In this document: positions 1 to 64,000 of the stretch, one piece after another | Layout: each line of letters opens with the position of its first letter | How positions within the stretch are numbered: the first letter of the stretch is position 1 | Assembly: GCF_009668025.1 (NCBI RefSeq) | Contig: NZ_WJXZ01000015.1 | Span: forward strand, 248,001-312,000 | Length of the DNA: 64,000 bases | Direction: 5' to 3' | Source: Larkinella terrae | GTDB lineage: Bacteria; Bacteroidota; Bacteroidia; Cytophagales; Spirosomataceae | Notes under the pieces: model-generated | Databases searched by the model: none | What the model saw: only the letters and a program-made list of their open reading frames with translations | Told to the model about the DNA's origin: nothing | Made by a program: the position numbers and the translations under genes

Positions 1-1304
1 GGTTTCAACCCGTTTCGGTACGTGGTCCAGACGGCAAAACCGCCGTCCGGAATTTCGAACGACAGGTGATCACCCAGGTGTTCCTTCAGCAAGCGGCAAA
101 GAATGTCCCGGCGTTCGTGGTACAGCTTATTCGCTTTTTTCAGATGGCGGCCAATATCACCGTTTTTCAGCAGATTCGCGATCGCTTCTTCCAGCAGCTG
201 TTCGCCCTGACGATCAATGAGTTTGCGGAGCCGGGTGGCCTGTACGAGCAGGTTCCGGGGCGCCACCATAAACCCGATGCGGATGCCCGGCGCGATGGTT
301 TTGCAGAACGAACCGACGTAGATCACATTGCCGTAATAATCGGCACTGGCCAGCGGCAGAATCGGGCTGCTGGTGTAGTGAAAATCAAAATCGTAATCGT
401 CTTCAATAATCGCAAACCGGTATTTCATCGCCAGCTCCAGCAGCCGCATGCGCCGTTCGGAACTGAGCGTCACGGTCGTTGGCGTGTGGTGGTGCGGAAT
501 CACGTACACGAGCCGGACTTTCTTTTTCCGGCAAATTGCTTCAACGGCATCCAAATCTATTCCGTGCGCATCGACCGGAACGGTTTCCAGATTGGCACCG
601 GTTTGGGCAAAAACTTCACTGGCTCCGAGATATCCCGGCTCGCCCACGATCACGTTATCTTTTTTCGACAGCAAAACCTGAGCGCAGAGATAAAGCGCCA
701 TCTGAACGCCTTTCGTGATCAGGATATCGCTGGCTCCAACCTGTAATCCCCGCGTTTCCGACAGAAAACGGGCCAGTTCGGTTCGCAGATTTTCCGAGCC
801 CTGTTCAGGTCCGTAGGTCAGGTATTTGTGCGTAAACCGGTAACTGCCAAACCGCCGGTATTCCCGAACCAGCAGCTCGATCGGCGCAATCCGGGTGTCC
901 GGGAAACCGTCGTTAATCACCAGATTTCCCTCGACACCTTTTATAAACGGGCGGAAAACGCCTTCTTTTTCGGAAACCGCAAAGCCCGTCTCCGCCGGTA
1001 GCCGATGGGTTTGAACCACTTCCCGAATCGGCCGGGGCAAAACGTCCGGCAGGTTTTTAGCCACAAAAATGCCTTTGCGCGGAACCACTTCGATCCAGCT
1101 TTGGGCGTATAATTCGTCGTAAGCCGCCACCACCGTCTGGCGGTGAACCTGCAGGGCCCTGGCCAGCACCCGGCTGGCGGGCAACCCCGCACCCGGTTTT
1201 AACGTTCCCTGCCGGATGTAAGCGATGATGCCGTTGGCAATCTGCAGGTAAACCGCAACGGAGAGCGTTTTATCGACGCGCAGAAGTTTTTCAACAAAAG
1301 CCAT
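1..1304 (-). CDS. MocR-family (GntR/aminotransferase) transcriptional regulator, partial
   Basis: The reading frame opens at an ATG at 1304 and runs off the left edge, so the C-terminus is missing. The first 75 or so residues form a GntR-type winged helix (LQIANGIIAYIRQGTLKPG... LPASRVLARALQVHRQTV). After a linker comes a PLP-dependent class-I aminotransferase fold, visible as GPEQGSENLRTELARFL, YVIPHHHTPTTVTLS, EDDYDFDF and VGSFCKTIAPGIRIG; the Lys of SFCKT should hold PLP. This is the PdxR/GabR architecture, in which the aminotransferase domain senses a ligand rather than doing catalysis. It diverges from an EamA transporter across a gap that contains matching operator repeats, so the exporter is its most likely target. 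The effector cannot be read from the sequence. Confidence 0.9.
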   Translation of the reverse strand, partial: MAFVEKLLRVDKTLSVAVYLQIANGIIAYIRQGTLKPGAGLPASRVLARALQVHRQTVVAAYDELYAQSWIEVVPRKGIFVAKNLPDVLPRPIREVVQTHRLPAETGFAVSEKEGVFRPFIKGVEGNLVINDGFPDTRIAPIELLVREYRRFGSYRFTHKYLTYGPEQGSENLRTELARFLSETRGLQVGASDILITKGVQMALYLCAQVLLSKKDNVIVGEPGYLGASEVFAQTGANLETVPVDAHGIDLDAVEAICRKKKVRLVYVIPHHHTPTTVTLSSERRMRLLELAMKYRFAIIEDDYDFDFHYTSSPILPLASADYYGNVIYVGSFCKTIAPGIRIGFMVAPRNLLVQATRLRKLIDRQGEQLLEEAIANLLKNGDIGRHLKKANKLYHERRDILCRLLKEHLGDHLSFEIPDGGFAVWTTYRNGLK

Positions 1305-1305
1305 G

Positions 1306-1350
1306 CTGGACTATCCGGTTTGTATTTTCTGGACTACAAACATAGTCCAG
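1306..1350. promoter_or_regulatory. Operator-like repeats between mocR and the EamA gene
   Basis: The 8-mer CTGGACTA occurs at 1306-1313 and 1329-1336, and its exact complement TAGTCCAG at 1343-1350. The last two form a palindrome with a 6-nt spacer; the first two are direct repeats 23 nt apart. The first copy lies against the mocR start codon and the palindrome ends 8 nt before the -7 box of the divergent transporter. One direct plus one inverted copy is a plausible MocR-dimer site that controls both genes. The binding role is inferred. Confidence 0.7.
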
Positions 1351-1358
1351 AAAGCCGA

Positions 1359-1366
1359 TACTTTTG
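1359..1366 (+). promoter_or_regulatory. -7 promoter box of the EamA gene
   Basis: TACTTTTG matches the Bacteroidota -7 consensus TAnnTTTG and lies 45 nt before the ATG. No TTG is found at the expected -33 position, which falls in the operator palindrome; a weak -33 would fit an activator-dependent promoter. Confidence 0.5.
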
Positions 1367-1411
1367 ACAGAAATCAGTAGCTAATTTTTCGGTTTAAAAC
1401 AACACGAAATC

Positions 1412-2386
1412 ATGGATGTTACCGCGCAAAAAAAAGCATCGATCGGACTGGTAATCACCGCCTTCGCAATCGTATTCATTGTCTGGGGTTCCACTTATTT
1501 CTTCATCGGAATCGCCGTAAAAGGTTTTCCACCCATGCTGATGGGCGCCGTCCGGTACCTAAGCGCCGGTTTTCTGCTGCTGGCCTGGTGCGGGCTGAAA
1601 GGAGATCGGGTGCGGATAAAAAAGGAACTGATTTCGGCGGCCATCAGCGGATTGCTGATGCTGTTTGTCGCCACCGGAATCGTGATTTGGGTGGAAATAA
1701 CGTTACCCAGCGCGCTGGTGGCCATTCTGGTTTCGGCCAACCCCATCTGGTTTATCATTCTGGACAAAGCAAACTGGCGAACCAATCTGAAAACAAAAAC
1801 GACGGTTTACGGACTCCTCATCGGTTTCGCCGGTATTCTGCTGCTCTTCGGGGAATCGCTTCTCCACTCATTTTCCGGCCGTCTGGACGGGTCCGTGCTC
1901 AGAGGTTTGCTGCTGTTGATGATCAGCCCCATCGCCTGGTCGGCAGGAAGTCTATATGCTAAAAAACACGCCAGTCAGGCTCCGGCGCGCGTCAATACGG
2001 CCTGGCAAATGATCATTGCCGGTTTTGCCTTCCTCCCCGCCGGACTTATTCACCGGGAATTTGATTCGTTTACGCTGAGCAGTGTACCTTTGCAGTCGTG
2101 GCTCGCCATCACCTACCTGATTGTTTTCGGCTCGATCGGCGCGTTCAGTGCGTACATCTGGCTGTTGCAGGTCAGGCCCGCGACGCAGGTGAGTATTCAC
2201 TCCTACGTCAACCCGGTGATCGCGGTACTGCTGGGCGTTGGTTTTGCGAACGAAAGCATTACCGGTTTGCAGGTAATCGGCCTGTTCGTCATCCTATTCA
2301 GCGTCTTATTGGTTAATTTACCCAAATACGCCCCGCCCAGTCTAAAAAAACCGATCTGGATCCGGCCCCAAATTCTGAAACAGTAA
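1412..2386 (+). CDS. EamA/DMT-superfamily transporter
   Basis: 324 residues, almost entirely hydrophobic, with about ten predicted membrane segments in two EamA halves (roughly residues 15-150 and 165-305). Typical motifs are FIVWGSTYFFIG near the N-terminus, MGAVRYLSAGFLLLAW, LLIGFAGILLLFGE and, in the second half, SYVNPVIAVLLGVGFANE. The family moves small metabolites such as amino acids or sugars across the inner membrane, usually outward. The divergent MocR regulator and shared operator suggest an exporter or permease for an amine, amino acid or B6-type compound. The substrate is not identifiable from sequence. Confidence 0.9.
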   Translation: MDVTAQKKASIGLVITAFAIVFIVWGSTYFFIGIAVKGFPPMLMGAVRYLSAGFLLLAWCGLKGDRVRIKKELISAAISGLLMLFVATGIVIWVEITLPSALVAILVSANPIWFIILDKANWRTNLKTKTTVYGLLIGFAGILLLFGESLLHSFSGRLDGSVLRGLLLLMISPIAWSAGSLYAKKHASQAPARVNTAWQMIIAGFAFLPAGLIHREFDSFTLSSVPLQSWLAITYLIVFGSIGAFSAYIWLLQVRPATQVSIHSYVNPVIAVLLGVGFANESITGLQVIGLFVILFSVLLVNLPKYAPPSLKKPIWIRPQILKQ

Positions 2387-2398
2387 ACAACACATCCC

Positions 2399-3226
2399 AT
2401 GAACCTAAGTATGAATGAACCCCAGATTTGCACCACCTGCGGAACCCAGTATCCACTCCATCTGCCGGTGCCGGAACTCTGCACAATCTGCAACGACGAC
2501 CGCCAGTACATCCACGAAAACGGGCAAAACTGGACTACGCTGCCCGCTTTGGAGCGGTCTTTCAACGTAAAAATCAGTCCGCTGACCGACCGGATTCACA
2601 GTCTGAAAATGCAGCCGGATTTTGCCATCGCCAACCGGGCGTTGCTGGTCCAGTCGCCCGGAGGTAACATTCTTTGGGATTGCATTCCGCTACCCGACCC
2701 TGAAACCGTCGAATTTATCCGCTCGAAGGGCGGGCTTCAGGCCATCGCTTTTTCGCACCCACATTATTACAGCACGATGAACGTGTGGGCGTCGCTGTTC
2801 GATTGCCCGGTTTACATCCACGAGAACGACCAGCCCTGGATCATGTACCCCAGCGAATCGCTTCAGTTGTGGAGTGGTGACAGCCTGTCGTTTTGGGACG
2901 GTATTCGCATGATTCATACCGGAGGCCATTTTCCGGGCAGTTGCGTTCTGCACATTCCGTCTCCAGCGGATCGGGGGACACTGCTTTGCGGGGATACACT
3001 GTTGCTTTCCCGCAGCAAACGGCACCTCGCGGTGATGTTCAGTTATCCCAACCAGATTCTGTTGACCCGGGAAGAATTTGCCGCGTTTTACAAAAAAGCG
3101 GCAAATCTGACGTTTGATACGCTTTACGGAGCCTTTGAAAATCAGGATTTGGCAGGTAATGCACTGACGGTTTTCACGACTTCCATGCAGCGGTATCTGG
3201 CTAGTTACGGGTTTAACCTGGCGTAA
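2399..3226 (+). CDS. Metallo-beta-lactamase-fold hydrolase with N-terminal zinc ribbon
   Basis: 275 residues. Cys11, Cys14, Cys28 and Cys31 form two CxxC pairs like a zinc ribbon. An MBL-like domain follows: FSHPHYYSTM in place of the usual HxHxDH motif, HTGGHFPGS for the next metal His, and LLCGDTLL for the bridging Asp. The DH of the first motif is missing, so the metal site is reduced or altered. The start is ATG 2399, but a second ATG four codons later (MNEPQ) is equally possible. The gene begins 12 nt after the EamA stop, so the two are probably co-transcribed. Substrate unknown. Confidence 0.8.
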   Translation: MNLSMNEPQICTTCGTQYPLHLPVPELCTICNDDRQYIHENGQNWTTLPALERSFNVKISPLTDRIHSLKMQPDFAIANRALLVQSPGGNILWDCIPLPDPETVEFIRSKGGLQAIAFSHPHYYSTMNVWASLFDCPVYIHENDQPWIMYPSESLQLWSGDSLSFWDGIRMIHTGGHFPGSCVLHIPSPADRGTLLCGDTLLLSRSKRHLAVMFSYPNQILLTREEFAAFYKKAANLTFDTLYGAFENQDLAGNALTVFTTSMQRYLASYGFNLA

Positions 3227-3237
3227 ATTTAAAAAGG

Positions 3238-3270
3238 CCGCTGCCAGGGTCTACGACCGCTGTCAGCGGT
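3238..3270 (+). terminator. Possible terminator after the MBL-fold gene
   Basis: CCGCTG (3238-3243) can pair with CAGCGG (3264-3269); a tighter alternative pairs ACCGCTG with CAGCGGT at 3256-3270. An AAAAATTTAAAAA stretch follows rather than a clean T run, so this is a weak call. Confidence 0.35.
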
Positions 3271-3389
3271 AAAAATTTAAAAACTACCTCGCTCCCAAAT
3301 GCCCTTTTCTTGATTTCCTTCAAAGAGAATCGTCAGGAAGATTGATTTGATCATTCGCAATTAAACGGTTTTGTCAGTTAATTTGGGGA

Positions 3390-4976
3390 TTGCCTCTTTT
3401 TAACCTCCTGAACTCGTTTCCCGTGCGTAAATTTTTCATTGGACTGCTACTTTTCGTCGGCGCCGTGCTGATCCTCGGCGCAGGCTACGGTTATTACAAC
3501 AGCCGCGACCGGCACCCCGGTTATTCGATCAACCTCCACATTTCAGCGCCTAACCAGCCAAAACCACTCCAAGTCGGGTTTGCGGCCCTGAAAATTACTC
3601 CTCATCTCCCCGACCGCTGGACGGATCAAAACCAGGACGCAACTTATAAACCGGGCGACGGTGATTCGTACACCGATGGCAATAACAACGGCGAATTTGA
3701 TGCCTATTGGATGGCCGGATTCAGCCAGAAACGCGCGGCCAATGGCGTTCACGACGATTTGTGGGCGCGCGCCGTGGTGGTCGACGACGGCCAAACCCGG
3801 CTGGCCATTGTGGCCGTTGACCTGATCGGTTTTCCGAATAAAAATGTCATCAATGTCCGGAAGAGCCTGCCCGCCAGTGCGGGTATTACGTACACGATGG
3901 TTTGCAGCACGCACACGCACGAGGCTCCCGATTTTCTGGGCATGTGGGGTGGCCATCCGCTGAAAAGTGGGGTTAACAAATCCTATGAACGCTTTGTTGA
4001 ACAACAGATTACGCGGGCGGTTTTGGCAGCGGCAAAAAACCTGCGCCCAGCCCGGCTGCGGTTTGCGCAGGATCTGACCGGGGCGGATTCCCTGCTGATG
4101 GACACCCGAAAACCGCTCGTAACCGATTCGGGCCTGTACATCATGCAGGCGCTGGATGCGGTGAAAGACAGCACTTTAGGCACGTTGGTGGTGTGGGGAA
4201 ATCACCCCGAAACGCTCTGGAGCAAGAACCTGCTGCTGACCTCCGATTTTCCGCATTACGTGCGGGATTATCTGGAAAAAGGCATTCTGAAAGGCGATTC
4301 GGTGGTTCAGAAAGGATTGGGCGGTACGGTGGTATATGCCTCGGGTTGCGTGGGTGGATTGATGACGACCTCGCCGAAAGTGACGGTACAGGACCCACTG
4401 ACGGGCGAGCGGTATAAAGAGCCGACTTTTGAAAAAGCCGACGCGCAGGGAAAGGCACTCGCAATGCTGATTTACAAATCGTTACAAAAAGATACGACCA
4501 CGGCTCGACCGGCGGATATCCGGCTGAAAGCCCAAAACGTTGAGATTCCGCTCTCGAATAAATTGTTTCAACTGGCAGTTGGTTTGGGCGTGTTGGATGC
4601 CGGTTACAGCAGTTGGGGGAACTTCCGGAGCGAAATTGCGGCTTTCCGCTTAGGCGAAGCGTCGTTCCTGTGTGTACCGGGCGAAATTTATCCCGAAATT
4701 GTAAACGGCGGAGTGGAAAACCCGGTCGGGGCCGATTTCCGGATGAAACCGCTGGAAACGCCACCGCTCCGGAGTCTGATGCCGGGAAAATACAAGTTTG
4801 TGATTGGGCTGGCAAACGACGAACTGGGGTACATTATTCCGAAAAGTGAATGGGATGCCGAAGCTCCGTATAATTACAATTCGAAGGATCGTCCTTACGG
4901 CGAAGTCAACTCCACCGGGCCGGAAACCGCACCGAAGTTATACCGGGCAATGGTGGAGTTATTGCGGAATTTATAA
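3390..4976 (+). CDS. Neutral/alkaline ceramidase-like protein, membrane-anchored
   Basis: No ATG is available at the 5' end; the frame opens with TTG at 3390 or GTG at 3423 (VRKFFIGLL), and the GTG gives a compact N-terminal anchor. Hydrophobic residues 14-32 form the anchor or signal. The rest matches the N-terminal domain of neutral ceramidases and related hydrolases: VGFAALKITP, DDLWARAVVVDDG, then CSTHTHEAPDFLGMWG with the metal-binding His cluster, and WGNHPETL. At about 528 residues it lacks the C-terminal domain of full ceramidases. Family members cleave N-acyl-sphingosine or related amides outside the cytoplasm, and Bacteroidota make sphingolipids, but the substrate here is inferred. 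The response regulator starts 18 nt downstream. Confidence 0.75.
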   Translation: MPLFNLLNSFPVRKFFIGLLLFVGAVLILGAGYGYYNSRDRHPGYSINLHISAPNQPKPLQVGFAALKITPHLPDRWTDQNQDATYKPGDGDSYTDGNNNGEFDAYWMAGFSQKRAANGVHDDLWARAVVVDDGQTRLAIVAVDLIGFPNKNVINVRKSLPASAGITYTMVCSTHTHEAPDFLGMWGGHPLKSGVNKSYERFVEQQITRAVLAAAKNLRPARLRFAQDLTGADSLLMDTRKPLVTDSGLYIMQALDAVKDSTLGTLVVWGNHPETLWSKNLLLTSDFPHYVRDYLEKGILKGDSVVQKGLGGTVVYASGCVGGLMTTSPKVTVQDPLTGERYKEPTFEKADAQGKALAMLIYKSLQKDTTTARPADIRLKAQNVEIPLSNKLFQLAVGLGVLDAGYSSWGNFRSEIAAFRLGEASFLCVPGEIYPEIVNGGVENPVGADFRMKPLETPPLRSLMPGKYKFVIGLANDELGYIIPKSEWDAEAPYNYNSKDRPYGEVNSTGPETAPKLYRAMVELLRNL

Positions 4977-4994
4977 AAGAACTGTTGATAATTT

Positions 4995-5678
4995 ATGCAG
5001 ATTTTAATAGTAGAGGATGAACAGGAAGTAGCCGCATTCATTCAGAATGGATTGGAAGATTATGGGTTCAGCGCCGACATCGCCAACGATGCGTTGCAGG
5101 CGCAGTTGAAGCTGGCAAACAATGTCTACGATACGATTATTCTGGATGTAAATCTTCCGGTCATCAACGGTTTTGAGTTGTGTAAAATCATCCGAAACCG
5201 CTACGAAGATGTGTCCATCCTGATGTTGACGGCCCTGGGAAGCACCGAAAGTAAGCTGAGCGGTTTTGATGCCGGAGCGGACGACTACCTAATTAAACCC
5301 TTTGAATTCAGGGAGTTAATTGCCCGGTTGCGTGCGCTGAACCGGCGCCGGATTTCGTCGCCGGCGGATTCTGTTATTCTGAAAATTGCCGATCTGGAAT
5401 TGAATCAGGAGAGCAAAACCGTGAAGCGGGGCAATCAGAAAATCGTTCTGACGGCCCGCGAACTGGCCCTGTTGGAATTCTTCATGAAGAACCAGAACAA
5501 AGCCCTTTCCCGGAATGAAATTACCGAGAAAGTGTGGGATGTCAATTTCGACACCGGCACAAATGTCGTCGATGTGTACGTCAATTATCTGCGAAAAAAA
5601 ATCGATAAGGATTTCTCGCCTAAACTGATTCATACGATCAGCGGTATTGGATATATCATGCAAGAATCCGAAGATTAA
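4995..5678 (+). CDS. OmpR/PhoB-family response regulator
   Basis: 227 residues. Receiver domain 1-115 with acidic Asp8/Glu9, phospho-acceptor Asp51 (ILDVNLPVING), Thr79 and Lys101 (YLIKPFEF). A winged-helix DNA-binding domain covers about 130-225 (LTARELALLEFFMKNQNKALSR... VDVYVNYLRKKID). The closest named relatives are CusR/RprY/ArlR-type regulators. The histidine kinase follows 3 nt after the stop, so the two are translated together and form a two-component pair. Its targets are unknown; the ceramidase-like gene before it and the SulP gene after it are candidates by position only. Confidence 0.95.
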   Translation: MQILIVEDEQEVAAFIQNGLEDYGFSADIANDALQAQLKLANNVYDTIILDVNLPVINGFELCKIIRNRYEDVSILMLTALGSTESKLSGFDAGADDYLIKPFEFRELIARLRALNRRRISSPADSVILKIADLELNQESKTVKRGNQKIVLTARELALLEFFMKNQNKALSRNEITEKVWDVNFDTGTNVVDVYVNYLRKKIDKDFSPKLIHTISGIGYIMQESED

Positions 5679-5681
5679 CGA

Positions 5682-7058
5682 ATGAAAATACGCGCCCGAA
5701 TTTCCGTTACATTTCTCGCTATTGTGGCCGCGAACCTGGTCGTTTTTTCGCTGGTTATTTATTTTATTTCGGAGTATTTCCGCCAGAAACATTTCTATAC
5801 GCGGCTGGGAGATAAAGCCAAAACTACGGCTTTGCTACTCATTGAAGAAGACGAAATCAATCCCAAACTTCTTCAGCTGATCGAGCGGAAAAACCTTACT
5901 TCCCTGCCGGAAGAGCACATCATCGTCTACAACCAGCAAAACAAAGTCATCTACGCCAGCGCGGATACCACCGGCGACCTGGGGCCGCACAATGATCTGC
6001 TGGCGCGGGTTCGGGAGCGGAAACAGGTGTATCTGCGTCGCAATAACCGGGAAATTGCCGGACTGACGTACACCCATCAGAACCAGGAATATGTGATCAT
6101 TTCATCGGCTTATGACGAATACGGTTTGACCGAAATGGCGCACCTGCGAACCATTCTGGGCTTTGGGCTGGCGTTCAGTCTGACATTGGTTGGTTGGTCG
6201 GGCTGGGTATTTGCCGGACGGTTTCTGCGCCCGATTTCCAAAGTAATCCACCAGGTCGATCAGATCAAGGTTTCCAATCTGAACCAGCGGGTAGACGTGA
6301 GCGAAAACAACGATGAAATTTCCCAACTGGCACACACGTTCAATTCGATGCTCGACCGGGTTCAGGAAGCGTTTGAAGTGCAGCGTAATTTTGTGGCGAA
6401 TGCGTCGCACGAGCTGCGCACGCCCCTCACCATCATTACCGGACAGATCGAGGTCACGCTGATCAAACAGCGGACGGTGGAAGAGCACGAAGCCAAGTGG
6501 AAAGCCGTTCAGGACGTCATCAAACGGCTTAATATGCTGACTAACAACCTGCTCGAACTGGCGCAGGTCAGCCTCGACGATGCAACGATGAAGTTCAACG
6601 AAGTGTCGCTGGACGATGCCATTTATCAGGCAACCAAAATGCTGACGACCCGCCGACCGGATTACCACGTCATCTTTTCGTTCGACAACGAAACGGAAGC
6701 CATGCAGTCGTCGCTCACGGTTCAGGGCAGCATTTCCCTGTTGATTTCGGCTTTTTTGAACCTGATGGAAAACGGCTGCAAGTTCTCCCCCGACAATCAG
6801 GTTGAAGTTATTCTTGGTGCTGACGACCAATGGGTTACGATTCAATTCAAGGACAACGGCATCGGAATTGCTGAAGCAGACATCCGGCATATTTACGAGC
6901 CGTTTTTCAGGGCCGAAAACGCCAAACGAATCCACGGCTACGGCATCGGCCTGCCGCTTACCTACCGAATTATCCAGTTACACCGGGGGCAAATCAACGT
7001 TTTTTCGCGGATCAACGAAGGAACCAATTTTTTATTGAAATTTCCCAAAACGCTCTAA
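5682..7058 (+). CDS. Sensor histidine kinase (HAMP, HisKA, HATPase)
   Basis: 458 residues. Membrane segments at about 10-31 and 157-178 enclose a periplasmic sensor of about 120 residues with no obvious named domain. HAMP covers about 180-232 (FLRPISKVIHQVDQIKVSNL). The H-box NASHELRTPLT places the phospho-His at 243. The ATPase domain shows NLMENGCKFSPD (N-box), DNGIGIAEAD (G1) and GYGIGLPL (G2). The G1 and N boxes are intact, so it should be active. It is 3 nt downstream of its response regulator. The signal sensed cannot be deduced. Confidence 0.95.
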   Translation: MKIRARISVTFLAIVAANLVVFSLVIYFISEYFRQKHFYTRLGDKAKTTALLLIEEDEINPKLLQLIERKNLTSLPEEHIIVYNQQNKVIYASADTTGDLGPHNDLLARVRERKQVYLRRNNREIAGLTYTHQNQEYVIISSAYDEYGLTEMAHLRTILGFGLAFSLTLVGWSGWVFAGRFLRPISKVIHQVDQIKVSNLNQRVDVSENNDEISQLAHTFNSMLDRVQEAFEVQRNFVANASHELRTPLTIITGQIEVTLIKQRTVEEHEAKWKAVQDVIKRLNMLTNNLLELAQVSLDDATMKFNEVSLDDAIYQATKMLTTRRPDYHVIFSFDNETEAMQSSLTVQGSISLLISAFLNLMENGCKFSPDNQVEVILGADDQWVTIQFKDNGIGIAEADIRHIYEPFFRAENAKRIHGYGIGLPLTYRIIQLHRGQINVFSRINEGTNFLLKFPKTL

Positions 7059-7135
7059 TCGGTTTCTAATCATTTTATAACCGCGCTCTCATCTACTTCT
7101 AATTACCTCTTAATTAGAGCATTGTATTCTATCGG

Positions 7136-7143
7136 TAACTTTG
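7136..7143 (+). promoter_or_regulatory. -7 promoter box upstream of the small membrane protein
   Basis: TAACTTTG fits TAnnTTTG and lies 29 nt before the ATG at 7173. A TTG at 7122 is too close to be a standard -33 element, so only the -7 is supported. Confidence 0.45.
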
Positions 7144-7172
7144 TGTAGTTACAATTTAACCGAATCAATGCT

Positions 7173-7481
7173 ATGGCTACCAACTCCAATTTCAGAAAAC
7201 GGTCGAGCGACTTCGTGAACTGGGGAACGATCTGGGGATTGATTTTTGTCGCTATCGCGCTGAATTTCTACATCGATTATCGCCAGCACAAAACCGATAA
7301 AGAAGTATTCCGTACTCAATACGAAGCCAAGGTTTCGGAAGCTGATTCGTTGCGCGCCGTTAAAAGTCAGCTCGAACGTCAGTTACTCGAAATCAAAGCG
7401 ATTCAGAACGAAAACCGCGCGTTAACCAGTCGCCAACAGACCGCAACAGAGGCTGTTGCGATTTCCGCCAAAACCAATTAA
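7173..7481 (+). CDS. Small single-pass membrane protein with coiled coil
   Basis: 102 residues, family not recognised. A basic N-terminus (NFRKRSS) precedes one hydrophobic segment at about 17-34 (WGTIWGLIFVAIALNFYID). The rest is charged and heptad-like (EADSLRAVKSQLERQLLEIKAIQNENRAL), predicting a coiled coil. The positive-inside rule puts the N-terminus in the cytoplasm and the coiled coil outside. It has its own promoter-like box and a hairpin terminator behind it, so it may be transcribed separately from the kinase before it and the SulP gene after it. Confidence 0.65.
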   Translation: MATNSNFRKRSSDFVNWGTIWGLIFVAIALNFYIDYRQHKTDKEVFRTQYEAKVSEADSLRAVKSQLERQLLEIKAIQNENRALTSRQQTATEAVAISAKTN

Positions 7482-7514
7482 CGAACATTTAGTATAGGTT
7501 ACGCAGTAATGATT

Positions 7515-7544
7515 AAACCGGTTAGCGCAGCCTTTCCGGTTTTT
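7515..7544 (+). terminator. Intrinsic terminator after the small membrane protein
   Basis: AAACCGG (7515-7521) pairs with CCGGTTT (7536-7542), with a 14-nt loop and a run of Ts. A second stretch, GCAGCCTGCCGGTTTTTT, ends near 7576 and repeats the right arm. Confidence 0.55.
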
Positions 7545-7599
7545 CTACCCCAATCTGGCAGCCTGCCGGTTTTTTCCATACCAACCTATTGAATAGAAC

Positions 7600-9246
7600 A
7601 TGCAAATGAATCCGATAAAAACAACCCAAAAAAGTTACCAAAAACGTGATTCCAGCACCCTGGAAGGCGATATCAGAGGAGGTACTGTCTCCTTTCTGGT
7701 GGCCGTTCCCCTGTGCCTGGGCATTGCGCTGGCGTCGGGTGCCCCGCTGTTTTCGGGCATCATCGCCGGATTGGTCGGTGGGCTCGTTGTGGGCTTGTTC
7801 AGCCGGTCGGCACTCAGTATTTCCGGCCCCGAAGCGGGTCTGATTGTGGTCGCACTGGCGGCCATCGAATCGCTGGGCTCTTTTCCGGCCTTCTTATTGG
7901 CCACCAGCATGGCCGGTTTGATCCAGATTGGTCTGGGTTACCTGCGGGCCGGGATCATCAGTAACTTTTTTCCGTCTTCTGTCATCAAAGGCATGTTGGC
8001 CGGGATCGGTTTAATCCTGATTATCAAGCAAATACCGCACCTGGTGGGTTACGACGCCGATTCGGCGGAGGAAATATCGCTGTTTCAGCCCGAAGGGTTC
8101 AACATCGTCAGTCAGTTTCAACTCGCCATCGGACAGCTCAACGGTGTTGCGATCCTGATTGCGGCCGTATCGCTGGGCATTCTGCTGCTGTGGGAACGTC
8201 CGGCATTCAAGCGAATCAAGTGGCTGCAAAATATTCCGGCGGCTCTGGTGGTCGTCGTGCTGGGCATTTCGATCAACGAGCTGGTGCGGGTCATCGCTCC
8301 GCAGTTGGTTTTGAAAGGTAACCACCTGGTTCAATTACCGGTGGCCGATAGCCTGAGCGGTTTTTTCGGTCTGTTCACGCTGCCGGATTTCAGCCAGTGG
8401 ACCAACCCCCAAGTGTATATTTCGGCCCTTTCCATTGCGCTCGTCGCCAGCCTCGAGGCCCTGCTGGCCATCGAAGCAAGCGACCAGTTGGACCCGCTGA
8501 AACGCAAAACGCCCGCCAATACCGAGCTGAAGGCGCAGGGAATCGGCAATATTGTCAGCGGTATGATCGGTGGGATTCCGCTGACGTCCGTCATTGTCCG
8601 GAGTTCGGTGAGCATCAATGCGGGCGCCCGGACCAAACGGGCCGCGCTCATTCACGGAACGCTGTTGCTGGTTTCGGCCATTGCGCTGCCGACGGTTTTG
8701 AACCGGATTCCCTGGGCGGCCCTGGCATCGATCCTGCTCATTACGGGGTATAAACTCTCCCGCGTGGGCATTTTCAAGCAGTTACTCAACGAAGGAATCG
8801 CCAAATTTATTCCGTTCGTCGCTACGGTTGCCGCCATTCTACTGACGGATTTGCTAACCGGTATTGCCGTCGGAATGCTGGTGGCCCTGTTCTTTATTCT
8901 GCGCGAAAATTACCGGAATGCGCACCGGATCCAGACGTTTCAGGAAGGTGGAAACGAGCGAATCCGGATCAGCATGGGCGATTACGTATCGTTCTTGAGC
9001 AAGGCCAGTATGGTGAAATTGCTGACCGGGATTCCGAACAACGCGGTGGTCGAAATTGACTGCACCAATTCGTCGTACATCGACAGTGATGTGATGAACA
9101 CCATCGATAATTTCAAGGAAACTGCATCGCTGCGTAATATTCAGTTGGTTTTCCTGCGCGAGCCCGTAGAAAACCGCCCCCCCATTCCCGAATCACTTAG
9201 TGCCATGCGCAACCGGCACCTTCGGGAAATTGAGAAAATCAGGTAG
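7600..9246 (+). CDS. SulP-family inorganic anion transporter
   Basis: 548 residues. The membrane domain starts with GDIRGGTVSFLVAVPLCLGIALASG and includes the SulP signature region FSRSALSISGPEAGLIVVALAAI; the repeat half carries PLTSVIVRSSVSINAGARTKRAALIHG. A STAS domain occupies about 455-535 (AVVEIDCTNSSYIDSDVMNTIDNF). SulP proteins carry sulfate, bicarbonate or other anions, often with Na+ or H+. Bacteroidota versions of this length often act in bicarbonate or sulfate uptake, but the ion is not decided here. It starts with MQM, and the second Met could also serve. Confidence 0.9.
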   Translation: MQMNPIKTTQKSYQKRDSSTLEGDIRGGTVSFLVAVPLCLGIALASGAPLFSGIIAGLVGGLVVGLFSRSALSISGPEAGLIVVALAAIESLGSFPAFLLATSMAGLIQIGLGYLRAGIISNFFPSSVIKGMLAGIGLILIIKQIPHLVGYDADSAEEISLFQPEGFNIVSQFQLAIGQLNGVAILIAAVSLGILLLWERPAFKRIKWLQNIPAALVVVVLGISINELVRVIAPQLVLKGNHLVQLPVADSLSGFFGLFTLPDFSQWTNPQVYISALSIALVASLEALLAIEASDQLDPLKRKTPANTELKAQGIGNIVSGMIGGIPLTSVIVRSSVSINAGARTKRAALIHGTLLLVSAIALPTVLNRIPWAALASILLITGYKLSRVGIFKQLLNEGIAKFIPFVATVAAILLTDLLTGIAVGMLVALFFILRENYRNAHRIQTFQEGGNERIRISMGDYVSFLSKASMVKLLTGIPNNAVVEIDCTNSSYIDSDVMNTIDNFKETASLRNIQLVFLREPVENRPPIPESLSAMRNRHLREIEKIR

Positions 9247-9270
9247 TAACTTTGTGTCATAGAAGTCGAT

Positions 9271-9305
9271 AAGTCTGACTGGCAATCCGGTCAGACTTAT
9301 TTTTT
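9271..9305 (+). terminator. Intrinsic terminator after SulP
   Basis: AAGTCTGAC (9271-9279) is exactly complementary to GTCAGACTT (9290-9298); the stem is followed by ATTTTTT on the plus strand. The T run overlaps the stop codon of the convergent beta-barrel gene. Confidence 0.75.
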
Positions 9306-9944
9306 GGTCGGCAGCCAGCAGCCGACCGAAACCGTAAAACCGTGTGTACCGTCTACACCGGATAGGCCAGCAGTGGGGTATTTGCCGAATCCGTATTGAT
9401 AGCGAACATCCAGAAAAGTGGTTAGCTGACCCACTAAAACCTCCATTCCTCCCCCGCCCCAAATACCGGTTTCGATCCGGCGGCTGAAAACTATTTTCTG
9501 ATTAAAAATCTCGGAACCATCATTTGAAATTTTATACCTTCCTCCCGTTATATATCCTATGCTAGGGCCCGCCTGACTGTAACAGGCAATTCGATTCGTT
9601 ATCTTTTGTCGATACACAAGCAATAATGGAAGTTCGGCCACTTCATATTGCATTTTTGTTATGGCGATTTTTTCAGGTAATGTTGGTCCTAATGTATACG
9701 TTACTTTGGTTCGCCAACCTTTTTGGATAACCGAAGGCTCGAGCCGAATGCTCCAGCGGTTTTTCAACGGGATTTGTATTGGCAAAGCAATGACATAACC
9801 CGAGCCAAACGACCAGCCAAGATTCGGATTGTGGGTTCGGAACGTCGCCCAGTGAACGCCCGCCCGTACGCCAAGCTGCATCTGAGCGTGAAGATGGGTT
9901 GAAATGAATACGAGAATACAGATAAAATAGAAAAGCTTTTTCAT
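9297..9944 (-). CDS. Outer-membrane beta-barrel protein (paralog A)
   Basis: The start chosen is the ATG at 9944 (MKKLFYFICILVF...), which begins a clean signal peptide ending at HAQ; an upstream in-frame ATG would only add eight polar residues. The 215-residue product has alternating amphipathic strands (LGVRAGVHWATF, RWSIRLEPSVIQKGW, YQYGFGKYPTAG) and ends in FTVSVGCWLPTKK, like the small OmpW/PorT-type barrels common in Bacteroidota. It is a tandem duplicate of the next gene. No enzymatic motif. Function unknown; probably structural or adhesive in the outer membrane. Confidence 0.8.
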   Translation of the reverse strand: MKKLFYFICILVFISTHLHAQMQLGVRAGVHWATFRTHNPNLGWSFGSGYVIALPIQIPLKNRWSIRLEPSVIQKGWRTKVTYTLGPTLPEKIAITKMQYEVAELPLLLVYRQKITNRIACYSQAGPSIGYITGGRYKISNDGSEIFNQKIVFSRRIETGIWGGGGMEVLVGQLTTFLDVRYQYGFGKYPTAGLSGVDGTHGFTVSVGCWLPTKK

Positions 9945-10073
9945 CGGATGTGGATATTGTTTGGACAATAAACGAAAAATCAGTCCTTTATATGCAATTT
10001 ACCTAACTAGATGTCCAGCGATTTTCGCCTTTTGCTTGCAAGATAAGGTACAATATAAACCCGTAAACCCTAA

Positions 10074-10718
10074 TTACCATCTTGGCAGCCAGCAGCCAAT
10101 CGACACTGTGAAACCGTGGATAATCTCCGTTGCATCAGCCGATCGTAACGTCGGCGGATACCGTCCGAATTGATACCTGGCATCCAGAAAAGTCGTCAAG
10201 TTGCCAAGCGGAATCTCCATTCCCCCTCCTGCCCAGATTCCGAGTTGAATCCGGTCTTCAAACGCCAGTTTATCACTCGAAATCAGTGTGTTTTTATCAG
10301 AAATTTTGAATCGTCCGCCGAGCGCATACGCAAAGCCAGGCCCAGCCAATCCGTAATATGCCAATCGATTGGCCTTTTTTATCCGGTACGATAGTAACAC
10401 CGGCACTTCGGCTTCTTCATACCGCATCACCAGATCACCGGTTCCGGCAGGTTGTCCCAAAGGAAGTGTATAATCCACTTTCGATCGCCAACCTTTCTGG
10501 ATGATCGACGGTTCGACCCGCAGACTCCACCGATTTCTAACGGGAATCTGAATTGGAAATGCGACAGAAAAGCCGGGTATGAATGAATGGTCTGCTCCAG
10601 CCGACCGGTTTCGGAACGTCGACCAGTGAACGCCCGTCCGTACGCCAAGCTGCACCTGAGCCTGAAGATGGGTCGATACAAATACGAGAATACAGATGGA
10701 ATAGAAGAGCTTTTTCAT
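10074..10718 (-). CDS. Outer-membrane beta-barrel protein (paralog B)
   Basis: 214 residues with signal peptide MKKLFYSICILVFVSTHLQA. Most of its length aligns with the gene downstream: LGVRTGVHWSTF, RWSLRVEPSIIQKGWRSKV, LGIWAGGGMEIPLGNLTTFLDARYQ and HGFTVSIGCWLP each have a counterpart. The 5' untranslated stretches are also alike (both read GATATTGT then GATAAACGA or AATAAACGA), so the duplication took in the leader. About 130 nt separates the two, and each may have its own promoter. Role unknown. Confidence 0.8.
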   Translation of the reverse strand: MKKLFYSICILVFVSTHLQAQVQLGVRTGVHWSTFRNRSAGADHSFIPGFSVAFPIQIPVRNRWSLRVEPSIIQKGWRSKVDYTLPLGQPAGTGDLVMRYEEAEVPVLLSYRIKKANRLAYYGLAGPGFAYALGGRFKISDKNTLISSDKLAFEDRIQLGIWAGGGMEIPLGNLTTFLDARYQFGRYPPTLRSADATEIIHGFTVSIGCWLPRW

Positions 10719-10851
10719 CGGATGCGGATATTGTGTGTCCGATAAACGATCAATTCGCCTTTGTTCATATATCCTTTATCAAACTATTCATCGAGTCAGA
10801 TTAACCATTTGCTTCAACTGCGAGTTTATGCTGAGATTTTAACCGTATCCA

Positions 10852-11913
10852 ATGAATCTCGCAGAACTTATCCATGATCCTGCCAAAGCGGCCCGAGCAG
10901 TCAAGTTAGTTTACGTTAATGACACAACACCCGGTTTTTCGCGCCACCGCACGGGCGACCATTTTACGTATAAAGACACCCAGGGCCACCAAATTGACGA
11001 CGAGGAAACGCTCGCGCGGATTCGAAAAATGGCCTTGCCACCCGCCTGGGAACACGTCTGGATTTGCGCCAAACCCAACGGCCACCTCCAGGCTACCGGC
11101 ATCGACACGAAAGGCCGGAAGCAATACCGGTACCACGCCAACTGGAACGCGATTCGCAGCGAAACCAAGTTTTTCCGGATGATTGCCTTCGGCGAACAGC
11201 TGCCCGAACTCCGCGCCCGCATCGAAAAGGACTTGAAAAACCGGGAGCTGACCAAGGAAAAAGTGATTGCCATCGCGCTCAGTGTCATGGAGCAAACCTT
11301 GATTCGGATTGGGAATGCGTCGTACGAAAAAGAGTACGGTCATTACGGTTTGACCACCCTCAAAGACAAACACGTGAACGTCGGAGCCTCCGGGATCCAG
11401 TTTCGATTCAAAGGCAAAAAGGGTATTTACCACGACATCAAGGTGCAGGACCGGCGGCTGGCGCGGCTGGTCAAAGCCTGTCGGGACATTCCGGGAAAAG
11501 AGTTGTTTCAGTATTACGACGAAACCGGCGACCACCGCAGCATCGACTCCGGGATGGTAAATGAATACCTGCGGGAATGCACCGGTGAAGACTTTTCGGC
11601 CAAAGACCTCCGAACCTGGGCCGGAACCGTCAATGCCCTGCGGTTGCTGGCCGAACTGGAGCCCTGCTCGACGGATCAGGAAGCGAAGAAGAACATCAAT
11701 ACCGTGCTGGAACAGGTGGCGCACCGGCTGGGCAATACCCGTACCGTCAGCCGCAAATACTACGTCCATCCGCAAATTCTGGAAGCGTACGAATGCCAGG
11801 ATTTAACTCCTTATCTGAAACGCAAAAACCAGTTCCGGCAAACGTCAAAATACGGTTTGGATCCGATTGAAAAGTTGCTCCTGCGGTTCTTGAAGGACAA
11901 GGTAGAAAACTAA
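10852..11913 (+). CDS. DNA topoisomerase IB (poxvirus-type)
   Basis: 353 residues, full length for bacterial type IB enzymes, which relax supercoils through a 3'-phosphotyrosine. The catalytic residues can be placed by motif: Arg152 (LIRIGN), Lys189 (FKGKKG), Arg254 (DLRTW), Asn295 (LGNTRT) and Tyr304 (RKYYVHP). From memory of the Deinococcus enzyme (R137, K174, R239, N280, Y289), every residue is shifted by exactly 15, which strongly supports an active enzyme. Asn in place of the poxviral His is normal in bacteria. The gene stands alone; the nucleosidase gene on the other strand ends 11 nt after its stop. Confidence 0.93.
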   Translation: MNLAELIHDPAKAARAVKLVYVNDTTPGFSRHRTGDHFTYKDTQGHQIDDEETLARIRKMALPPAWEHVWICAKPNGHLQATGIDTKGRKQYRYHANWNAIRSETKFFRMIAFGEQLPELRARIEKDLKNRELTKEKVIAIALSVMEQTLIRIGNASYEKEYGHYGLTTLKDKHVNVGASGIQFRFKGKKGIYHDIKVQDRRLARLVKACRDIPGKELFQYYDETGDHRSIDSGMVNEYLRECTGEDFSAKDLRTWAGTVNALRLLAELEPCSTDQEAKKNINTVLEQVAHRLGNTRTVSRKYYVHPQILEAYECQDLTPYLKRKNQFRQTSKYGLDPIEKLLLRFLKDKVEN

Positions 11914-11924
11914 TGCAGAGGCAG

Positions 11925-12695
11925 TTACAATTCGTATTGGCTGTAGATATTTTTGATGATTTCAACCGAATAGTTACTGGCTATTTCGTGGATAAACGAC
12001 ACAAACTCGATGGGTGATTGCTCATCGGCGACATCGGAAATTGTCCGGATAACCGTCAGCGGAATACCGTATTCGTAGCAGACCTGGGCCACCGCTGCGC
12101 CTTCCATCTCAACACAGACGATCGTGGGCAATTTGGCCAGTAAGTCACGCTTATCGGGACTGGTTGCGAAGAATTTATCCCCGCTGGCCACATCACCGAC
12201 GAACAGTTTTGGATTTTTGATGCCAAACTTTTCTAAATCTTTTTGATCGATGACAGCGTAAAGGTGACGGTTTTCCAGTAACTCCGCCACGGCCTTCGCA
12301 GCAATTGCTAGCGGTTCCGCCTGGCTTTCAAAAAACGTTTTTCCCAGCAGCGGGATTTCAAACTGATTCATGATGGGCCGGGCGTCCATATCATGCTGAA
12401 CAAGCCGCTTTGCGATGACAATATCACCGATTCGTAAATCAGTGTGAATAGCTCCCGCGACGCCCGTAAAAATCAATTCGGTAATGTTGAACTCCAGTAT
12501 CAGGGTCGAAACCGTGGTAGCGGCTGCCACCTTGCCCCACCTCGAAAAAACCACCACGGTTTTAATTCCGTTGAGTTTTCCGGAATAATAGGTCCGCATG
12601 CCCGCCGTCCTTTCTTCCCGCTCCGACAGCAGATTAATCACACCACTAATCTCTTCGGTCATGGCTCCCATGATTCCGATGATTCGTTCAGCCAT
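11925..12695 (-). CDS. mtnN: 5'-methylthioadenosine/S-adenosylhomocysteine nucleosidase
   Basis: 256 residues, slightly longer than the usual 230-240. N-terminal IIGIMGAMTEEISGV carries the catalytic Glu region; FTGVAGAIHTDLRIGDIVIAKRLVQHDMDARP is the nucleoside-phosphorylase-like core; VCVEMEGAAVAQVCYEYGIPLTVIRTISDVADE gives the ribose-binding Met-Glu and the catalytic Asp. It cleaves adenine from MTA and SAH, clearing by-products of SAM use. Other SAM/methionine genes lie further right (about 20.9 and 26-29 kb), but this gene is not in their operon. It converges with the topoisomerase gene. Confidence 0.92.
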   Translation of the reverse strand: MAERIIGIMGAMTEEISGVINLLSEREERTAGMRTYYSGKLNGIKTVVVFSRWGKVAAATTVSTLILEFNITELIFTGVAGAIHTDLRIGDIVIAKRLVQHDMDARPIMNQFEIPLLGKTFFESQAEPLAIAAKAVAELLENRHLYAVIDQKDLEKFGIKNPKLFVGDVASGDKFFATSPDKRDLLAKLPTIVCVEMEGAAVAQVCYEYGIPLTVIRTISDVADEQSPIEFVSFIHEIASNYSVEIIKNIYSQYEL

Positions 12696-12785
12696 TTTTA
12701 TTCGGTTTCAATTACGATTCAACGGAAATATACGCGAAGGAAATCAGTATGTGCGCAATTTTTGAAGGAGAAGATAACACCGGGT

Positions 12786-13205
12786 TTATGCCGGATACCG
12801 GTTTTTCATGTTCTCAACGGAAGCGCCAATCATTTCGTAGAAAACACCGGTGTTCACATCGGCGAGCTTTTTGATGTAGATACACCCCTTGCCGGTTTTG
12901 TGTTTGCCGAATTTGGGCAGGAGTTCGTCGCGCTGTTCGGCGTTGAGGGCGAGGTACAACGAAATGGCGTCTTTCCGGGGCGAAAAACCGACCAGGGGCG
13001 CGTCGCCTTCGTGTCCGCTGTCGTATCTGTAGTGATAACTGCCAAAACCGACAATGCTGGCTCCCCACAGCCGGGGTTCAAAACCAGTTTGACTCTGCAT
13101 CAGTTCGACTAATCGGAAAGCGTCGTTCCGTTTGGCTTCGTCGGCAACCGAATTTAAAAAAGCGGTTACGCTATCATCCGTCTGGGTAGTTTTGTTTTTA
13201 GCCAT
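12786..13205 (-). CDS. DUF1801 (YdhG-like) protein
   Basis: 139 residues. It matches the DUF1801 pattern: helix DDSVTAFLNSVADEAKRNDAFRLVELM, the core motif LWGASIVGFGSYHYRY, FSPRKDAISLYL, then HKTGKGCIYIKKLADVN. The fold is that of small YdhG/YjhX-type proteins, for which no enzymatic function is established. It appears monocistronic, lying between mtnN and the DUF421 operon. Confidence 0.8.
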   Translation of the reverse strand: MAKNKTTQTDDSVTAFLNSVADEAKRNDAFRLVELMQSQTGFEPRLWGASIVGFGSYHYRYDSGHEGDAPLVGFSPRKDAISLYLALNAEQRDELLPKFGKHKTGKGCIYIKKLADVNTGVFYEMIGASVENMKNRYPA

Positions 13206-13249
13206 GATTTGTCGCGGGAAAGGCTAAAAATACGGTTTTAAAGTTGTCC

Positions 13250-13282
13250 ATACCTGGCAGGTTTCAAAAATCTGCCAGGTAT
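13250..13282. terminator. Perfect hairpin between DUF421 and DUF1801 genes
   Basis: ATACCTGGCAG (13250-13260) and its exact complement (13272-13282) form an 11-bp stem with an 11-nt loop. It lies just downstream of the DUF421 gene (minus strand). The following bases are only moderately T-rich, so termination is likely but not certain. Confidence 0.55.
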
Positions 13283-13287
13283 TTTCG

Positions 13288-13983
13288 TCAACCCTCCGCT
13301 TTCACCCAGCGCTGGTGTTCGCAGCGATGACAGCTGGCAATGGGCTCTTTCCCGTATTTCACCACCTGCCCGCACCGGCAGCAGGCATACCGCCCGGCTT
13401 CGTCGATGGTGTTAATGGCATTATCTAATTTATGTGGCAGAATCGGCAAGCCGGGTTTTACTTCGTCGGCTTTGTATTGAAAAATACTGACTTCGCCGTT
13501 GTGTTCCAGAATCGCCGTTCGGACCTGACCGAGGTGTTCGACACCCGCCAGCCGGAGCTCGGCAAACAATTCATCCAGTCCCAAATCCTCGTCGTCGAAG
13601 TTCTGAACCAGGATGCAGCCGTTTTCAATGACGTAAACCGGTTTTCCTTCCAGAAACTCCCGGACCGGTTTGTTTTTATCGCTCAGTCGGGTGAAGAATT
13701 TGTAGCAGATCATCATTACCACAAAAACCACCGCAGCGGCCAGCAACGGTACGTCGTGGTAGAACATGGGATCACCGGCGGCAGAGCCCAGCCCGATGAC
13801 CAAGACCAGTTCAAAAACCGACAGTTGCTTCACCTCCCGCTTGCCCGATATTTTCAGGGCAATCAGCAGAATCAGAAACATCACAACCGTCCGCAAAGCT
13901 ACCTCACCGAGGTAGCTCAACGGAAAGTCGTGCAAAAACATGCGTTGCCAGTCAAAAGCCTCAATGGGCTCCTCTTTGTCCAT
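13288..13983 (-). CDS. DUF421 (YetF-type) membrane protein with C-terminal zinc ribbon
   Basis: 231 residues. Three membrane segments lie at about 30-45, 57-72 and 78-95, with the DUF421 motif ISGKREVKQLSVFELVLVIGLGSAAGDPM. The cytosolic YetF-like domain follows (GKPVYVIENGCIL... DELFAELRLAGV... VRTAILEHNGEVSIF). Unlike standard YetF proteins it ends with a rubredoxin-like tail with paired cysteines (Cys202, Cys204, Cys218, Cys221). Its start codon directly follows the stop of the small upstream gene, so the two form an operon. Function of the family is not established; related Bacillus proteins affect spores and the envelope. Confidence 0.85.
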   Translation of the reverse strand: MDKEEPIEAFDWQRMFLHDFPLSYLGEVALRTVVMFLILLIALKISGKREVKQLSVFELVLVIGLGSAAGDPMFYHDVPLLAAAVVFVVMMICYKFFTRLSDKNKPVREFLEGKPVYVIENGCILVQNFDDEDLGLDELFAELRLAGVEHLGQVRTAILEHNGEVSIFQYKADEVKPGLPILPHKLDNAINTIDEAGRYACCRCGQVVKYGKEPIASCHRCEHQRWVKAEG

Positions 13984-14199
13984 TTATGACGTTTTCGATC
14001 GTTCCGGAGCTTTTTCTTTGCGGATTTTCAAATGCCGGTTGGCCGCCCATTCTTCCGCTCTGGAGGTGGCAATCGGAATCGCCCGCTCCTCCTCCCATCC
14101 TTCCTTCAGCAGCGCATTGGCAATTTCAATCGCCTTGTTGCGCACCGGTGCCATGAAATTCTTCAGCGACACCGGATAATCCTTCTTCGTCCAGGGCAT
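13984..14199 (-). CDS. Small YdaT-like protein
   Basis: 71 residues, very basic C-terminus. MPWTKKDYPVSLKNFMAPVRNKAIEIANALLKEGW... AIPIATSRAEEWAANR resembles the N-terminal part of Bacillus YdaT and small stress-associated proteins, and loosely ChaB. No catalytic motif. It is immediately upstream of the DUF421 gene with no gap, so the two are co-translated; such pairs occur in other bacteria with general-stress genes. Function unknown. Confidence 0.65.
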   Translation of the reverse strand: MPWTKKDYPVSLKNFMAPVRNKAIEIANALLKEGWEEERAIPIATSRAEEWAANRHLKIRKEKAPERSKTS

Positions 14200-14314
14200 A
14201 ACAATGAAAAATTAACAATGAACAATTAAAAGGTAAAACCCGGTCAGGAATAGATTGTTATCGTCCACCCGTCCTTTCCGGTTATTTTTAATTGTTCATT
14301 GTTAATTTTTAATT
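14200..14314. repeat. Low-complexity word palindrome (AACAATGAA/TTAAAAATT words)
   Basis: The left side (about 14200-14235) reads as repeats of AACAATGAAAAATT and AACAATTAAAA; the right side (about 14284-14314) carries the complements TTTTTAATTGTTCATTG and TTAATTTTTAATTC. The two can fold into one long AT-rich stem. It separates tolC from the YdaT-like gene, both minus strand. The same words recur in the suf operon gaps. Confidence 0.7.
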
Positions 14315-15688
14315 CTATTTGTTTTGCTGCAGAATCTGGCTGCTGAGACGGAGGAGTTCGATTTCGGCGATTTTGGTGTTGTATTCGGCGTTGATCAGAC
14401 GGGTTTCGGCCGCAACGGCGTTGCGTTGGACATCCCGGAATTCGACGGCGGTGGAGTTGCCGACCCGGTAGCGCTCAAAGGCGATATCAACGTTCTGGTT
14501 GGCGATTTTGTAACTTTCCACCTCCAGATTCACCAGAATCAGGCTGTTACGGTATTGGGAATACGTTTGTTCGAGCGCCTGTTGCAACTGCAACCGCTGG
14601 TCGGATTCCTGGTATTCCGTCACCAGCGCGTTTGTTTGGGCATTTGAAATCAGCCGACGCTGGTTAAAACCGGTAAAAATGGGAACGCTTGCCTGAAAAC
14701 CGTAGATGAGCGCATCGTTTCGGGCGCTTCCAACCCCAAAACCGCCCTGGTTATTGATGGCCTGAAAGTTGTAACCGCCAATCAGGTTGACCGTCGGCAG
14801 TCGCTGGGATTGCGCCAGCTTCACGTTCAGGTTGGCAACCCTGCGATTCAGGGCTGCAGCAATCAGCAACGGGTTATTCGTGGTCAGGGATTGCTGGAGT
14901 TGATCGAGCGAAATATCCGTCCGGACGATGATCGTATCCCGAACGGCAAACTCCGTTGCCGGGTCCCGAACAATGAGCGTATTCAAAAACACTTTGGAAT
15001 TGCGCACATTCTGCTGCTGCGCCACCAGCGCCGAACTATCGGCGTTGTAATCGACCTGCGCACTCAGGTAATCGACCCGCGAGCGGGTCCCGACTTCGTA
15101 GTTGGCGCGGGCCAGTTCCAGCCGGTCGCGGGAAATGTCGAGCGCCTGCCGGAGCGAAACCAGTTGCTGCAACTGCCGGATCACATCGTAATAAGCCGTT
15201 GCGACACTGGCCACCGTCGATTCCACATTGGCGCGGGTATTGGCTTCCGTAATCTTGACCACTTCGCCCAGCCGGTCGTACGCAATGAAGTTCCCAAAAC
15301 CGTTAAAAACCGTCCAGTTCAAATTGATCCCGACCTGCGTATTCCGGTTGGTCAATCCGTAGAGGTTTTGCGGAGGGCGCAATCCATCCAGAAAGGTCTG
15401 CCGTAAGTTCTGTAAGTTGCTGTTATTCGTCAGGTTAGCCGTTGCATTCGGAAAAAAGCTATACTTTGCGGTTCGGAAGTCCGTCCGGGCAATCTGTTCC
15501 TGCGCCTTGAAGATGCGAATCTGGTAATTTTTTTCCAGAGCGGCCGAAATTGCTTCCTGCAAATTCAGCGTTTCGCCCTGCTGAGTGATCACGGAAGTAC
15601 GTCGGGTGCGTAGAGAAGGCGATTGTGCGGGCTGGGACCAGGCGGAAATAAATGAAAGGAAAAAGGTTAAGTTGAGAAGGAAACGCAT
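14315..15688 (-). CDS. TolC-family outer-membrane efflux protein
   Basis: 457 residues with a signal peptide ending near AWSQPAQS. Two OEP repeats are visible: NLQEAISAALEKNYQIRIFKAQEQIARTDFRTAKYSFFPNATANL and later NPLLIAAALNRRVANLNVKLAQSQRLPTVNLIGGYNF. The long helices are rich in Gln, Ala and Arg as in TolC tunnels. No RND pump or membrane-fusion protein is next to it, so its inner-membrane partners are encoded elsewhere, or it serves several. Two promoter-like boxes lie in the upstream gap. Confidence 0.92.
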   Translation of the reverse strand: MRFLLNLTFFLSFISAWSQPAQSPSLRTRRTSVITQQGETLNLQEAISAALEKNYQIRIFKAQEQIARTDFRTAKYSFFPNATANLTNNSNLQNLRQTFLDGLRPPQNLYGLTNRNTQVGINLNWTVFNGFGNFIAYDRLGEVVKITEANTRANVESTVASVATAYYDVIRQLQQLVSLRQALDISRDRLELARANYEVGTRSRVDYLSAQVDYNADSSALVAQQQNVRNSKVFLNTLIVRDPATEFAVRDTIIVRTDISLDQLQQSLTTNNPLLIAAALNRRVANLNVKLAQSQRLPTVNLIGGYNFQAINNQGGFGVGSARNDALIYGFQASVPIFTGFNQRRLISNAQTNALVTEYQESDQRLQLQQALEQTYSQYRNSLILVNLEVESYKIANQNVDIAFERYRVGNSTAVEFRDVQRNAVAAETRLINAEYNTKIAEIELLRLSSQILQQNK

Positions 15689-15717
15689 TCTGGTATTATT
15701 TTTAGGTAATTGACCTT

Positions 15718-15766
15718 CAAAATTAAACTATATTCTGTCATTCTATCTATTCCAAAATTAGATTTG
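15718..15766. promoter_or_regulatory. Overlapping divergent -7 boxes between tolC and the amidohydrolase
   Basis: On the minus strand TAATTTTG occurs twice (15718-15725 and 15753-15760), 30 and 65 nt before tolC. On the plus strand TAGATTTG (15759-15766) lies 55 nt before the amidohydrolase ATG. All three fit TAnnTTTG. The plus and second minus boxes overlap by two bases, so the two promoters may compete. Confidence 0.45.
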
Positions 15767-15820
15767 GCAGGATTTCTTCTTACTGGAATGGTTCCAAAAC
15801 GACCTTTCTTTCCATGCGCT

Positions 15821-17458
15821 ATGCGAAACCGTTACCTGATTTTTGGCCTGTCCATTGCCATTTTAACAGCCTGTTCGTCCAGAAAAAGCGCGGATTTAAT
15901 CGTTCATAATGCGGTTATTTATACCGCCGACTCACTTTTCACCAACGCGCAGGCTTTTGCGGTCAAGGACGGAAAATTTGTCGCCGTTGGCCCTTCGGAA
16001 ACCATTCTGGCGAATTACCAGGCAGATAGCGTCGTCGATTTGCAAGGGCAGCCGGTTTGCCCCGGTTTTTACGATCCGCACGCCCATTTTCTGGGCCTGG
16101 GTCAGGTGCTGGATCAGGCCGATCTGGTCGGTGCCAGTTCGTTCGACGAAGTGGTTCAGCGGCTGAAAACTTTTTACGAAAAACACCCGGCGAATCCCTG
16201 GGTCATTGGCCGGGGCTGGGACCAGAACGACTGGCCCGACAAACAGTTTCCGACCAAAGAAAAACTGGATGCGGCATTTCCCAACGTCCCGGTTTGTATC
16301 ACCCGCGTGGATGGCCACGCCCTGCTGATCAATTCCAAAGCGATCAAACTCGCGGGCATCTCCAAAGGGACCAAAATACCGGGTGGTGAGGTGGTGACGG
16401 CCAAAGGTGAGCCAACGGGCGTGCTGATCGATAACGCAATGGGACTGATTCGGCGTGTGATTCCGCAACCCGATGCCAGGGATAAAGAGCGGATGTTGCT
16501 GGCGGCTCAGCAGGTGTGCCTGTCGCTGGGTTTGACAACGGTTTCGGACGCCGGGCTGAACCGGAACGATATTGAACTGGTGGAACAGCTCCAGAAAGAA
16601 AACAAGCTAAAAATCCGTGACTATGTGATGGTTAGCCTCGGCGAACCTAATCTGGAGTATTACCTCAAACGTGGTCCTTTCCAGACGGATCGGCTGACGG
16701 TTCGGGCATTCAAACTGTATGCCGACGGAGCCCTCGGTTCGCGCGGGGCCTGTCTCCGAAAACCGTATGCCGACCGCCCCGAGACCACCGGTTTTCTACT
16801 GCTCAGCCCCAACGAACTGGAACGGGTTCTGACCTTGCTGGAAAAAAGTAAATTTCAGGCCAATACCCACTGCATCGGCGACTCGGCCAATCACCTGATT
16901 CTGGATTTGTACGGCAAATTGCTGAAAGCGCCGAACGCCCGTCGCTGGCGGATCGAACACGCGCAGGTGGTTTCGCCGGACGATGTCTGGAAGTTCAACC
17001 GGTATTCCGTCATTCCGTCGGTACAGCCCACGCATGCTACTTCCGACATGTATTGGGCTGGCGACCGTCTCGGAAAAAACCGGGTCAAGGGAGCGTATGC
17101 GTTTAAGGATTTGATGAAGCAGAACGGGTTAATTGCTTTCGGCAGTGATTTCCCGGTCGAATCGCCCAACCCGCTATACGGTTTTCATGCTGCCGTAGCC
17201 CGGGTCGATGCGAAAGGCTACCCTGCGGGCGGTTTTCAGATGGAAAATGCCGTGGACCGGACTTCCGCCCTGAAAGCCATGACGAGTTGGGCCGCATATG
17301 CCAATTTTGAAGACCACCTGCGCGGCAGCATCGAGTCCGGCAAACAGGCCGACTTTGTCGTTCTGCAACAGGACATTATGAAGATTCCGGCTCCGCAGCT
17401 CCGCGACGTCCAGGTCGCGCAAACGTGGATTGGCGGTGAAAAACTTTTTCAGCGGTAA
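15821..17458 (+). CDS. YtcJ-type amidohydrolase lipoprotein
   Basis: The ATG at 15821 is preferred because it gives a lipoprotein signal (MRNRYLIFGLSIAILTAC, lipidated Cys18), although the frame is open 110 nt further up. The 545-residue product is an amidohydrolase of the YtcJ/metal-dependent group: ADLIVHNAVIYTAD, PGFYDPHAHFLGLG (HxH metal motif), WVIGRGWDQNDWPDKQFPTKEKLD, LYADGALGSRGA, ANTHCIGDSAN and FGSDFPVESPNPL with the terminal metal Asp. Family members hydrolyse amides, formyl groups or lactams. Here it is anchored to the envelope. The substrate cannot be predicted. Confidence 0.88.
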   Translation: MRNRYLIFGLSIAILTACSSRKSADLIVHNAVIYTADSLFTNAQAFAVKDGKFVAVGPSETILANYQADSVVDLQGQPVCPGFYDPHAHFLGLGQVLDQADLVGASSFDEVVQRLKTFYEKHPANPWVIGRGWDQNDWPDKQFPTKEKLDAAFPNVPVCITRVDGHALLINSKAIKLAGISKGTKIPGGEVVTAKGEPTGVLIDNAMGLIRRVIPQPDARDKERMLLAAQQVCLSLGLTTVSDAGLNRNDIELVEQLQKENKLKIRDYVMVSLGEPNLEYYLKRGPFQTDRLTVRAFKLYADGALGSRGACLRKPYADRPETTGFLLLSPNELERVLTLLEKSKFQANTHCIGDSANHLILDLYGKLLKAPNARRWRIEHAQVVSPDDVWKFNRYSVIPSVQPTHATSDMYWAGDRLGKNRVKGAYAFKDLMKQNGLIAFGSDFPVESPNPLYGFHAAVARVDAKGYPAGGFQMENAVDRTSALKAMTSWAAYANFEDHLRGSIESGKQADFVVLQQDIMKIPAPQLRDVQVAQTWIGGEKLFQR

Positions 17459-17503
17459 GTGTGTAACTGAATCACTCGATTTATTCCTTTCCCCATTAAC
17501 CTT

Positions 17504-18334
17504 ATGCAATCCCCCATTCGCGTCGATCACCATCCTGCCAACTCGCTGCGCCGAAATCTTTACCGGATTCTGGAAACTACAACGGGCAAAAAAAGAGGGG
17601 TAAGTCTGGTGTTCAACCTGGTGTTGATCAGTGTCATTACGCTTAATGCGCTGGCGATTATCCTGAATACCGTGCCCTCGCTCCGGCAACGTTACGATCG
17701 TTTTTTTGTGGATTTTGAAGTATTCTCGGTTATCTTTTTTACGATCGAATACTTCGTCCGCGTCTGGATCTGCGTCGAAAATGAGAAATACCGCCACCCG
17801 GTTTTCGGGCGGCTGCGCTACATGTTATCCACCACGGCCATCATCCATCTTTTGGCAATTCTGCCGTTTTACGTCACGCTTTTCCACACCGATCTGGCCC
17901 TGATTCGGATTCTGCGGATTTTCCGGATTTTCCGGCTGTTCCGAATCACGCGCTACTCCCGGGCGTTTCAGGTCATTCAGAGCGTTGTGGAAGACAAAAA
18001 GGAAGAACTGGTGCTGAGTGTTTCGTTTCTGATGTTCATGCTCGTCATTATTTCGAGCGTCATGTATTACCTCGAACACGCGACGCAACCCGATAAATTC
18101 TCAAGCATTCCGGCCACCTTATGGTGGGGAATCAACGCAATGGCGACGGTCGGCTACGGCGATATTCACCCCATTACGCCGATGGGCAAGATGCTGGCGG
18201 GTGTTACGGCGGTCATGGGAATCGGTTTGTTTGCCCTTCCGACCGGTATTTTAGCCTCCGGTTTCGCCGAGCACATTCGCTCCCAAAAAGCCGTCCACAA
18301 ACCCCATTGCCCGCATTGTGGGAAAGAACTGTGA
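17504..18334 (+). CDS. Voltage-gated K+ channel-type ion transporter
   Basis: 276 residues, six-helix channel. S1 about 35-58, S2 about 72-92, S3 about 112-128. S4 (131-153) carries Arg at 135, 138, 141, 144, 147, 150 and 153, one at every third place, which is an unusually complete voltage sensor. The pore helix and filter TVGYGD (215-220) mark K+ selectivity. S6 is about 230-255. The short cytosolic tail ends in CPHCGKEL, a CxxC pair that could bind metal when subunits assemble. It lies 45 nt after the amidohydrolase gene with no terminator seen. Confidence 0.92.
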   Translation: MQSPIRVDHHPANSLRRNLYRILETTTGKKRGVSLVFNLVLISVITLNALAIILNTVPSLRQRYDRFFVDFEVFSVIFFTIEYFVRVWICVENEKYRHPVFGRLRYMLSTTAIIHLLAILPFYVTLFHTDLALIRILRIFRIFRLFRITRYSRAFQVIQSVVEDKKEELVLSVSFLMFMLVIISSVMYYLEHATQPDKFSSIPATLWWGINAMATVGYGDIHPITPMGKMLAGVTAVMGIGLFALPTGILASGFAEHIRSQKAVHKPHCPHCGKEL

Positions 18335-18447
18335 GACAAAATGATAAATGTAGAATGATGAATGTTAAATAGAAAAGTGTTTCACGATTCAGCACTTTTG
18401 CATTTGACGTTCATTGAGATGGTCTAAAAATTACAATGTTCTTTATT

Positions 18448-18523
18448 CGCTTTGCCCCCAACCCCCTGAAGGGGGCTTAAACGGATATATTAAAGCCCCC
18501 TTCAGGGGGTTGGGGGCAAAGCG
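18448..18523. repeat. GC-rich nested palindrome (REP-like)
   Basis: Two perfect 31-nt arms, 18448-18478 and 18493-18523, face each other across a 14-nt loop. Each arm itself holds a smaller palindrome, CCCCCT-GA-AGGGGG or its complement, flanked by GGGTTGGGGGC. It lies between the convergent channel and M48 genes and could stop transcription both ways. The preceding stretch 18340-18420 is AT-rich with repeated AATGATGAATGT-like words. Similar C-rich palindromes recur in many Bacteroidota genomes, as I recall, which suggests a dispersed element. Confidence 0.8.
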
Positions 18524-18564
18524 AGACAAGGGAAAGTTTAAAATTTAGACAACTTCTCAAAAAC

Positions 18565-19344
18565 CTATTTTTTATACTTCGCAATTGCTTCTTTGATCCG
18601 CTCAATGCGGTTATCGGGATCGGGGTGGCTGCTCATGAATTCGGATGGGCGGTTTGGGCCACCGGCGGCTTTCAGGATTTCCATCACTTCGATCATCGCT
18701 TCGGGTTTGTAACCGCTTTCGATCATCCAGCGAACCCCCAGTTGGTCGGATTCAATTTCGTCCTCGCGACCGTATTTCAGGCCAATCAGGTTGGCGACAT
18801 AAGCCGCAATAGCGGAACTTCGGCCCGGCGAATTAGGATCTTCCGTCGCAACTGCGGCCGCCCCGGCCAGCCCCTGCGTCAGTTGCTGCTGGGCAATCTG
18901 CTCGGCCGAATGCCGCCCGACTACGTGCGTGATTTCGTGGCCCAAAACCCCCGCCAGTTGATCTTCGCTCTTCAGTTTGTCGAGTAAAGCCGCCGTAATA
19001 AAAACCTGTCCGCCCGGCACGGCAAACGCATTGACGGTTTTATTGTCGGCCAGAACGTGGAAATCGAATTTGTACGGGCTGGTTTTGACGCTGGTCGAAT
19101 TGACAATTTTCTCGCCAACGCGCTTCACCGATTGCTGCACTTTTTCGTCCGGGTAAAGCCCGCCAAATTCCTGGGCCATCTGGGGCGCACTTTCCAGCCC
19201 GAGTTGAACTTCCTGCTCGGGGGTCATGCTAATGTGCTGTTTTTCACCCGTTACCGGATTTTCCTGGGTGTTCGTAAAATAGGTAAACAAGGCCACCAGG
19301 GCCATCACCAAACCAATAATAACTCGAGTAGCCCGCGAACGCAT
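18565..19344 (-). CDS. M48-family metalloprotease
   Basis: The ATG at 19344 is preferred (MRSRATRVIIGLVMALVALF); the frame extends 25 codons further up but without signal character. 259 residues with one N-terminal membrane segment (8-24). LGHEITHVVGRHSAEQ gives the zinc site HExxH at 136-140, and EDEIESDQLG the third ligand. NAFAVPGGQVFITAALLDKL is typical of the BepA/YcaL/LoiP branch of envelope M48 proteases, which degrade misfolded outer-membrane proteins. It lacks TPR repeats, so it is nearer the short YcaL/LoiP type. Confidence 0.92.
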   Translation of the reverse strand: MRSRATRVIIGLVMALVALFTYFTNTQENPVTGEKQHISMTPEQEVQLGLESAPQMAQEFGGLYPDEKVQQSVKRVGEKIVNSTSVKTSPYKFDFHVLADNKTVNAFAVPGGQVFITAALLDKLKSEDQLAGVLGHEITHVVGRHSAEQIAQQQLTQGLAGAAAVATEDPNSPGRSSAIAAYVANLIGLKYGREDEIESDQLGVRWMIESGYKPEAMIEVMEILKAAGGPNRPSEFMSSHPDPDNRIERIKEAIAKYKK

Positions 19345-19468
19345 AGTGGGATGAGATGAAAGGGTTTTAAATTTAGTCGTATTAATAACCAAAAAGTAAC
19401 AGAATGTTCCTGCATCCATTTCGAATGCGTGAAAAAAAATACAAAACCGGTTTCATTCAGCGTTGATT

Positions 19469-20650
19469 TTAAGCCACTTGCCGTTTTTTCAAGAACATTT
19501 TTCTCAACTTGTCCTGAACCGGCATTTCAAAAAACCGGTGCGACAGGAAACTCAGCGTAATCAACACCGCGAAAAAAAGCAGAAGCAAAACCGGTGATTC
19601 GAAAACCGCATAGGTGTAACCGAATCGGTTGGCCAGGAGAACCATTGTCAGTTGAAGCGGGAAATGCAATAAATAAGATGAGTAGCTTATGTCGCCGATA
19701 AAAGCAAACCGTTTTCCCAGCGATCCTTTTTTAACTTCCAGAATAACCAGCGCCAAAATGGTTAACGGAAATAACAAACCGCCGATAAAAAGCGGGATAC
19801 GCCGGTCAAATAAAAAAGTATATTTCTGATTAATTGACAACGATACCAATAATTCAGAAAATAGCTTTCCAAAAATGGAATAGTGCACTTCTACCAGGGT
19901 AATAAGCCACGCAATAACGGCCACAATAACAATAAATTTACCAATTATGCCAGATATAATTTCCGTAAACTTCATTGAGAATATTTTGTACGTAACTCCG
20001 CCCACAAAGAAAGAAAATACACCTTGCGCTAATTGCTGGGCATGGTAATAAAAAACGCCGTAGCTGACGAAAATAATCAGGAACAAAATCAACAGTGAAT
20101 CCTTCCGAAACCAGCAAATGATGAAAAATAGAATGTACAGCAGGATTTCGATCGAAACCGACCAGATGGGCCCATTGTAGGAGAAGCCTTTTTGAAAACC
20201 CCAATTGGAGGCAAAAAATAAATGCAAAACAAAATGATACAGATCATTAAAGGCATAGACAAAATGGCAATTAAAAATAGATTGATAAACAGATTGCAGG
20301 AGAACAACAATGATTAGGGTTACAAAGTGAAGGGGGTATAAGCGGGATAATCGTAAAATTGAAAATTTAGTAAATGAAATTAAGCGGTTTGTTATTTTAT
20401 CAGAATATAACCAGAAAAAGATAAAACCGGATAAAGTAAAAAACAATTCGACTGCTTTCTGGCCCTGTTCATAAAAGAAATAAAGAGCGGAATAAAACGG
20501 CTGATTCTCTGCAGTAAAACCGGCATGGGATGTACACAAATAAAAGCAATGCCGCCAATGAAATAATACGACAGACAAGGCAGCCACGCCCCTTAAAATA
20601 TCCAATGAGTAAAAACGCCCGGGAACCGAGTAGCTGTTTATTCTCGTCAT
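19469..20650 (-). CDS. OafA-like membrane acyltransferase
   Basis: 393 residues with about ten membrane segments. The start YSLDILRGVAALSVVLFHWRHC carries the catalytic-site RG and VLFH motifs of acyltransferase-3 proteins, which add acetyl or other acyl groups to surface sugars. GPIWSVSIEILLY and ISYSSYLLHFPL are also family marks. The coding region is clearly more AT-rich than its neighbours, with many ATT, AAA and TTT codons, pointing to recent transfer. No sugar-biosynthesis genes adjoin it, so the acceptor is unknown. It has a 215-nt 5' gap. Confidence 0.88.
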   Translation of the reverse strand: MTRINSYSVPGRFYSLDILRGVAALSVVLFHWRHCFYLCTSHAGFTAENQPFYSALYFFYEQGQKAVELFFTLSGFIFFWLYSDKITNRLISFTKFSILRLSRLYPLHFVTLIIVVLLQSVYQSIFNCHFVYAFNDLYHFVLHLFFASNWGFQKGFSYNGPIWSVSIEILLYILFFIICWFRKDSLLILFLIIFVSYGVFYYHAQQLAQGVFSFFVGGVTYKIFSMKFTEIISGIIGKFIVIVAVIAWLITLVEVHYSIFGKLFSELLVSLSINQKYTFLFDRRIPLFIGGLLFPLTILALVILEVKKGSLGKRFAFIGDISYSSYLLHFPLQLTMVLLANRFGYTYAVFESPVLLLLFFAVLITLSFLSHRFFEMPVQDKLRKMFLKKRQVA

Positions 20651-20754
20651 TTTGCCCTTCAGATTTCACCGGCCAACTTTACACTCGCGGCCAGACAGGA
20701 AAGGTTGATGATGTAACCGTATTAACAATTTCGGTTACTAAAAATGACAAAACT

Positions 20755-20770
20755 AACGCCCGAAGGCGTT
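20755..20770 (-). terminator. TTCG-loop hairpin downstream of the SAM-hydrolase-like gene
   Basis: Read on the minus strand, AACGCC-TTCG-GGCGTT forms a tight stem with a UUCG tetraloop, followed by AGTTTTGTCATTTTT. It probably ends the transcript coming from 20866. The same T stretch includes TAGTTTTG (20748-20755), which also fits a -7 box for the acyltransferase, so the two readings cannot be separated. Confidence 0.55.
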
Positions 20771-20865
20771 TCCGGAGGAAATACTTATTTACTGGCCCGA
20801 AGGTTAGTAGTCTGAAAAGGAAGACAACAGAACAACAATTTGGAGAGAAAAAATAGATTTGAAAC

Positions 20866-21762
20866 TTACCGGGAAACCTCAACCCGCCAGTCCGGGCCGC
20901 TATTGACTTTGTACTTTTCGGAGAAATTCCCCATGTTGACCGCGACCGAAAAATCCATCAGGCTGTTAAAATAGGCCACATTGTCGCCTTCTTTCGACTC
21001 GCCAAAGGTGTTTACCAGCACCATTCGCCCATCGAACATTTTCTCGTCTTTGCGATAAAACCGCACCTGGACGCTCTCGCCGGTTTTGACTCCCAGTTGG
21101 GCAAAGAACTCTTTGGAAATGTTCGTCCAGATGTTTCCGTATTGCACGTCAAGAACCGGAATCATGCCTCGCAGAACGCCTTTCTCGAACGTCGGTTTTT
21201 GGTAAGGAATTTTCACAACGGCAGGCGGCAGCTTCTTCCCGACCTGCGCGTAGGTAATCACTTTGGCCGCCAGCCGCGCACCCGTATAGGCATAAACGTC
21301 GCGCCCGTGAAACGTGTATGACTCATTTGAATTCCGTCGGCGGTTGATAGCTTCGTCGATCTCCCGTACTTCCTGAATGCCCAGCTTTTCGGAAATGAGC
21401 GTGAGCGTTCCGTTATCGGGGGTTACAAAATAATGCCCGGATCTGGTCAGCAAAACCACCGATTTACGCTCCGTTCCGACGCCCGGATCACAAACCGACA
21501 CGAAAACCGTTCCTTTGGGGTAATACGGCGCCGTTTGCAGCAGCCGGTAGGAGGCTTCCCAAATGTTGAAAGCCGGAATTTCGTGGGTCAGATCAACGAG
21601 CTTGAGTTGGGGCGAAACACCAAGCGCCACGCCTTTCATGGCCGAAACCGCCCCGTCTTTCACGCCAAAATCCGATTGAAACACCAGGATGCCGTTTTGG
21701 GCAAAAAGCACAGTGGGAATAAACCAGCATTGGATAAAAAGCAGGGCGGTTTTTCGGTACAT
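20866..21762 (-). CDS. Exported SAM hydroxide adenosyltransferase (DUF62 family)
   Basis: 298 residues. A signal peptide (LLFIQCWFIPTVLFAQ) precedes the DUF62 fold: LVFQSDFGVKDGAVSAMKGVALGVSP, KLVDLTHEIPAFNIWEASYRLL, YPKGTVFVSVCDPGVGTERKSVVL and YFVTPDNGTLTLI. These carry the Asp, His and Asn residues conserved in enzymes that split SAM with hydroxide into adenosine and methionine. The C-terminal half (about 185-298) is the second family domain. The signal peptide is odd because SAM is cytosolic; see findings. The esterase gene upstream on the same strand is separated from it by a strong palindrome. Confidence 0.85.
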   Translation of the reverse strand: MYRKTALLFIQCWFIPTVLFAQNGILVFQSDFGVKDGAVSAMKGVALGVSPQLKLVDLTHEIPAFNIWEASYRLLQTAPYYPKGTVFVSVCDPGVGTERKSVVLLTRSGHYFVTPDNGTLTLISEKLGIQEVREIDEAINRRRNSNESYTFHGRDVYAYTGARLAAKVITYAQVGKKLPPAVVKIPYQKPTFEKGVLRGMIPVLDVQYGNIWTNISKEFFAQLGVKTGESVQVRFYRKDEKMFDGRMVLVNTFGESKEGDNVAYFNSLMDFSVAVNMGNFSEKYKVNSGPDWRVEVSR

Positions 21763-21771
21763 GGGTTTACA

Positions 21772-21859
21772 ATTTCGTTGTTCGGTGTTCGATATTCATT
21801 ATTCGCTATTGAGCAATCAAAATAACGAATAATGAATATCGAACACCGAATAACGAAAT
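21772..21859. repeat. Long near-perfect palindrome of CGAATAATGAATATCGAAC words
   Basis: Arms 21772-21805 and 21826-21859 are complementary at 33 of 34 positions, with a 20-nt loop. Arms are built from the words ATTCATTATTCG, GATATTC and TTCGGTGTTCG. It fills the gap between two minus-strand genes. Related words reappear near 35950-35995 and 36376-36390. Confidence 0.85.
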
Positions 21860-21866
21860 CAATTTG

Positions 21867-23165
21867 TCACTTGCTAGCCCCTTTTAATTGTTGCACAATC
21901 CAGTTCGTCATCAGTTCGGTTTGTTCGGGATAGGTCCAGTGGCCGGTATCCTCGTAGAGTTTCAGCTGTTTCGGGGCCGTAATGACGTTGTAAGACGCGT
22001 ACATCGACGTTGGCGGGCAGGTTTCGTCGTTGAAGCCCCAGGAATAATAGCCGGGCACCTTAATCAGCCGGGCAAAATTGACCACATCATAATACGATAC
22101 GGTTTTGATCTTTGCGGGCGTATTGTTAAAAGCTAGTGCCTTGCCGGTAAACAAATGCGGCCATCCACCCGCCCGGCCTTTCAGATAGCCCGTAACGTCG
22201 GAAAGTGCCGGATAATAAGCGCCAAGCCACTTGACCCGTTTATCCAGTCCAGCCGTCGTGATAGCCAACGCGCCCCCCTGGCTCCCGCCCGTGACGGCCA
22301 GGTTGCTGCCATCATACTGCGGCAAACTCACCAGAAAATCGTTGGCCCGAACGCAGCCCAGGTACACCCGTTTGTAATAATACCGGTCGCGGTCGTCCAG
22401 GTTTATGTTGAAGTAACTGGTCAATGCTCCGGCACTCAGATTGAGATAAACCGCCGGGTCCATATTGACCGGAATCCCGTGAATCCCGATTTCCAGCGTA
22501 ATAATGCCCTTTTCAGCGTCGGCCAGGTTACCGGCGTAGGGTCGAATTCCGGCACCCGGAACCCGCAGCAGGGCCGGGTATTTCCCTTCTTTTTTCGGCA
22601 TACAGAGAATGCCATACAGCCGGGAATTGGCATAATTCTGAATATTAACGTGGTACACATTCACGTTTTCGGTACAACGCTCGGGCATGAGCGTCATGCG
22701 GGCATCGAGCGGAACCCGGCTCAGTTCGGCTTTGGCGCTGTCCCAGAACATCTGAAAATCAGCGGGATTATCGACCGTCGGCGTCACCTGCAGCGGATTA
22801 AAACCGGCCGTAGCCAGATTCCGATATGTTTTGCCGTTGATCTCAGCCGTGGCAACACAACGCAGAAAACCGGGTGTTTTCATCGTGCCGCCGTCGACGG
22901 TGGTCGTGCCGTTGGCGAGCGTGACGGTTTCCTGTTTGGTCGGGTCCATTTTTTCCGGCCCGATTTCATACTTGATTTTGGCCCCTTTGATGGGATTGCC
23001 GTATTGTAATACCGAAATGGTGAATTTGACCGGTTCACCAGGGCGATATTGCCAGTCGGTGTGATCGGGGGCTACGACAATTTTGATGGGACGTTCGGCG
23101 GGTTGGGCAAACGCACAGAAGTTTACAAGCAGGTACAGACCGACCAGCAGGGCGTATTTTTTCAT
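21867..23165 (-). CDS. Acetylxylan esterase-like (AXE1) protein, exported
   Basis: 432 residues with a signal peptide (MKKYALLVGLYLLVNFCAFA). Residues about 25-125 form an Ig-like or FN3-like domain. The alpha/beta-hydrolase part matches AXE1/cephalosporin-C deacetylase enzymes: YGILCMPKKEGKYPALLRVPGAG, nucleophile motif VTGGSQGGALAITTAGLDKRV, WGFNDETCPPTSMYASYNVI for the Asp and YEDTGHWTYPEQ for the His. It should remove acetyl groups from glycans or small acylated sugars in the periplasm. The next genes on the same strand are separated by a terminator and a GH20 gene. Confidence 0.88.
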   Translation of the reverse strand: MKKYALLVGLYLLVNFCAFAQPAERPIKIVVAPDHTDWQYRPGEPVKFTISVLQYGNPIKGAKIKYEIGPEKMDPTKQETVTLANGTTTVDGGTMKTPGFLRCVATAEINGKTYRNLATAGFNPLQVTPTVDNPADFQMFWDSAKAELSRVPLDARMTLMPERCTENVNVYHVNIQNYANSRLYGILCMPKKEGKYPALLRVPGAGIRPYAGNLADAEKGIITLEIGIHGIPVNMDPAVYLNLSAGALTSYFNINLDDRDRYYYKRVYLGCVRANDFLVSLPQYDGSNLAVTGGSQGGALAITTAGLDKRVKWLGAYYPALSDVTGYLKGRAGGWPHLFTGKALAFNNTPAKIKTVSYYDVVNFARLIKVPGYYSWGFNDETCPPTSMYASYNVITAPKQLKLYEDTGHWTYPEQTELMTNWIVQQLKGASK

Positions 23166-23287
23166 TGGGATTCAGGCTTTGGAATGTGAACCGTTTTTTG
23201 TTGGTAAGCAAAAAAACGGCATTATCTACCTGTCAAGCCACCTTTGCTTTCAATATTGGCTTGGTCAATATCTGATTCGGATTACAA

Positions 23288-23320
23288 AACAAAGCCCGGA
23301 CAACCAATCCGGGCTTTGTT
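23288..23320 (-). terminator. Terminator of the GH20-ROK operon
   Basis: AACAAAGCCCGGA (23288-23300) and its perfect complement (23308-23320) enclose a 7-nt loop. On the minus strand the stem is followed by TTTGTAA. It lies directly downstream of the GH20 gene. Confidence 0.85.
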
Positions 23321-23338
23321 AATCATGACTCTAAAAAC

Positions 23339-25003
23339 CTACAACTTCCCGAGGGAACCGTCCGGTTTCGAGTACATAAAATTGTTATTGATAGGTGCAC
23401 CGAAGTAATTGATTCCCAGCACATCCAGGCGCTTTTTGTGCACTTCCAGCCGCTGTTTGAAATCGTCGATGTTCTTGCGGTCTTTGGGTGACCAGCCGGT
23501 TTCGGCCATCGCGAGGGCGCGGGGATATAGCATATATTCCACATGTTCCGGCGTTTTGACGTATTCCGTCCAGAGGTTGGCCTGAACGCCGATGATGTGT
23601 TTCTGCTGCTCCGCCGTCAGACTATCGGGTGCCGGATCGTACGAATAGGTTTTCTCCAACGGCAACAACCCACCAATCGACAACGGCTGCGACTGGGTTT
23701 TCGGATCGGCCTGGTAATAGTCCAGGTAGTAATAGGTCGTGGGCGTCATGATCGCATCGTGATTCTGCCGGGCGGCAGCAATCCCGCCGTTGACGCCCCG
23801 CCAGCTCATTACGGTTGCGTTGGGCGACAAACCGCCCTCCAGAATTTCATCCCAGCCAATCATCTTGCGGCCTTTCGAGGTGACAAACTTGTCGATCCGG
23901 CCAATAAAATAGCTCTGCAATTCGTGCTCGTCTTTCAAACCAAGCTTTTTGATCAGATCCTGGCAAAACCGGCTGGCAATCCATTGCGTTTTCGGACATT
24001 CGTCCCCGCCGATATGAATGTACTGACCTGGAAATAAGTCGATTACTTCCGTCAATACTTCCTGCAAAAACTGAAAGGTTTCTTCGCGCGGAAACAAAAC
24101 ATCTTCGTGGACGCCCCATTTGCCCGTCACCGGCACAATTTTGTCTGCGCTGCTGCCCAGTTGCGGATAGGCCGAAAGGATTGCCATCGCATGACCCGGC
24201 ATCTCGATTTCGGGGACAATGGTGATAAACCGCTCCTGCGCGTACCTGATCACATCCCGGATTTCGTCCTGCGTGTAAAAACCGCCGTACGGCGTTTTGT
24301 CATACTTATTGTTCCGGTATTGACCCAGCATGGTCTCTTTCCGGGTTGACCCGATTTCGGTCAGTTTGGGGTGTTTTTTGATCTCGATCCGCCAGCCCTG
24401 GTCGTCGGTCAGGTGCCAGTGAAAGGTGTTGATTTTGTGCAGGGCAATCTGATCAATGAACTTTTTAACGGCCGGAACGGGATAAAAATGACGACTCACG
24501 TCCAGCATAACGCCCCGGTAGCCGTAGCGCGGCTGGTCTTCAATCAAACAACAGGGCACCGACCAATCGACGTTCTGCGCCACCGACGTCCCGAACACTT
24601 CAGCGGGCATGAGTTGCAGCAGCGACTGAACTGCGTAGAAAAAACCGTTCGGCTGTTGCGCCGTCAACGTGATGCGTTTTGGCGTTACGTTCAGAAAATA
24701 GCCTTCATTGCCCAATTTGGGGCTTTGCGCTGATGTAAAGACGATTGCGCCCCCTTTACCGGTTTTAATTTGGGGTGTCCGGCCGGTCGATCTGGTAAGT
24801 TGGGCGGCCAGCTTTTCGGCCACCCGCCGAACCTCCGGATTGCTGGCTTCTATACTGATGACCAGATTGGCCGGTAATTTAAAACTTCCTTTCTGCTCAT
24901 CCAGTCGAACAGGTTGTGGAATAAGGGCATAGCGATTGGTTTGTGCTTCGGCGAACTGAATTGTCAGACAAAGAAGCACGATTCGTAAAATCAGGTTTTT
25001 CAT
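23339..25003 (-). CDS. Beta-N-acetylhexosaminidase, GH20
   Basis: 554 residues; signal peptide ending at FAEA (about residue 20). A GH20b domain (25-150) precedes the catalytic barrel. The catalytic pair Asp334-Glu335 sits in YIHIGGDECPK; NTFHWHLTDDQGWRIEIKK and YGYRGVMLDVSRHFYPV are also signature segments. It releases terminal GlcNAc or GalNAc from glycans, chitin oligomers or muropeptides in the periplasm. The upstream gene on the same strand, 16 nt away, is a ROK regulator, so sensing and use of amino sugars are linked in one operon. Confidence 0.95.
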   Translation of the reverse strand: MKNLILRIVLLCLTIQFAEAQTNRYALIPQPVRLDEQKGSFKLPANLVISIEASNPEVRRVAEKLAAQLTRSTGRTPQIKTGKGGAIVFTSAQSPKLGNEGYFLNVTPKRITLTAQQPNGFFYAVQSLLQLMPAEVFGTSVAQNVDWSVPCCLIEDQPRYGYRGVMLDVSRHFYPVPAVKKFIDQIALHKINTFHWHLTDDQGWRIEIKKHPKLTEIGSTRKETMLGQYRNNKYDKTPYGGFYTQDEIRDVIRYAQERFITIVPEIEMPGHAMAILSAYPQLGSSADKIVPVTGKWGVHEDVLFPREETFQFLQEVLTEVIDLFPGQYIHIGGDECPKTQWIASRFCQDLIKKLGLKDEHELQSYFIGRIDKFVTSKGRKMIGWDEILEGGLSPNATVMSWRGVNGGIAAARQNHDAIMTPTTYYYLDYYQADPKTQSQPLSIGGLLPLEKTYSYDPAPDSLTAEQQKHIIGVQANLWTEYVKTPEHVEYMLYPRALAMAETGWSPKDRKNIDDFKQRLEVHKKRLDVLGINYFGAPINNNFMYSKPDGSLGKL

Positions 25004-25019
25004 TCAATAAACGGATTTG

Positions 25020-26231
25020 TTAAGGAATTTCTTCGTGATCCAGCAGGCACTGAACCACGTAAGCCTGCGTACCGCAGAGTTTCGCCATTTCGCCTAAGCG
25101 CGAAACTGTTATGACCAGTTTTGTCCGGAAATCGGCCAGACAGTATTTGTCGATGGCCTGTTCGATCGGTCGCGTGATCAGTCGTTCGGCTTTGGCCACG
25201 ACGCCGTTGACGATGATGAGTTCAGGATTGAATAAATGGACAGCGATGGATAAGCCCTTACCAAGTTCATTGCCTAGTTCGGTCAGCAGGTCGATGGCCA
25301 GTTCGTCGCCCGCTTTGGCTTTGTCGATCACAAGTTCGACGTCGATATCTTCAAAGTTTTCTTCGGCCAGCTTCGATACCCGGCCTTCGCGCAAACCGGC
25401 TTTGACCCGTCGAATCAGCGACGAAGCCGAAGTCAGCGTGTCCAGACAACCTACTTTTCCGCAGGAACACAGTTCGCCATCAGCCTGTAGCTGAATGTGG
25501 CCCAACTCACCGGCAAAACCGGCCAGACCCTGCAGAATCTCTCCGTTGTTGATCACGCCCAGACCCACACCCCAGTCGATGTTGATGGACAGAACGTGGT
25601 TTTTACCTTTCGCCAGCCCAAAGCGATGTTCGCCCAGTATGGTGGCTTTGGTATCATTGAGAAGGTAAACCGGGGCGTCGAAACTCATCGTCAGCAGTTG
25701 CTGTAAGGATTCTTCGGGGCGGTTTAAATTCTTGTAAGTATAATTGATGCCGGTGCGCGGATCGACGAGGCCCGGCAAGGCACAGCCCACGCCGATCACC
25801 TTCAACTGCTTTTCCTGAACACGCTGCACAATGTCTTCCAGTGGGCCTTTCAGAGCCTCCAGAAAAGCAACGGAGTCCTCTAAACGCAGGTTGACATCCA
25901 GGCGGTCGAGCACCCGGTTGGTCAGATCGAAAATGACGAGTTTGATGTCGTGGACACTGATATCGACCACAATAATTACCTGATTTCCAGGACGAAGACC
26001 AAATAAAGCCGGTTTGCGGCCGTATTGAGCCGCCCCCGTACCAATTTCCTGAACCCAGTGTTCAGTGGCTAATTCATCGATCAGCATTGTGATTGAAGGC
26101 ACACTGGCATGTAACGCTTTAGCAAGTTGAGCCAGCGTTCGGGCACCCAGGCGGTACATTTCTTTCAAAATACCGCGCTTTAATCGACTTTTTTTCTTAT
26201 CAACAATAGATACCGTATAATTTGCCTCCAT
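25020..26231 (-). CDS. ROK-family transcriptional regulator (NagC/Mlc-like)
   Basis: 403 residues. A winged-helix N-terminus (about 15-75: SRLKRGILKEMYRLGARTLAQLAKALHASVPSITMLIDEL) is followed by the ROK sugar-kinase-like domain: IVVDISVHDIKLVIFDL, GVGCALPGLVDPRTG, NDTKATILGEHRFGLAKG and the zinc motif GELCSCGKVGCLDT. The Asp of the kinase site appears to be preserved as LLNDTKA. NagC-type proteins repress amino-sugar genes until GlcNAc derivatives bind. The GH20 gene follows 16 nt downstream, consistent with that role. Confidence 0.88.
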   Translation of the reverse strand: MEANYTVSIVDKKKSRLKRGILKEMYRLGARTLAQLAKALHASVPSITMLIDELATEHWVQEIGTGAAQYGRKPALFGLRPGNQVIIVVDISVHDIKLVIFDLTNRVLDRLDVNLRLEDSVAFLEALKGPLEDIVQRVQEKQLKVIGVGCALPGLVDPRTGINYTYKNLNRPEESLQQLLTMSFDAPVYLLNDTKATILGEHRFGLAKGKNHVLSINIDWGVGLGVINNGEILQGLAGFAGELGHIQLQADGELCSCGKVGCLDTLTSASSLIRRVKAGLREGRVSKLAEENFEDIDVELVIDKAKAGDELAIDLLTELGNELGKGLSIAVHLFNPELIIVNGVVAKAERLITRPIEQAIDKYCLADFRTKLVITVSRLGEMAKLCGTQAYVVQCLLDHEEIP

Positions 26232-26296
26232 ACTTTCAAAATTCCATTAAGGCTCCATGAGACGAAAAACAGTGAAATATAAGGAGGATATTTTAA

Positions 26297-26338
26297 AATA
26301 ATTTATAAATGGTGCGATTTAAGTAAATTATTTATAAA
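26297..26338. promoter_or_regulatory. Direct repeats upstream of the ROK gene (possible operator)
   Basis: AAT(A/T)ATTTATAAA occurs at 26297-26309 and 26326-26338, 29 nt apart, in an AT-rich 211-nt gap (26232-26442). ROK repressors bind AT-rich sites, so this may be an autoregulatory operator. I see no TAnnTTTG box on the minus strand here. Confidence 0.35.
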
Positions 26339-26442
26339 ATAACAAGATTTGTTGTTTACAATCCCCACAAACAGATCATTCTTCACGTAAAAGCGAAAGA
26401 AACTACGGTTTTTACTTATCCGGGGATTCAATTGCGTTCAGA

Positions 26443-27489
26443 CTATTTTACGGCTGTTTTAATTGCGATTTTCCGTTCATCCATCCAGTTTCGAATAATT
26501 TGGGTCAGCGGTTTGGTTTCGATCAAAAAACCGTCGTGGCCATAAAGCGAATCAATTTCTTCGTAACGGGCATCCGGAATGTGCCGGGCCAGAATCTTTT
26601 GTTCGACAGGCGGGAAAAGAATATCGGATTTAATGCCGACAGACAGCGTTCTGGAAACCACCTGTTCCAGCGCCAGAGTGATACTCCCCCGGTTCCGGCC
26701 AACGTTGTGGGAATCCATAACTTTCGACAAAATCCAGTACGTGTAGGCATTGAAACGGTTGGCCAGTTTTTCGCCCTGGTATTGCTGGTAGCTGGAAGCC
26801 TTGTAGTGATCAATCTGCTCGTTATTGTCCAGCGCCTGCGTAAAACCGTAGGTATCATAATTGCGATACGACAACATCGCCACCGCCCGGGCGGCTTTCA
26901 TACCGGCTTGCCCGGCATCCTCCCGGCTTTCGCTCCAGGTCGGATCGGCTTTAATCGCCATGCGCTGGGCCTCATTGAAAGCGATTCCCCAGGGCGACAT
27001 CACGGCGTTGGTTGCAATCAGAATCAGGTTTTGGATCACGCCCGGTTGTTGAATGGCCCATTCCAACGCCTGCTGACCGCCCAGCGAACCGCCGATGCAA
27101 GTCTGAATCGTTTCAATCCCCAACTCCAGACGCAGCAAATCCAGCGCCTTCACAATGTCGTGGATGGTAACGAGCGGAAAATCGTGGTAGAAAGGGTGGC
27201 CGGTTTGGGGATTAACCGATAAGGGCCCGGTTGAGCCGTAACAGGAACCCAATACATTGACGCAAATAATAAACTGATGCGCCGGATCGTAGAATTTACC
27301 CGGCCCGATCATCCCGTCCCACCAGTCGCCAGCGTCGGCACTGCCCGTCAGGGCATGACAGACCCAGACGACATTTGAACGATTGGCGTTCAGGACACCG
27401 CGAGTTGTATAGGCCAGCCGGAAACCTGGTAAATCGGCGCCACACTCCAATGAAAATGTGTATTTGTAATCAAAAAATCGGGTTTCCAA
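26443..27489 (-). CDS. metX: Homoserine O-acetyltransferase
   Basis: 348 residues, the usual length. Alpha/beta hydrolase with nucleophile Ser135 (CIGGSLGGQQALEWA), acidic residue in SDILFPPVEQ and His in LYGHDGFLIE. VCHALTGSADAGDWWDGMIGPGKFYD is the acetyl-CoA/homoserine-binding signature. It makes O-acetylhomoserine, the substrate of the sulfhydrylase encoded upstream in the same transcript; the two catalyse consecutive steps of methionine synthesis. Control probably comes from the SAM riboswitch at the head of the operon. An inverted repeat separates the two genes. A succinyltransferase specificity cannot be fully excluded. Confidence 0.93.
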   Translation of the reverse strand: METRFFDYKYTFSLECGADLPGFRLAYTTRGVLNANRSNVVWVCHALTGSADAGDWWDGMIGPGKFYDPAHQFIICVNVLGSCYGSTGPLSVNPQTGHPFYHDFPLVTIHDIVKALDLLRLELGIETIQTCIGGSLGGQQALEWAIQQPGVIQNLILIATNAVMSPWGIAFNEAQRMAIKADPTWSESREDAGQAGMKAARAVAMLSYRNYDTYGFTQALDNNEQIDHYKASSYQQYQGEKLANRFNAYTYWILSKVMDSHNVGRNRGSITLALEQVVSRTLSVGIKSDILFPPVEQKILARHIPDARYEEIDSLYGHDGFLIETKPLTQIIRNWMDERKIAIKTAVK

Positions 27490-27510
27490 TCGAAAAAAGT
27501 ACAGTTTACA

Positions 27511-27598
27511 GTATTCGGTTTTCAGTTTTCTGTATACAATTGCTAGCCCCGTAGATAATGCGCCAGCCGCCGTATACTGAAAACCGAAAACCGGATAC
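27511..27598. repeat. Imperfect palindrome between metX and the sulfhydrylase gene
   Basis: 27-nt arms 27511-27537 and 27572-27598 match at about 23 positions; words are GTATAC, CGGTTTTC and AGTTTTC. It lies inside the operon, so it might make metX expression weaker or shape mRNA decay. Confidence 0.7.
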
Positions 27599-27604
27599 TA
27601 AATG

Positions 27605-29092
<1,488 letters not shown>

Positions 29093-29144
29093 TTAATTGC
29101 CCGCAGAGGGCATACAGCATCGGATGTTCGTCATGTGCGTGTTC

Positions 29145-29262
29145 GATTTATATCTCCTATCGGTTTGCCGGAGCAAAACCGTAGGCGGGATGTAGCACCT
29201 TGCCACACGGCAGGTTGCCAGAGGTTCACCGAGCCCGGTCTCTTGCCTCTTCTTTATAAATC
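29145..29262 (-). ncRNA. SAM riboswitch (SAM-I clan)
   Basis: Read on the minus strand, the segment begins GATTTATA and ends TATAAATC, an 8-bp closing P1 stem. Inside are the hallmarks of the SAM-I clan: AAGAGGCAAGAGACC, GGTGAACCTCTGGCAACC, then CAAGGTGCTACATCCCG. It lies about 235 nt before the sulfhydrylase start and 70 nt after a clear promoter. By family knowledge, SAM binding shuts down methionine genes. The downstream expression platform is not obvious: I see an AAAACAAG-type hairpin near 29017-29044 but no strong T run, so control may be translational. Confidence 0.88.
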
Positions 29263-29331
29263 AAGCGCAACAGCAACCTGCTGCAACGATTCGGAGGTGT
29301 TCGAATCGATCTGGAATCTTGATTTCAGTCG

Positions 29332-29363
29332 CAAGTATAGCGAAGGATGCCCGTTGCTGCAAA
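29332..29363 (-). promoter_or_regulatory. Promoter of the methionine operon
   Basis: On the minus strand TTTG (29360-29363), a 20-nt spacer and TATACTTG (29332-29339), one mismatch to TAnnTTTG. Transcription would begin near 29325 and cover the riboswitch. Confidence 0.75.
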
Positions 29364-29438
29364 TTTTTTCGGTCGAAACGGCCTCCAGACGGCTGAATAG
29401 TCGTTGCGGCTTATTGAATGGTTATTGTTTTAAAGCAA

Positions 29439-29484
29439 AAAGCCTCTCGTTTACCAGTCTGCTGACCTTAAAACGGGAGGCTTT
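29439..29484 (-). terminator. Terminator of the Gfo/Idh/MocA gene
   Basis: AAAGCCTCTCGTTT (29439-29452) pairs with AAACGGGAGGCTTT (29471-29484) with one wobble; on the minus strand it is followed by a TTTTTGC stretch. It is downstream of the oxidoreductase gene. Confidence 0.75.
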
Positions 29485-29611
29485 ATTCGTTTGAAAAAGT
29501 TTAGTGTTTAAGTTTCCACTCGCTCATTAAAGAAGCTGAGTTGCGGTTTTTACTATGAACAATAAACTCCAATCTAATCAATTACATATCCGGCATTGAT
29601 CCGGTTTCGAA

Positions 29612-31087
29612 TTACATCGAAAGTTTCCAGCCGTCCCGGTATTGACGCGAGACGAACTGGTTGGCATCGTCGAAGTTCGTGATTTTCATGTTCTTACCAT
29701 CCCACATCAGTCGTTGACGGCCGGGGTAGGTAAAGCCTTTTCCGTCGGCTTTCGGCGTCCGGAGCATGTAGCTGCGAATGGCGAGGTTACCCATCAGAAC
29801 CGACTCGGTCAGCGGACCAGCGAAATCGAACGAAGATGTCAAGGCTTTGTGCTCCTTGCTGTTGAAACCGGCTTTACAGGCTTCCGTCCACAAAATCTGG
29901 TGACCGTTTTCCGGCCAGGGTTTGCCGTCGGCCGGTTTTGGTTTCGCCGGAGCGACTATTTTCTGACCATCTTTGGTATACAGAATCGGATCATCGCCGT
30001 ACATTCCGCAGGCAATCAGACCTTTATCTCCGATCATGAACATACCGTTTTCGCCACCTTCGGGGTAGGCTTCACCCGCAGGCAGCATATCCGGCCGGAA
30101 CGGACGGATTCCTCCGTCAGACCAAACCAGTTTCACTTCGGATTTATTTTTAGCCGATGCCGGGAATTTCAGTTCCACGTGCGACGCGGGCGGGCAACCT
30201 TCGGGGTTGTATTCCGGCGTCCAGTCTTTCAGGAACACCGAGCTGATGCTGGACTCTACTTCGGTCGGATAACCCAGTCCCAAAACGCGGAACGGAATGT
30301 CCATGATGTGGCAACCGATATCACCGAGGGCGCCAGCGCCAAAATTCCACCAGCCGCGCCATTTGAACGGGTGATAAGCCGGGGTGTAGCCCACTTTCTG
30401 AGCGGGTCCGAGCCACAGATCCCAATCTAGATCCGCAGAAGGTTCGGAGAAATTAGTCGGCACTGGAATGCCTTGCGGCCATACCGGACGGTTGGTCCAG
30501 ATCTGAATGGTGCTTACTTTTCCCAGCAGGCCCTTGTCGAACCACTCCACCATCGTTTTCTGCTGCGGATTGGACGAACCCTGGTTTCCCATTTGGGTCA
30601 CCACTTTGTATTTACGGGCGGCTTCGGTCAGCATCCGCGCTTCGTGGATGTTGTGCGTCAGCGGTTTTTGAACGTAAACGTGTTTGCCCCGCGACATGGC
30701 TGCCATTGCCACCACCGCGTGGGTGTGGTCGGCAGTCGAAACCGTTACGGCGTCAATGGTTTTGCCTTCTTTTTCCAGCATTTCGCGGAAATCCTTGTAG
30801 CGTTTGGCGTTGGGGTGCTTCGTGAAATTCTCTTTCACGCGCGGCAGCCCCCAGTCTACGTCACAAAGTGCGACAATGTTATTGGCTCCGTTGTTGTACG
30901 AATTGTTCGTATCGCTAAACCCTTTACCGCCGAAACCCACGCCGGCAATGTTCAGTTTATCACTCGGAGCAATGAACCCTCTCCCCAAAACGTGACGGGG
31001 TACGATAAAGAAGCTACCAGCAGCCAGTGCCCCGGCCTGCATAAATTTGCGACGCGATGTCTGCGACGGTTTGTCAGAAGATTGCAT
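29612..31087 (-). CDS. Tat-exported Gfo/Idh/MocA-family oxidoreductase
   Basis: The ATG at 31087 is chosen because SRRKFMQAGALAAGSFFIVP right after it is a twin-arginine signal; the extra 15 upstream codons look non-coding. 491 residues. The NAD-binding fold follows (LNIAGVGFGGKGFSDTNN, NIVALCDVD), then the substrate-side motif HVYVQKPLTHNIHEARMLTEAA with the catalytic Lys. FNFGAGALGDIGCHIMDIPF is typical of the Bacteroidota periplasmic branch. Such proteins act on sugars or glycosides (for example retaining glycosidase-like or dehydrogenase activity with tightly bound NAD). The substrate is unknown. Confidence 0.9.
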   Translation of the reverse strand: MQSSDKPSQTSRRKFMQAGALAAGSFFIVPRHVLGRGFIAPSDKLNIAGVGFGGKGFSDTNNSYNNGANNIVALCDVDWGLPRVKENFTKHPNAKRYKDFREMLEKEGKTIDAVTVSTADHTHAVVAMAAMSRGKHVYVQKPLTHNIHEARMLTEAARKYKVVTQMGNQGSSNPQQKTMVEWFDKGLLGKVSTIQIWTNRPVWPQGIPVPTNFSEPSADLDWDLWLGPAQKVGYTPAYHPFKWRGWWNFGAGALGDIGCHIMDIPFRVLGLGYPTEVESSISSVFLKDWTPEYNPEGCPPASHVELKFPASAKNKSEVKLVWSDGGIRPFRPDMLPAGEAYPEGGENGMFMIGDKGLIACGMYGDDPILYTKDGQKIVAPAKPKPADGKPWPENGHQILWTEACKAGFNSKEHKALTSSFDFAGPLTESVLMGNLAIRSYMLRTPKADGKGFTYPGRQRLMWDGKNMKITNFDDANQFVSRQYRDGWKLSM

Positions 31088-31164
31088 AAAGCTGTTAAGG
31101 ACTATAGGTAAATCACTACAAATAAAGCCCAAATTAGGGAAGATTTACCAATAACAGCCGAAAA

Positions 31165-31362
31165 AAATGGCTAAAAATGGTTGGATGGTTTTCATGGTTG
31201 AATGGTTCTAATGGTTAAAAATGGCTGAAGGATGGTTAAAATTCTACCAGCTGTTTAACCCTTTTTAGCCATTAAAAACCATTCAACCATGAAAACCGCC
31301 CTACCCTTTCTAACCATTAAAGCCATTCTTCAACCATCCAGCCATTCCAACCATCCAGCCTT
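31165..31362. repeat. Word palindrome of ATGGTTAAA / ATGGCTGAA repeats
   Basis: From 31165 to about 31245 the plus strand repeats AATGGCTAAA, ATGGTTGGATGG, ATGGTTGAATGG, AATGGTTAAA and the like; from about 31255 to 31362 it carries the complements (TTTTTAGCCATT, AACCATTCAACCAT, CAGCCATTCCAACCATC). It fills the divergent gap between the oxidoreductase and the DciA-like gene, so it cannot just be a terminator. Three other copies exist in the window. Confidence 0.8.
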
Positions 31363-31391
31363 GTTGGTAGCTAAAATTTTTCCGCAGTTGC

Positions 31392-31424
31392 TTTGCCATT
31401 CCTTCGGGTCGATCGTTACCTTTG
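31392..31424 (+). promoter_or_regulatory. Promoter of the DUF721 gene
   Basis: TTTG (31392-31395), 21-nt spacer, TACCTTTG (31417-31424): a complete Bacteroidota promoter, 20 nt before the ATG at 31444. Confidence 0.8.
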
Positions 31425-31443
31425 TAGCAAGACACCGTTTCGT

Positions 31444-31770
31444 ATGGCACAATATTATCGCTTTGACAAAGACAACGCTTCCCGACGCGCCGGGACGGTT
31501 GCACTGAAAGATGCCATCGGGCAAATGCTGAAGTCGTATCAACTGCAGACCCGGTTTAACGAAACGTACCTCGAAGCTTTCTGGGAGAAAATGATGGGCA
31601 AAGCCATTGCGTCGCGCACCAACCGGCTTTACGTCAAAGACCGCAAGCTGCACATCGAAATCAACTCCGCTCCCCTCCGCAGCGAACTCGTAATTGCCAA
31701 ACAGAAAATGATTCAGCTCATCAACCGCGAAATGGGCGCTGATGTGCTGGAAGACGTCATTTTTATCTGA
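31444..31770 (+). CDS. DUF721 / DciA-like protein
   Basis: 108 residues from ATG 31444 (MAQYYRFDKDNASR); the frame runs 17 codons further up but across the promoter. It matches DUF721: ALKDAIGQMLKSYQLQTRFNETYLEAFWEKMMGKAIASRTNRLYVKDRKLHIEINSAPLRSEL and KMIQLINREMG. DciA recruits the replicative helicase DnaB in bacteria that lack DnaC-type loaders, so this is the likely role. Its last 58 nt overlap the end of the GT87 gene on the other strand. Confidence 0.85.
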   Translation: MAQYYRFDKDNASRRAGTVALKDAIGQMLKSYQLQTRFNETYLEAFWEKMMGKAIASRTNRLYVKDRKLHIEINSAPLRSELVIAKQKMIQLINREMGADVLEDVIFI

Positions 31771-32900
31771 TCCGGCGCTTCCTGCGTCCACAATTCCCAT
31801 TGCAATCGGGCCCAAACCAGCATACAGCCAACAGCTTTAATGCGGTAGGGCACAAAAAAACCGTCCCGAATAAAGCGGGGGAAGATATCCGTTGGCGACA
31901 GTGAAGTGAATATAATCACGGTTAACAACAAGGCCCAGTCAAACCGGGTGGGTGATTCGAGCGTCAGCCACCAGATTGCCACGCCTGTAACGGCCAGCAC
32001 ATACGTCGGCGATTCGGCCATTTTGTTGAAAATAATGATAAAAAGCAGGAAGTAAGCAATCATTCGGCGCTGGAACAACAGATCTTTCCACAGGTTGACC
32101 CGGAGAAAAGGCAGGAGAAAAAGCACAATTCCGACGGCTTCCACCATGCGCAGATTGGCATCGGTTTTGGCCATCCCAAACCAGACTTCCAGAATTCCCA
32201 TCACCGAAACCAGTCGCCCCAAAGTACTGACCATCACCACCTTAAACCATTCCACGTATTCGCTCCCCAGACTGCTCAACGGAATGATCGTTGCGGGAGC
32301 CAGCGCAAACAAAACCGTCCAGACAGTCATGGCCAGCAGGAACTGCGGTTTTTTGGGGTAGAAAACGAAAAACAGAGCTGCCGTGATGCCGTAAAATTTC
32401 ACAAAACCGCAGAGAACGAAGAAAAAAGCCGCCAGCCAGACGCGCTCATTCCGCAGATGGTACAAGCCGAGCAACATTGCCCCGATAATCAGGTTGTTAC
32501 TCTGCATGTTCTGGGCCGTAACGAGCGCTTCCGGAAAAATGATCAGCAGCGCCATCCAGCGTTTTCGGGCGGCATTTTCCTCACCCTCCAGAAAATACCA
32601 GATTCCGGCGGCCAGCACGACCGAATTGATCAGGTTCCAGAAGAACACACCGAGGCCGATGGGCATGTAATAAAACGGCCCCATCAGCCAGGCAAACGTC
32701 GGGCTGTATTTGTAATTATCGGCGTATAAATCGGGGTGTAAACCGTAGATACTCTTGTCAAGTAGCAGATTATGAAAGGGTTTCGAAAACATCAGGTAAT
32801 TATTGATGCTACCCATCATGTACTTCTGAAAAGCCGCTCCGGTCAGAATAATAATGAACGCTGCCAGCAACCGGGGCAACGTCAGCCAACGTAAACTCAT
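31713..32900 (-). CDS. GT87-family (DUF2029) membrane glycosyltransferase
   Basis: 395 residues, about ten membrane helices. The first periplasmic loop holds GLHPDLYADNYKYSPTFAWLMGPFYYMP, where the acidic residues and YSP motif are typical of GT87 polyprenyl-phosphate-sugar-dependent mannosyl- or related transferases. It is last of three overlapping genes: the deacetylase stop overlaps this start by 4 nt (32897-32900). It may move a sugar from a lipid carrier, made by the GT2 enzyme upstream, onto an envelope acceptor. Acceptor unknown. Confidence 0.85.
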   Translation of the reverse strand: MSLRWLTLPRLLAAFIIILTGAAFQKYMMGSINNYLMFSKPFHNLLLDKSIYGLHPDLYADNYKYSPTFAWLMGPFYYMPIGLGVFFWNLINSVVLAAGIWYFLEGEENAARKRWMALLIIFPEALVTAQNMQSNNLIIGAMLLGLYHLRNERVWLAAFFFVLCGFVKFYGITAALFFVFYPKKPQFLLAMTVWTVLFALAPATIIPLSSLGSEYVEWFKVVMVSTLGRLVSVMGILEVWFGMAKTDANLRMVEAVGIVLFLLPFLRVNLWKDLLFQRRMIAYFLLFIIIFNKMAESPTYVLAVTGVAIWWLTLESPTRFDWALLLTVIIFTSLSPTDIFPRFIRDGFFVPYRIKAVGCMLVWARLQWELWTQEAPDQIKMTSSSTSAPISRLMS

Positions 32901-33694
32901 AGTTGTGAAGAGAATTGATTGGATTCCGAAAATTCCTGCATGGTCTGGAATTCGCCGTACGGAGCCAGGTAGCGCAACAGGGCCTCAACGCGGTCGAGCA
33001 ATCGCTCGTGCGAATACCGCCGGACATAAGCCGGAATTTTGGTGTAGTCCGACAGATTCGTAAACTCCCAGGGATGCACGTAAAGATTCAGAAAACCGTC
33101 GGTCCGCAGCGTGTTCATACACAGCCTTTTGTAGAGACCAAACGGAAAGTTTTTCAGGCTGAGCCAGAACAGGGGCAACCGCAACCGGGGCGTTACCGAG
33201 GCCGGAATGTGCAGAATATTCCCGCTCCGAAACGGTTTTCGCGGTTCCCGAAGGTGGTTGTAGCGCCCCGGCAGAAAGGTGGGATGCAGCGACGAATTGT
33301 AGCGGTATCCGGCCAGAAACAGGTCCGTTTCGTCGACGGCGGCCATGCGCGCCCGGCGAAAACCGACTACCTGCTGGCCCGTAATGGCTTCCAGGGTCCG
33401 GCGCGATTTCAACAAATCGGCGGGTTCGAACGTCGTGTGGTAATACCCATGTGACGCGATTTCATGCGTTTTAGCCAGCTTCCGAACCAGATCCGCTTCG
33501 TGAAAGGCGTAGTTGGCGGTCGTAAACAGCGTAGCCCGAACGTTCAGAGTTGCCAGCCGATCGGTCAGCAACCGGAGTCCGCGGGTCGAAACCACCAGCT
33601 GCTCATCGAGCGACAAATCGTGCCCATACTCCAGCGCCGTGTCGAATTCCTCGACATCGACCGTGAACATAATCTGACGGTTTACCGGTTCCAT
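32897..33694 (-). CDS. Polysaccharide deacetylase-family protein
   Basis: 265 residues, no signal peptide, so it acts in the cytoplasm. IMFTVDVEEFDTALEYG carries the catalytic Asp and metal Asp, and IASHGYYHTTFE the two His metal ligands (HGxxH). The later part resembles DUF3473 deacetylases of exopolysaccharide clusters (NILHIPASVTPRLRLPLFW, LYVHPWEF). Family enzymes remove acetyl or formyl groups from sugars, sometimes lipid-linked, like ArnD. It overlaps the GT2 gene before it (13 nt) and the GT87 gene after it (4 nt). Confidence 0.88.
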   Translation of the reverse strand: MEPVNRQIMFTVDVEEFDTALEYGHDLSLDEQLVVSTRGLRLLTDRLATLNVRATLFTTANYAFHEADLVRKLAKTHEIASHGYYHTTFEPADLLKSRRTLEAITGQQVVGFRRARMAAVDETDLFLAGYRYNSSLHPTFLPGRYNHLREPRKPFRSGNILHIPASVTPRLRLPLFWLSLKNFPFGLYKRLCMNTLRTDGFLNLYVHPWEFTNLSDYTKIPAYVRRYSHERLLDRVEALLRYLAPYGEFQTMQEFSESNQFSSQL

Positions 33695-34671
33695 GCCACT
33701 GTTTCAACGCTGACGACTTTTTCCGCCAGATTCGATTCATGAACGAGGTATGTAGGTCGGTGTTTAACTTCCTGGAACGCTTTGCCGAGGTAGATTCCGA
33801 TGATTCCCATCATAATAAACTGAATACCGCCGATCAGCACAATCAGCAGCACAATGGAAGTCCAGCCGGAAACCGTATTGGCCGTGAAATATTTTTCGTA
33901 GAGCACTTCCGCGCCGAACAGTAACGCAAACAGAAACATGCCGAAACCCAGCACCACCGATAAATAGAGCGGTTTTGTGGTAAACGACGTGATCCCCATC
34001 GTCGCCAGATTGAACATCTTGCGGAACGAATACTTGCTTTTTCCGGCATAGCGCTGGGCGGGCTGGTACTCGACCCGGCTTTGGCGGAAACCCATCCAGG
34101 AGATCATACCGCGCAGGAACAGATCCGTTTCCTTGTATTGCTTCAGGCTGTCGACCACCTTGCGGTCGAGCAGGCGGAAATCGGCTGCGCCCTCCTCCAG
34201 ATTGACATCGGAAACCGCCCGAATAAACCGGTAAAACCAGCTCGACGTCTTTCGTTTCATCAGGGGTAGCGTTGGATCGGCCTTCCTAATGGCACACACC
34301 ACGTCGTAGCCTTCCTCCCACTGCGCAATCATCGTCGGAATCAGTTCGGGGGGGTGTTGTAAATCGGCATCGAGGCAGATGACGCAACTGCCGGTTGCGT
34401 GATCAAAACCGGCCCGGAGAGCGGCCTGGTGGCCAAAATTGCGGGAGAAGGACAGGTAGCGAACGGAGTCATACAAGCTGCTCAGTTGCTGCAACACATA
34501 GAGCGTATCGTCGGTGCTGCCATCGTCGATAATCAGGATTTCAAACTCCCGATACGGCGCTAACACACTTTCCAATCGACTTACCAGAACGGGTAAGTTC
34601 TCCTCTTCATTGTGCGCCGGAACAACGATACTGATTTTACCAGTCCGTTGGTTCATTAATACATTCGGCAT
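33682..34671 (-). CDS. GT2 glycosyltransferase (dolichyl-phosphate mannose synthase/ArnC type)
   Basis: 329 residues. GT-A domain: ISIVVPAHNEEENLPVLV, EILIIDDGSTDDTLYVL, CLDADLQHPPELIP (DxD) and DFRLLDRKVVDSLKQ. Two membrane segments at the C-terminus (about 230-257 and 270-295) are typical of polyisoprenyl-phosphate glycosyltransferases (ArnC, GtrB). It probably charges undecaprenyl phosphate with a sugar. First gene of the operon with the deacetylase and the GT87 enzyme. ATG at 34671; a second ATG five codons later is possible. Confidence 0.9.
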   Translation of the reverse strand: MPNVLMNQRTGKISIVVPAHNEEENLPVLVSRLESVLAPYREFEILIIDDGSTDDTLYVLQQLSSLYDSVRYLSFSRNFGHQAALRAGFDHATGSCVICLDADLQHPPELIPTMIAQWEEGYDVVCAIRKADPTLPLMKRKTSSWFYRFIRAVSDVNLEEGAADFRLLDRKVVDSLKQYKETDLFLRGMISWMGFRQSRVEYQPAQRYAGKSKYSFRKMFNLATMGITSFTTKPLYLSVVLGFGMFLFALLFGAEVLYEKYFTANTVSGWTSIVLLIVLIGGIQFIMMGIIGIYLGKAFQEVKHRPTYLVHESNLAEKVVSVETVAWNR

Positions 34672-34973
34672 TTTATCTTTGTGTACGAGATGGTAGGAAG
34701 ATACTCTTTTGAATATCGGTAAACAATAATAAGTATTTTTGCCGCCACTTCAAGTAGGTAGTTCCCATCACGCCAAAAATTGAAGTTTAAGTTCTGCAAT
34801 ATCAACGAGTTACCTGAAATTAATTTTTTATTAGAAATATCTGGCAGGGGTTTAACTAACTGGTTATCTTCTCTGTATGCGTGCTGTAATTACATCTTAT
34901 AAGGGAATGAAAACGCCTGTTCAAACCGATTTGAAGCCAGCGCGGATTCTGCTCCGGAAAATTAGAAATTAAT
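34672..34973 (+). other. Gap before the LD-carboxypeptidase with a short basic reading frame
   Basis: 302 nt, AT-rich. No promoter box found. A 31-codon frame opens with ATG at 34877 (MRAVITSYKGMKTPVQTDLK..., very basic, ending KIRN) and stops at 34970-34972, one base before the TTG start of the carboxypeptidase gene. Whether it is translated is unknown; it might be a leader peptide. The rest of the gap shows nothing I recognise. Confidence 0.3.
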
Positions 34974-35879
34974 TTGACACAGCCTCCTTTTTTACAACCC
35001 GGTCAGCGTGTGGGCGTTATGGCCATGGCCAGCCGTCTGGAGTATGACTCTCTCGAACCGGCTTTCCGGATTCTTCGCGACGACTGGCAACTGGACGTCG
35101 TTGAAGGTGAATCGCTCCGGAGCAGCTATTTCCAATTTGCCGGTGACGACGACCTGCGCCGACGCGACCTGCAACAGATGCTCGACGATCCGGACATTCG
35201 GGCCATTTTCTCCGCCCGTGGGGGCTACGGCAGCTACCGGATTCTTGATCAACTGGACTTTACCCGATTCCTGAAAAATCCGAAATGGATCATCGGTTTT
35301 AGCGACATCACGGTGATTCACTGCCATTTGCACCGGTTGGGCGTGCAGAGCCTACATGCCATCATGCCCCGCTTATTCGGGAATGAAGGCGTCGCCGACT
35401 CCATCGAAACCTTACGCCAGTGCCTTTTTGGGGAATCCATTGCTCCCTACACCAGCCCGGCCAATTCCCTCAACCGGGCCGGAACGGCGGCCGGTCAACT
35501 GGTTGGCGGCAATCTGGCGCTGCTGTTGCACACCCTAGGAACACCCTCGGACATTGACCTGACCGGCAAGCTTTTCTTCATTGAAGACATCGACGAAACG
35601 CTTTTTTCGCTGGATCGCATGATGATTCAGCTCCGACGCTCCGGTCGACTCGCGAATCTGGCCGGGATGGTGGTCGGGCAGTTCACGGACATGCGCATCA
35701 ATGAAACGGCGCCCTTCGGAAAAACCGCCAACGAGATCATTGCCGAGCATCTTGGCGGGTACAATTTCCCGGTTTGCTTTGATTTCCCGGTCGGCCATGT
35801 CGCCCGAAATCTGGCCATGCCGGTTGGGAAGGATGCAGAATTGGAGGTCAATGAGCAAGGAAGTCGATTGACTTTCTAA
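34974..35879 (+). CDS. LD-carboxypeptidase, S66 family
   Basis: 301 residues. No ATG is available before the conserved N-terminus (FLQPGQRVGVMAMAS); the TTG at 34974 is the only plausible start, since an in-frame stop lies at 34932. ARGGYGSYRILDQLDF, IIGFSDITVIH (nucleophile Ser110), FIEDIDE (Glu) and FDFPVGHVARN (His) give the S66 triad. It releases the terminal D-Ala from tetrapeptides of muropeptides in the cytoplasm, in peptidoglycan recycling. No recycling genes adjoin it. Confidence 0.92.
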   Translation: MTQPPFLQPGQRVGVMAMASRLEYDSLEPAFRILRDDWQLDVVEGESLRSSYFQFAGDDDLRRRDLQQMLDDPDIRAIFSARGGYGSYRILDQLDFTRFLKNPKWIIGFSDITVIHCHLHRLGVQSLHAIMPRLFGNEGVADSIETLRQCLFGESIAPYTSPANSLNRAGTAAGQLVGGNLALLLHTLGTPSDIDLTGKLFFIEDIDETLFSLDRMMIQLRRSGRLANLAGMVVGQFTDMRINETAPFGKTANEIIAEHLGGYNFPVCFDFPVGHVARNLAMPVGKDAELEVNEQGSRLTF

Positions 35880-35880
35880 T

Positions 35881-35996
35881 GAAAAATATCCAATGTAAAA
35901 TGATGAATGTAAAAGTGACTGGCGCGGATAGGCAACGTCTAAGTTAGGAAATATCGAATACTGAATATCGAATAACGAATAACTAATAACGAAGGA
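35881..35996 (+). repeat. Word repeats upstream of the four-helix-bundle gene
   Basis: The first part (about 35885-35915) repeats AATGTAAAATGATGAATGTAAAA; the second (35951-35994) repeats ATATCGAATACTGAATATCG and AATAACGAATAACTAATAACG. The end TAATAACGAAG (35984-35994) is nearly complementary to CTTCGTTATTCG just after the gene (from 36376), so the coding region is flanked by inverted repeats. Confidence 0.6.
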
Positions 35997-36359
35997 ATGA
36001 ATGAGCGGAGGTATGATCTGGAAGATCGACTTATCAATTTTTCGGCAGAATTGATTGCGGTTGTTGAGGAACTGCCACCAACGAAAGCTTCCAGTCATCT
36101 TGGTGGTCAACTGCTACGATCTGGCACAGCTCCTGCCCTTCATTATGGTGAGGCTCAAAGCGCTGAATCCCAAAAAGATTTTATCCACAAGATGAAAGGT
36201 GCGCTCAAAGAACTCCGGGAATCCCATATCAATTTACGCATACTTGAAAAAGTAAACCTGCTTGGCTCAGCAGATTTACCCACATTAGTAGAATGCAACG
36301 AATTAATTCGAATCTTCAAAAAAAGCATCGAAACCGCGGAACGAAATCTCTCCAAGTAA
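35997..36359 (+). CDS. Four-helix-bundle (23S rRNA intervening-sequence protein-like)
   Basis: 120 residues, helical: YDLEDRLINFSAELIAVVEELPPTKASSHLGGQLLRSGTAPALHYGEAQSAESQKDFIHKMKGALKELRESHINLRILEKVNLL. This is the small TIGR02436-type family first found as the ORF in 23S rRNA intervening sequences and related to DGR accessory proteins. No rRNA or reverse transcriptase is present in the window. The gene is flanked by inverted word repeats and followed by a large nested palindrome. Biochemical function not known. Confidence 0.88.
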   Translation: MNERRYDLEDRLINFSAELIAVVEELPPTKASSHLGGQLLRSGTAPALHYGEAQSAESQKDFIHKMKGALKELRESHINLRILEKVNLLGSADLPTLVECNELIRIFKKSIETAERNLSK

Positions 36360-36400
36360 ATTGCTACGAGCCCAACTTCGTTATTCGTTAATTTATCGCC

Positions 36401-36606
36401 AACTATGAGATTTTTGACCGCGTAGCGGTTGAATGTTTGTAGAAGAATGTCAATTTGAGCTAATAAGCGTGCCTTTAGGTACGCAATCAGTTTAGGCTGT
36501 AGCGTACCTAAAGGCACGCGGGAGGCATTTGGTAACGGCTTTTCTACAAACATGTCGTGCCTATGGCACTTAATCGACTCATAATCAATCACCAAATCTC
36601 ATAGTT
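36401..36606. repeat. Nested 206-bp palindromic element
   Basis: Three pairs of inverted arms are nested: AACTATGAGATTT at 36401-36413 with its exact complement at 36594-36606; TGTTTGTAGAA at 36434-36444 with 36542-36552; and an 18-mer starting GCGTGCCTTTAGG at 36467-36484 with 36502-36519. A further unpaired GTGCCTATGGCAC palindrome sits at 36557-36569. This shape, without a coding sequence, suggests a MITE- or REP-like element. It lies between the convergent IVP-like and M20 genes. Confidence 0.8.
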
Positions 36607-36615
36607 CACGTTAAA

Positions 36616-37947
36616 TTATTTTTTCTTCACACTTGCCGTTCCGGTTCCTTTCCACTGCTCCATATAATCAACGGTCAGCTGGCAAAGGGCTTTAACACCC
36701 AGGCCAAAACCGCTTTCGTCGATGTGAAAGTCCGGCGTGTGGTGCGGGGCCGCATCTTCCAGTTTGGTGCCTTTCGGCATACCGCCCAGGAAAAAGAAAA
36801 AACCGGGTACTTTTTGCTGAAAGAACGAAAAGTCTTCGGCACCGGTGTCGAGCGGGCGGATTTGCACATGATCCTTTCCGGCCACGGCTTCGAGCGTCGG
36901 CACCATCTGGTCGGTCAGCGCCGGATCGTTGTACGTCACCGGATACATCACGTCGATTTTCACATCGGCCCTGGCTCCGGCACTTTCGGAGATATTCGTC
37001 GCCACTTCGTTGATCCGGCGATGAATGGTTTTCTGCATTTCCGGCGTAAACGAACGAATGGTTCCGATCATGTTGACTTCTTCCGGAATGATGTTCTGCC
37101 GGATTCCGCCGTGCACCGCGCCCACCGTCACCACCGCCGGGAATTCCGTAATCGGCAGATTCCGGCTGACGATCGTTTGCAGCCCCATCACAATCTGCGA
37201 GCTCGTCACGATCGGATCGACGCCCGACCACGGAGCGGCCCCGTGCGTCTGTTTTCCTTTCACCTTAACGCTGAAAAAATCAACGGCCGCCATCGTCGCG
37301 CCCGGCCGGTATTTAATCGTACCCACTTCGGTTTGCGAATTGATATGCAGGCCAAAAATGGCGTCGACTTTCGGATTCTCCAGTACGCCTTCCTTCACCA
37401 TCAACTGCGCTCCGCCTTCTTCACCCGCCGGTGGCCCTTCTTCGGCGGGCTGGAAAATAAACTTAACGGTGCCTTTCAGGTCGTTTTTGACACTGGCCAA
37501 CACCTCGGCCACGCCCATCATGATGGCCACGTGTGAATCATGTCCGCAAGCGTGCATCACCCCGGTTTTCTGACCGTTGAACTCGGTGGTTACGGTCGAT
37601 TTAAATGCCAGATCGCCCCGTTCGGTGACCGGCAAACCGTCCATATCGGCCCGTAGCGCAACAACGGGGCCCGGTTTTCCGCCTTTCAAAATACCGACGA
37701 CGCCGGTTTTGGCCACATTGGTTTTTACTTCGATTCCCAACGAATGCAGGTGAGCGGCTACTTTGGCGGAGGTCTGAAATTCGCGGTTGCCCAATTCCGG
37801 ATTCTGGTGAATCTCACGACGCCAAGCAATGACCTTTTTTTCCAGGCCATCGGCGGTTTTATTCACCTGGCTTTTCAGGGGCGACTGAGCCTGCAAAGCA
37901 AAAGGCAAAAGAGTGCAAAAAAGTGCGTAAACAGTCTTATTACTCAT
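36616..37947 (-). CDS. M20-family amidohydrolase/peptidase, exported
   Basis: 443 residues with a signal peptide ending at LQAQ (about residue 21). Motifs: WRREIHQNPELGNREFQTS, VALRADMDGLPV, THACGHDSHVAIMMGVA-like HACGHDSH (metal), FIFQPAEEGPPAGEEGG (general base Glu), and TGAEDFSFFQQKVPGFFFFLG. It belongs to the hippurate/IAA-amino-acid hydrolase group with two metals. Periplasmic location suggests turnover of N-acyl amino acids or peptides from outside. Substrate unknown. Confidence 0.92.
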   Translation of the reverse strand: MSNKTVYALFCTLLPFALQAQSPLKSQVNKTADGLEKKVIAWRREIHQNPELGNREFQTSAKVAAHLHSLGIEVKTNVAKTGVVGILKGGKPGPVVALRADMDGLPVTERGDLAFKSTVTTEFNGQKTGVMHACGHDSHVAIMMGVAEVLASVKNDLKGTVKFIFQPAEEGPPAGEEGGAQLMVKEGVLENPKVDAIFGLHINSQTEVGTIKYRPGATMAAVDFFSVKVKGKQTHGAAPWSGVDPIVTSSQIVMGLQTIVSRNLPITEFPAVVTVGAVHGGIRQNIIPEEVNMIGTIRSFTPEMQKTIHRRINEVATNISESAGARADVKIDVMYPVTYNDPALTDQMVPTLEAVAGKDHVQIRPLDTGAEDFSFFQQKVPGFFFFLGGMPKGTKLEDAAPHHTPDFHIDESGFGLGVKALCQLTVDYMEQWKGTGTASVKKK

Positions 37948-38215
37948 TTTTAAACGTATTTTGTAAGTACAAATGATTCACATCAGCGAGACAAGCGGAT
38001 TGTTTTGTTTTCTAATTACGGTAAATTTTAACAAAAAATGGCAATAGAATATGCCAATAAAAGGGTTTTGCATTGCGTATGATAAATTTTGAGTAAAATG
38101 GAAAAATACAACAATCGCCAGATGCGTTGTTCACTCCATGAAAACCCAGGAAGCAGTTAATTATCAGACAATCTAATAGTTACCCCTATTTCCAAACTCA
38201 TCTCGCCCGGGATGC

Positions 38216-38249
38216 ACCGCCCTGAAATGACAATCGGGCGGTTTTGTTT
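38216..38249 (+). terminator. Intrinsic terminator in the long leader region upstream of susC
   Basis: ACCGCCC (38216-38222) pairs with GGGCGGT (38236-38242), followed by TTTTGTTTC on the plus strand. No plus-strand gene ends before it: the neighbour is the divergent M20 gene. It may end a small RNA, or act as an attenuator if a promoter exists upstream. The remainder of 37948-38435 is AT-rich without other recognisable signals apart from the susC promoter. Confidence 0.65.
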
Positions 38250-38388
38250 CGTCAACGACAAAGGTTTTATTTTATTTATTATTAACTTGATCATATATCT
38301 GCCAATCTTAATAAGACATTTTTATAAGTACATTTAAAAAAATTGTCGCCAAACTATTTTTTTGGTTTATTTATTGCGGATATAGAAG

Positions 38389-38396
38389 TAGTTTTG
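38389..38396 (+). promoter_or_regulatory. -7 box of the susC operon
   Basis: TAGTTTTG fits TAnnTTTG and is 39 nt before the ATG at 38436. The -33 region is AT-rich with GTTT in the expected place, so the -33 match is weak. Confidence 0.6.
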
Positions 38397-38435
38397 CATC
38401 CATTTTTTTTACGTTCATCCAAACATAACCTATCT

Positions 38436-41400
38436 ATGAGAAAACGTTTAGCCGGATTCTGGCTGATGTGCGTGCTTTTTGCCCTGCCCGCATTAGCCCA
38501 GGATCGGACGGTGACCGGTAAAGTCACCTCATCCGACGACGGCTCCACTCTCCCGGGTGTGAGCATTCAACTCAAAGGTACCAGCCGCGGTACTACCACT
38601 GATTCAGACGGAAATTACAGTCTGCCCAATGTTCCGACCAACGCCCGCCTGGTTTTTAGCTTCATCGGAACCGCTACCCAGGAGATTGAGGTAGGAAATC
38701 AATCCACGATTAACGTACAATTGAAATCGGACGCCAGCCAGCTGTCTGAAGTCGTTGTTACGGCACAGGGGATCGAACGCGACCGTCGCTCGCTGGGGTA
38801 TTCAACGCAGGATGTCCGGGGTGATGTGCTGGCCCAACGGTCGGAACCCAACGTCCTGAACGCCCTGCAAGGCAAACTCGCCGGGGTAAACATTACGCCT
38901 TCCAGCGGTGCGCCCGGTGCTTCCACCAACATCAACATCCGCGGGATTACGTCGTTTAACGGAAGTAACCAGCCGCTGATCGTGGTCGATGGCGTTATTT
39001 TTAACAACGACGTTAACCGGAACCCGTCGACGGACAACTCGCTTTTCAGCGCGCAGGCATCCAACCGGCTGGCCGACATCAACCCGGAAAGCATCGAGTC
39101 CATCAACGTGCTGAAAGGACCAGCCGCTTCGGTTCTGTACGGTTCCCGCGCATCCGCCGGAGCCATTGTCATCACGACAAAAACCGGGCGTAATATGAAA
39201 GGGAAAACCGAAGTAACCTTTAATTCTTCTTTTAATGTACAAAACGTTTACGGATTGCCTCCGTTGCAGAACGACTACGGACAAGGTACACAAAATAACT
39301 TCGTCAACACATCCGCTAACTCCTGGGGTCCTAAATTCGGCGGTAGCCTGACCCAGGTGACGACCCTGCAGGGTAACACGGTTCCTTACCAGGCGTATCC
39401 AAACAACGTCAAGGATTTTTACAACCAAGGCAGTGTCTGGCAGAACTCTTTCAACATCGCTTCGGGCGACGAACGGCGCAACTACATCCTGGCCGTTGGA
39501 AATACCATGCAAAAAGGGATTGTTCCGAACTCTAAATTTGACCGGACGAACATTCAGGTCGGTGGTGAAACCAAACTGCAGAACGGCCTGAAACTGAGCA
39601 GTACGGTTACCTACGTAAAAACCGCCCAGAACGGAACGCCGGTTGGTAACGGGGGTAGTGCCTTCGGACAGATCACCCGGATTCCGCGGAGCTTCGACCT
39701 GAACGGAACACCTTATCAGGATGCGCAGGGAAAAAGTATTTACTACTCGACTACCCAAAACCACCCGTTGTGGAGCGCCTACAATGAGACGATGAAAAGC
39801 CAGGTTGACCGGGTTTTCGGTAACTTCCAGGTGGGTTACGACTTCACGAAGTGGCTGACCGTTTCGTACCGCGTTACGGCTGATACGTACACCGACCGTC
39901 GGAAAATGAGCTTCGCAATTGGGTCGGCCCGCGGCCCGGCAGGTCAGATTATCGAAGATATGTTCTGGCGGTCGGAGTTGAACGGTGACCTCCTGATCAA
40001 CGCCCACAAGGACAACCTGTTCCTGGAAGGTCTGAATGCCAACGTGTTGCTGGGCAATAACATCAACCAGCGGAGAGATCAGAACACCACTCTGTCGGCG
40101 CAGCAATTGACCATTCCGGGCTTTTACAACGTCAGCAACGGTTCGGTTTTCACGGCCAGCCAGGAGAACAACACGATGCGCCGTCTGGTCGGTTACTACG
40201 GTCAGGTGTCACTGGGTTATCAGAACTACCTGTTTCTGGAATTGTCAGGACGGGTGGATCAGTCATCGACCCTGCCGAAGTCCAACAATACATACTTCTA
40301 CCCGGCCGCTTCCGTCAGTTTTGTTCCGACCGACGCTTTCAAGCTCAATTCGAACGTGCTGTCGTATGCCAAAGTACGCGCCAGCGTCGCCCGGGTGGGC
40401 CGCGATGCGGACCCCTATTTGCTGAACTCGGTTTTCGTAGCTTCCAGCTACGGTAACAATTCCGCCAGCATCACATTCCCGATTTCGGTGGGTGGTGCCA
40501 GCCTGCCGGGCTTTAGCCCCAGCACCCGGATTGGCAACAACAACCTGACGCCCGAGTTTGTCCGTTCGTACGAATTTGGCCTGAATTTGGGTCTGTTCCG
40601 CAACCGGGCCAGTCTTGATGTGGCTTACTTCGACACGCGCAGTACCAACCAGATCTTCAACGTTTCGGTTTCTAACTCAACCGGTTACGATACCCGCACG
40701 ACGAACGTAGGTGCCCTGAGCAACAAAGGAATTGAATTGGTACTGAACACGACGCCGGTTCGTTTGCAAAACGGTTTCAAATGGGATCTGGTGCTGAACA
40801 TCACCCGGATTCGGAACAAAGTGGAAGAAATCGCTCCGGGCGTAACGCAGTCGCCGATTACGGGGGGCGCGTTCATCGGAATCAACCCGTCGATCGTAGT
40901 GGGTCAGCCGTACGGTGTCATTGTCGGAACGGCCAACGCCCGCAGCCCGCAGGGACAATACCTGATCAACCCGAATACCGGTTTGTTCGTACCGGGTATT
41001 GCCGGACAGGTAATTTCCAACCCGAACCCGAACTGGACGGCTGGTTTGACCAACACGTTCAGCTACAAAGGTTTATCGCTGTCGGTTCTGTTTGATACCC
41101 GTCAGGGCGGCCAACTGTACTCGTTCGGTGCGGTCGATTTGCGCGGCCAGGGTCACCTAGCTGTGACTGGTATTGACCGCGATCAGCCGCGTATTCTGCC
41201 CGGTGTGATCGAAGTAACCAACGCCGACGGTTCGAAAACGTATAATCCGAACAACATTCAGTTGAGCGCCCAAAACTACTGGGCGAACCTGGGTGGTCTG
41301 GCTTCCGAAGCTGCGGTTTTCGACGCAACGGTTTACCGCCTGCGCGAACTGGCCCTGAATTACAGCTTGCCTGCCAGCGTGATTGGCAAAACGCCTTTCG

Positions 41401-41567
41401 GTGCGGTTTCCATCGGGGTTAGCGGTCGTAACCTGTGGTTCTATGCTCCCAACTACATGGGTGATCCTGAAACCAACACCCAGGGTGCCGGTAACATCCA
41501 GGGACTTGATTTGAACGGTATTCCCAACACGCGGAATTACGGTGTTAACCTGCGGCTTACGTTTTAA
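38436..41567 (+). CDS. SusC/RagA-family TonB-dependent transporter
   Basis: Start ATG 38436; the frame runs 31 codons further up across the promoter, starting with TTG, which is unlikely. 1043 residues. Signal peptide 1-20, then a CarboxypepD-reg-like domain (RTVTGKVTSSDDGSTLPGVSIQLKGTSRGTTTDSDGNYSLP), the SusC plug box region (SEVVVTAQGIERDRRSLGYSTQDV... ALQGKLAGVNI... NIRGITSFNGSNQPLIVVDGV) and a 22-strand barrel ending in YGVNLRLTF. Pairs with SusD 23 nt downstream to import a glycan or peptide. No glycoside hydrolase is in the operon, so the ligand is unclear. Confidence 0.97.
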   Translation: MRKRLAGFWLMCVLFALPALAQDRTVTGKVTSSDDGSTLPGVSIQLKGTSRGTTTDSDGNYSLPNVPTNARLVFSFIGTATQEIEVGNQSTINVQLKSDASQLSEVVVTAQGIERDRRSLGYSTQDVRGDVLAQRSEPNVLNALQGKLAGVNITPSSGAPGASTNINIRGITSFNGSNQPLIVVDGVIFNNDVNRNPSTDNSLFSAQASNRLADINPESIESINVLKGPAASVLYGSRASAGAIVITTKTGRNMKGKTEVTFNSSFNVQNVYGLPPLQNDYGQGTQNNFVNTSANSWGPKFGGSLTQVTTLQGNTVPYQAYPNNVKDFYNQGSVWQNSFNIASGDERRNYILAVGNTMQKGIVPNSKFDRTNIQVGGETKLQNGLKLSSTVTYVKTAQNGTPVGNGGSAFGQITRIPRSFDLNGTPYQDAQGKSIYYSTTQNHPLWSAYNETMKSQVDRVFGNFQVGYDFTKWLTVSYRVTADTYTDRRKMSFAIGSARGPAGQIIEDMFWRSELNGDLLINAHKDNLFLEGLNANVLLGNNINQRRDQNTTLSAQQLTIPGFYNVSNGSVFTASQENNTMRRLVGYYGQVSLGYQNYLFLELSGRVDQSSTLPKSNNTYFYPAASVSFVPTDAFKLNSNVLSYAKVRASVARVGRDADPYLLNSVFVASSYGNNSASITFPISVGGASLPGFSPSTRIGNNNLTPEFVRSYEFGLNLGLFRNRASLDVAYFDTRSTNQIFNVSVSNSTGYDTRTTNVGALSNKGIELVLNTTPVRLQNGFKWDLVLNITRIRNKVEEIAPGVTQSPITGGAFIGINPSIVVGQPYGVIVGTANARSPQGQYLINPNTGLFVPGIAGQVISNPNPNWTAGLTNTFSYKGLSLSVLFDTRQGGQLYSFGAVDLRGQGHLAVTGIDRDQPRILPGVIEVTNADGSKTYNPNNIQLSAQNYWANLGGLASEAAVFDATVYRLRELALNYSLPASVIGKTPFGAVSIGVSGRNLWFYAPNYMGDPETNTQGAGNIQGLDLNGIPNTRNYGVNLRLTF

Positions 41568-41590
41568 TCACCTTCATCACTTTTTCGAAA

Positions 41591-43072
41591 ATGAAGATTT
41601 CAAGCTATAAAAAATTTCTGTTGGTACCCATTCTGCTTTCCATGGGTGCCTGTAGCAAGTACCTCGACGTCAACGTGACGCCGAACAACCCGACGGAAGT
41701 AACCCCACCCGTTTTGCTGCCTTCAGCACTCGCCGGATCGGCGTTTGCCAATAACGGCGAGCTAAACCGGTTTGGATCGGTGGTGATGAATTACCTTTCT
41801 GGTGCGGGTGGTAGCCCAACCAACTACGACCGGTTTAACACGAACGGAGCGGATTTCGGAAACCAATGGCGTTTCGACATTTACGGCGGTGCGCTGGTCG
41901 GTTACCAGAAACTGATCGAGGCTGCGGATAAAACCAATTCAAAAGCCTATACCGGGATTGCAAAAATCATGAAGGCGTATACCTTCAGCATGGCAACGGA
42001 CATCTGGGGAGATATTCCCTATTCACAGGCTTTGCAGGGTGAAGCGTTTATCCAACCGCGTCTGGACAAGCAGGAGGACATCTACAAGGGCAATCAGGCT
42101 TCGGGCATCCAGAGTCTGTTTGATATGGTTCGGGAAGGTCTGGCCGATCTGGAAGCAACCAGTACGTCGAAACCGGGCGCCGACGACATTGTATACGGTG
42201 GAACGATCGACAACTGGAAACGGGCCGGTTACACCCTGATGCTGAAAATGGCCAACACGATCAGCAAAAAAGAACCGGCGCTGGCGAAAACCATCATCAC
42301 GGAAGTACTGACCAAAAATCTGTACATCACCAGCAACGCCCAGGATCTGAACGTTAAATTCGGAAGCAGCGTGGGTAGTACCAGTGCCATCTGGAACCTG
42401 GCGGTTTTCGGCTCATTCAGCAACGAGCTGATTCTGAGCACGCGCTTTCTGAATGTACTCCGGCCGAATTCGGCGGATCCGACCAAAACCGATCCACGGC
42501 TGCCGGTTTTCTTCACCAAACCGTCAACCGATTACGTTTCGATTGACAACGGTTTTGCCGGTACGCTGCCCACACCGACCACCACCTGGTCGCGTTACAA
42601 TGCCTACGTGACGGGTGCGCAGGGCGAAGGCCCGGTGCGGCTGATCACCAACTTCCAGCGTGCTTTTATCCTGGCCGAATCAGCCCTGATTCTGGGTACG
42701 CCGGGTGATCCGCAGGCGCTGTATACGGAAGGCATCACGGCTTCGATGAAACTGGCCGGTATTACGGATGCAGCAATCGCGGCTTACCTGACAGCAAACC
42801 CGAATATTGCTACGCTGACGGGAACGAACGAGCAAAAACTCGAGCAGATCATCACGCAAAAGTGGATTGCCTGGACGGGCAACGGCCTGGAATCCTGGAA
42901 CGACTGGCGTCGGACTGGCTATCCCAAGCTGACGGCTTCACAGAACGCCGTGGGTATCGACGGAACACGTCCGGTACGGGCAGCTTACATCACGCAGGAA
43001 ATCGAGCGGAATCCGAACTTCCCGAACCCGGGTCCGCAATCCAACGTGAAAGTGTGGTGGGATGTTGATTAA
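41591..43072 (+). CDS. SusD/RagB-family surface lipoprotein
   Basis: 493 residues; lipobox LLSMGAC puts the lipid on Cys21. The N-terminal tail (SKYLDVNVTPNNPTEVTPP) is the SusD-like superfamily hallmark; TPR-like helices form the body (AYTFSMATDIWGDIPYSQALQGEAF) and the C-terminus ends in VKVWWDVD. It closes the lid of the SusC transporter encoded just upstream. This sequence lies nearer the RagB/SusD-like branch with a short ligand loop. Ligand unknown. Confidence 0.95.
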   Translation: MKISSYKKFLLVPILLSMGACSKYLDVNVTPNNPTEVTPPVLLPSALAGSAFANNGELNRFGSVVMNYLSGAGGSPTNYDRFNTNGADFGNQWRFDIYGGALVGYQKLIEAADKTNSKAYTGIAKIMKAYTFSMATDIWGDIPYSQALQGEAFIQPRLDKQEDIYKGNQASGIQSLFDMVREGLADLEATSTSKPGADDIVYGGTIDNWKRAGYTLMLKMANTISKKEPALAKTIITEVLTKNLYITSNAQDLNVKFGSSVGSTSAIWNLAVFGSFSNELILSTRFLNVLRPNSADPTKTDPRLPVFFTKPSTDYVSIDNGFAGTLPTPTTTWSRYNAYVTGAQGEGPVRLITNFQRAFILAESALILGTPGDPQALYTEGITASMKLAGITDAAIAAYLTANPNIATLTGTNEQKLEQIITQKWIAWTGNGLESWNDWRRTGYPKLTASQNAVGIDGTRPVRAAYITQEIERNPNFPNPGPQSNVKVWWDVD

Positions 43073-43099
43073 TCGGTCATTCGTTAACGAACTTTACTC

Positions 43100-43609
43100 A
43101 TGAAAAAAATAGCGTTTCAATTTCTTTTACTCACCGTATTCGCGCTGGCTGGTGTGTCCTGCAAAGACGACGGCGTCTACAGCGATCTGGTTCGGGACAA
43201 CCGTCCCGCCGTTCCGGTTACTTATACCGGAGCCACAACGTACGGTTTTGACCCCTACTACGAAGTCTCCACGGCGGCTGGTGGTAACATTAAAATCTCG
43301 ATCTCGATCCCCGCTTCCAGTGGCCGGACCATCAAAGAGATCACGCGGGTTGCGGCCGGTGCTACCAGCATCAACGTTGCCACGCTGAACACGGTTTCGA
43401 CGAACTACATTGCGGCTCCGATTGCCGGAAGTGGTACAACGGTCGATTTTACGACTACACTGAAGGATTTTGCCGCCAAGCGGCCAGCCGTTGCCATTAC
43501 GCCGGTGGCCTTGCCGAACTTCCGGGAAATTGCGTTTATGTTTCTTGTAACGCTGGATGACGGCTCGCAGATCGTTGCCCAACCCGTTCGAATTCGGGTG
43601 CTGGCGTAA
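43100..43609 (+). CDS. Surface lipoprotein of the SusCD operon (SusE-like position)
   Basis: 169 residues; lipobox ALAGVSC gives lipidated Cys21. The rest is beta-rich with Ser/Thr (ISIPASSGRTIKEITRVAAGATSINVATL...) and no family I can name with certainty. The spot after susD is where surface glycan-binding proteins (SGBPs, SusE/F) are found, and the gap is only 27 nt. It may help to bind the ligand. A strong terminator follows. Confidence 0.75.
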   Translation: MKKIAFQFLLLTVFALAGVSCKDDGVYSDLVRDNRPAVPVTYTGATTYGFDPYYEVSTAAGGNIKISISIPASSGRTIKEITRVAAGATSINVATLNTVSTNYIAAPIAGSGTTVDFTTTLKDFAAKRPAVAITPVALPNFREIAFMFLVTLDDGSQIVAQPVRIRVLA

Positions 43610-43624
43610 CGCCTGAACTTCCTT

Positions 43625-43666
43625 AAACAGAAAAACCGCTCCAGCGCTGGAGCGGTTTTTCTGTTT
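43625..43666. terminator. Bidirectional terminator, perfect 42-nt palindrome
   Basis: Two 21-nt arms meet without a gap at 43645/43646; the arms carry AAAAACCGCTCCAGC and its complement. T runs follow on both strands, serving the SusC operon (plus) and the lactonase gene (minus). Confidence 0.9.
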
Positions 43667-43680
43667 GTAAGATTCCGGTT

Positions 43681-44604
43681 TTATTCCACGCCTTTCACCT
43701 GCATCTCAATGGTATAAACCGACTCGCTGGCGGTAATGAAAAGTGTATTACGGTTTTTCCCGCCAAAACAAATGTTACCGACCCAGCGCGACGGAACCGG
43801 AATCACCTGGAGTTTTTCGCCCGCCGGGCTATAAACCGTTACGCCCCGACCGCTCAGGTAAACATTGCCCTGATTATCCAGCGTCATGCCATCCGAGCCC
43901 TGCGAAACGAAAAGCTGGCGGTTGGTCAGCGAACCATCGTCGTTGATCTGGTATTTATACGTTTTGCTGGCCCGAATGTCGGCGACGTAGAGAAACTTAC
44001 CGTCGGGCGTACCCACAATGCCGTTGGGCTGCAACAGGTCGCCATCGACAACCACGGCTTCTTTTTTTCCTTTGGGCAGGTAATATACCTTCTGGCCTTC
44101 GAGATCCGGTTTTTTCCGCTCCCAGTAATCCCGCTGATAATACGGATCGGTGAAGTAAATACCGCCTTTCGAATCGATCCACAAATCGTTGGGGCCGTTG
44201 TAGCGTTTGCCTTCGAAATCGGTCATCAAAACCGTCACCTTCTTCTTCGGACTGATCGACCACAATTCGTCTTTTTCGTCGGCGCAGGAGATCAGGTTGC
44301 CTTTCCGGTCAAAGTAAAGTCCGTTGGAGCGACCGGTTTTATCCATGTACAAGCTCAGATTGCCGTCGGTGTCGTATTTCCAGATTTTATCGTTAGGCTG
44401 GTCGGTGAAATAGATGTCCCCTTTCTTATTGACCGCCGGGCCTTCGGTAAATTTAAACTGACTGGAAATCTGCTTCGGTGTAGCGCCGGGAGCGGTAACT
44501 TTTACGGAGTCGGCTCCGCCGGTTTTAGGCCCGTAACTGAAGCCTTTTTGGGCACAAAGAAACAGCACCGCGAAAAAGAGTCCGGCTTTTCTACTGGAAA
44601 TCAT
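43681..44604 (-). CDS. SMP-30/gluconolactonase-like beta-propeller, exported
   Basis: The ATG at 44604 (MISSRKAGLFFAVLFLCAQKG) begins a signal peptide; the 40 upstream codons read as non-coding. 307 residues of six-bladed propeller repeats: FTEGPAVNKKGDIYFTDQPNDKIWKYD, NGLYFDRKGNLISCADEKDELW, YNGPNDLWIDSKGGIYFTDPYY, LQPNGIVGTPDGKFLYVADI and SDGMTLDNQGNVYLSGRGV. Conserved Glu, Asn and Asp residues match the Ca-dependent lactonase site. Probably hydrolyses sugar lactones in the periplasm. Confidence 0.88.
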   Translation of the reverse strand: MISSRKAGLFFAVLFLCAQKGFSYGPKTGGADSVKVTAPGATPKQISSQFKFTEGPAVNKKGDIYFTDQPNDKIWKYDTDGNLSLYMDKTGRSNGLYFDRKGNLISCADEKDELWSISPKKKVTVLMTDFEGKRYNGPNDLWIDSKGGIYFTDPYYQRDYWERKKPDLEGQKVYYLPKGKKEAVVVDGDLLQPNGIVGTPDGKFLYVADIRASKTYKYQINDDGSLTNRQLFVSQGSDGMTLDNQGNVYLSGRGVTVYSPAGEKLQVIPVPSRWVGNICFGGKNRNTLFITASESVYTIEMQVKGVE

Positions 44605-44632
44605 AGGAATGGTTTTGAGGTTCAGGAATGTG

Positions 44633-44640
44633 CAAATATA
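44633..44640 (-). promoter_or_regulatory. -7 box of the lactonase gene
   Basis: TATATTTG on the minus strand, 28 nt before the ATG. It sits just inside the 3' gap of the SDR gene. No -33 found. Confidence 0.45.
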
Positions 44641-44651
44641 GCAGAATCCGC

Positions 44652-45371
44652 TTACCACGGCACTTCCCGCTTGTCTTTCCAGAACTTGCCGGTTTCGCGT
44701 TGGGCGGCTTCGGTGGCCAGCCAAACCGCCGTTTCGGCGCCTTTCTCGAGCGAGCGATTGGCACCGAAACCTCCCATGTCAGTTTGTACCCAACCCGGAT
44801 TAACGCAGTTTACGGCAATATTTTTACCGGCCACCGCCGAAGAAAATTGCCGGGTCATGGCGTGCAGGGCGGTTTTTGAGAGACTGTAGGCCGGATAACT
44901 ATCCTGCATGTGCGTGAGCGAGCCCAGGTCGCTCGTCATGTTGATAATGCGCCCGCCGGTTTTGCTTTTTTCCAGAAAGGGGAGAAAATCCTGAATCACC
45001 ATGATGGGGCCAATCAGGTTGGTTTTGAGCGCCCGTTCCAGTGATTCGATGTTGAGTTTACATATCGACACGTGCCGGTCGGTTTCTTCCAGGATGGCCG
45101 CATTATTTACGAGCACATCCAAATGACTGGCTTTTTGGGAAAAGGCACCAGTCGCATTTTTAATGCTGACCGGGTCGGTAACATCCATGTGGAGAAAAAT
45201 GGCTTCGTGCCCTTGCCCACATAGGTCATGAACGGCAGCACGACCCTTTTCGATGTCGCGGGAGGCCATAAAAACCGCATAGCCTTTTTTGCACAATTCC
45301 AGCGAGATTTCTTTTCCGAGCCCCCGGTTCGCTCCGGTAACTAAGGCAACTCTTTCGTGATTGGTGTTCAT
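44652..45371 (-). CDS. Short-chain dehydrogenase/reductase
   Basis: Start ATG 45371 (MNTNHERVALVTGANRGLG); the frame continues 18 codons upstream without family similarity. 239 residues. TGANRGLG binds NAD(P); FLHMDVTDPVSI and NNAAILEE are typical; MTSDLGS gives the Ser and YSLSK the Tyr-Lys pair. The specificity is not clear; carbonyl-reductase-like. Upstream stands a promoter and the MarR regulator on the same strand, which may control it. Confidence 0.9.
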   Translation of the reverse strand: MNTNHERVALVTGANRGLGKEISLELCKKGYAVFMASRDIEKGRAAVHDLCGQGHEAIFLHMDVTDPVSIKNATGAFSQKASHLDVLVNNAAILEETDRHVSICKLNIESLERALKTNLIGPIMVIQDFLPFLEKSKTGGRIINMTSDLGSLTHMQDSYPAYSLSKTALHAMTRQFSSAVAGKNIAVNCVNPGWVQTDMGGFGANRSLEKGAETAVWLATEAAQRETGKFWKDKREVPW

Positions 45372-45435
45372 AACTTCAATGATTGAACTGTAGACCTGAA
45401 CTATGCCGAGCCGGAGCTTTGGCATTTATTCCAAT

Positions 45436-45469
45436 CAAATCTACAATTCAAGCATCGAAATTGTTCAAA
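45436..45469 (-). promoter_or_regulatory. Promoter of the SDR gene
   Basis: On the minus strand TTTG (45466-45469), 22-nt spacer, TAGATTTG (45436-45443), 64 nt before the ATG. Confidence 0.65.
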
Positions 45470-45550
45470 AAGCGATCCAGCTTCAGGTTTCAAAAGGCAT
45501 CCATGATTGCACAATCAATGCGCTAATTCTTATATCTTACTAAACGGGGC

Positions 45551-45994
45551 TTATGAATCTTTCCCCAAGGCTTTAACGGCCCCATAGAGCATATCGGTCA
45601 TTTTGCGGGAACTTTCATCTCCCAGGATATCCGCATAGCGACGCATCAGGTTGTCCCACGCTTTTTTGATATCCGGTAACATAACAATTCCTTTTTCCGT
45701 GGCGTAAACCAGCGTGTGTTTCCCTTCGATCTTCCGCTCAACCAGTTTTTTCAATTCGAGTTTTTCGATCAAACGGGTAATGGTCGAGGGCGTTAAATGC
45801 AGTTCGCCACTCAATTCTTTCGGTTGAATACCCGGATTTTCGATGGCTTCTTTCAACACAAAAGCATGGGAAGCCGTCAGGCCCAAACGACCAAATTCGT
45901 CGTCGGAAATGTTAGTCATTACTCTCGCTAATGCATTTGCCGTGAAATTCAGGCAATTGCTGTACTTAGAAATCCTCTTTTTCTCTGCGATCAT
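45551..45994 (-). CDS. MarR-family transcriptional regulator
   Basis: 147 residues. Winged-helix motif from about 40: LGLTASHAFVLKEAIENPGIQPKELSGELHLTPSTITRLIEKLELKKLVERKIEGKHTLVYATEKGIVMLP. The family responds to phenolic or oxidative ligands and usually represses neighbouring genes. The SDR gene is the adjacent candidate target on the same strand, and the gap to it is 180 nt with a promoter. Autoregulation is likely but no palindrome was recognised. Confidence 0.9.
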   Translation of the reverse strand: MIAEKKRISKYSNCLNFTANALARVMTNISDDEFGRLGLTASHAFVLKEAIENPGIQPKELSGELHLTPSTITRLIEKLELKKLVERKIEGKHTLVYATEKGIVMLPDIKKAWDNLMRRYADILGDESSRKMTDMLYGAVKALGKDS

Positions 45995-46342
45995 GATTGC
46001 TAGGGTTTTTAATTTAGCACACTTTTTATGTTACCGATTTGTAAATATAACGAACTTAATTAAACTTAGTTTGTCAAAACAACTGAATTTCGAATTTTTC
46101 GAAGGATTTGTTACCATATTGTTAACACAAATGACTATAGTTTTACCAGAATTCAAAAACCCGCGATAGTTGTTGATACAATTAAGTTATTAAACGGTAT
46201 TTAGATGCAATATTATTGCGGACAAGTACAATAATTTAACGGAAGATGCCCCCATTATCATGAAATTATCCACATACAACAATCTATTCGTTCGCACGGA
46301 ATCCTCAGCTGTTTGGCCGGTTGATCATCAAATCCGGTCCAA
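45995..46342. other. 348-nt AT-rich gap between marR and ctlX
   Basis: No RNA gene, terminator or clear promoter recognised. It contains AT-rich stretches, and a 33-codon frame on the plus strand (46260-46361) that overlaps the end of ctlX and is not convincing as a gene. Confidence 0.4.
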
Positions 46343-47272
46343 CTATTTGGCTGGCAAATGAATTTCAGCCATCATGCACCGCGCCGAACCGCCCCCGTTG
46401 CGTTCAATCGTTCCCAGATCGAAGTGGAACAGCGTTGCGAAATCGTCCAGCTCGTCGCGCTGCCGAACCGTCAGTGAATCAAACGCCTGCGTCGACATGA
46501 TCAGCAGCTTCTGGCCTTTCCGGCTCGTCACCAGCAACATATTCCCGGCAAAATGGGCCATTTGCTCCATCGTTATATCAATCACGTGCTTTCCACTGTT
46601 TACCAGCGATTGCCGCACCATCAGCCTTTCGTCGGGGTTGACAATGGCCGCCAGACAGACTATAGCAAAAACGTCGCCAATGCACATCACCACGTTGGTG
46701 TGGTAAACCGGAATGCCTGCCGCATCCACTGCGGAGAAGGTTACCACACTGTAACCGGTTTTTTCTGCAAATTCGGCCAGCACAACCGCGTCCGTTCGGG
46801 GCGACAAACAGGCGTAGGCAACCCGCTTCATCCGATCAAACACTAAACTGCCGGTGCCTTCCAGGTATTTGCCTTCCTGCTCAAAATGCGTCAGATCGAT
46901 AATCCGGGCCACATCAAACTTCCGGCTCAGGTCATCGATGATATCCATCCGCCGTTCGAGCCGCCGGTTGGGCGCTTCCATCGGATATACAACAACCGTA
47001 CCGCTGTAATGAAAGGATACCCAGTTGTTGGGAAAAATAGAATCGGGCGTGTGGGATTCCGGCAAATCATCATAAATGATGACATTGACACCGGCGGCAA
47101 TCAACTGATGCGTCATTTCATCAAATTCACGCAGGGCATTTTGCTGAACTTCATCCCGGTTTTGGGTTGCCATTTTCCGGTCCTGAAACGAGTTGCTTCC
47201 GGCGGTTTGTTCATTGAAGCCAAACCGTACGGGTCGGATCATGAGTAGGTTCGAGGTGGCCTGGGCTTGCAT
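46343..47272 (-). CDS. Citrulline utilization hydrolase CtlX-like
   Basis: Start ATG 47272 (MQAQATSNLLMIRPVRFGFNEQT); 309 residues. Amidinotransferase-fold features: NPVQ-like RPVRFGFNEQTAGSNSFQ, PDSIFPNNWVSFHYSGTVVVYPMEAPNRRLERR, GTGSLVFDRMKRVAYACLSPRTD, and the catalytic Cys near the end, NGGGSARCMMAEIHLP. This is the pattern of the ctlX family, which hydrolyses citrulline. The ADI gene is 17 nt upstream, so arginine to citrulline to ornithine can run in two steps. I use the name by similarity only. Confidence 0.85.
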   Translation of the reverse strand: MQAQATSNLLMIRPVRFGFNEQTAGSNSFQDRKMATQNRDEVQQNALREFDEMTHQLIAAGVNVIIYDDLPESHTPDSIFPNNWVSFHYSGTVVVYPMEAPNRRLERRMDIIDDLSRKFDVARIIDLTHFEQEGKYLEGTGSLVFDRMKRVAYACLSPRTDAVVLAEFAEKTGYSVVTFSAVDAAGIPVYHTNVVMCIGDVFAIVCLAAIVNPDERLMVRQSLVNSGKHVIDITMEQMAHFAGNMLLVTSRKGQKLLIMSTQAFDSLTVRQRDELDDFATLFHFDLGTIERNGGGSARCMMAEIHLPAK

Positions 47273-47289
47273 AGGGATAGGTGTTAGGG

Positions 47290-48753
47290 TTATAATTCGG
47301 CGCGTAACAAAGGTAAGCTCATGCAATGAGAACCGCCCCGCGCCCGCGACAATTCTGCCGATGGCAGCATGATAAACGTATTTTCCAGCGTTTCCGGGTC
47401 GGCCTCCCCGCGCTCAAACCGGTCGAGCAGGTCGGCGGCCCGAACGGTTTCAAATCCGGCCTGCCGAAACGCTTCGAGGGTTTTGTCGTTGCGGTCGTAA
47501 CCAATCACCACGCCGTCTTTCAACGCCAGTAAATTACACGAATCCGTCCATTGCTCGCGGGCACCGAACGGAAATTCGTTGTTGCCGGAATAGATAAATT
47601 TCACCGGCTCCGCACAACCCAAATCGTCGCGACTGATGGACGTGAGCAGATCTTCCAGGTTTTCAATCTCAAGGGGTTTGTGTTCGGCGCCTTTCAAAAA
47701 CTGAATGATGCGAAGTTGATCCGGAACGTCTTTCGGCGCCAGAAAATGTAGCAGGTCGCGTTTTTTGGCATCATCCCCAACCCGCCCGAGCGACCCCAGC
47801 AATACCCACACGTTGCGTTTTACCTGCGTGAAGATGGTGTCAATGTGCATGTAATCCCGCTTTTTGGGGATTTTTATAATGGTCACTTTTTCAACCACAT
47901 TCCTGTCGAACAACAACCGGATCACCTGCTGGGCGGCATAGGGCGTGGTTCGTTCGCTGCACCCAATTAACAGGTGGTTTTTTGACACCATCATGACGTC
48001 TCCCCCTTCGAGCGTCGAGCGCGAATAGTCGTTGCTCACTTCGTTGTCGGGCAGCAAAAAATGGTGTTCGTTGTCGGGAATTTCGATGATTTTATCCCGG
48101 TATCCACTGAATAAAGGATGGTAGAAAAAGATGTACTGCGCCAGAAAAGCTTCCCGGGTTCGGGCCAGTTTAGCCGGTTTATTGAGCAGGATGCAGTTAT
48201 TAATAACGATGCCAATGTCACGCGTAAAAATAAAATTAGGCATCGGCGCAAACAACATTGTGCGATCGGGCAATGAACCGGAGATCAGAATTTTGGATAA
48301 TTCGACCGGATCGTAAGTATATAACTGACTCTGAATGTGAAAACTACAGCGTTCGACGGCACAAATGCCCGAAATCAGGCGGGTCCGAATCACTTCATCT
48401 TCCAGAATTTCGGTCAGCAGATACTGAATATCGATCACGGCGTTGGAATGGAAATACGCCGGGTGATCCGGTTTGAAAAAATTGCGCTCCGGATCGGCAT
48501 TGATCTCGGCCAGTTTGCCGCGAATTTTATCCGGATCGAGAAAATACAGCAGCAGTTTTACGAAGTAGTCATATTCATCTTTCCGCATCGTTTCCAGATG
48601 AACAATGTCCTCAAAAAGCCAGTCCTGCGCCTTGGACGGGACGACTTTGCCCAGGCCCCGATCCGGGCTGTGAATCAGCAGGCGCTTCAACGAACCGACT
48701 TCCGAAGTCACCCTGATTTCCTGTGTACGTACCTCATGATTGCTGCTTTGCAT
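47290..48753 (-). CDS. Arginine deiminase-family protein
   Basis: ATG 48753 (MQSSNHEVRTQEIRV) is chosen; a TTG start five codons up would be possible. 487 residues, longer than the usual 400-410. SLKRLLIHSPDRGLGK, FEDIVHLETMRKDEYDYF, NFIFTRDIG, EGGDVMMVSKNHLLIGCSERTT, YMHIDTIFTQ (His) and GGSHCMSLPLLR (catalytic Cys) define the deiminase superfamily and make arginine the likely substrate. A stretch after the His motif, about 355-430, makes it longer than arcA enzymes. No carbamate kinase or ornithine transcarbamylase is nearby. Confidence 0.88.
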   Translation of the reverse strand: MQSSNHEVRTQEIRVTSEVGSLKRLLIHSPDRGLGKVVPSKAQDWLFEDIVHLETMRKDEYDYFVKLLLYFLDPDKIRGKLAEINADPERNFFKPDHPAYFHSNAVIDIQYLLTEILEDEVIRTRLISGICAVERCSFHIQSQLYTYDPVELSKILISGSLPDRTMLFAPMPNFIFTRDIGIVINNCILLNKPAKLARTREAFLAQYIFFYHPLFSGYRDKIIEIPDNEHHFLLPDNEVSNDYSRSTLEGGDVMMVSKNHLLIGCSERTTPYAAQQVIRLLFDRNVVEKVTIIKIPKKRDYMHIDTIFTQVKRNVWVLLGSLGRVGDDAKKRDLLHFLAPKDVPDQLRIIQFLKGAEHKPLEIENLEDLLTSISRDDLGCAEPVKFIYSGNNEFPFGAREQWTDSCNLLALKDGVVIGYDRNDKTLEAFRQAGFETVRAADLLDRFERGEADPETLENTFIMLPSAELSRARGGSHCMSLPLLRAEL

Positions 48754-48913
48754 AGAACCGATTACCAAAAAGAGACATTTCTTCTACCTGCAAGGTAAGG
48801 TTTTGGGTACTGAAAAAAAAAGTCGGAAAGGGTCTGCTCACGAAATGCCGTGAGCGTCAACTTTTAACGGGTATAAATTGTTACCTGATCGTGTAGCTGT
48901 CGTTGCATCTCAT

Positions 48914-48921
48914 TACCTTTG
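48914..48921 (+). promoter_or_regulatory. -7 box of sufC
   Basis: TACCTTTG matches TAnnTTTG, 32 nt before the sufC ATG. A -33 TTG at the standard distance is not seen. It shows that sufC can start its own transcript. Confidence 0.65.
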
Positions 48922-48953
48922 CGGTTTAATTAAGTAGTAATCAATCGTCCGTT

Positions 48954-49709
48954 ATGCTAACTATTAGCAATTTACAAGCGTCTATTGGCAGTAAAGAAAT
49001 ATTGAAAGGTATCAACCTGGAAGTCAAAGCCGGTGAAGTACATGCGATTATGGGGCCTAACGGTTCCGGCAAAAGCACGCTCGCATCGGTGTTGGCAGGT
49101 CGCGAAGATTACGACGTGACCGACGGCAGCGTACTTTTCGAAGGCAAAGACCTGCTGGATCTGGCCCCGGAAGAAAGGGCGGCCGAAGGGATTTTCCTGG
49201 CTTTTCAGTACCCGGTTGAGATTCCCGGCGTCAGTACCACCAACTTTCTGAAAACCGCCATGAACGAGATTCGGAAATACCGGGGGCTGGAACCGCTGGA
49301 CGCCGTTCAGTTTCTGAAACTGATGAAGGAGAAAATGAAGCTGGTGAACATCGACCAGTCGTTGCTGAGCCGGTCGCTGAATGAAGGGTTTTCGGGCGGG
49401 GAAAAGAAACGCAATGAAATTTTTCAGATGGCCATGCTCGAACCGAAACTGGCCATTCTGGACGAAACCGACTCCGGTCTGGACATCGATGCGCTCCGGA
49501 TTGTGGCCGAAGGTGTTAACCAGTTGCGTTCACCGGAACGGTCTACCATCGTGGTTACGCACTACCAGCGTCTGCTCGATTACATTGTGCCCGACTATGT
49601 GCACGTGTTATATAAAGGTCGTATTGTCAAATCTGGTCCGAAAGAACTGGCTTTCGAACTGGAAGAAAAAGGCTACGACTGGATCAAAGCAGAAGTGGAA
49701 ACGGTTTAA
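48954..49709 (+). CDS. sufC: Fe-S cluster assembly ATPase SufC
   Basis: 251 residues. Walker [10 protein letters not shown] (34-42), Q-loop [15 protein letters not shown] signature [10 protein letters not shown] (variant of LSGGQ typical of SufC), Walker [18 protein letters not shown]. It is the ATPase of the SufBCD scaffold. SufD and sufS follow on the same strand, but sufB is not before it: the preceding gene is the divergent deiminase. Within the family this is a very clear match. Confidence 0.97.
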
Positions 49710-49809
49710 ATTTTATAATTATGAATGATGGGTTATGAACGGTGAATTGATTGGTTGACGCTAACAATTTTTAATTCATAATTCCTCATTCATAACTCAT
49801 CATTCACGA
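49710..49809 (+). repeat. Word palindrome between sufC and sufD
   Basis: The left part carries TATGAATGATGGGTTATGAA and the right part AATTCATAATTCCTCATTCATAACTCATCATTCA, complementary words around GAATTGATTGGTTGACGC. A stem in the middle of the operon would affect sufD expression. Confidence 0.65.
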
Positions 49810-51129
49810 ATGAATAATCAGCCCAATAACGATCTCAAATCCAAGCTACTGGCGGATTTTCGGACCTCGGAAGAGCGGATGAACGGCGCCAGCAAGTCGG
49901 CGTTGCACCAAATCCGGCGCGAAGCCCTCAACCAGTTCGATCGACTGGGTTTTCCAACCGTCAAGCACGAAGAGTGGAAATATACCAATGTCAATAGTTT
50001 AATCAAGGAAGTATTTGAATTCAATGCGTCTTCCGATATAACCGTCGACGATCTGGCCCAACTGGAATCTTCACGTTTAGAAGGGAACGTTCTGTATTTT
50101 GTCAATGGTCAGTACCAGCCGCAGTTGTCGAAAATTGTGAGTCCGGCCAGCCAGCTCACCATTACGACGCTGGCCGAAGCCGTCAAAACCACACCGGATC
50201 TGCTGACTCAATACTTTGCCAAATACGCTGACTACCAGGACAATGCATTTACGGCACTGAATACCGCTTTTGCCCAGGATGGCGTGGTGATCAATGTGCC
50301 GGCGAATGTGGCTGTGGAAGCGCCGACCATTTTGCGGTTTATTTCCGATGCGCGGCAGTTAAACGTGGCCTCACAGCCCCGCAACCTGTTCATTGTCGGT
50401 GAAAAAGCGGAAATAAAAATTGCCGAGTCCTTCCGGACACTGGGCGATCAGGCCAGCTTTACCAACGTCGTCACGGAAATCGTCGTGGCCGAAGACGCTC
50501 AGGTGGAATATTACAAAATCCAGAACGAGTCGGACATGGCGTACCACATCGGCACGACGCAGGTTCATCAGAAAGACCGCAGCCACTTCTACTCGGCGAC
50601 GGTAACGCTCGATGGCGGTTTTATCCGCAACAACCTGAACATCGCCCTCGACGGTTCGGAATGCGAAGCGCACATGTACGGTTTGTATTTCCCAAACGGT
50701 CGCCAGCACATCGATAATCACACGCTGGTGGATCACCGCAAACCCAATTCGCACAGCAACGAACTCTATAAAGGAATCCTGGAAGATCGTTCAACGGGCG
50801 TTTTCAACGGCAAGATCTTCGTCCGCCAGGATGCCCAGAAAACCAACGCTTACCAGTCGTGCAAAAACGTGGTGCTTTCGAATGACGCCACGATGAACAC
50901 CAAACCGCAGCTGGAAATCTTTGCAGACGACGTGAAATGTTCGCACGGCACCACCACCGGCAAACTGAACGAGGAAGCCTTGTTTTATCTCCGTTCGCGC
51001 GGTATTCCGAAAGAAGAAGCCCAGTCGCTGCTGATGTACGCCTTTGCCGAGGATGTGATCCAAAAAATCAAAATTGACGCTCTCCGCGAGCAAATCGAGC
51101 GAAGGATTCAGGCCAAACTCGCCCGGTAG
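49810..51129 (+). CDS. sufD: Fe-S cluster assembly protein SufD
   Basis: 439 residues. The SufBD beta-helix is visible in RNLFIVGEKAEIKIAESFRTL, ITKIVVAEDAQVEYYKIQN-type strands and LDGSECEAHMYGLYFPNGRQHIDNHTLVDHRKPNSHSNELYKGILEDRSTGVFNGKIFVRQDAQKTNAYQ. C-terminal KCSHGTTTGKLNEEALFYLRSRGIPKEEAQSLLMYAFAED is highly conserved in SufD. It forms the SufBC2D scaffold with SufB (not in this window) and SufC. Confidence 0.96.
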   Translation: MNNQPNNDLKSKLLADFRTSEERMNGASKSALHQIRREALNQFDRLGFPTVKHEEWKYTNVNSLIKEVFEFNASSDITVDDLAQLESSRLEGNVLYFVNGQYQPQLSKIVSPASQLTITTLAEAVKTTPDLLTQYFAKYADYQDNAFTALNTAFAQDGVVINVPANVAVEAPTILRFISDARQLNVASQPRNLFIVGEKAEIKIAESFRTLGDQASFTNVVTEIVVAEDAQVEYYKIQNESDMAYHIGTTQVHQKDRSHFYSATVTLDGGFIRNNLNIALDGSECEAHMYGLYFPNGRQHIDNHTLVDHRKPNSHSNELYKGILEDRSTGVFNGKIFVRQDAQKTNAYQSCKNVVLSNDATMNTKPQLEIFADDVKCSHGTTTGKLNEEALFYLRSRGIPKEEAQSLLMYAFAEDVIQKIKIDALREQIERRIQAKLAR

Positions 51130-51247
51130 TTTTAATGAACCGCACGGGCGGCCCCGAATGAATAATTTACAATGAATAATGAAGGGTTAACGCACGTTGA
51201 TTGATGATTTATTGTTCATTATTCATTGTTAATTGTTCATTACACAT
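51130..51247 (+). repeat. Word palindrome between sufD and sufS
   Basis: AATGAATAATTTACAATGAATAATGAA (about 51158-51184, given as two words AATGAATAATT and CAATGAATAATGAA) faces TTCATTATTCATTG and TTAATTGTTCATT at 51215-51241. The stem ends just before the sufS ATG (51248), so it may mask or expose the start. Confidence 0.65.
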
Positions 51248-52486
51248 ATGCAAACTGCGACACACGAAATTCTTGATATAGCTGCCATTCGCCGGGATTT
51301 TCCCATTCTTGATCAGGTGGTGAATGGTCGGCAACTGGTTTATTTTGACAACGCAGCCACCACGCAAAAACCGCTCCCGGTTCTCAACGCCCTCGCCCGG
51401 TATTACGAAGGTTACAACGCCAACATTCACCGGGGCATTCACACGCTGGCCGAAAAGGCAACTTCAGCATTCGAAGCGTCGCGCCGGGCGATTCAGCAGT
51501 TTCTGAATGCCGCTCACGTCGAGGAAATCATTTTCACCTATGGCACCACGGACGGCATCAACCTGGTGGCTCAAACTTACGGACGGCGGTTTTTGCAGGA
51601 AGGCGACGAAATCATCATTTCGACGATGGAGCACCACTCCAACATCGTTCCCTGGCAGATGTTGTGCGAAGAGAAAGGTTGCGTGCTGAAAGTCATTCCG
51701 ATCGACGACAACGGCGATCTGATTCTGGAAGAATACGAAAAAATGCTTTCCGAGCGCACCAAATTCGTTTCGGTGGTGCACGTTTCGAACGCGATGGGGA
51801 TTATCAACCCGGTTAAAACCATCATCGAAAAAGCGCACGCTGTTGGTGCAAAAGTGCTGATCGACGGCGCCCAGGCCAGTTCGCACATCGACATCGACGT
51901 TCAGGCGCTGGACACGGATTTCTACGTCTTTTCGGCCCACAAACTCTACGGCCCAACGGGCATGGGTGTTCTGTACGGCAAAAAGGACATTCTGAATGCA
52001 ATGCCACCCTGGCGCGGGGGTGGCGAAATGATAAAGGAAGTTACCTTCGAGAAAACCACCTACAACGATCTGCCCTACAAATTCGAAGCCGGTACGCCCA
52101 ATATTGCCGACGTCATTGCGGTTTATACGGCCCTGGAATACATCGATACGCTCGGCAAAAAGAATGTTGCGGCTTACGAGCACGGTTTGCTCGAATACGC
52201 CACCGAAGCGCTGGAAAGCATTGACGGTTTGCGGATCATCGGGACGGGCGCGCAGAAAATCAGCGTCGTATCGTTTGTGATGGACGGAATTCACCACCAG
52301 GATACCGGCGTCATTCTCGACCAGCAGGGCATCGCCGTCCGGACGGGCCACCATTGCGCCCAACCTTTAATGAGCCGGTTTGGTATTACGGGAACCACCC
52401 GGGCCTCCTTTGCGGTTTACAACACAAAAGAAGAGATTGATCGGTTGGTGCAGGGATTGTTGCGGGTTAAAAAGATGATGTTGTAA
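51248..52486 (+). CDS. sufS: Cysteine desulfurase SufS
   Basis: Start ATG 51248 (MQTATHEILDIAAIRRDFP), five codons inside a TTG-started frame. 412 residues. PLP-binding Lys232 in FSAHKLYGPTG; active-site Cys370 in RTGHHCAQPLM, as in group-II SufS enzymes that require SufE for sulfur transfer. It takes sulfur from cysteine and gives it to SufE and then SufB. It stands 18 nt before a toxin-antitoxin pair that separates it from sufE. Confidence 0.97.
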   Translation: MQTATHEILDIAAIRRDFPILDQVVNGRQLVYFDNAATTQKPLPVLNALARYYEGYNANIHRGIHTLAEKATSAFEASRRAIQQFLNAAHVEEIIFTYGTTDGINLVAQTYGRRFLQEGDEIIISTMEHHSNIVPWQMLCEEKGCVLKVIPIDDNGDLILEEYEKMLSERTKFVSVVHVSNAMGIINPVKTIIEKAHAVGAKVLIDGAQASSHIDIDVQALDTDFYVFSAHKLYGPTGMGVLYGKKDILNAMPPWRGGGEMIKEVTFEKTTYNDLPYKFEAGTPNIADVIAVYTALEYIDTLGKKNVAAYEHGLLEYATEALESIDGLRIIGTGAQKISVVSFVMDGIHHQDTGVILDQQGIAVRTGHHCAQPLMSRFGITGTTRASFAVYNTKEEIDRLVQGLLRVKKMML

Positions 52487-52504
52487 CCTTAAAGTTTACT
52501 GATT

Positions 52505-52696
52505 ATGCTTACTACGGCAACGATTATCGAAACGTTTCAAAATCTTCCACCAAAAATATCATTGGATGAAGCCGTAGAAAGGCTAATTATCCTGGACCGA
52601 TATGAAAAGGCAATGGAAGAAATAGAAGATAATAAAGGCTATAAACATGAGGACGTCATCCGGGAAGCCCGCCAATGGATTCAGGAGCAGAAATAA
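52505..52696 (+). CDS. Putative antitoxin of a RelE/ParE-type module
   Basis: 63 residues, acidic and helical: TIIETFQNLPPKISLDEAVERLIILDRYEKAMEEIEDNKGYKHEDVIREARQWIQEQK. The pattern is that of short RelB-like or DUF-type antitoxins next to ParE toxins, with the last helix likely to wrap the toxin. It overlaps the toxin by 22 nt, the normal arrangement. The pair sits in the suf operon 18 nt after sufS. No separate promoter was seen, so it appears to depend on suf transcription. Confidence 0.75.
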   Translation: MLTTATIIETFQNLPPKISLDEAVERLIILDRYEKAMEEIEDNKGYKHEDVIREARQWIQEQK

Positions 52697-52974
52697 TTTG
52701 GCGTAATGAAGCAAAGGAGGATTTTCGGGACGCCTTACACTATTTGTCCCGCTCTTCTTTAAGATACGCTGAACAATGGGTAGATGAACTAAACAGGAAA
52801 TTAACATTGTTGACGACCTTCCCTGAAATGGGCCGGATAGTATCTGAAAAAAATACCAGTTTCTTCCGTGAAATCTTAGTTGGCAACTACCGAGTTTTAT
52901 ACATCTATTTAAACAGTAAAATTACAGTTGTAGCAATCCGGCATTCTGCCAGTGATCTTGGTCGAATACAATGA
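52675..52974 (+). CDS. RelE/ParE-family toxin
   Basis: 99 residues. AEIIWRNEAKEDFRDALHYLSRSSLRYAEQWVDELNRKLTLLTTFPEMGRIVSEKNTSFFREILVGNYRVLYIYLNSKITVVAIRHSASDL follows the ParE/RelE fold, with YRVLYIY and VAIRHS as typical C-terminal strands. ParE poisons DNA gyrase, RelE cuts mRNA on ribosomes; which one applies is not decided. Its stop overlaps the sufE start by 4 nt (ATGA at 52971), so sufE translation may depend on it. Confidence 0.85.
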   Translation: MDSGAEIIWRNEAKEDFRDALHYLSRSSLRYAEQWVDELNRKLTLLTTFPEMGRIVSEKNTSFFREILVGNYRVLYIYLNSKITVVAIRHSASDLGRIQ

Positions 52975-53420
52975 CAATCAACGAGAAACAAGACGAAATT
53001 ATCGAAGAATTTGACCTCTTTGACGATCAGCTCGATAAGACGCAGTATATCATTGATTTAGGTAAGAAATTGCCGCCAATGCCCGTGCAGTTCCAGACGG
53101 ATAATAACCTGATTCGCGGGTGTCAGTCGAAAGTGTGGCTGCATTCCGAACTGAAGGGCGATACTGTTCAATTTGAAGCCGATAGCGAGCCGACGGCCCA
53201 GATCAGTAAAGGGCTGGTGAGTTTACTGATCCGGATTCTGTCGAACGAAAAAGCCGAAGACATTGCCAAAGCCGACCTGTATTTTATTGATCGGATCGGA
53301 TTGAGTAACTTAGTAACCTCACGGCGCGCGGGTGGGCTGGCGTCGATGATTCAGCAGATGAAGCAGTTTTCCGCAGCCCACAGTGATACAAACCGGCCCG
53401 CCGAACAGTCAGCGATTTAA
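52971..53420 (+). CDS. sufE: Sulfur acceptor protein SufE
   Basis: 149 residues. FDLFDDQLDKTQYIIDLGKKLPPMP and NNLIRGCQSKVWL with active Cys51 match SufE/YgdK. KGLVSLLIRILSNEKAEDIAKADLYFIDRIGLSNLVTSRRAGGL is the rest of the family core. It accepts persulfide from SufS and activates it. The start overlaps the stop of the toxin gene by 4 nt. The order suf S - TA - E is not normal; the usual order has sufE directly after sufS. Confidence 0.95.
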   Translation: MTINEKQDEIIEEFDLFDDQLDKTQYIIDLGKKLPPMPVQFQTDNNLIRGCQSKVWLHSELKGDTVQFEADSEPTAQISKGLVSLLIRILSNEKAEDIAKADLYFIDRIGLSNLVTSRRAGGLASMIQQMKQFSAAHSDTNRPAEQSAI

Positions 53421-53430
53421 GCAGAAAGTT

Positions 53431-53742
53431 ATGAATGACGAAGAATTGAAAGAAGAAGTAGTCAAAGCTCTCAAAGGCGTGTATGACCCGGAAATTCCGG
53501 TTGATGTCTACGAATTGGGGCTGATCTACGAAATAAAAATATTCCCGATCAATAACGTTTATATCCTGATGACTTTGACGTCGCCCTCCTGCCCGTCGGC
53601 AGGAACCATTCCGGGCGAGATCGAAGCCAAAGTACGGGCGATTGAAGGCGTTAACGACGTGAGCGTGGAGTTGACTTTCGACCCGCCCTACACGACCGAA
53701 ATGATGTCGGAAGTAGCGAAGCTCGAACTGGGTTTTATGTAA
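53431..53742 (+). CDS. DUF59 / MIP18-like Fe-S maturation protein (SufT-like)
   Basis: Start ATG 53431 (MNDEELKEEVVKALKGVYDPEIPVDVYELGLIYEIKI); 103 residues. LTSPSCPSAGTIPGEIEAKV is the DUF59 Cys motif and VNDVSVELTFDPPYTTEMMSEVAKLELGFM is the typical C-terminus. Such proteins act in Fe-S cluster maturation or transfer, often with Suf. It follows sufE after 10 nt. Confidence 0.9.
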   Translation: MNDEELKEEVVKALKGVYDPEIPVDVYELGLIYEIKIFPINNVYILMTLTSPSCPSAGTIPGEIEAKVRAIEGVNDVSVELTFDPPYTTEMMSEVAKLELGFM

Positions 53743-53752
53743 AAATGAACGG

Positions 53753-53885
53753 TTAGGTGGCTTGAATGGTTAAAATGGTTTCATGGATGGCTAAAAATGG
53801 TTAAACGGCTTTCTGTTATTCCAATGATCCAGTCACTTTTTAACCAGTTAACCATAAAACCATTTTTAACCATTACAATCATAAA
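53753..53885. repeat. Word palindrome of AATGGTTAAA / AACCATTTTTA
   Basis: Plus-strand words GAATGGTTAAAATGGTTT and AAAAATGGTTAAACGG (to about 53810) face TTTTTAACCAGTTAACC, AAAACCATTTTTAACC (to 53877). It separates the DUF59 gene and the bacilliredoxin gene, both plus strand. Confidence 0.8.
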
Positions 53886-53914
53886 TAGTAACTCAAACTT
53901 TTAAACTACATACA

Positions 53915-54340
53915 ATGTATCCTCCACATTTAGTTGCTCCGATGAAGGACGACCTGGTTAGCGCCGGTTTCGAGGACCTGAGCACGGCCGAGAAGGTCGA
54001 TGAGGCCATGGAAAATGCCGAAGGCACCATGCTGGTGGTTGTCAACTCGGTTTGCGGATGTGCGGCTGGCGCGGCCCGTCCGGGTGTGAAAGCGGCCTTG
54101 AATCTGAGCGGTATCAAGCCCGATAAACTGGTGACGGTTTTCGCCGGTGTCGATTTTGAAGCCACGGCCCGGATGCGTGAGTATTTGCTGCCTTATCCGC
54201 CGTCATCACCGGCCATTGGTATTTTCAAAGATGGTGAACTGGTTCACTTTATCGAACGGCACCACATTGAAGGGCGCTCGGCGCAAATGATCGCGCAGCA
54301 TCTGGAAATGGCTTTCGAAGAATTCTGCGAAAAAGCCTGA
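53915..54340 (+). CDS. Bacilliredoxin (BrxA/BrxB family)
   Basis: 141 residues. The CGC active site is at 47-49 (VVNSVCGCAAGAARPG), with RMREYLLPYPPSSPAIGIFKDGELVHFIERHHIEGRSAQMIAQHL following, as in YphP/YqiW proteins. These reduce bacillithiol or other low-molecular-weight thiol mixed disulfides. The gene follows the suf operon, consistent with thiol and sulfur redox work, though a word palindrome and a gap of 172 nt divide them. Ends at a terminator. Confidence 0.93.
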   Translation: MYPPHLVAPMKDDLVSAGFEDLSTAEKVDEAMENAEGTMLVVVNSVCGCAAGAARPGVKAALNLSGIKPDKLVTVFAGVDFEATARMREYLLPYPPSSPAIGIFKDGELVHFIERHHIEGRSAQMIAQHLEMAFEEFCEKA

Positions 54341-54367
54341 CAAGTAAATTACCATTCTAGTCAGTCG

Positions 54368-54399
54368 AAACCGGTCGTGAATCACGACCGGTTTTTTAT
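54368..54399 (+). terminator. Intrinsic terminator after the bacilliredoxin gene
   Basis: AAACCGGTCGTGA (54368-54380) and its perfect complement (54382-54394) with a run of Ts. Confidence 0.88.
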
Positions 54400-54493
54400 T
54401 TGCTCAAATCTGTTTAAATTAAGTCATCATCATTTAATTTCGCTATTGTAACCGATATTAAACAAATAGTTCCTATTTGCTCTGTTCTCTAGC

Positions 54494-56026
54494 ATGAAGA
54501 AAAACTACTATCTCGCTATTTTCTATTTTTTGTATTCATCCCTTAGTTTAGCCCAATCTATACACCCTCACCAGGCATCTGCCTACGCCGAAGTTGGCGT
54601 ACTCGGCTCAACCGCTGAGCGAACTCCTTTCTGGTTAAGAGCCAATCAATTCGGGATAATTCCTTTGTCGGCACCAGGTGGCACACTGCGGCTGGGTGTA
54701 AAAGGGGATTATTTGCTGACCGATACCACGTCCGTCCGTTCGTTTACCCACCCGCACAGGGAATGGACGCTTTCGTACGCAGCAGAAGGTGTTGGCAATG
54801 CCGGAAAAACCAATCAGCTTCTGCTGCCGGAGGCCTATATTAAATTAACTCATCGACGAATCGAGCTGGTAATCGGCCGGCGCAGGGAATCCATCGGTCT
54901 TGTCGATTCCAGCCTTTCGACCGGTTCGCACAGCTATTCCGGAAATGCATTGCCAATGCCTAAAATTCAACTCGGTACCCGGGGATTCGCGCCACTGGGC
55001 CGCCGGGGTACGGTGGCCATCAGCAGCATGTTTTCGCACGGCTGGTTTGGGAAAACCCCGTTCGTACAGGGCTCTTACCTGCATCAGTTTCAATTTATGC
55101 TGCGGATTGGAAAACCATCGTGGCCGGTGCGGTTTTACGGTGGGGGGCTCAAAAATGCGCAATGGGGTGGGCGCTCGGACTTTTTACCATCTTACCTGGC
55201 CGTAAACGGTCAACTGCCCAGCCGTCTGAGTGACTTTCCGAATGTAGCTTTTGCCATTCGCACCAATGGGATCAACAATCCACGCATTACGGCCTATGAT
55301 TATGTCAATCTATACGGCAATCACGTTGGCCAGTACGACTTTGCCACTGAGCTTCAGATGTTCAGGGGGTTCAACCTGATGATGTACCACCAACATCCGT
55401 TCGAGGATCTGACCGGTATTGTTTTTCAAAATTTTCCCGACGGTTTGTACGGAATTCGGCTCCGAACCAAAACCCGGCCCAAATCGGCATTTCACCTTAA
55501 TACACTCGTTCTGGAAATACTTTCTACCGTTTACCAAAGCGGTCCGCCTTCCAAAAAAAGCCTAACATTTGGCATTGCCGGCGATAACTACTTTAACAAC
55601 TCACAATACCAGGAAGGCTGGGTATACCGCAATCAGGTAATCGGGACGCCTTTTATGACCCGCCTGGCTGATGCCAAACCGGAATACCGCATTGGCTACG
55701 TCATCAATAACAACCGGGTTCAGGTTGGCCATGTCGGCCTGAGTGCCACTATTGCTCAGAAAATTGAACTGGTCGGAAAGTTCTCTTACAGCCGCAACCG
55801 GGGCACATACCAGACCCCCTTACCGAATTCGCCAACCCAATTCTCCTCCATCCTCCAGCTTGGTTTACCGGTTTCCTGGCTGGGCGGCAGTTGGCTGACG
55901 GCTGCGGTTTCGGTGGACTCGGGGCAGTTGTACGAAAATGCAACGGGCGGTTTTATCAGCTTACGCAAAACCATCTGGCAGACCCCGAACACGCCCACGC
56001 CTAAAAAACCGGTCGGCAGGCTGTAG
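54494..56026 (+). CDS. Capsule assembly Wzi-family outer-membrane protein
   Basis: 510 residues; signal peptide ending near SLAQS. Motifs: SAYAEVGVLGSTAERTPFWLRANQFGIIP, LLLPEAYIKLTHRRIELVIGRRRESIGLVDSSLSTGSHSYSGNALPMPKIQLGTRGF, a beta-barrel thereafter. Wzi anchors capsular polysaccharide at the surface. No capsule cluster is near. Its stop codon directly abuts the stop of the convergent dipeptidase gene (56026/56027), leaving no terminator between. Confidence 0.9.
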   Translation: MKKNYYLAIFYFLYSSLSLAQSIHPHQASAYAEVGVLGSTAERTPFWLRANQFGIIPLSAPGGTLRLGVKGDYLLTDTTSVRSFTHPHREWTLSYAAEGVGNAGKTNQLLLPEAYIKLTHRRIELVIGRRRESIGLVDSSLSTGSHSYSGNALPMPKIQLGTRGFAPLGRRGTVAISSMFSHGWFGKTPFVQGSYLHQFQFMLRIGKPSWPVRFYGGGLKNAQWGGRSDFLPSYLAVNGQLPSRLSDFPNVAFAIRTNGINNPRITAYDYVNLYGNHVGQYDFATELQMFRGFNLMMYHQHPFEDLTGIVFQNFPDGLYGIRLRTKTRPKSAFHLNTLVLEILSTVYQSGPPSKKSLTFGIAGDNYFNNSQYQEGWVYRNQVIGTPFMTRLADAKPEYRIGYVINNNRVQVGHVGLSATIAQKIELVGKFSYSRNRGTYQTPLPNSPTQFSSILQLGLPVSWLGGSWLTAAVSVDSGQLYENATGGFISLRKTIWQTPNTPTPKKPVGRL

Positions 56027-57223
56027 CTACTGCGGCACTTTGGCCTGTCCCAATACCCGTAGCAAGTTACCGCCCCAGATTTTGGCGATGTCCTGTTCTG
56101 AATAGCCTTTCCGCACCAGTTCCAGGGTCAACGCTTCAATCTCGCTCACATCTTCCATTCCGTTGACGCCCCCACCGCCGTCGAAATCACTGCCAATCCC
56201 GACGTGATCGATGCCGGCCAGACGTACAATGTAATCGATGTGTTTCACAATGTCCGAAACACTCGCCCGCTCGTAGGCATACCGCTTCTGGATCGAATCT
56301 TCCTTCGCATCCAGCTTTGCCCGCATTTCCGGGGTTACCACCCGACCCACGCCCGCCATCCGAATCGAATTCAGGGCCTGACGGTGTTCGTCTGACGGTT
56401 TTCTGAGGTAATCGGTTACAAAATTGACCTGCACAACACCTCCTTTGGCCGCAATGGCTTTGATCATTTCGTCGGTCATGTTTCGCGGGAAATTGCAGAG
56501 CGCGCGGGCGTTGGAGTGCGACGCAATCAGGGGCGCTTTCGACAATTCCAGCGCGTCGTAGAACGATTTATCGGAAACATGGGAAACATCGATCAGAATG
56601 CCTAACCGGTTCATTTCCTGCACAACCTGCCGCCCAAACGGGCTCAGGCCGTTATGAGTCGGGCCATCGGGGTCGGTGGCCGAATCGCAAATGGCGTTGT
56701 TGGCAAAGTGCGACAGTGTAATGTACCGACAACCCAGATCGTAATACTGTTTCAGCAACGACAAATCTTCGCCAACCGGATACCCGTTTTCCATTCCGAT
56801 AAAAACCGCCCGTTTCCCGGCTTTTTTAATGCGGTAGGCATCGGCGGGCGTAGTCGCCAGTTCAGCCAGATCGGGGTGTTTTTTCAGCGCGTCGCTGATG
56901 CTTTGAAAAATCTTGAGGGCTTTGGCTTTAGCCTCGGCGTGGCCTTCCGGGGTGCGGGGCCCCTGCGCCATGTAGACCGCAAAAAACATGGCGTCCATCC
57001 CACCCTCTTTCATGCGGGGAAAGTCAATCTGCGACTTATCGCGCACCCGGTCGTGCCGCACGCCCACGTCAAAACCGTCCTTCACCATGTTGATCGGGGC
57101 GTCGGCATGCGTGTCGAGCGTCAGCACCCGCTGGTGAATTTTATGGGCTTTCTTCGTCAGTCGGTCGGCAGGCAGGAAGAAAATAGTAAGGAGCAGAAAT
57201 AGGAAAAGAATGGGGTTCATCAC
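56027..57223 (-). CDS. Membrane dipeptidase (peptidase M19), exported
   Basis: 398 residues; the start (MMNPILFLFLLLTIFFLPADR) has two Met, either possible, then a signal peptide. LTLDTHADAPINM (metal HxD), IGMENGYPVGEDLSLLKQYYDLGCRYITLSHFANNAICDSATD, LIDVSHVSDKSFYDAL, PLIASHSNARAL, VGIGSDFDGGGGVNGMEDVSEIEAL show the binuclear zinc site of renal-dipeptidase-type enzymes. It cleaves dipeptides, often D-amino acid ones. No partner genes are next to it. Confidence 0.94.
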   Translation of the reverse strand: MMNPILFLFLLLTIFFLPADRLTKKAHKIHQRVLTLDTHADAPINMVKDGFDVGVRHDRVRDKSQIDFPRMKEGGMDAMFFAVYMAQGPRTPEGHAEAKAKALKIFQSISDALKKHPDLAELATTPADAYRIKKAGKRAVFIGMENGYPVGEDLSLLKQYYDLGCRYITLSHFANNAICDSATDPDGPTHNGLSPFGRQVVQEMNRLGILIDVSHVSDKSFYDALELSKAPLIASHSNARALCNFPRNMTDEMIKAIAAKGGVVQVNFVTDYLRKPSDEHRQALNSIRMAGVGRVVTPEMRAKLDAKEDSIQKRYAYERASVSDIVKHIDYIVRLAGIDHVGIGSDFDGGGGVNGMEDVSEIEALTLELVRKGYSEQDIAKIWGGNLLRVLGQAKVPQ

Positions 57224-57369
57224 GTTAGGTTAAATCCCAAGATAGAAAAGAATCGTTAAATTATCGGCATACCAGCCGTTTTAAAACCACCCGGAAGCCG
57301 ATTCTATTCTGATTTATCCTGATCTTTGACTCTGGTTTCAACCGCTTATTTCAAAAAATAAATTCAAAT

Positions 57370-58122
57370 ATGGCCCAAACTGCCCTGATCACCGGCGCTA
57401 CTTCCGGCATCGGTCTTGCGATTGCCAACGCATTTGCCAAACTCAACTACCGACTCATTCTGTGTGGCCGTCGTCAGGACCGGCTGGATGAATTGCAACA
57501 GACGCTCAGTGAATCGGTCGAATGCCATACGCTTAATTTTGACGTTCGCGACCGAGCTGCCGTCGAAACCGCCCTGGCTTCCCTACCCGATGCCTGGCAA
57601 ACCATCGACGTGCTTGTCAACAACGCCGGCAACGCCCACGGCATGGGGCCCATTCAGGAAGGCGACATTGACGACTGGGACGCGATGATCGACGGCAACG
57701 TGAAGGGATTATTGTATGTTACCCGCGCGGTTTCACCGGGAATGGTCAAAAATGGCCGGGGTCACATCGTCAATATCAGTTCGATTGCCGGAAAGCAAAC
57801 CTATGCCAACGGCGGGGTTTATTGCGCATCGAAAGCCGCTGTGGAAGCCCTGAGCGAAGGCATGCGACTGGATTTAACCCAGCACGGCATCAAAATTACC
57901 AATGTGGCTCCCGGCGCGGTCGAAACCGAGTTTTCGCTGGTCCGTTTCAAGGGTGACGAGGAGCGTGCCGCCAAAGTTTACGCCGGTTTCAAGCCCCTGA
58001 CTGCCACCGACATCGCCGACGCTGTAGCCTACGCCGTTTCTGCTCCGGCCCACGTCACCATCGCCGACATCACGATCCTGGCTTCCGCCCAGGCCGCAGC
58101 CACAACCATTCATCGGAAATAA
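57370..58122 (+). CDS. SDR-family NAD(P)-dependent oxidoreductase (YdfG-like)
   Basis: 250 residues. TGATSGIGLAIANAF binds NADP; VNNAGNAHGMGPIQEGDIDDWDAMIDGNVKGLLYVTRAV is the YdfG/hydroxy-acid dehydrogenase region; NISSIAGKQTYANGGVYCASKAAVEALSEGMRLDL gives Ser-Tyr-Lys; PGAVETEFSLVRFKGDEERAAKVY is typical of YdfG. It oxidises serine-type or 3-hydroxy acids. The gap before it is AT-rich; a palindrome follows. Confidence 0.9.
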   Translation: MAQTALITGATSGIGLAIANAFAKLNYRLILCGRRQDRLDELQQTLSESVECHTLNFDVRDRAAVETALASLPDAWQTIDVLVNNAGNAHGMGPIQEGDIDDWDAMIDGNVKGLLYVTRAVSPGMVKNGRGHIVNISSIAGKQTYANGGVYCASKAAVEALSEGMRLDLTQHGIKITNVAPGAVETEFSLVRFKGDEERAAKVYAGFKPLTATDIADAVAYAVSAPAHVTIADITILASAQAAATTIHRK

Positions 58123-58124
58123 AT

Positions 58125-58258
58125 TGAATGGTTAAATGGTTTTGAATGGTTTGATGGTTTAAATGGCTAAATGGTTGGAATGGTTGAAGGATGATTAAAA
58201 TGCCGACAGCCATTCAACCATTTTTTAACCATTTAACCCTCCAAAACCACCTTAAAAT
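58125..58258. repeat. Word palindrome in a convergent gap
   Basis: Words GAATGGTTAAATGG, GAATGGTTTGATGG, AAATGGCTAAATGGTTGG to about 58195; then complements CAGCCATTCAACC, TTTTTTAACCATTTAACC to 58235. It lies between the SDR and the thioesterase gene. Confidence 0.8.
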
Positions 58259-58750
58259 TTATTGAAAAATCATGCAGGTCGAGGTAGCGTGGGCGTAGAG
58301 TTTGCCCTGAGCGTCTTCGACACGCGCTTCGGCGGTTGCCACGCTTCGGCCGACATGGATGACGGTTCCGGTGCAAATCAATTTGCCGGTTTTGGCCGTC
58401 ACCGGGCGTACCAGATTGACTTTCAGTTCAAGCGTGGTGTAGCCCACACCAGCCGCCAGTTTGGTATGAATCGCGCAACCCATTGCCGAGTCGCAAAGGG
58501 TGCTCAATAAACCGCCGTGCACGACGCCGATCGGATTGTAATGAAATTCGGAAGGTATAACGGCAAAAACCGCCTTTCCGTCTTCCATTGCCACTGGATC
58601 AAAATCCAATGTCTGGCAGATGGGTGGAAGCGGATTGATACCGTCCAGGATGCTTTGTAGATAATCTAATCCAGACATGGTTTTGGCGGCCTGTGCGCCC
58701 TGCATGGGATCTTCCCAATTATACGATCGTTCTCGTTCGTCTGCTGCCAT
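58259..58750 (-). CDS. PaaI-family thioesterase (hotdog fold)
   Basis: 163 residues. The hotdog motif FHYNPIGVVHGGLLSTLCDSAMGCAIHTKLAAGVGYTTLELKVNLVRPVTAKTGKLICTGTVIHVGRSVATAEARVEDAQGKLYAHATSTCMIF has the HGG and Asp residues. N-terminal 40 residues (MAADERERSYNWEDPMQGAQAAKTM) are extra. It hydrolyses acyl-CoA thioesters, substrate unknown. Probably monocistronic. Confidence 0.9.
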   Translation of the reverse strand: MAADERERSYNWEDPMQGAQAAKTMSGLDYLQSILDGINPLPPICQTLDFDPVAMEDGKAVFAVIPSEFHYNPIGVVHGGLLSTLCDSAMGCAIHTKLAAGVGYTTLELKVNLVRPVTAKTGKLICTGTVIHVGRSVATAEARVEDAQGKLYAHATSTCMIFQ

Positions 58751-58840
58751 TAGTGATTTGAAGAATTGTAGTAAAAAGTAAACTTACTAAAATACAAAAA
58801 TTGTACGTATTTTGAAAACAAAAACCGCCCGGTTTGTCTC

Positions 58841-59773
58841 TCAAAAAGAGGTGTTTTTAGCCGTCAATAAATTCGCCAAAACGCCCTCTTTCAACGAATA
58901 GGTCGACACCCGAATCTGCCGAATCCCGTACGCCCGCAACACGTAATCGATCAGGCAAACGCCCACTACAATCATGTCGACTCGCAGTTCGATCATGCCC
59001 GGTAACTGCATCCGTTCCGCGTGGTTTCGGGTCAGCAGCAGGTTATACAAACGCTGAAATTCGCTCAGAGGCAGCTCGAAAGCCGTCTGGTCCGCGTCCG
59101 GCAAATAACCTTTTTCATGCATAAACTGCAAATCGACCAGCGTATCAAATGAGCCTGAGGAGCCCACAAGCACGACGGGCGCGTATTGGTGAACCGCATT
59201 CGTGAGTGGCAAAAGCTGTTCCTGAAAAAACCGATTCAACCGATTTACGGCCGCCGGGCTGATCGGGTCGGTTTCCATAAACCGCTCCAGCAACCGCTGA
59301 CCGCCAATTTCAAAACTTTGCTTCCAGTAAATCCGTTGCTGCGTACACAGAATAAACTCGACACTGCCCCCGCCGATGTCGACCACCAGCGCCATCTGAT
59401 CGTCGAGGGTTCCGGCGGCCCGCACCCCGGCGTAAATGTACCCGGCTTCTTCGTCGCCCGAAATGGAGCGAATGATCAGACCGGTTTCCTGACGAATCCG
59501 TTCGATAAATTCCGCCTGATTTCCGGCGTTTCGGATCGCACTGGTTCCGATCGCAACCACCTGATCGACCGGGATTTGATGCTGATCGATCACCGTCCGG
59601 AAATACCGCAAAACCGCTACCGCCCGTTCAATGGCTTCGTCGGTAATAAACCCCTGATTGATCCCGGATTTGCCAATTTTTGCCGGGCGGCTTTCCCGGA
59701 AAAGCGTCTGACCTGCCTTCGTAATCATCAAATGAAAGGTATTCGTCCCGAGGTCAATAACGGCTTGCTTCAT
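58841..59773 (-). CDS. Ppx/GppA-family phosphatase (exopolyphosphatase-like)
   Basis: 310 residues, i.e. only the two actin-like N-domains without the C-terminal HD part of E. coli Ppx/GppA. VIDLGTNTFHLMI (P-loop), VVAIGTSAIRNAGNQAEFIERI, DEEAGYIYAGVRA, VVDIGGGSVEFIL and GSSGSFDTLVDLQ are family motifs. It removes phosphate from polyphosphate or pppGpp. The gap to rpsU is divergent and holds another word palindrome. Confidence 0.92.
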   Translation of the reverse strand: MKQAVIDLGTNTFHLMITKAGQTLFRESRPAKIGKSGINQGFITDEAIERAVAVLRYFRTVIDQHQIPVDQVVAIGTSAIRNAGNQAEFIERIRQETGLIIRSISGDEEAGYIYAGVRAAGTLDDQMALVVDIGGGSVEFILCTQQRIYWKQSFEIGGQRLLERFMETDPISPAAVNRLNRFFQEQLLPLTNAVHQYAPVVLVGSSGSFDTLVDLQFMHEKGYLPDADQTAFELPLSEFQRLYNLLLTRNHAERMQLPGMIELRVDMIVVGVCLIDYVLRAYGIRQIRVSTYSLKEGVLANLLTAKNTSF

Positions 59774-59777
59774 GCAA

Positions 59778-59900
59778 ATCTGATGGTTTTCAATGGTTAA
59801 ATGGCTAAAAATGGTTAAATGATATCAATGGCTGACGGGATAAAATGGCTCATAACCATCTAACCATTTTTAGCCATTCAACCATCCGGCCATTCAAACA
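59778..59900. repeat. Word palindrome in the ppx-rpsU divergent gap
   Basis: Words ATGGTTTTCAATGG, TTAAATGGCTAAAAATGG and AATGGCTGACGG to about 59850; then complements AACCATCTAACC, TTTTTAGCCATTCAACC and CCGGCCATTCAAAC to 59900. It stops 20 nt before the rpsU -33 box. Confidence 0.8.
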
Positions 59901-59919
59901 ATCATTTCGCACAAAACTA

Positions 59920-59950
59920 TTGGTTTTTTCCTTCCAGAAACATACCTTTG
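59920..59950 (+). promoter_or_regulatory. Promoter of rpsU
   Basis: TTG (59920-59922), 20-nt spacer, TACCTTTG (59943-59950), a full match; 39 nt before the ATG at 59990. Confidence 0.85.
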
Positions 59951-59989
59951 CAATCCGTTTGGTATCAGAAAATTAACGAATTGCAGGAT

Positions 59990-60187
59990 ATGCTTATCAT
60001 AAACGTCAAAGAAAACGAGTCAATTGACAAAGCCCTCAAGCGCTTTAAGAAAAAATTTGAAAAAACCGGCGTATTGCGCGCCCTACGTTCCCGGACTGCC
60101 TTCCAGAAACCGTCGATCAAACGTCGTCAGGAAATTCTGAAAGCGGTTTACCGTGAAAAAATGTACGGCAGCAACAGTGAAGCATAG
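59990..60187 (+). CDS. rpsU: 30S ribosomal protein S21
   Basis: 65 residues from ATG 59990 (MLIINVKENESIDKALKRFKKKFEKTGVLRALRSRTAFQKPSIKRRQEILKAVYREK). The upstream in-frame start (59948) would overlap the -7 box and is not used. S21 helps in 30S initiation; in Bacteroidota it is tied to the anti-Shine-Dalgarno being masked. A Xer recombinase gene follows after about 100 nt, a usual neighbour in this phylum. Confidence 0.95.
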   Translation: MLIINVKENESIDKALKRFKKKFEKTGVLRALRSRTAFQKPSIKRRQEILKAVYREKMYGSNSEA

Positions 60188-60287
60188 TCTTTAGGACAGT
60201 TTTCCGAAACAGCATGGGTTGGCAGTAGGCATTCGCTTACTGCTTTTTTTATGGTATCTTGTTCTGAATTTCCAGTCTCCGCGCCCT

Positions 60288-61175
60288 ATGGTTTCGCTTT
60301 TTCTTGAACACATCCGCTACGAGAAACGCCTGAGTCACCATACGCTCACGGCCTATCGCATTGATATCGACCAGTTTCAGGATTACCTCAAAAGTCAGTA
60401 CGAGCTGGAAAAACCCGAGACGGCAACTTTCCACCAGATTCGGTCGTGGATTGTCAGCCTGGTCGAAAGCGGTTTGGACAAGACGTCGGTGAATCGGAAA
60501 ATTGCGACGCTCCGTAGTTTTTTCGGATTCATGCTCCGCCGGAAAGTGATTGAAACCGACCCAATGCTGAAAGTGTCGGCGTTGAAAACCAGCAAAAAAA
60601 TACCGGTTTTTGTCGAGGAAAAGCCGATGGAAACGCTGCTGGACGATGTCGATTTCCCGGACGATTTCAAGGGATTGCGCGACAAGCTGGTGCTCGAACT
60701 GTTATACGGCACCGGCATCCGGCTGGCCGAACTGGTGGGGCTCAAAATGGCCGACGTGAATCTGTACGAAAAAACCATCACGGTTTTGGGCAAACGCAAC
60801 AAACACCGGATCATTCCGGTTCCGCCCCCGCTGTTTGCCCTTATTCAACAATACCAGCAAACGAAAGAATCGGAATTTGAAGGCAAAGCCGACCCGGTTT
60901 ACCTGATTCTGAGCGACCAGGGCGTCAAGGCATATCCGGTTCTGATTCAGCGAATTGTGAAGCGGTATCTGGGATTGGTCACGACGCTTGAGAAGAAAAG
61001 TCCGCACGTGTTGCGCCATACTTACGCAACGCATTTACTCAACCGGGGCGCCGATCTGAACGCCATCAAGGATTTACTGGGGCACAGCAGTCTGGCCGCT
61101 ACGCAAATTTATACGCACACGACCATCGACAAACTCAAGAAAGCGTACAATCAGGCGCATCCCAAGGCCGGGTAA
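60288..61175 (+). CDS. Tyrosine recombinase XerC/XerD-like
   Basis: ATG 60288 (MVSLFLEHIRYEKRLSHHTLTAYRIDIDQF); the upstream frame looks non-coding. 295 residues. The N-terminal SAM-like core-binding domain covers 1-90; the catalytic domain holds Arg in GTGIRLAEL, Lys in LGKRNKHR, HVLRHTYATHLL (HxxR), LGHSSLAATQIYTHTTI (His, Tyr nucleophile). Length and match fit the chromosomal dimer-resolving Xer proteins, so XerC is likely. No integrated element is visible around it. Confidence 0.9.
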   Translation: MVSLFLEHIRYEKRLSHHTLTAYRIDIDQFQDYLKSQYELEKPETATFHQIRSWIVSLVESGLDKTSVNRKIATLRSFFGFMLRRKVIETDPMLKVSALKTSKKIPVFVEEKPMETLLDDVDFPDDFKGLRDKLVLELLYGTGIRLAELVGLKMADVNLYEKTITVLGKRNKHRIIPVPPPLFALIQQYQQTKESEFEGKADPVYLILSDQGVKAYPVLIQRIVKRYLGLVTTLEKKSPHVLRHTYATHLLNRGADLNAIKDLLGHSSLAATQIYTHTTIDKLKKAYNQAHPKAG

Positions 61176-61176
61176 G

Positions 61177-61207
61177 TTGGCAGTCGCCGATCTGCTTACT
61201 ACTTTTA
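61177..61207 (+). promoter_or_regulatory. Promoter of eboA
   Basis: TTG (61177-61179), 20-nt spacer, TACTTTTA (61200-61207), one mismatch at the last base, ending 4 nt before the eboA ATG. The start of transcription would then fall inside or near the start codon, so the mRNA would be nearly leaderless. Confidence 0.45.
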
Positions 61208-61211
61208 CGCC

Positions 61212-61964
61212 ATGAATGCTCCAGCCCTTTCCGCCACCCTGCTCGATCTGATTCGGCAACAACCCGAGGCCGAAAAAGCCGTTGCCTACCTGACGCAACA
61301 GGCCGACACGTATCGCAACACGCCGACTCAGGCGGTTTTTTACCGCGTTTTTACGGCTCTCCCGCGCTTTGTTGGCAAACAGACGATTATCGTTTCGCCC
61401 GAAAAAAATCAGGAAATACAGGCTCTACGGCCCGGTTTGACGGTCGATGGCTGGTCGCTCGACCGGCTGGCGCGCGTCTGGTGGTTGCGGCAACTTTCTT
61501 CGGATGATCCGGCGGTTTATTCCAGCACCATCGAAAACCTGTTTCGGGCGGCTGAAATGAATGAGCTGACGGCTTTGTATTCAGCCCTGCCCGTCCTTGA
61601 TTACCCGGAACACTGGCGGTTTCAGGCCACCGAAGCCGTGCGGAATAACATGGGACCGGTGCAGGAAGCCATCATGTTGCACAATCCATATCCGGCGGAA
61701 CAACTGGACGAACCAGCCTGGAATCAACTGATCATGAAGGCTTTCTTTACCGACAAACCAGTGGAAGAGATTACCGGTTTTGAAGAACGCACCAACGAAA
61801 AGCTGGCCCGAATCGCCATTGATTACGCCCAGGAACGCCGGGCGGCTGGTCGCACCATTCACCCGGCGTTGTGGACGCTCGTCAAACCGTTCGTAACCGA
61901 CAGCAATCGGGCCGAACTGGAAGAACTTTTCCGTATCCACGGACCAGCGGGCGCTTCCGTTTAG
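61212..61964 (+). CDS. eboA: EboA-domain protein
   Basis: 250 residues, helical repeats. WWLRQLSSDDPAVYSSTIENLFRAAEMNELTALYSALPVLDYPEHWRFQATEAVRNNMGPVQEAIMLHNPYPAEQLDEPAWNQLIMKAFFTDKP matches EboA proteins of Bacteroidota and cyanobacteria. The ebo cluster (eboA-F) is linked to export of metabolite precursors to the periplasm, for example scytonemin precursors in Nostoc. The EboB-like TatD gene is in the same direction at 63634, but two minus-strand genes lie between. Confidence 0.8.
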   Translation: MNAPALSATLLDLIRQQPEAEKAVAYLTQQADTYRNTPTQAVFYRVFTALPRFVGKQTIIVSPEKNQEIQALRPGLTVDGWSLDRLARVWWLRQLSSDDPAVYSSTIENLFRAAEMNELTALYSALPVLDYPEHWRFQATEAVRNNMGPVQEAIMLHNPYPAEQLDEPAWNQLIMKAFFTDKPVEEITGFEERTNEKLARIAIDYAQERRAAGRTIHPALWTLVKPFVTDSNRAELEELFRIHGPAGASV

Positions 61965-61982
61965 TCCGCGGATACGTCTACG

Positions 61983-62663
61983 TTACAACCATCGATACGA
62001 CAAACCGACGGAGAACAACAGATTGCTGCTGTTTTTCAGCTCGTTATATTTAAAAAATACGTTCTGATACTGCGCCTGGACTTCACCACCGAGGTTGCTG
62101 TTCCTGCCAAACTGAAACTTAGCGCCGACCGCCGGGGCCAAAACCGCCCGAATACCCGTCTTCTGATCGACCAGCGTGCCGTAATATTTGGCGTAATCAA
62201 CGTAAGCACCACCGGCTCCCAATTGCAGATACGGCCTGAAAACCGACTGGATATTATTCAGATAAACTGATCCAATGGCCAGCAACGGCACGACGTTCAG
62301 TGATCGGGTTTGGACCGCCGAGATTTCCGAACCATCGTCGAAGGTGTACACCTGGCGCGGCAACCGCTCACTCACGTATTGCTGGCCAATCCGCGCACCC
62401 ACCGAAAACCGCCCCGGAAACATGGCTTCCACCGCCAGCCCAAAATTGCGGTTTCCCGTTTTGTCGATGAAATTCTGCTGGCTACCCATCGGTAAACCGA
62501 CGCCGTAAAAAACCGTCGCCCGGCCCGACACGAAGCGTTCGTAAAGTGAATTATTAAAGTTTTGGGAGCGCTCTTTCATTTCCCGCTCCTCTTTATCCGA
62601 CTGAGCCACCGCACCCAGCGCCCAGATTAGCCCCAGCAAGCTAAATATGATTCTCTTTTTCAT
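61983..62663 (-). CDS. Outer-membrane beta-barrel protein
   Basis: 226 residues; signal peptide MKKRIIFSLLGLIWALGAVA. A charged linker (SDKEEREMKERSQNFNNSLYERF) leads to a barrel of eight or so strands: FGLAVEAMFPGRFSVGARIGQQYV, FRPYLQLGAGGAYVDYAKYYG, LLFSVGLSYRWL. It ends in an aromatic residue region (YRWL), as barrels do. Function unknown. Its stop lies 18 nt from the convergent eboA stop. Confidence 0.78.
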   Translation of the reverse strand: MKKRIIFSLLGLIWALGAVAQSDKEEREMKERSQNFNNSLYERFVSGRATVFYGVGLPMGSQQNFIDKTGNRNFGLAVEAMFPGRFSVGARIGQQYVSERLPRQVYTFDDGSEISAVQTRSLNVVPLLAIGSVYLNNIQSVFRPYLQLGAGGAYVDYAKYYGTLVDQKTGIRAVLAPAVGAKFQFGRNSNLGGEVQAQYQNVFFKYNELKNSSNLLFSVGLSYRWL

Positions 62664-62686
62664 GGTTCTCGTTAGAAAAAAGATAC

Positions 62687-62723
62687 GAGATGTGAGACAA
62701 GAGACTTTTTTGTCTCACATCTC
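62687..62723 (-). terminator. Palindrome GAGATGTGAGACAA, terminator-like
   Basis: 14-nt arms 62687-62700 and 62710-62723 are perfectly complementary. On the minus strand the stem is followed by TATCTTTTTTC. It lies directly after the DUF4136 gene on that strand. The nearby TGTCTCTACTCTTTTGTCTC repeats the same word. Confidence 0.75.
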
Positions 62724-62729
62724 CTGTCT

Positions 62730-63380
62730 CTACTCTTTTGTCTCTTTTAAATACGTTGACTGATCGAACACTTTGGTAATAATGGAATCAACGGACGTTT
62801 CGTCGAAGATGCCGTTGCCACGAATCTGGGCTTGCCACACAACGTTCAGCTTCTGATCGGCGGTGTTGGGGTTCTTCAGATCGATCAGTTGGATCAACCA
62901 GTAGGTGTCACTTACCTCGTAAAATGAATAATAGCTGGGATAATACGGACTATAACCGCCGAAGCCGCCCAGACCGCCGTAGCCCCAATAATCCAGGTAA
63001 TACGCGGAATACGGATTTGAGGTAACGCCCACGTAGCTATTGTTGATTTTCATAACGGCGAGGCCCAAATCCGGATTGGTATTCCGGTTCACGCGCTGGT
63101 AGCCCAGTCCGGTCATCGTTTGCGCCAGTTTATCCAGCACGCGCTGGTCGAGGGTCGACATCGATACGGTTTGCCGGTCATTCACCATTTCCACCACCGA
63201 GTCCGGCAGGCTGTACGTTTTATAGTTCGCAAAATTGACCGAACGGTCGTGATTGGTAATAAAAACCTGGCTGTCTTCCGGCGTCAGGTCGTTGAGCGGG
63301 TCGGGTCGGCAGGAACTGACTCCACTTCCAATCCCTCCACAAATGCTCGCCCACAGCAGAATCTGAAATACGGTTTTCAT
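62730..63380 (-). CDS. DUF4136-domain lipoprotein
   Basis: 216 residues; lipobox GVSSC gives lipidated Cys24. FANYKTYSLPDSVVEMVNDRQTVSMSTLDQRVLDKLAQTMTGLGYQRV is the DUF4136 start (the FANYKTY motif); NPDLGLAVMKINNSYVGVT and a Tyr/Gly-rich segment (YYLDYWGYGGLGGFGGYSPYYPSYYSF) follow; VWQAQIRGNGIFDETSVDSIITKVFDQST ends the domain. A small envelope lipoprotein of unknown role, common in Bacteroidota. Confidence 0.88.
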   Translation of the reverse strand: MKTVFQILLWASICGGIGSGVSSCRPDPLNDLTPEDSQVFITNHDRSVNFANYKTYSLPDSVVEMVNDRQTVSMSTLDQRVLDKLAQTMTGLGYQRVNRNTNPDLGLAVMKINNSYVGVTSNPYSAYYLDYWGYGGLGGFGGYSPYYPSYYSFYEVSDTYWLIQLIDLKNPNTADQKLNVVWQAQIRGNGIFDETSVDSIITKVFDQSTYLKETKE

Positions 63381-63581
63381 GATGTTGAATTACTTTTTAC
63401 TTAGCTTACTTTTTAAATAAATAACGATAAATGCATCGTTTTTGATTAACCAAACGGTTTTGGATTCAGTTTTTAATTAAAATCTAATGGGGTACCGATC
63501 GACTTGTTTCGCTTTTTTGAGTATGATTCGCTTTGAAAAATCTTACCTAAAGAAAAACACGGGCTAAAGTCAACGGGCACG

Positions 63582-63612
63582 TTGCAACTCGGTTGAAGCC
63601 CGACTACCTTTG
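63582..63612 (+). promoter_or_regulatory. Promoter of the EboB-like gene
   Basis: TTG (63582-63584), 20-nt spacer, TACCTTTG (63605-63612), an exact match, 21 nt before the ATG at 63634. It shows that the second ebo segment has its own promoter. Confidence 0.8.
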
Positions 63613-63633
63613 CTTTTTAAAGCCGATAAACCC

Positions 63634-64000
63634 ATGAGTTTTTTAGATACAGTACGCGGGATGAAGTTTTTTGACATGCACGTTCACATGACATCCCGCA
63701 CCACCGATGATTATCAGGCAATGGCCGACGCCGGGATTGTGGCCGTGATCGAACCGGCTTTCTGGCTCGGACAGCCGCGCACGGGCGTCGATTCATTTCG
63801 CGATTACTTTGCCAGCCTGGTGGGCTGGGAGCGGTTTCGGGCCTCCCAGTTCGGCATCCGGCATTATTGCACCATCGGCCTGAACTCCAAGGAGGCCAAC
63901 AACGAAGCGCTGGCCGAGCAGGTGATGGAAATTCTGCCGTTGTTTATCTACAAGGAAGGCGTGGTCGGCGTCGGCGAAATTGGTTTCGACGATCAGACTC
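63634..64000 (+). CDS. EboB-like TatD-family hydrolase, partial
   Basis: Starts at ATG 63634 and is cut by the right edge; 122 codons seen. FFDMHVHMTSRTTDDYQAMADAGIVAVIEPAFWLG carries the metal HxH (His16, His18); FGIRHYCTIGLNSKEANNEALAEQVMEILPLFIYKEGVVGVGEIGFDD includes the Glu of TatD enzymes. This is the TatD version found in ebo clusters (EboB). With eboA at 61212 it shows that the ebo cluster goes on to the right. The substrate is not known. Confidence 0.82.
   Translation, partial: MSFLDTVRGMKFFDMHVHMTSRTTDDYQAMADAGIVAVIEPAFWLGQPRTGVDSFRDYFASLVGWERFRASQFGIRHYCTIGLNSKEANNEALAEQVMEILPLFIYKEGVVGVGEIGFDDQT

Follow-up and report, generated by a model that had tools for sequence, protein, structure and literature searches.

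Intergenic word palindromes of Larkinella terrae share slots with relatives while their words are recomposed

Comparison of Larkinella genomes revealed that palindromes built of short repeated words occupy shared slots between orthologous genes, that the same-strand ones mostly start within 15 nt of a stop codon, and that a palindrome stays in its slot while its arms recompose, some loops flip and the vocabulary is sometimes swapped whole. A place kept with reshuffled, flipped or swapped words suggests that the hairpin counts more than its spelling. We lean modestly towards the explanation that these are stop-proximal 3'-end hairpins acting in a REP-like manner and rewritten by template switching and word slippage, with the place kept and the words interchangeable; the rewriting is fairly well supported, and the 3'-end function is what the position would imply. 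The usual accounts of extragenic palindromes are mobile-element copies and terminators. Here, position is preserved and sequence is interchangeable, even to unrelated words between close relatives, which opens two questions to testing: are stop-codon hairpins selected as structures whatever their spelling, and is template switching during replication able to create, invert and swap hairpins genome-wide?

The window analyzed is a 64,000-nucleotide stretch of the L. terrae genome (G000), and its palindromes and their neighboring genes are listed in Table 1. A sequence-only reading had proposed four palindromes of ATGGYT words facing ARCCAT words, two in divergent gaps, one between same-strand genes and one in a convergent gap; both the elements and the gene orientations proved correct. 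Their word density is far above chance: in order-1 Markov resamples of the window (n = 100) the largest cluster never exceeded 3 words and 94 resamples held no 3-word cluster at all, and mononucleotide shuffles of gaps 1 to 4 gave means of 0.28, 0.16, 0.14 and 0.50 words, with maxima of 3, 3, 3 and 5. The stepping of the words is regular as claimed, though slightly wider than the proposed 7-10 nt, with word starts inside the arms mainly 8-12 nt apart and occasional 17- and 27-nt steps. A known RNA family was rejected as their identity, as the sole Rfam match in the window at the gathering threshold was a SAM riboswitch away from the palindromes. A blastn search for plasmid homologues, with one ATGGYT element and three other palindromes as queries, returned no match.

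Table 1. Word palindromes of the window and genes beside them (positions counted from the first nucleotide of the window)
Feature	Position	Strand	Composition	Context
ATGGYT palindrome 1	31165..31362	.	+ words 31167-31237, loop ~31238-31266, - words 31267-31354; 16 exact words (31167-31354)	divergent gap
ATGGYT palindrome 2	53762..53878	.	+ words 53766-53802, - words 53850-53873; 7 exact words (53766-53873)	same-strand gap, 3' of stop at 53742
ATGGYT palindrome 3	58123..58258	.	+ words 58128-58185, - words 58208-58232; 10 exact words (58128-58232)	convergent gap, stops at 58122 and 58259
ATGGYT palindrome 4	59783..59885	.	+ words 59783-59850, - words 59854-59885; 10 exact words (59783-59885)	divergent gap
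GFO/IDH/MocA-type oxidoreductase	29612..31132	-	start codon probably near 31087 (by reading)	neighbor of palindrome 1
DciA-domain protein	31444..31770	+		neighbor of palindrome 1
FeS_assembly_P domain protein	53431..53742	+		upstream of palindrome 2
Pfam Disulph_isomer family protein	53915..54340	+		downstream of palindrome 2
Short-chain dehydrogenase	57370..58122	+		neighbor of palindrome 3
Thioesterase-superfamily protein	58259..58750	-		neighbor of palindrome 3
Ppx/GppA phosphatase	58841..59773	-		neighbor of palindrome 4
Other word palindrome	14203..14314	.	AATGAAN/AATTAAN words; same build as ATGGYT	abuts stop of - frame 14315-15688
Other word palindrome	21772..21859	.	NTTCGNT words
Other word palindrome	27501..27605	.	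CAGTTTTC/GGTTTTC words
Other word palindrome	51157..51241	.	AATGAAT/AATTTAC words
Other word palindrome	62681..62729	.	GAGATGTGAGACAAGAGAC words

Genome-wide, about 38 places fit the ATGGYT word patterns, a few of them weakly, and such elements are scarce beyond the genus. A triple-word pattern gave 81+63 matches against 0+0 when reversed, again above what composition predicts. Among the clusters listed with exact words in both arms, ATGGYT comes first and ARCCAT second, the exceptions being single stray words. From first to last word the elements span 54-202 nt, and both length and word order vary by locus. Across genomes, 93 clusters of at least five words were found, of which 81 were kept after dropping 9 from the named genome contig records and 3 duplicates; requiring two arms left 80, which yielded 67 ortholog pairs (not independent of each other). 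In one comparison, G000:C6 against G008:C11, 67 of 67 had no ortholog, the two stretches not being orthologous.

Aligning the elements by locus, we found that the same flanks enclose an orthologous element for 21/29 elements of G000, 22/24 of G003 and 16/18 of G006, counts that are lower bounds, as orthologs were sought only among pattern-found, fetched elements. An arm's match to its own partner exceeds its match to an arm from another locus only slightly: by permutation, own arms matched better in G000 (n = 29, p 0.04) and G006 (n = 18, 0/5000 permutations), and not significantly in G003 (n = 24, p 0.14). For the inner 32 nt of the arms, p values are listed as 0.006, 0.0002 and 0.03 for the G000, G006 and G003 tests. 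These data support the earlier view that the ATGGYT elements are recompositions from a common vocabulary and not copies of one insertion element.

The rewriting would, on fairly strong grounds, be replication template switching across the hairpin, in which one arm is copied onto the other and the loop is inverted, with slippage between tandem words adding to it. The published text available for template-switch sites (PMC8604942) ties the process to precisely these outcomes, arm homogenization and spacer inversion. The ATGGYT loop is inverted relative to its flanks at 3/13 loci with a recognizable loop in three close species (3 further loci had none); at palindrome 4, G003 is inverted against G006 and G002. 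In a general palindrome set the loop is inverted in 6/28 pairs with a recognizable loop, six that include locus 4 again and two from one slot. In other vocabularies both arms change together, a strong signal from a set chosen for palindromy, which favors this result. Compensatory selection would look the same. ATGGYT arms of close species showed no co-evolution (within 29.2, cross 29.5, within larger in 10/22 pairs), and we therefore rejected arm copying shown by ATGGYT alone as support; between distant species the within-arm excess is modest, in 34/45 non-independent pairs. By our reading, inversion of the inner arms adds to the cross score in the close-species test, which we do not count as support. 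Thus, of the copying across a hairpin proposed from the sequence alone, the loop inversions and the co-changing arms of the other, biased set speak in favor, and ATGGYT arm homogenization is weak.

As far as the accessible parts of PMC8604942 and PMC8794818 go, the elements resemble quasipalindromes and template-switch sites in their loop inversion and, in part of the data, in co-changing arms, but those sites are events in yeast genes and RNA genes, whereas here we see intergenic slots, arms of tandem words and vocabulary exchange. Inversions in chloroplast spacers (PMC2903610) are likewise tied to a palindrome, in a different genome and, in the accessible part of that paper, with no mention of word arrays.

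ATGGYT is one among ~12 vocabularies sharing one build, two arms of head-to-tail words, at ~7-10 nt per step, that face inward around a loop. The vocabulary classes are our own regular expressions, and many palindromes of at least 55 nt stayed in the class 'other'. Unrelated words can occupy one slot despite flanks 91-96% identical between species. Where the window has AATGAAN/AATTAAN words, G003 carries a weak ATGGTT palindrome and G002, G005 and G006 carry GAGTTAAG words; in G008 the NTTCGNT slot holds GTTTTCGG words around a GCTGACGC core, and the slot of palindrome 3 holds different words. After 14 of 157 palindrome pairs with a palindrome under 45 nt were dropped, similarity was undetectable in 4/18 G006/G002 pairs (one REP-like, one borderline at z 2.3), 2/16 G003/G002 pairs and 1/16 G003/G006 pairs. 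The slot at position 95017 of the G006 stretch was left out, as its G003 row seems to come from a neighboring paralogous slot. Template switching within a hairpin does not account for this exchange of vocabularies.

Could the elements simply be neutral filler, hairpin-templated and slippage mutations filling an unconstrained spacer from the stop to the next promoter? The elements run from the stop codon to a point short of the next start, palindrome 3 fills nearly the whole gap between two stops, and the idea is compatible with the mutational half of our explanation. However, gaps with a word palindrome retain a palindrome in 13/13, 12/12 and 11/12 cases in three species pairs, even with changed words (36/37 in sum, the pairs having species in common), against 15/25 for gaps with other palindromes; among gaps lacking one, the counterpart has a palindrome in 4, 3 and 4 of 27 in the same pairs. 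Bacteria, moreover, tend to delete neutral spacer, and we consider this alternative somewhat unlikely. Nonetheless, the same positions could arise without any function if the stretch from the stop codon to the next promoter is simply free to fill.

A second alternative is that these are mobile hairpins, REP- or MITE-like, with one family per vocabulary and an enzyme with a preference for gene 3' ends or for hairpins already present; an exchange would then be a new insertion plus loss of the old element. Whole-vocabulary swaps at one slot would fit, as would the GCTGACGC core, which recurs 16-fold enriched in palindromes, is mostly central and lies in opposite orientations at some ATGGYT loci; other families also come and go, such as the CCCCTAAAGGGG-type palindrome present in G006 and missing at the same place in G002. 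REPs moved by RAYT carry a terminal GTAG or CGTC tag, and the core includes GACG, complementary to CGTC, which is only a lead. Against mobility, most G000 elements have an orthologous counterpart, the ATGGYT elements share no fixed word order, and ten aligned slots, read by eye, displayed no clean insertion junction for word palindromes, exchanged slots included. The search for a RAYT/TnpA-like gene suggested by the sequence-only reading found three RAYT-type genes in this genome, flanked (by eye) by other palindromic words. Within ~1.5 kb of PF01797 loci, clusters of at least three ATGGYT words occurred at 0/28 in nine genomes (27 of the loci over the family cut-off, one shortened by a contig end). 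Because no ATGGYT clusters accompany these genes in this genome and genus, the proposed REP/RAYT origin is not supported and was rejected, and we judge mobile hairpins in general unlikely.

In what is accessible of PMC12306157 and PMC3733652, REP/BIME elements are, like ours, extragenic palindromes by gene 3' ends in many copies. Unlike REPs of 20-40 bp, those described here have many-word arms and no conserved short consensus palindrome, with no RAYT association found and vocabularies swapped at a fixed slot.

As to position, of 47 ATGGYT elements between same-strand genes in G000, G003 and G006, 44 lie closer to the upstream stop than to the next start, and the median distance from the stop is 6 nt, with 38/47 within -10..15 nt; in a smaller sample, 4/9 gene ends fell in that range. 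Not included in this position count are 12 loci, namely those with the window palindromes, the orthologs of these in G003 and G006, and three duplicates, as well as 2 elements lying at a locus edge; since orthologs of loci 1 and 4 are among the omissions, the number of divergent cases is underestimated for G003 and G006. Bidirectional intrinsic terminators would likewise place a long, stable hairpin behind a gene, and named vocabularies are indeed rarer in divergent gaps (3/44 vs 69/356 gaps, p 0.04), with U-rich runs somewhat above background (7/57 gene ends vs 3% of control windows). Yet a U-rich run follows only 1/9 ATGGYT and those 7/57 named-vocabulary gene ends, compared with 16/33 short hairpins; named vocabularies sit at a median of 2 nt behind the stop (48/57 within -10..15 nt), short hairpins at 36 nt (5/33); and divergent gaps show no depletion of ATGGYT (2/7, p 0.63). 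Being mostly without a U-tract, too near the stop codon and far longer, the elements are quite unlikely to be terminators, in agreement with the earlier remark, based on orientation, that termination is not by itself a sufficient explanation. The gene calls behind the context counts came from our codon-score script, which missed frame 58259-58750 with the class of locus 3 unaffected.

On our preferred explanation, the slots would be retained since a strong RNA hairpin right after the stop codon may be of benefit, with an effect on the ribosome as it terminates or on the 3' end of the mRNA, by analogy with stop-proximal REPs in E. coli, for which we have moderate grounds. The available text of PMC12306157 reports, citing an earlier study, that ribosomes stall and translation drops where a REP lies no more than 15 nt from the stop codon, and most same-strand elements here lie in that range. 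Spelling would drift because any words that fold would serve. The sequence-only reading could not reveal the recurrence of the build in other vocabularies, nor the fact that stop codons adjoin most of the elements.

The preservation of the word better than of spacers or order, and a step close to a helical turn, would also suit arrays of binding sites for a protein reading ATGGYT. Such binding has no need of inward order and hairpin geometry, though, and sister species hold unrelated words in the same slots, making these arrays very improbable. The TAACTGA heptamer arrays of Beggiatoaceae, Cyanobacteria and Bacteroidetes, as described in the accessible part of PMC4679880, resemble our elements as patchy intergenic arrays of ~7-nt words with whole-unit changes and, in some species, several words mixed, but are direct repeats of one exact word, mainly upstream of starts in the main genome, whereas our elements consist of degenerate words in two inverted halves, mainly behind stop codons, with steps mainly of 8-12 nt. 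In the literature searched (subscription papers were outside its scope), we found no description of exchangeable word palindromes.

Template switching within a hairpin leaves the same words at dozens of loci unexplained. A doubtful further idea is that each gene-end slot needs a long hairpin in any of the ~12 vocabularies, and that vocabularies spread and supplant one another through hairpin-to-hairpin copying during replication: a strand that stalls would jump to a second hairpin, copy it and come back, so that words at a fixed address could be replaced with no transposase involved. On this idea ATGGYT would be one of these vocabularies, kept up in some lineages of Larkinella while it decays in G008.

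Divergent gaps hold 5/31 ATGGYT elements of this genome, to which a 3'-end role is thus inapplicable, and 8/20 ATGGYT palindromes in a redundant set counting orthologs repeatedly. The two divergent loci among the four of the window do not fit such a role; palindrome 4, ~10 nt away from the minus-strand gene's start codon, may be part of the Ppx/GppA leader.

The sequence-only reading had claimed four loci of ATGGYT and ARCCAT words arranged as palindromes, and this was borne out: window loci 1-4 hold 16, 7, 10 and 10 exact words, respectively, whereas the largest cluster upon Markov resampling of the window held at most 3. At each locus the words face inward, forming a palindrome that folds, on either strand, into a single long hairpin. 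As that reading had proposed, we searched the whole genome (G000; 7.85 Mb, 22 contigs) and its relatives for word-dense places. A triple-word pattern matched 144 times in G000 and its reversed control 0 times. By a manual tally over three patterns, in which a few places are weak, the hairpin-centre pattern gave 30 places in G000 and the other two patterns at least 8 more.

Within a species-level genome collection, a 22-base exact ATGGTT pattern matched nine stretches, all from Larkinella. When 121 genomes of the family were scanned for the triple-word pattern, the Larkinella counts were 135 in G000, 157 in G006, 133 in G003, 64 in G002, 27 in G008, 17 in G005 and 1 in G004, with no match in G001 or G007; few matches lay outside the genus, in 13 genomes, 12 with one or two and one (G039) with 19. 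The hairpin-centre pattern occurred in 55 of 395 genomes of the phylum, G000 having 79 matches and the runner-up, G377, 8. Given these family and phylum counts, the ATGGYT vocabulary (the set of words composing the arms) hardly occurs beyond some species of Larkinella. Some G039 palindromes carry ATGGYT words inside and ATGACTGA or ATGATTGA words outside, and in one of this mixed type (L250) both arms give the outer and inner words in identical order, as if one word were drifting into another inside a single hairpin. The eight G377 matches are accompanied by GATTGTT-like words, and the reversed control matched six times each in G035 and G122, perhaps in other word arrays.

Three genes adjoining the four window loci have orthologs in all nine Larkinella genomes. 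ATGGYT palindromes occupy these places in G000, G002, G003 and G006, and some of the places in G005. By the proteins of these genes (90-98% identity) the nearest relative is G008, where two of the four palindromes have decayed, one has disappeared and the remaining one consists of quite different words (GGAGGAAGGG...); at the slot of palindrome 4 (a slot being an intergenic place shared between orthologous genes), G008 retains a fragment, ggataggaacacggatt, resembling one arm of another vocabulary. Across 80 elements compared, an orthologous element was present for at least 21/29 in G000, 22/24 in G003 and 16/18 in G006. Among G002, G003 and G006, words were gained, lost and altered in the arms while the flanks remained 91-98% identical.

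A word-blind scan detected 14 palindromes across the window, and 400-kb stretches of G000 (contig C6) and G008 (C12) gave 67 and 58, respectively. Many of them share the build but use different words; their vocabularies, in classes that we defined ourselves, include AATGAAC/AATTAAC, GAGTTAA, GTTTWCG, GCGGAG, CTGATTAA, GACSATT, GGAAGGGAG, GAGACAAGA and GGATTGAACGGATT, plus more. These classes are simple, as are our gene calls and palindrome thresholds. The core GCTGACGC was 16-fold denser in palindromes than overall (1.47 vs 0.09 per kb); it occurs chiefly in the GTTTWCG type, and 77% of 35 positions are central. Some palindromes of ATGGYT and of other vocabularies have at their centre a GC-rich core, GGCTGACGC..GCGTCAGCC, or a near variant of it (L080, L061, L139, L140, L159 and L170). 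The three RAYT-type (PF01797) genes of G000 (L001, L002 and L003) have, by eye, palindromic words of their own on their flanks (GTCGCG..CGCGAC, AAACCGTT..AACGGTTT and CCGAGGGTTG..), apparently separate REP families.

Vocabularies were also exchanged within slots. The slot at window position 14203 holds AATGAA words in G000 and G008, GAGTTAAG words in G002, G005 and G006, and in G003 an ATGGTT palindrome that is weak, with four exact words and a score of 23. A second slot has GCGGAG words in G003, G005 and G006, versus GTTTTCGG words round the GCTGACGC core in G002. Between flanks of 91-96% identity, palindromes had no detectable similarity (z <3) in 4/18 G006/G002 pairs (one REP-like, one borderline), 2/16 G003/G002 pairs and 1/16 G003/G006 pairs, some exchanged slots being counted in two comparisons. 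Distant pairs were more often dissimilar (e.g., 6/13 for G005/G003). Where one species had a word palindrome, its sister retained some palindrome in 13/13, 12/12 and 11/12 gaps; where it had none, the sister had one in 4/27, 3/27 and 4/27, the three comparisons sharing species. Along a G006 stretch (C1, L297-L301), CCCCTAAATCCCCTAAAGGGG-type palindromes stand at several places and are absent at the orthologous G002 places.

The median distance from the facing stop codon to the start of a named-vocabulary palindrome (classes other than ATGGYT) is 2 nt; 48/57 start within -10..15 nt, and only 7/57 have a U-tract (3% of control windows). Short hairpins resemble classical terminators, lying a median of 36 nt from the stop, with 5/33 within -10..15 nt and U-tracts in 16/33. 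For ATGGYT palindromes between same-strand genes (G000, G003 and G006), the median was 6 nt, 38/47 lay within -10..15 nt, and the stop was closer than the next start in 44/47; in a smaller sample of gene ends, 4/9 fell within -10..15 nt. Named vocabularies were scarce in divergent gaps (3/44 vs 69/356 gaps, p 0.04), and no such depletion was found for ATGGYT (2/7, p 0.63). ATGGYT contexts in G000, including the window loci, were 22 same-strand, 4 convergent and 5 divergent; two of these five lie in the window, and the sample available to the sequence-only reading was therefore unusual.

Comparison of G002, G003 and G006 revealed three loci whose loops are flipped with respect to the flanking sequence: L139/L159 (score 39.5 when inverted, 18 when direct), L153/L161 (27 and 7) and window locus 4 (25 and 6). 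These are, by manual tally from the comparison table, 3 of the 13 ATGGYT loci, out of 16 compared, with a recognisable loop (score ≥17 in one orientation, difference ≥7). The general palindrome set gave 6 inversions in 28 recognisable-loop pairs; locus 4 recurs among them, and a single slot accounts for two. All inversions are read from draft assemblies, in which short palindromes may be misassembled. Homogenisation of ATGGYT arms was weak: the within-locus arm match was 29.2 versus 29.5 across species for close pairs (larger within in 10/22) and 26.6 versus 24.1 for distant, non-independent pairs (34/45), and permuting own against foreign arms gave p 0.04 in G000, p 0.14 in G003 and 0/5000 in G006. 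In the general set, itself selected for palindromy, the mean within-locus match exceeded the mean cross match in 14/14 species pairs.

Taken together, these results show that the elements share slots and tend to lie near stop codons, that they are recomposed, that some loops are inverted and that vocabularies are exchanged. We infer that replication template switching and slippage would rewrite the hairpin, while selection would retain it behind the stop codon. An explanation as neutral filler overlaps this one in its mutational half, and the confidences of the two are non-exclusive. For a function, the closest precedent is the stop-proximal REP: REPs ≤15 nt from a stop codon are reported in PMC12306157 to stall ribosomes and reduce translation. 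A single vocabulary may have come to occupy many slots through hairpin-to-hairpin copying, unseen mobile elements or exchange by recombination. Elements in divergent gaps, window loci 1 and 4 among them, either need another explanation or are passengers.

The window has several other features. The short frame beside palindrome 4 may encode a protein resembling ribosomal protein S21. In G008 (C12), a segment of ~17 kb (window ~18334-36618) is inverted relative to its flanks; close to each end there is a palindrome (18414-18560 and 36467-36519), the two differing in type.

Other features of the window
Feature	Position	Strand	Remarks
SAM riboswitch	29145-29262	-	RF00162, 66.3 bits
Short frame MLIINVKENESIDKALKRF..	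near 59990	+	right of palindrome 4
Tyrosine recombinase			next gene after the short frame
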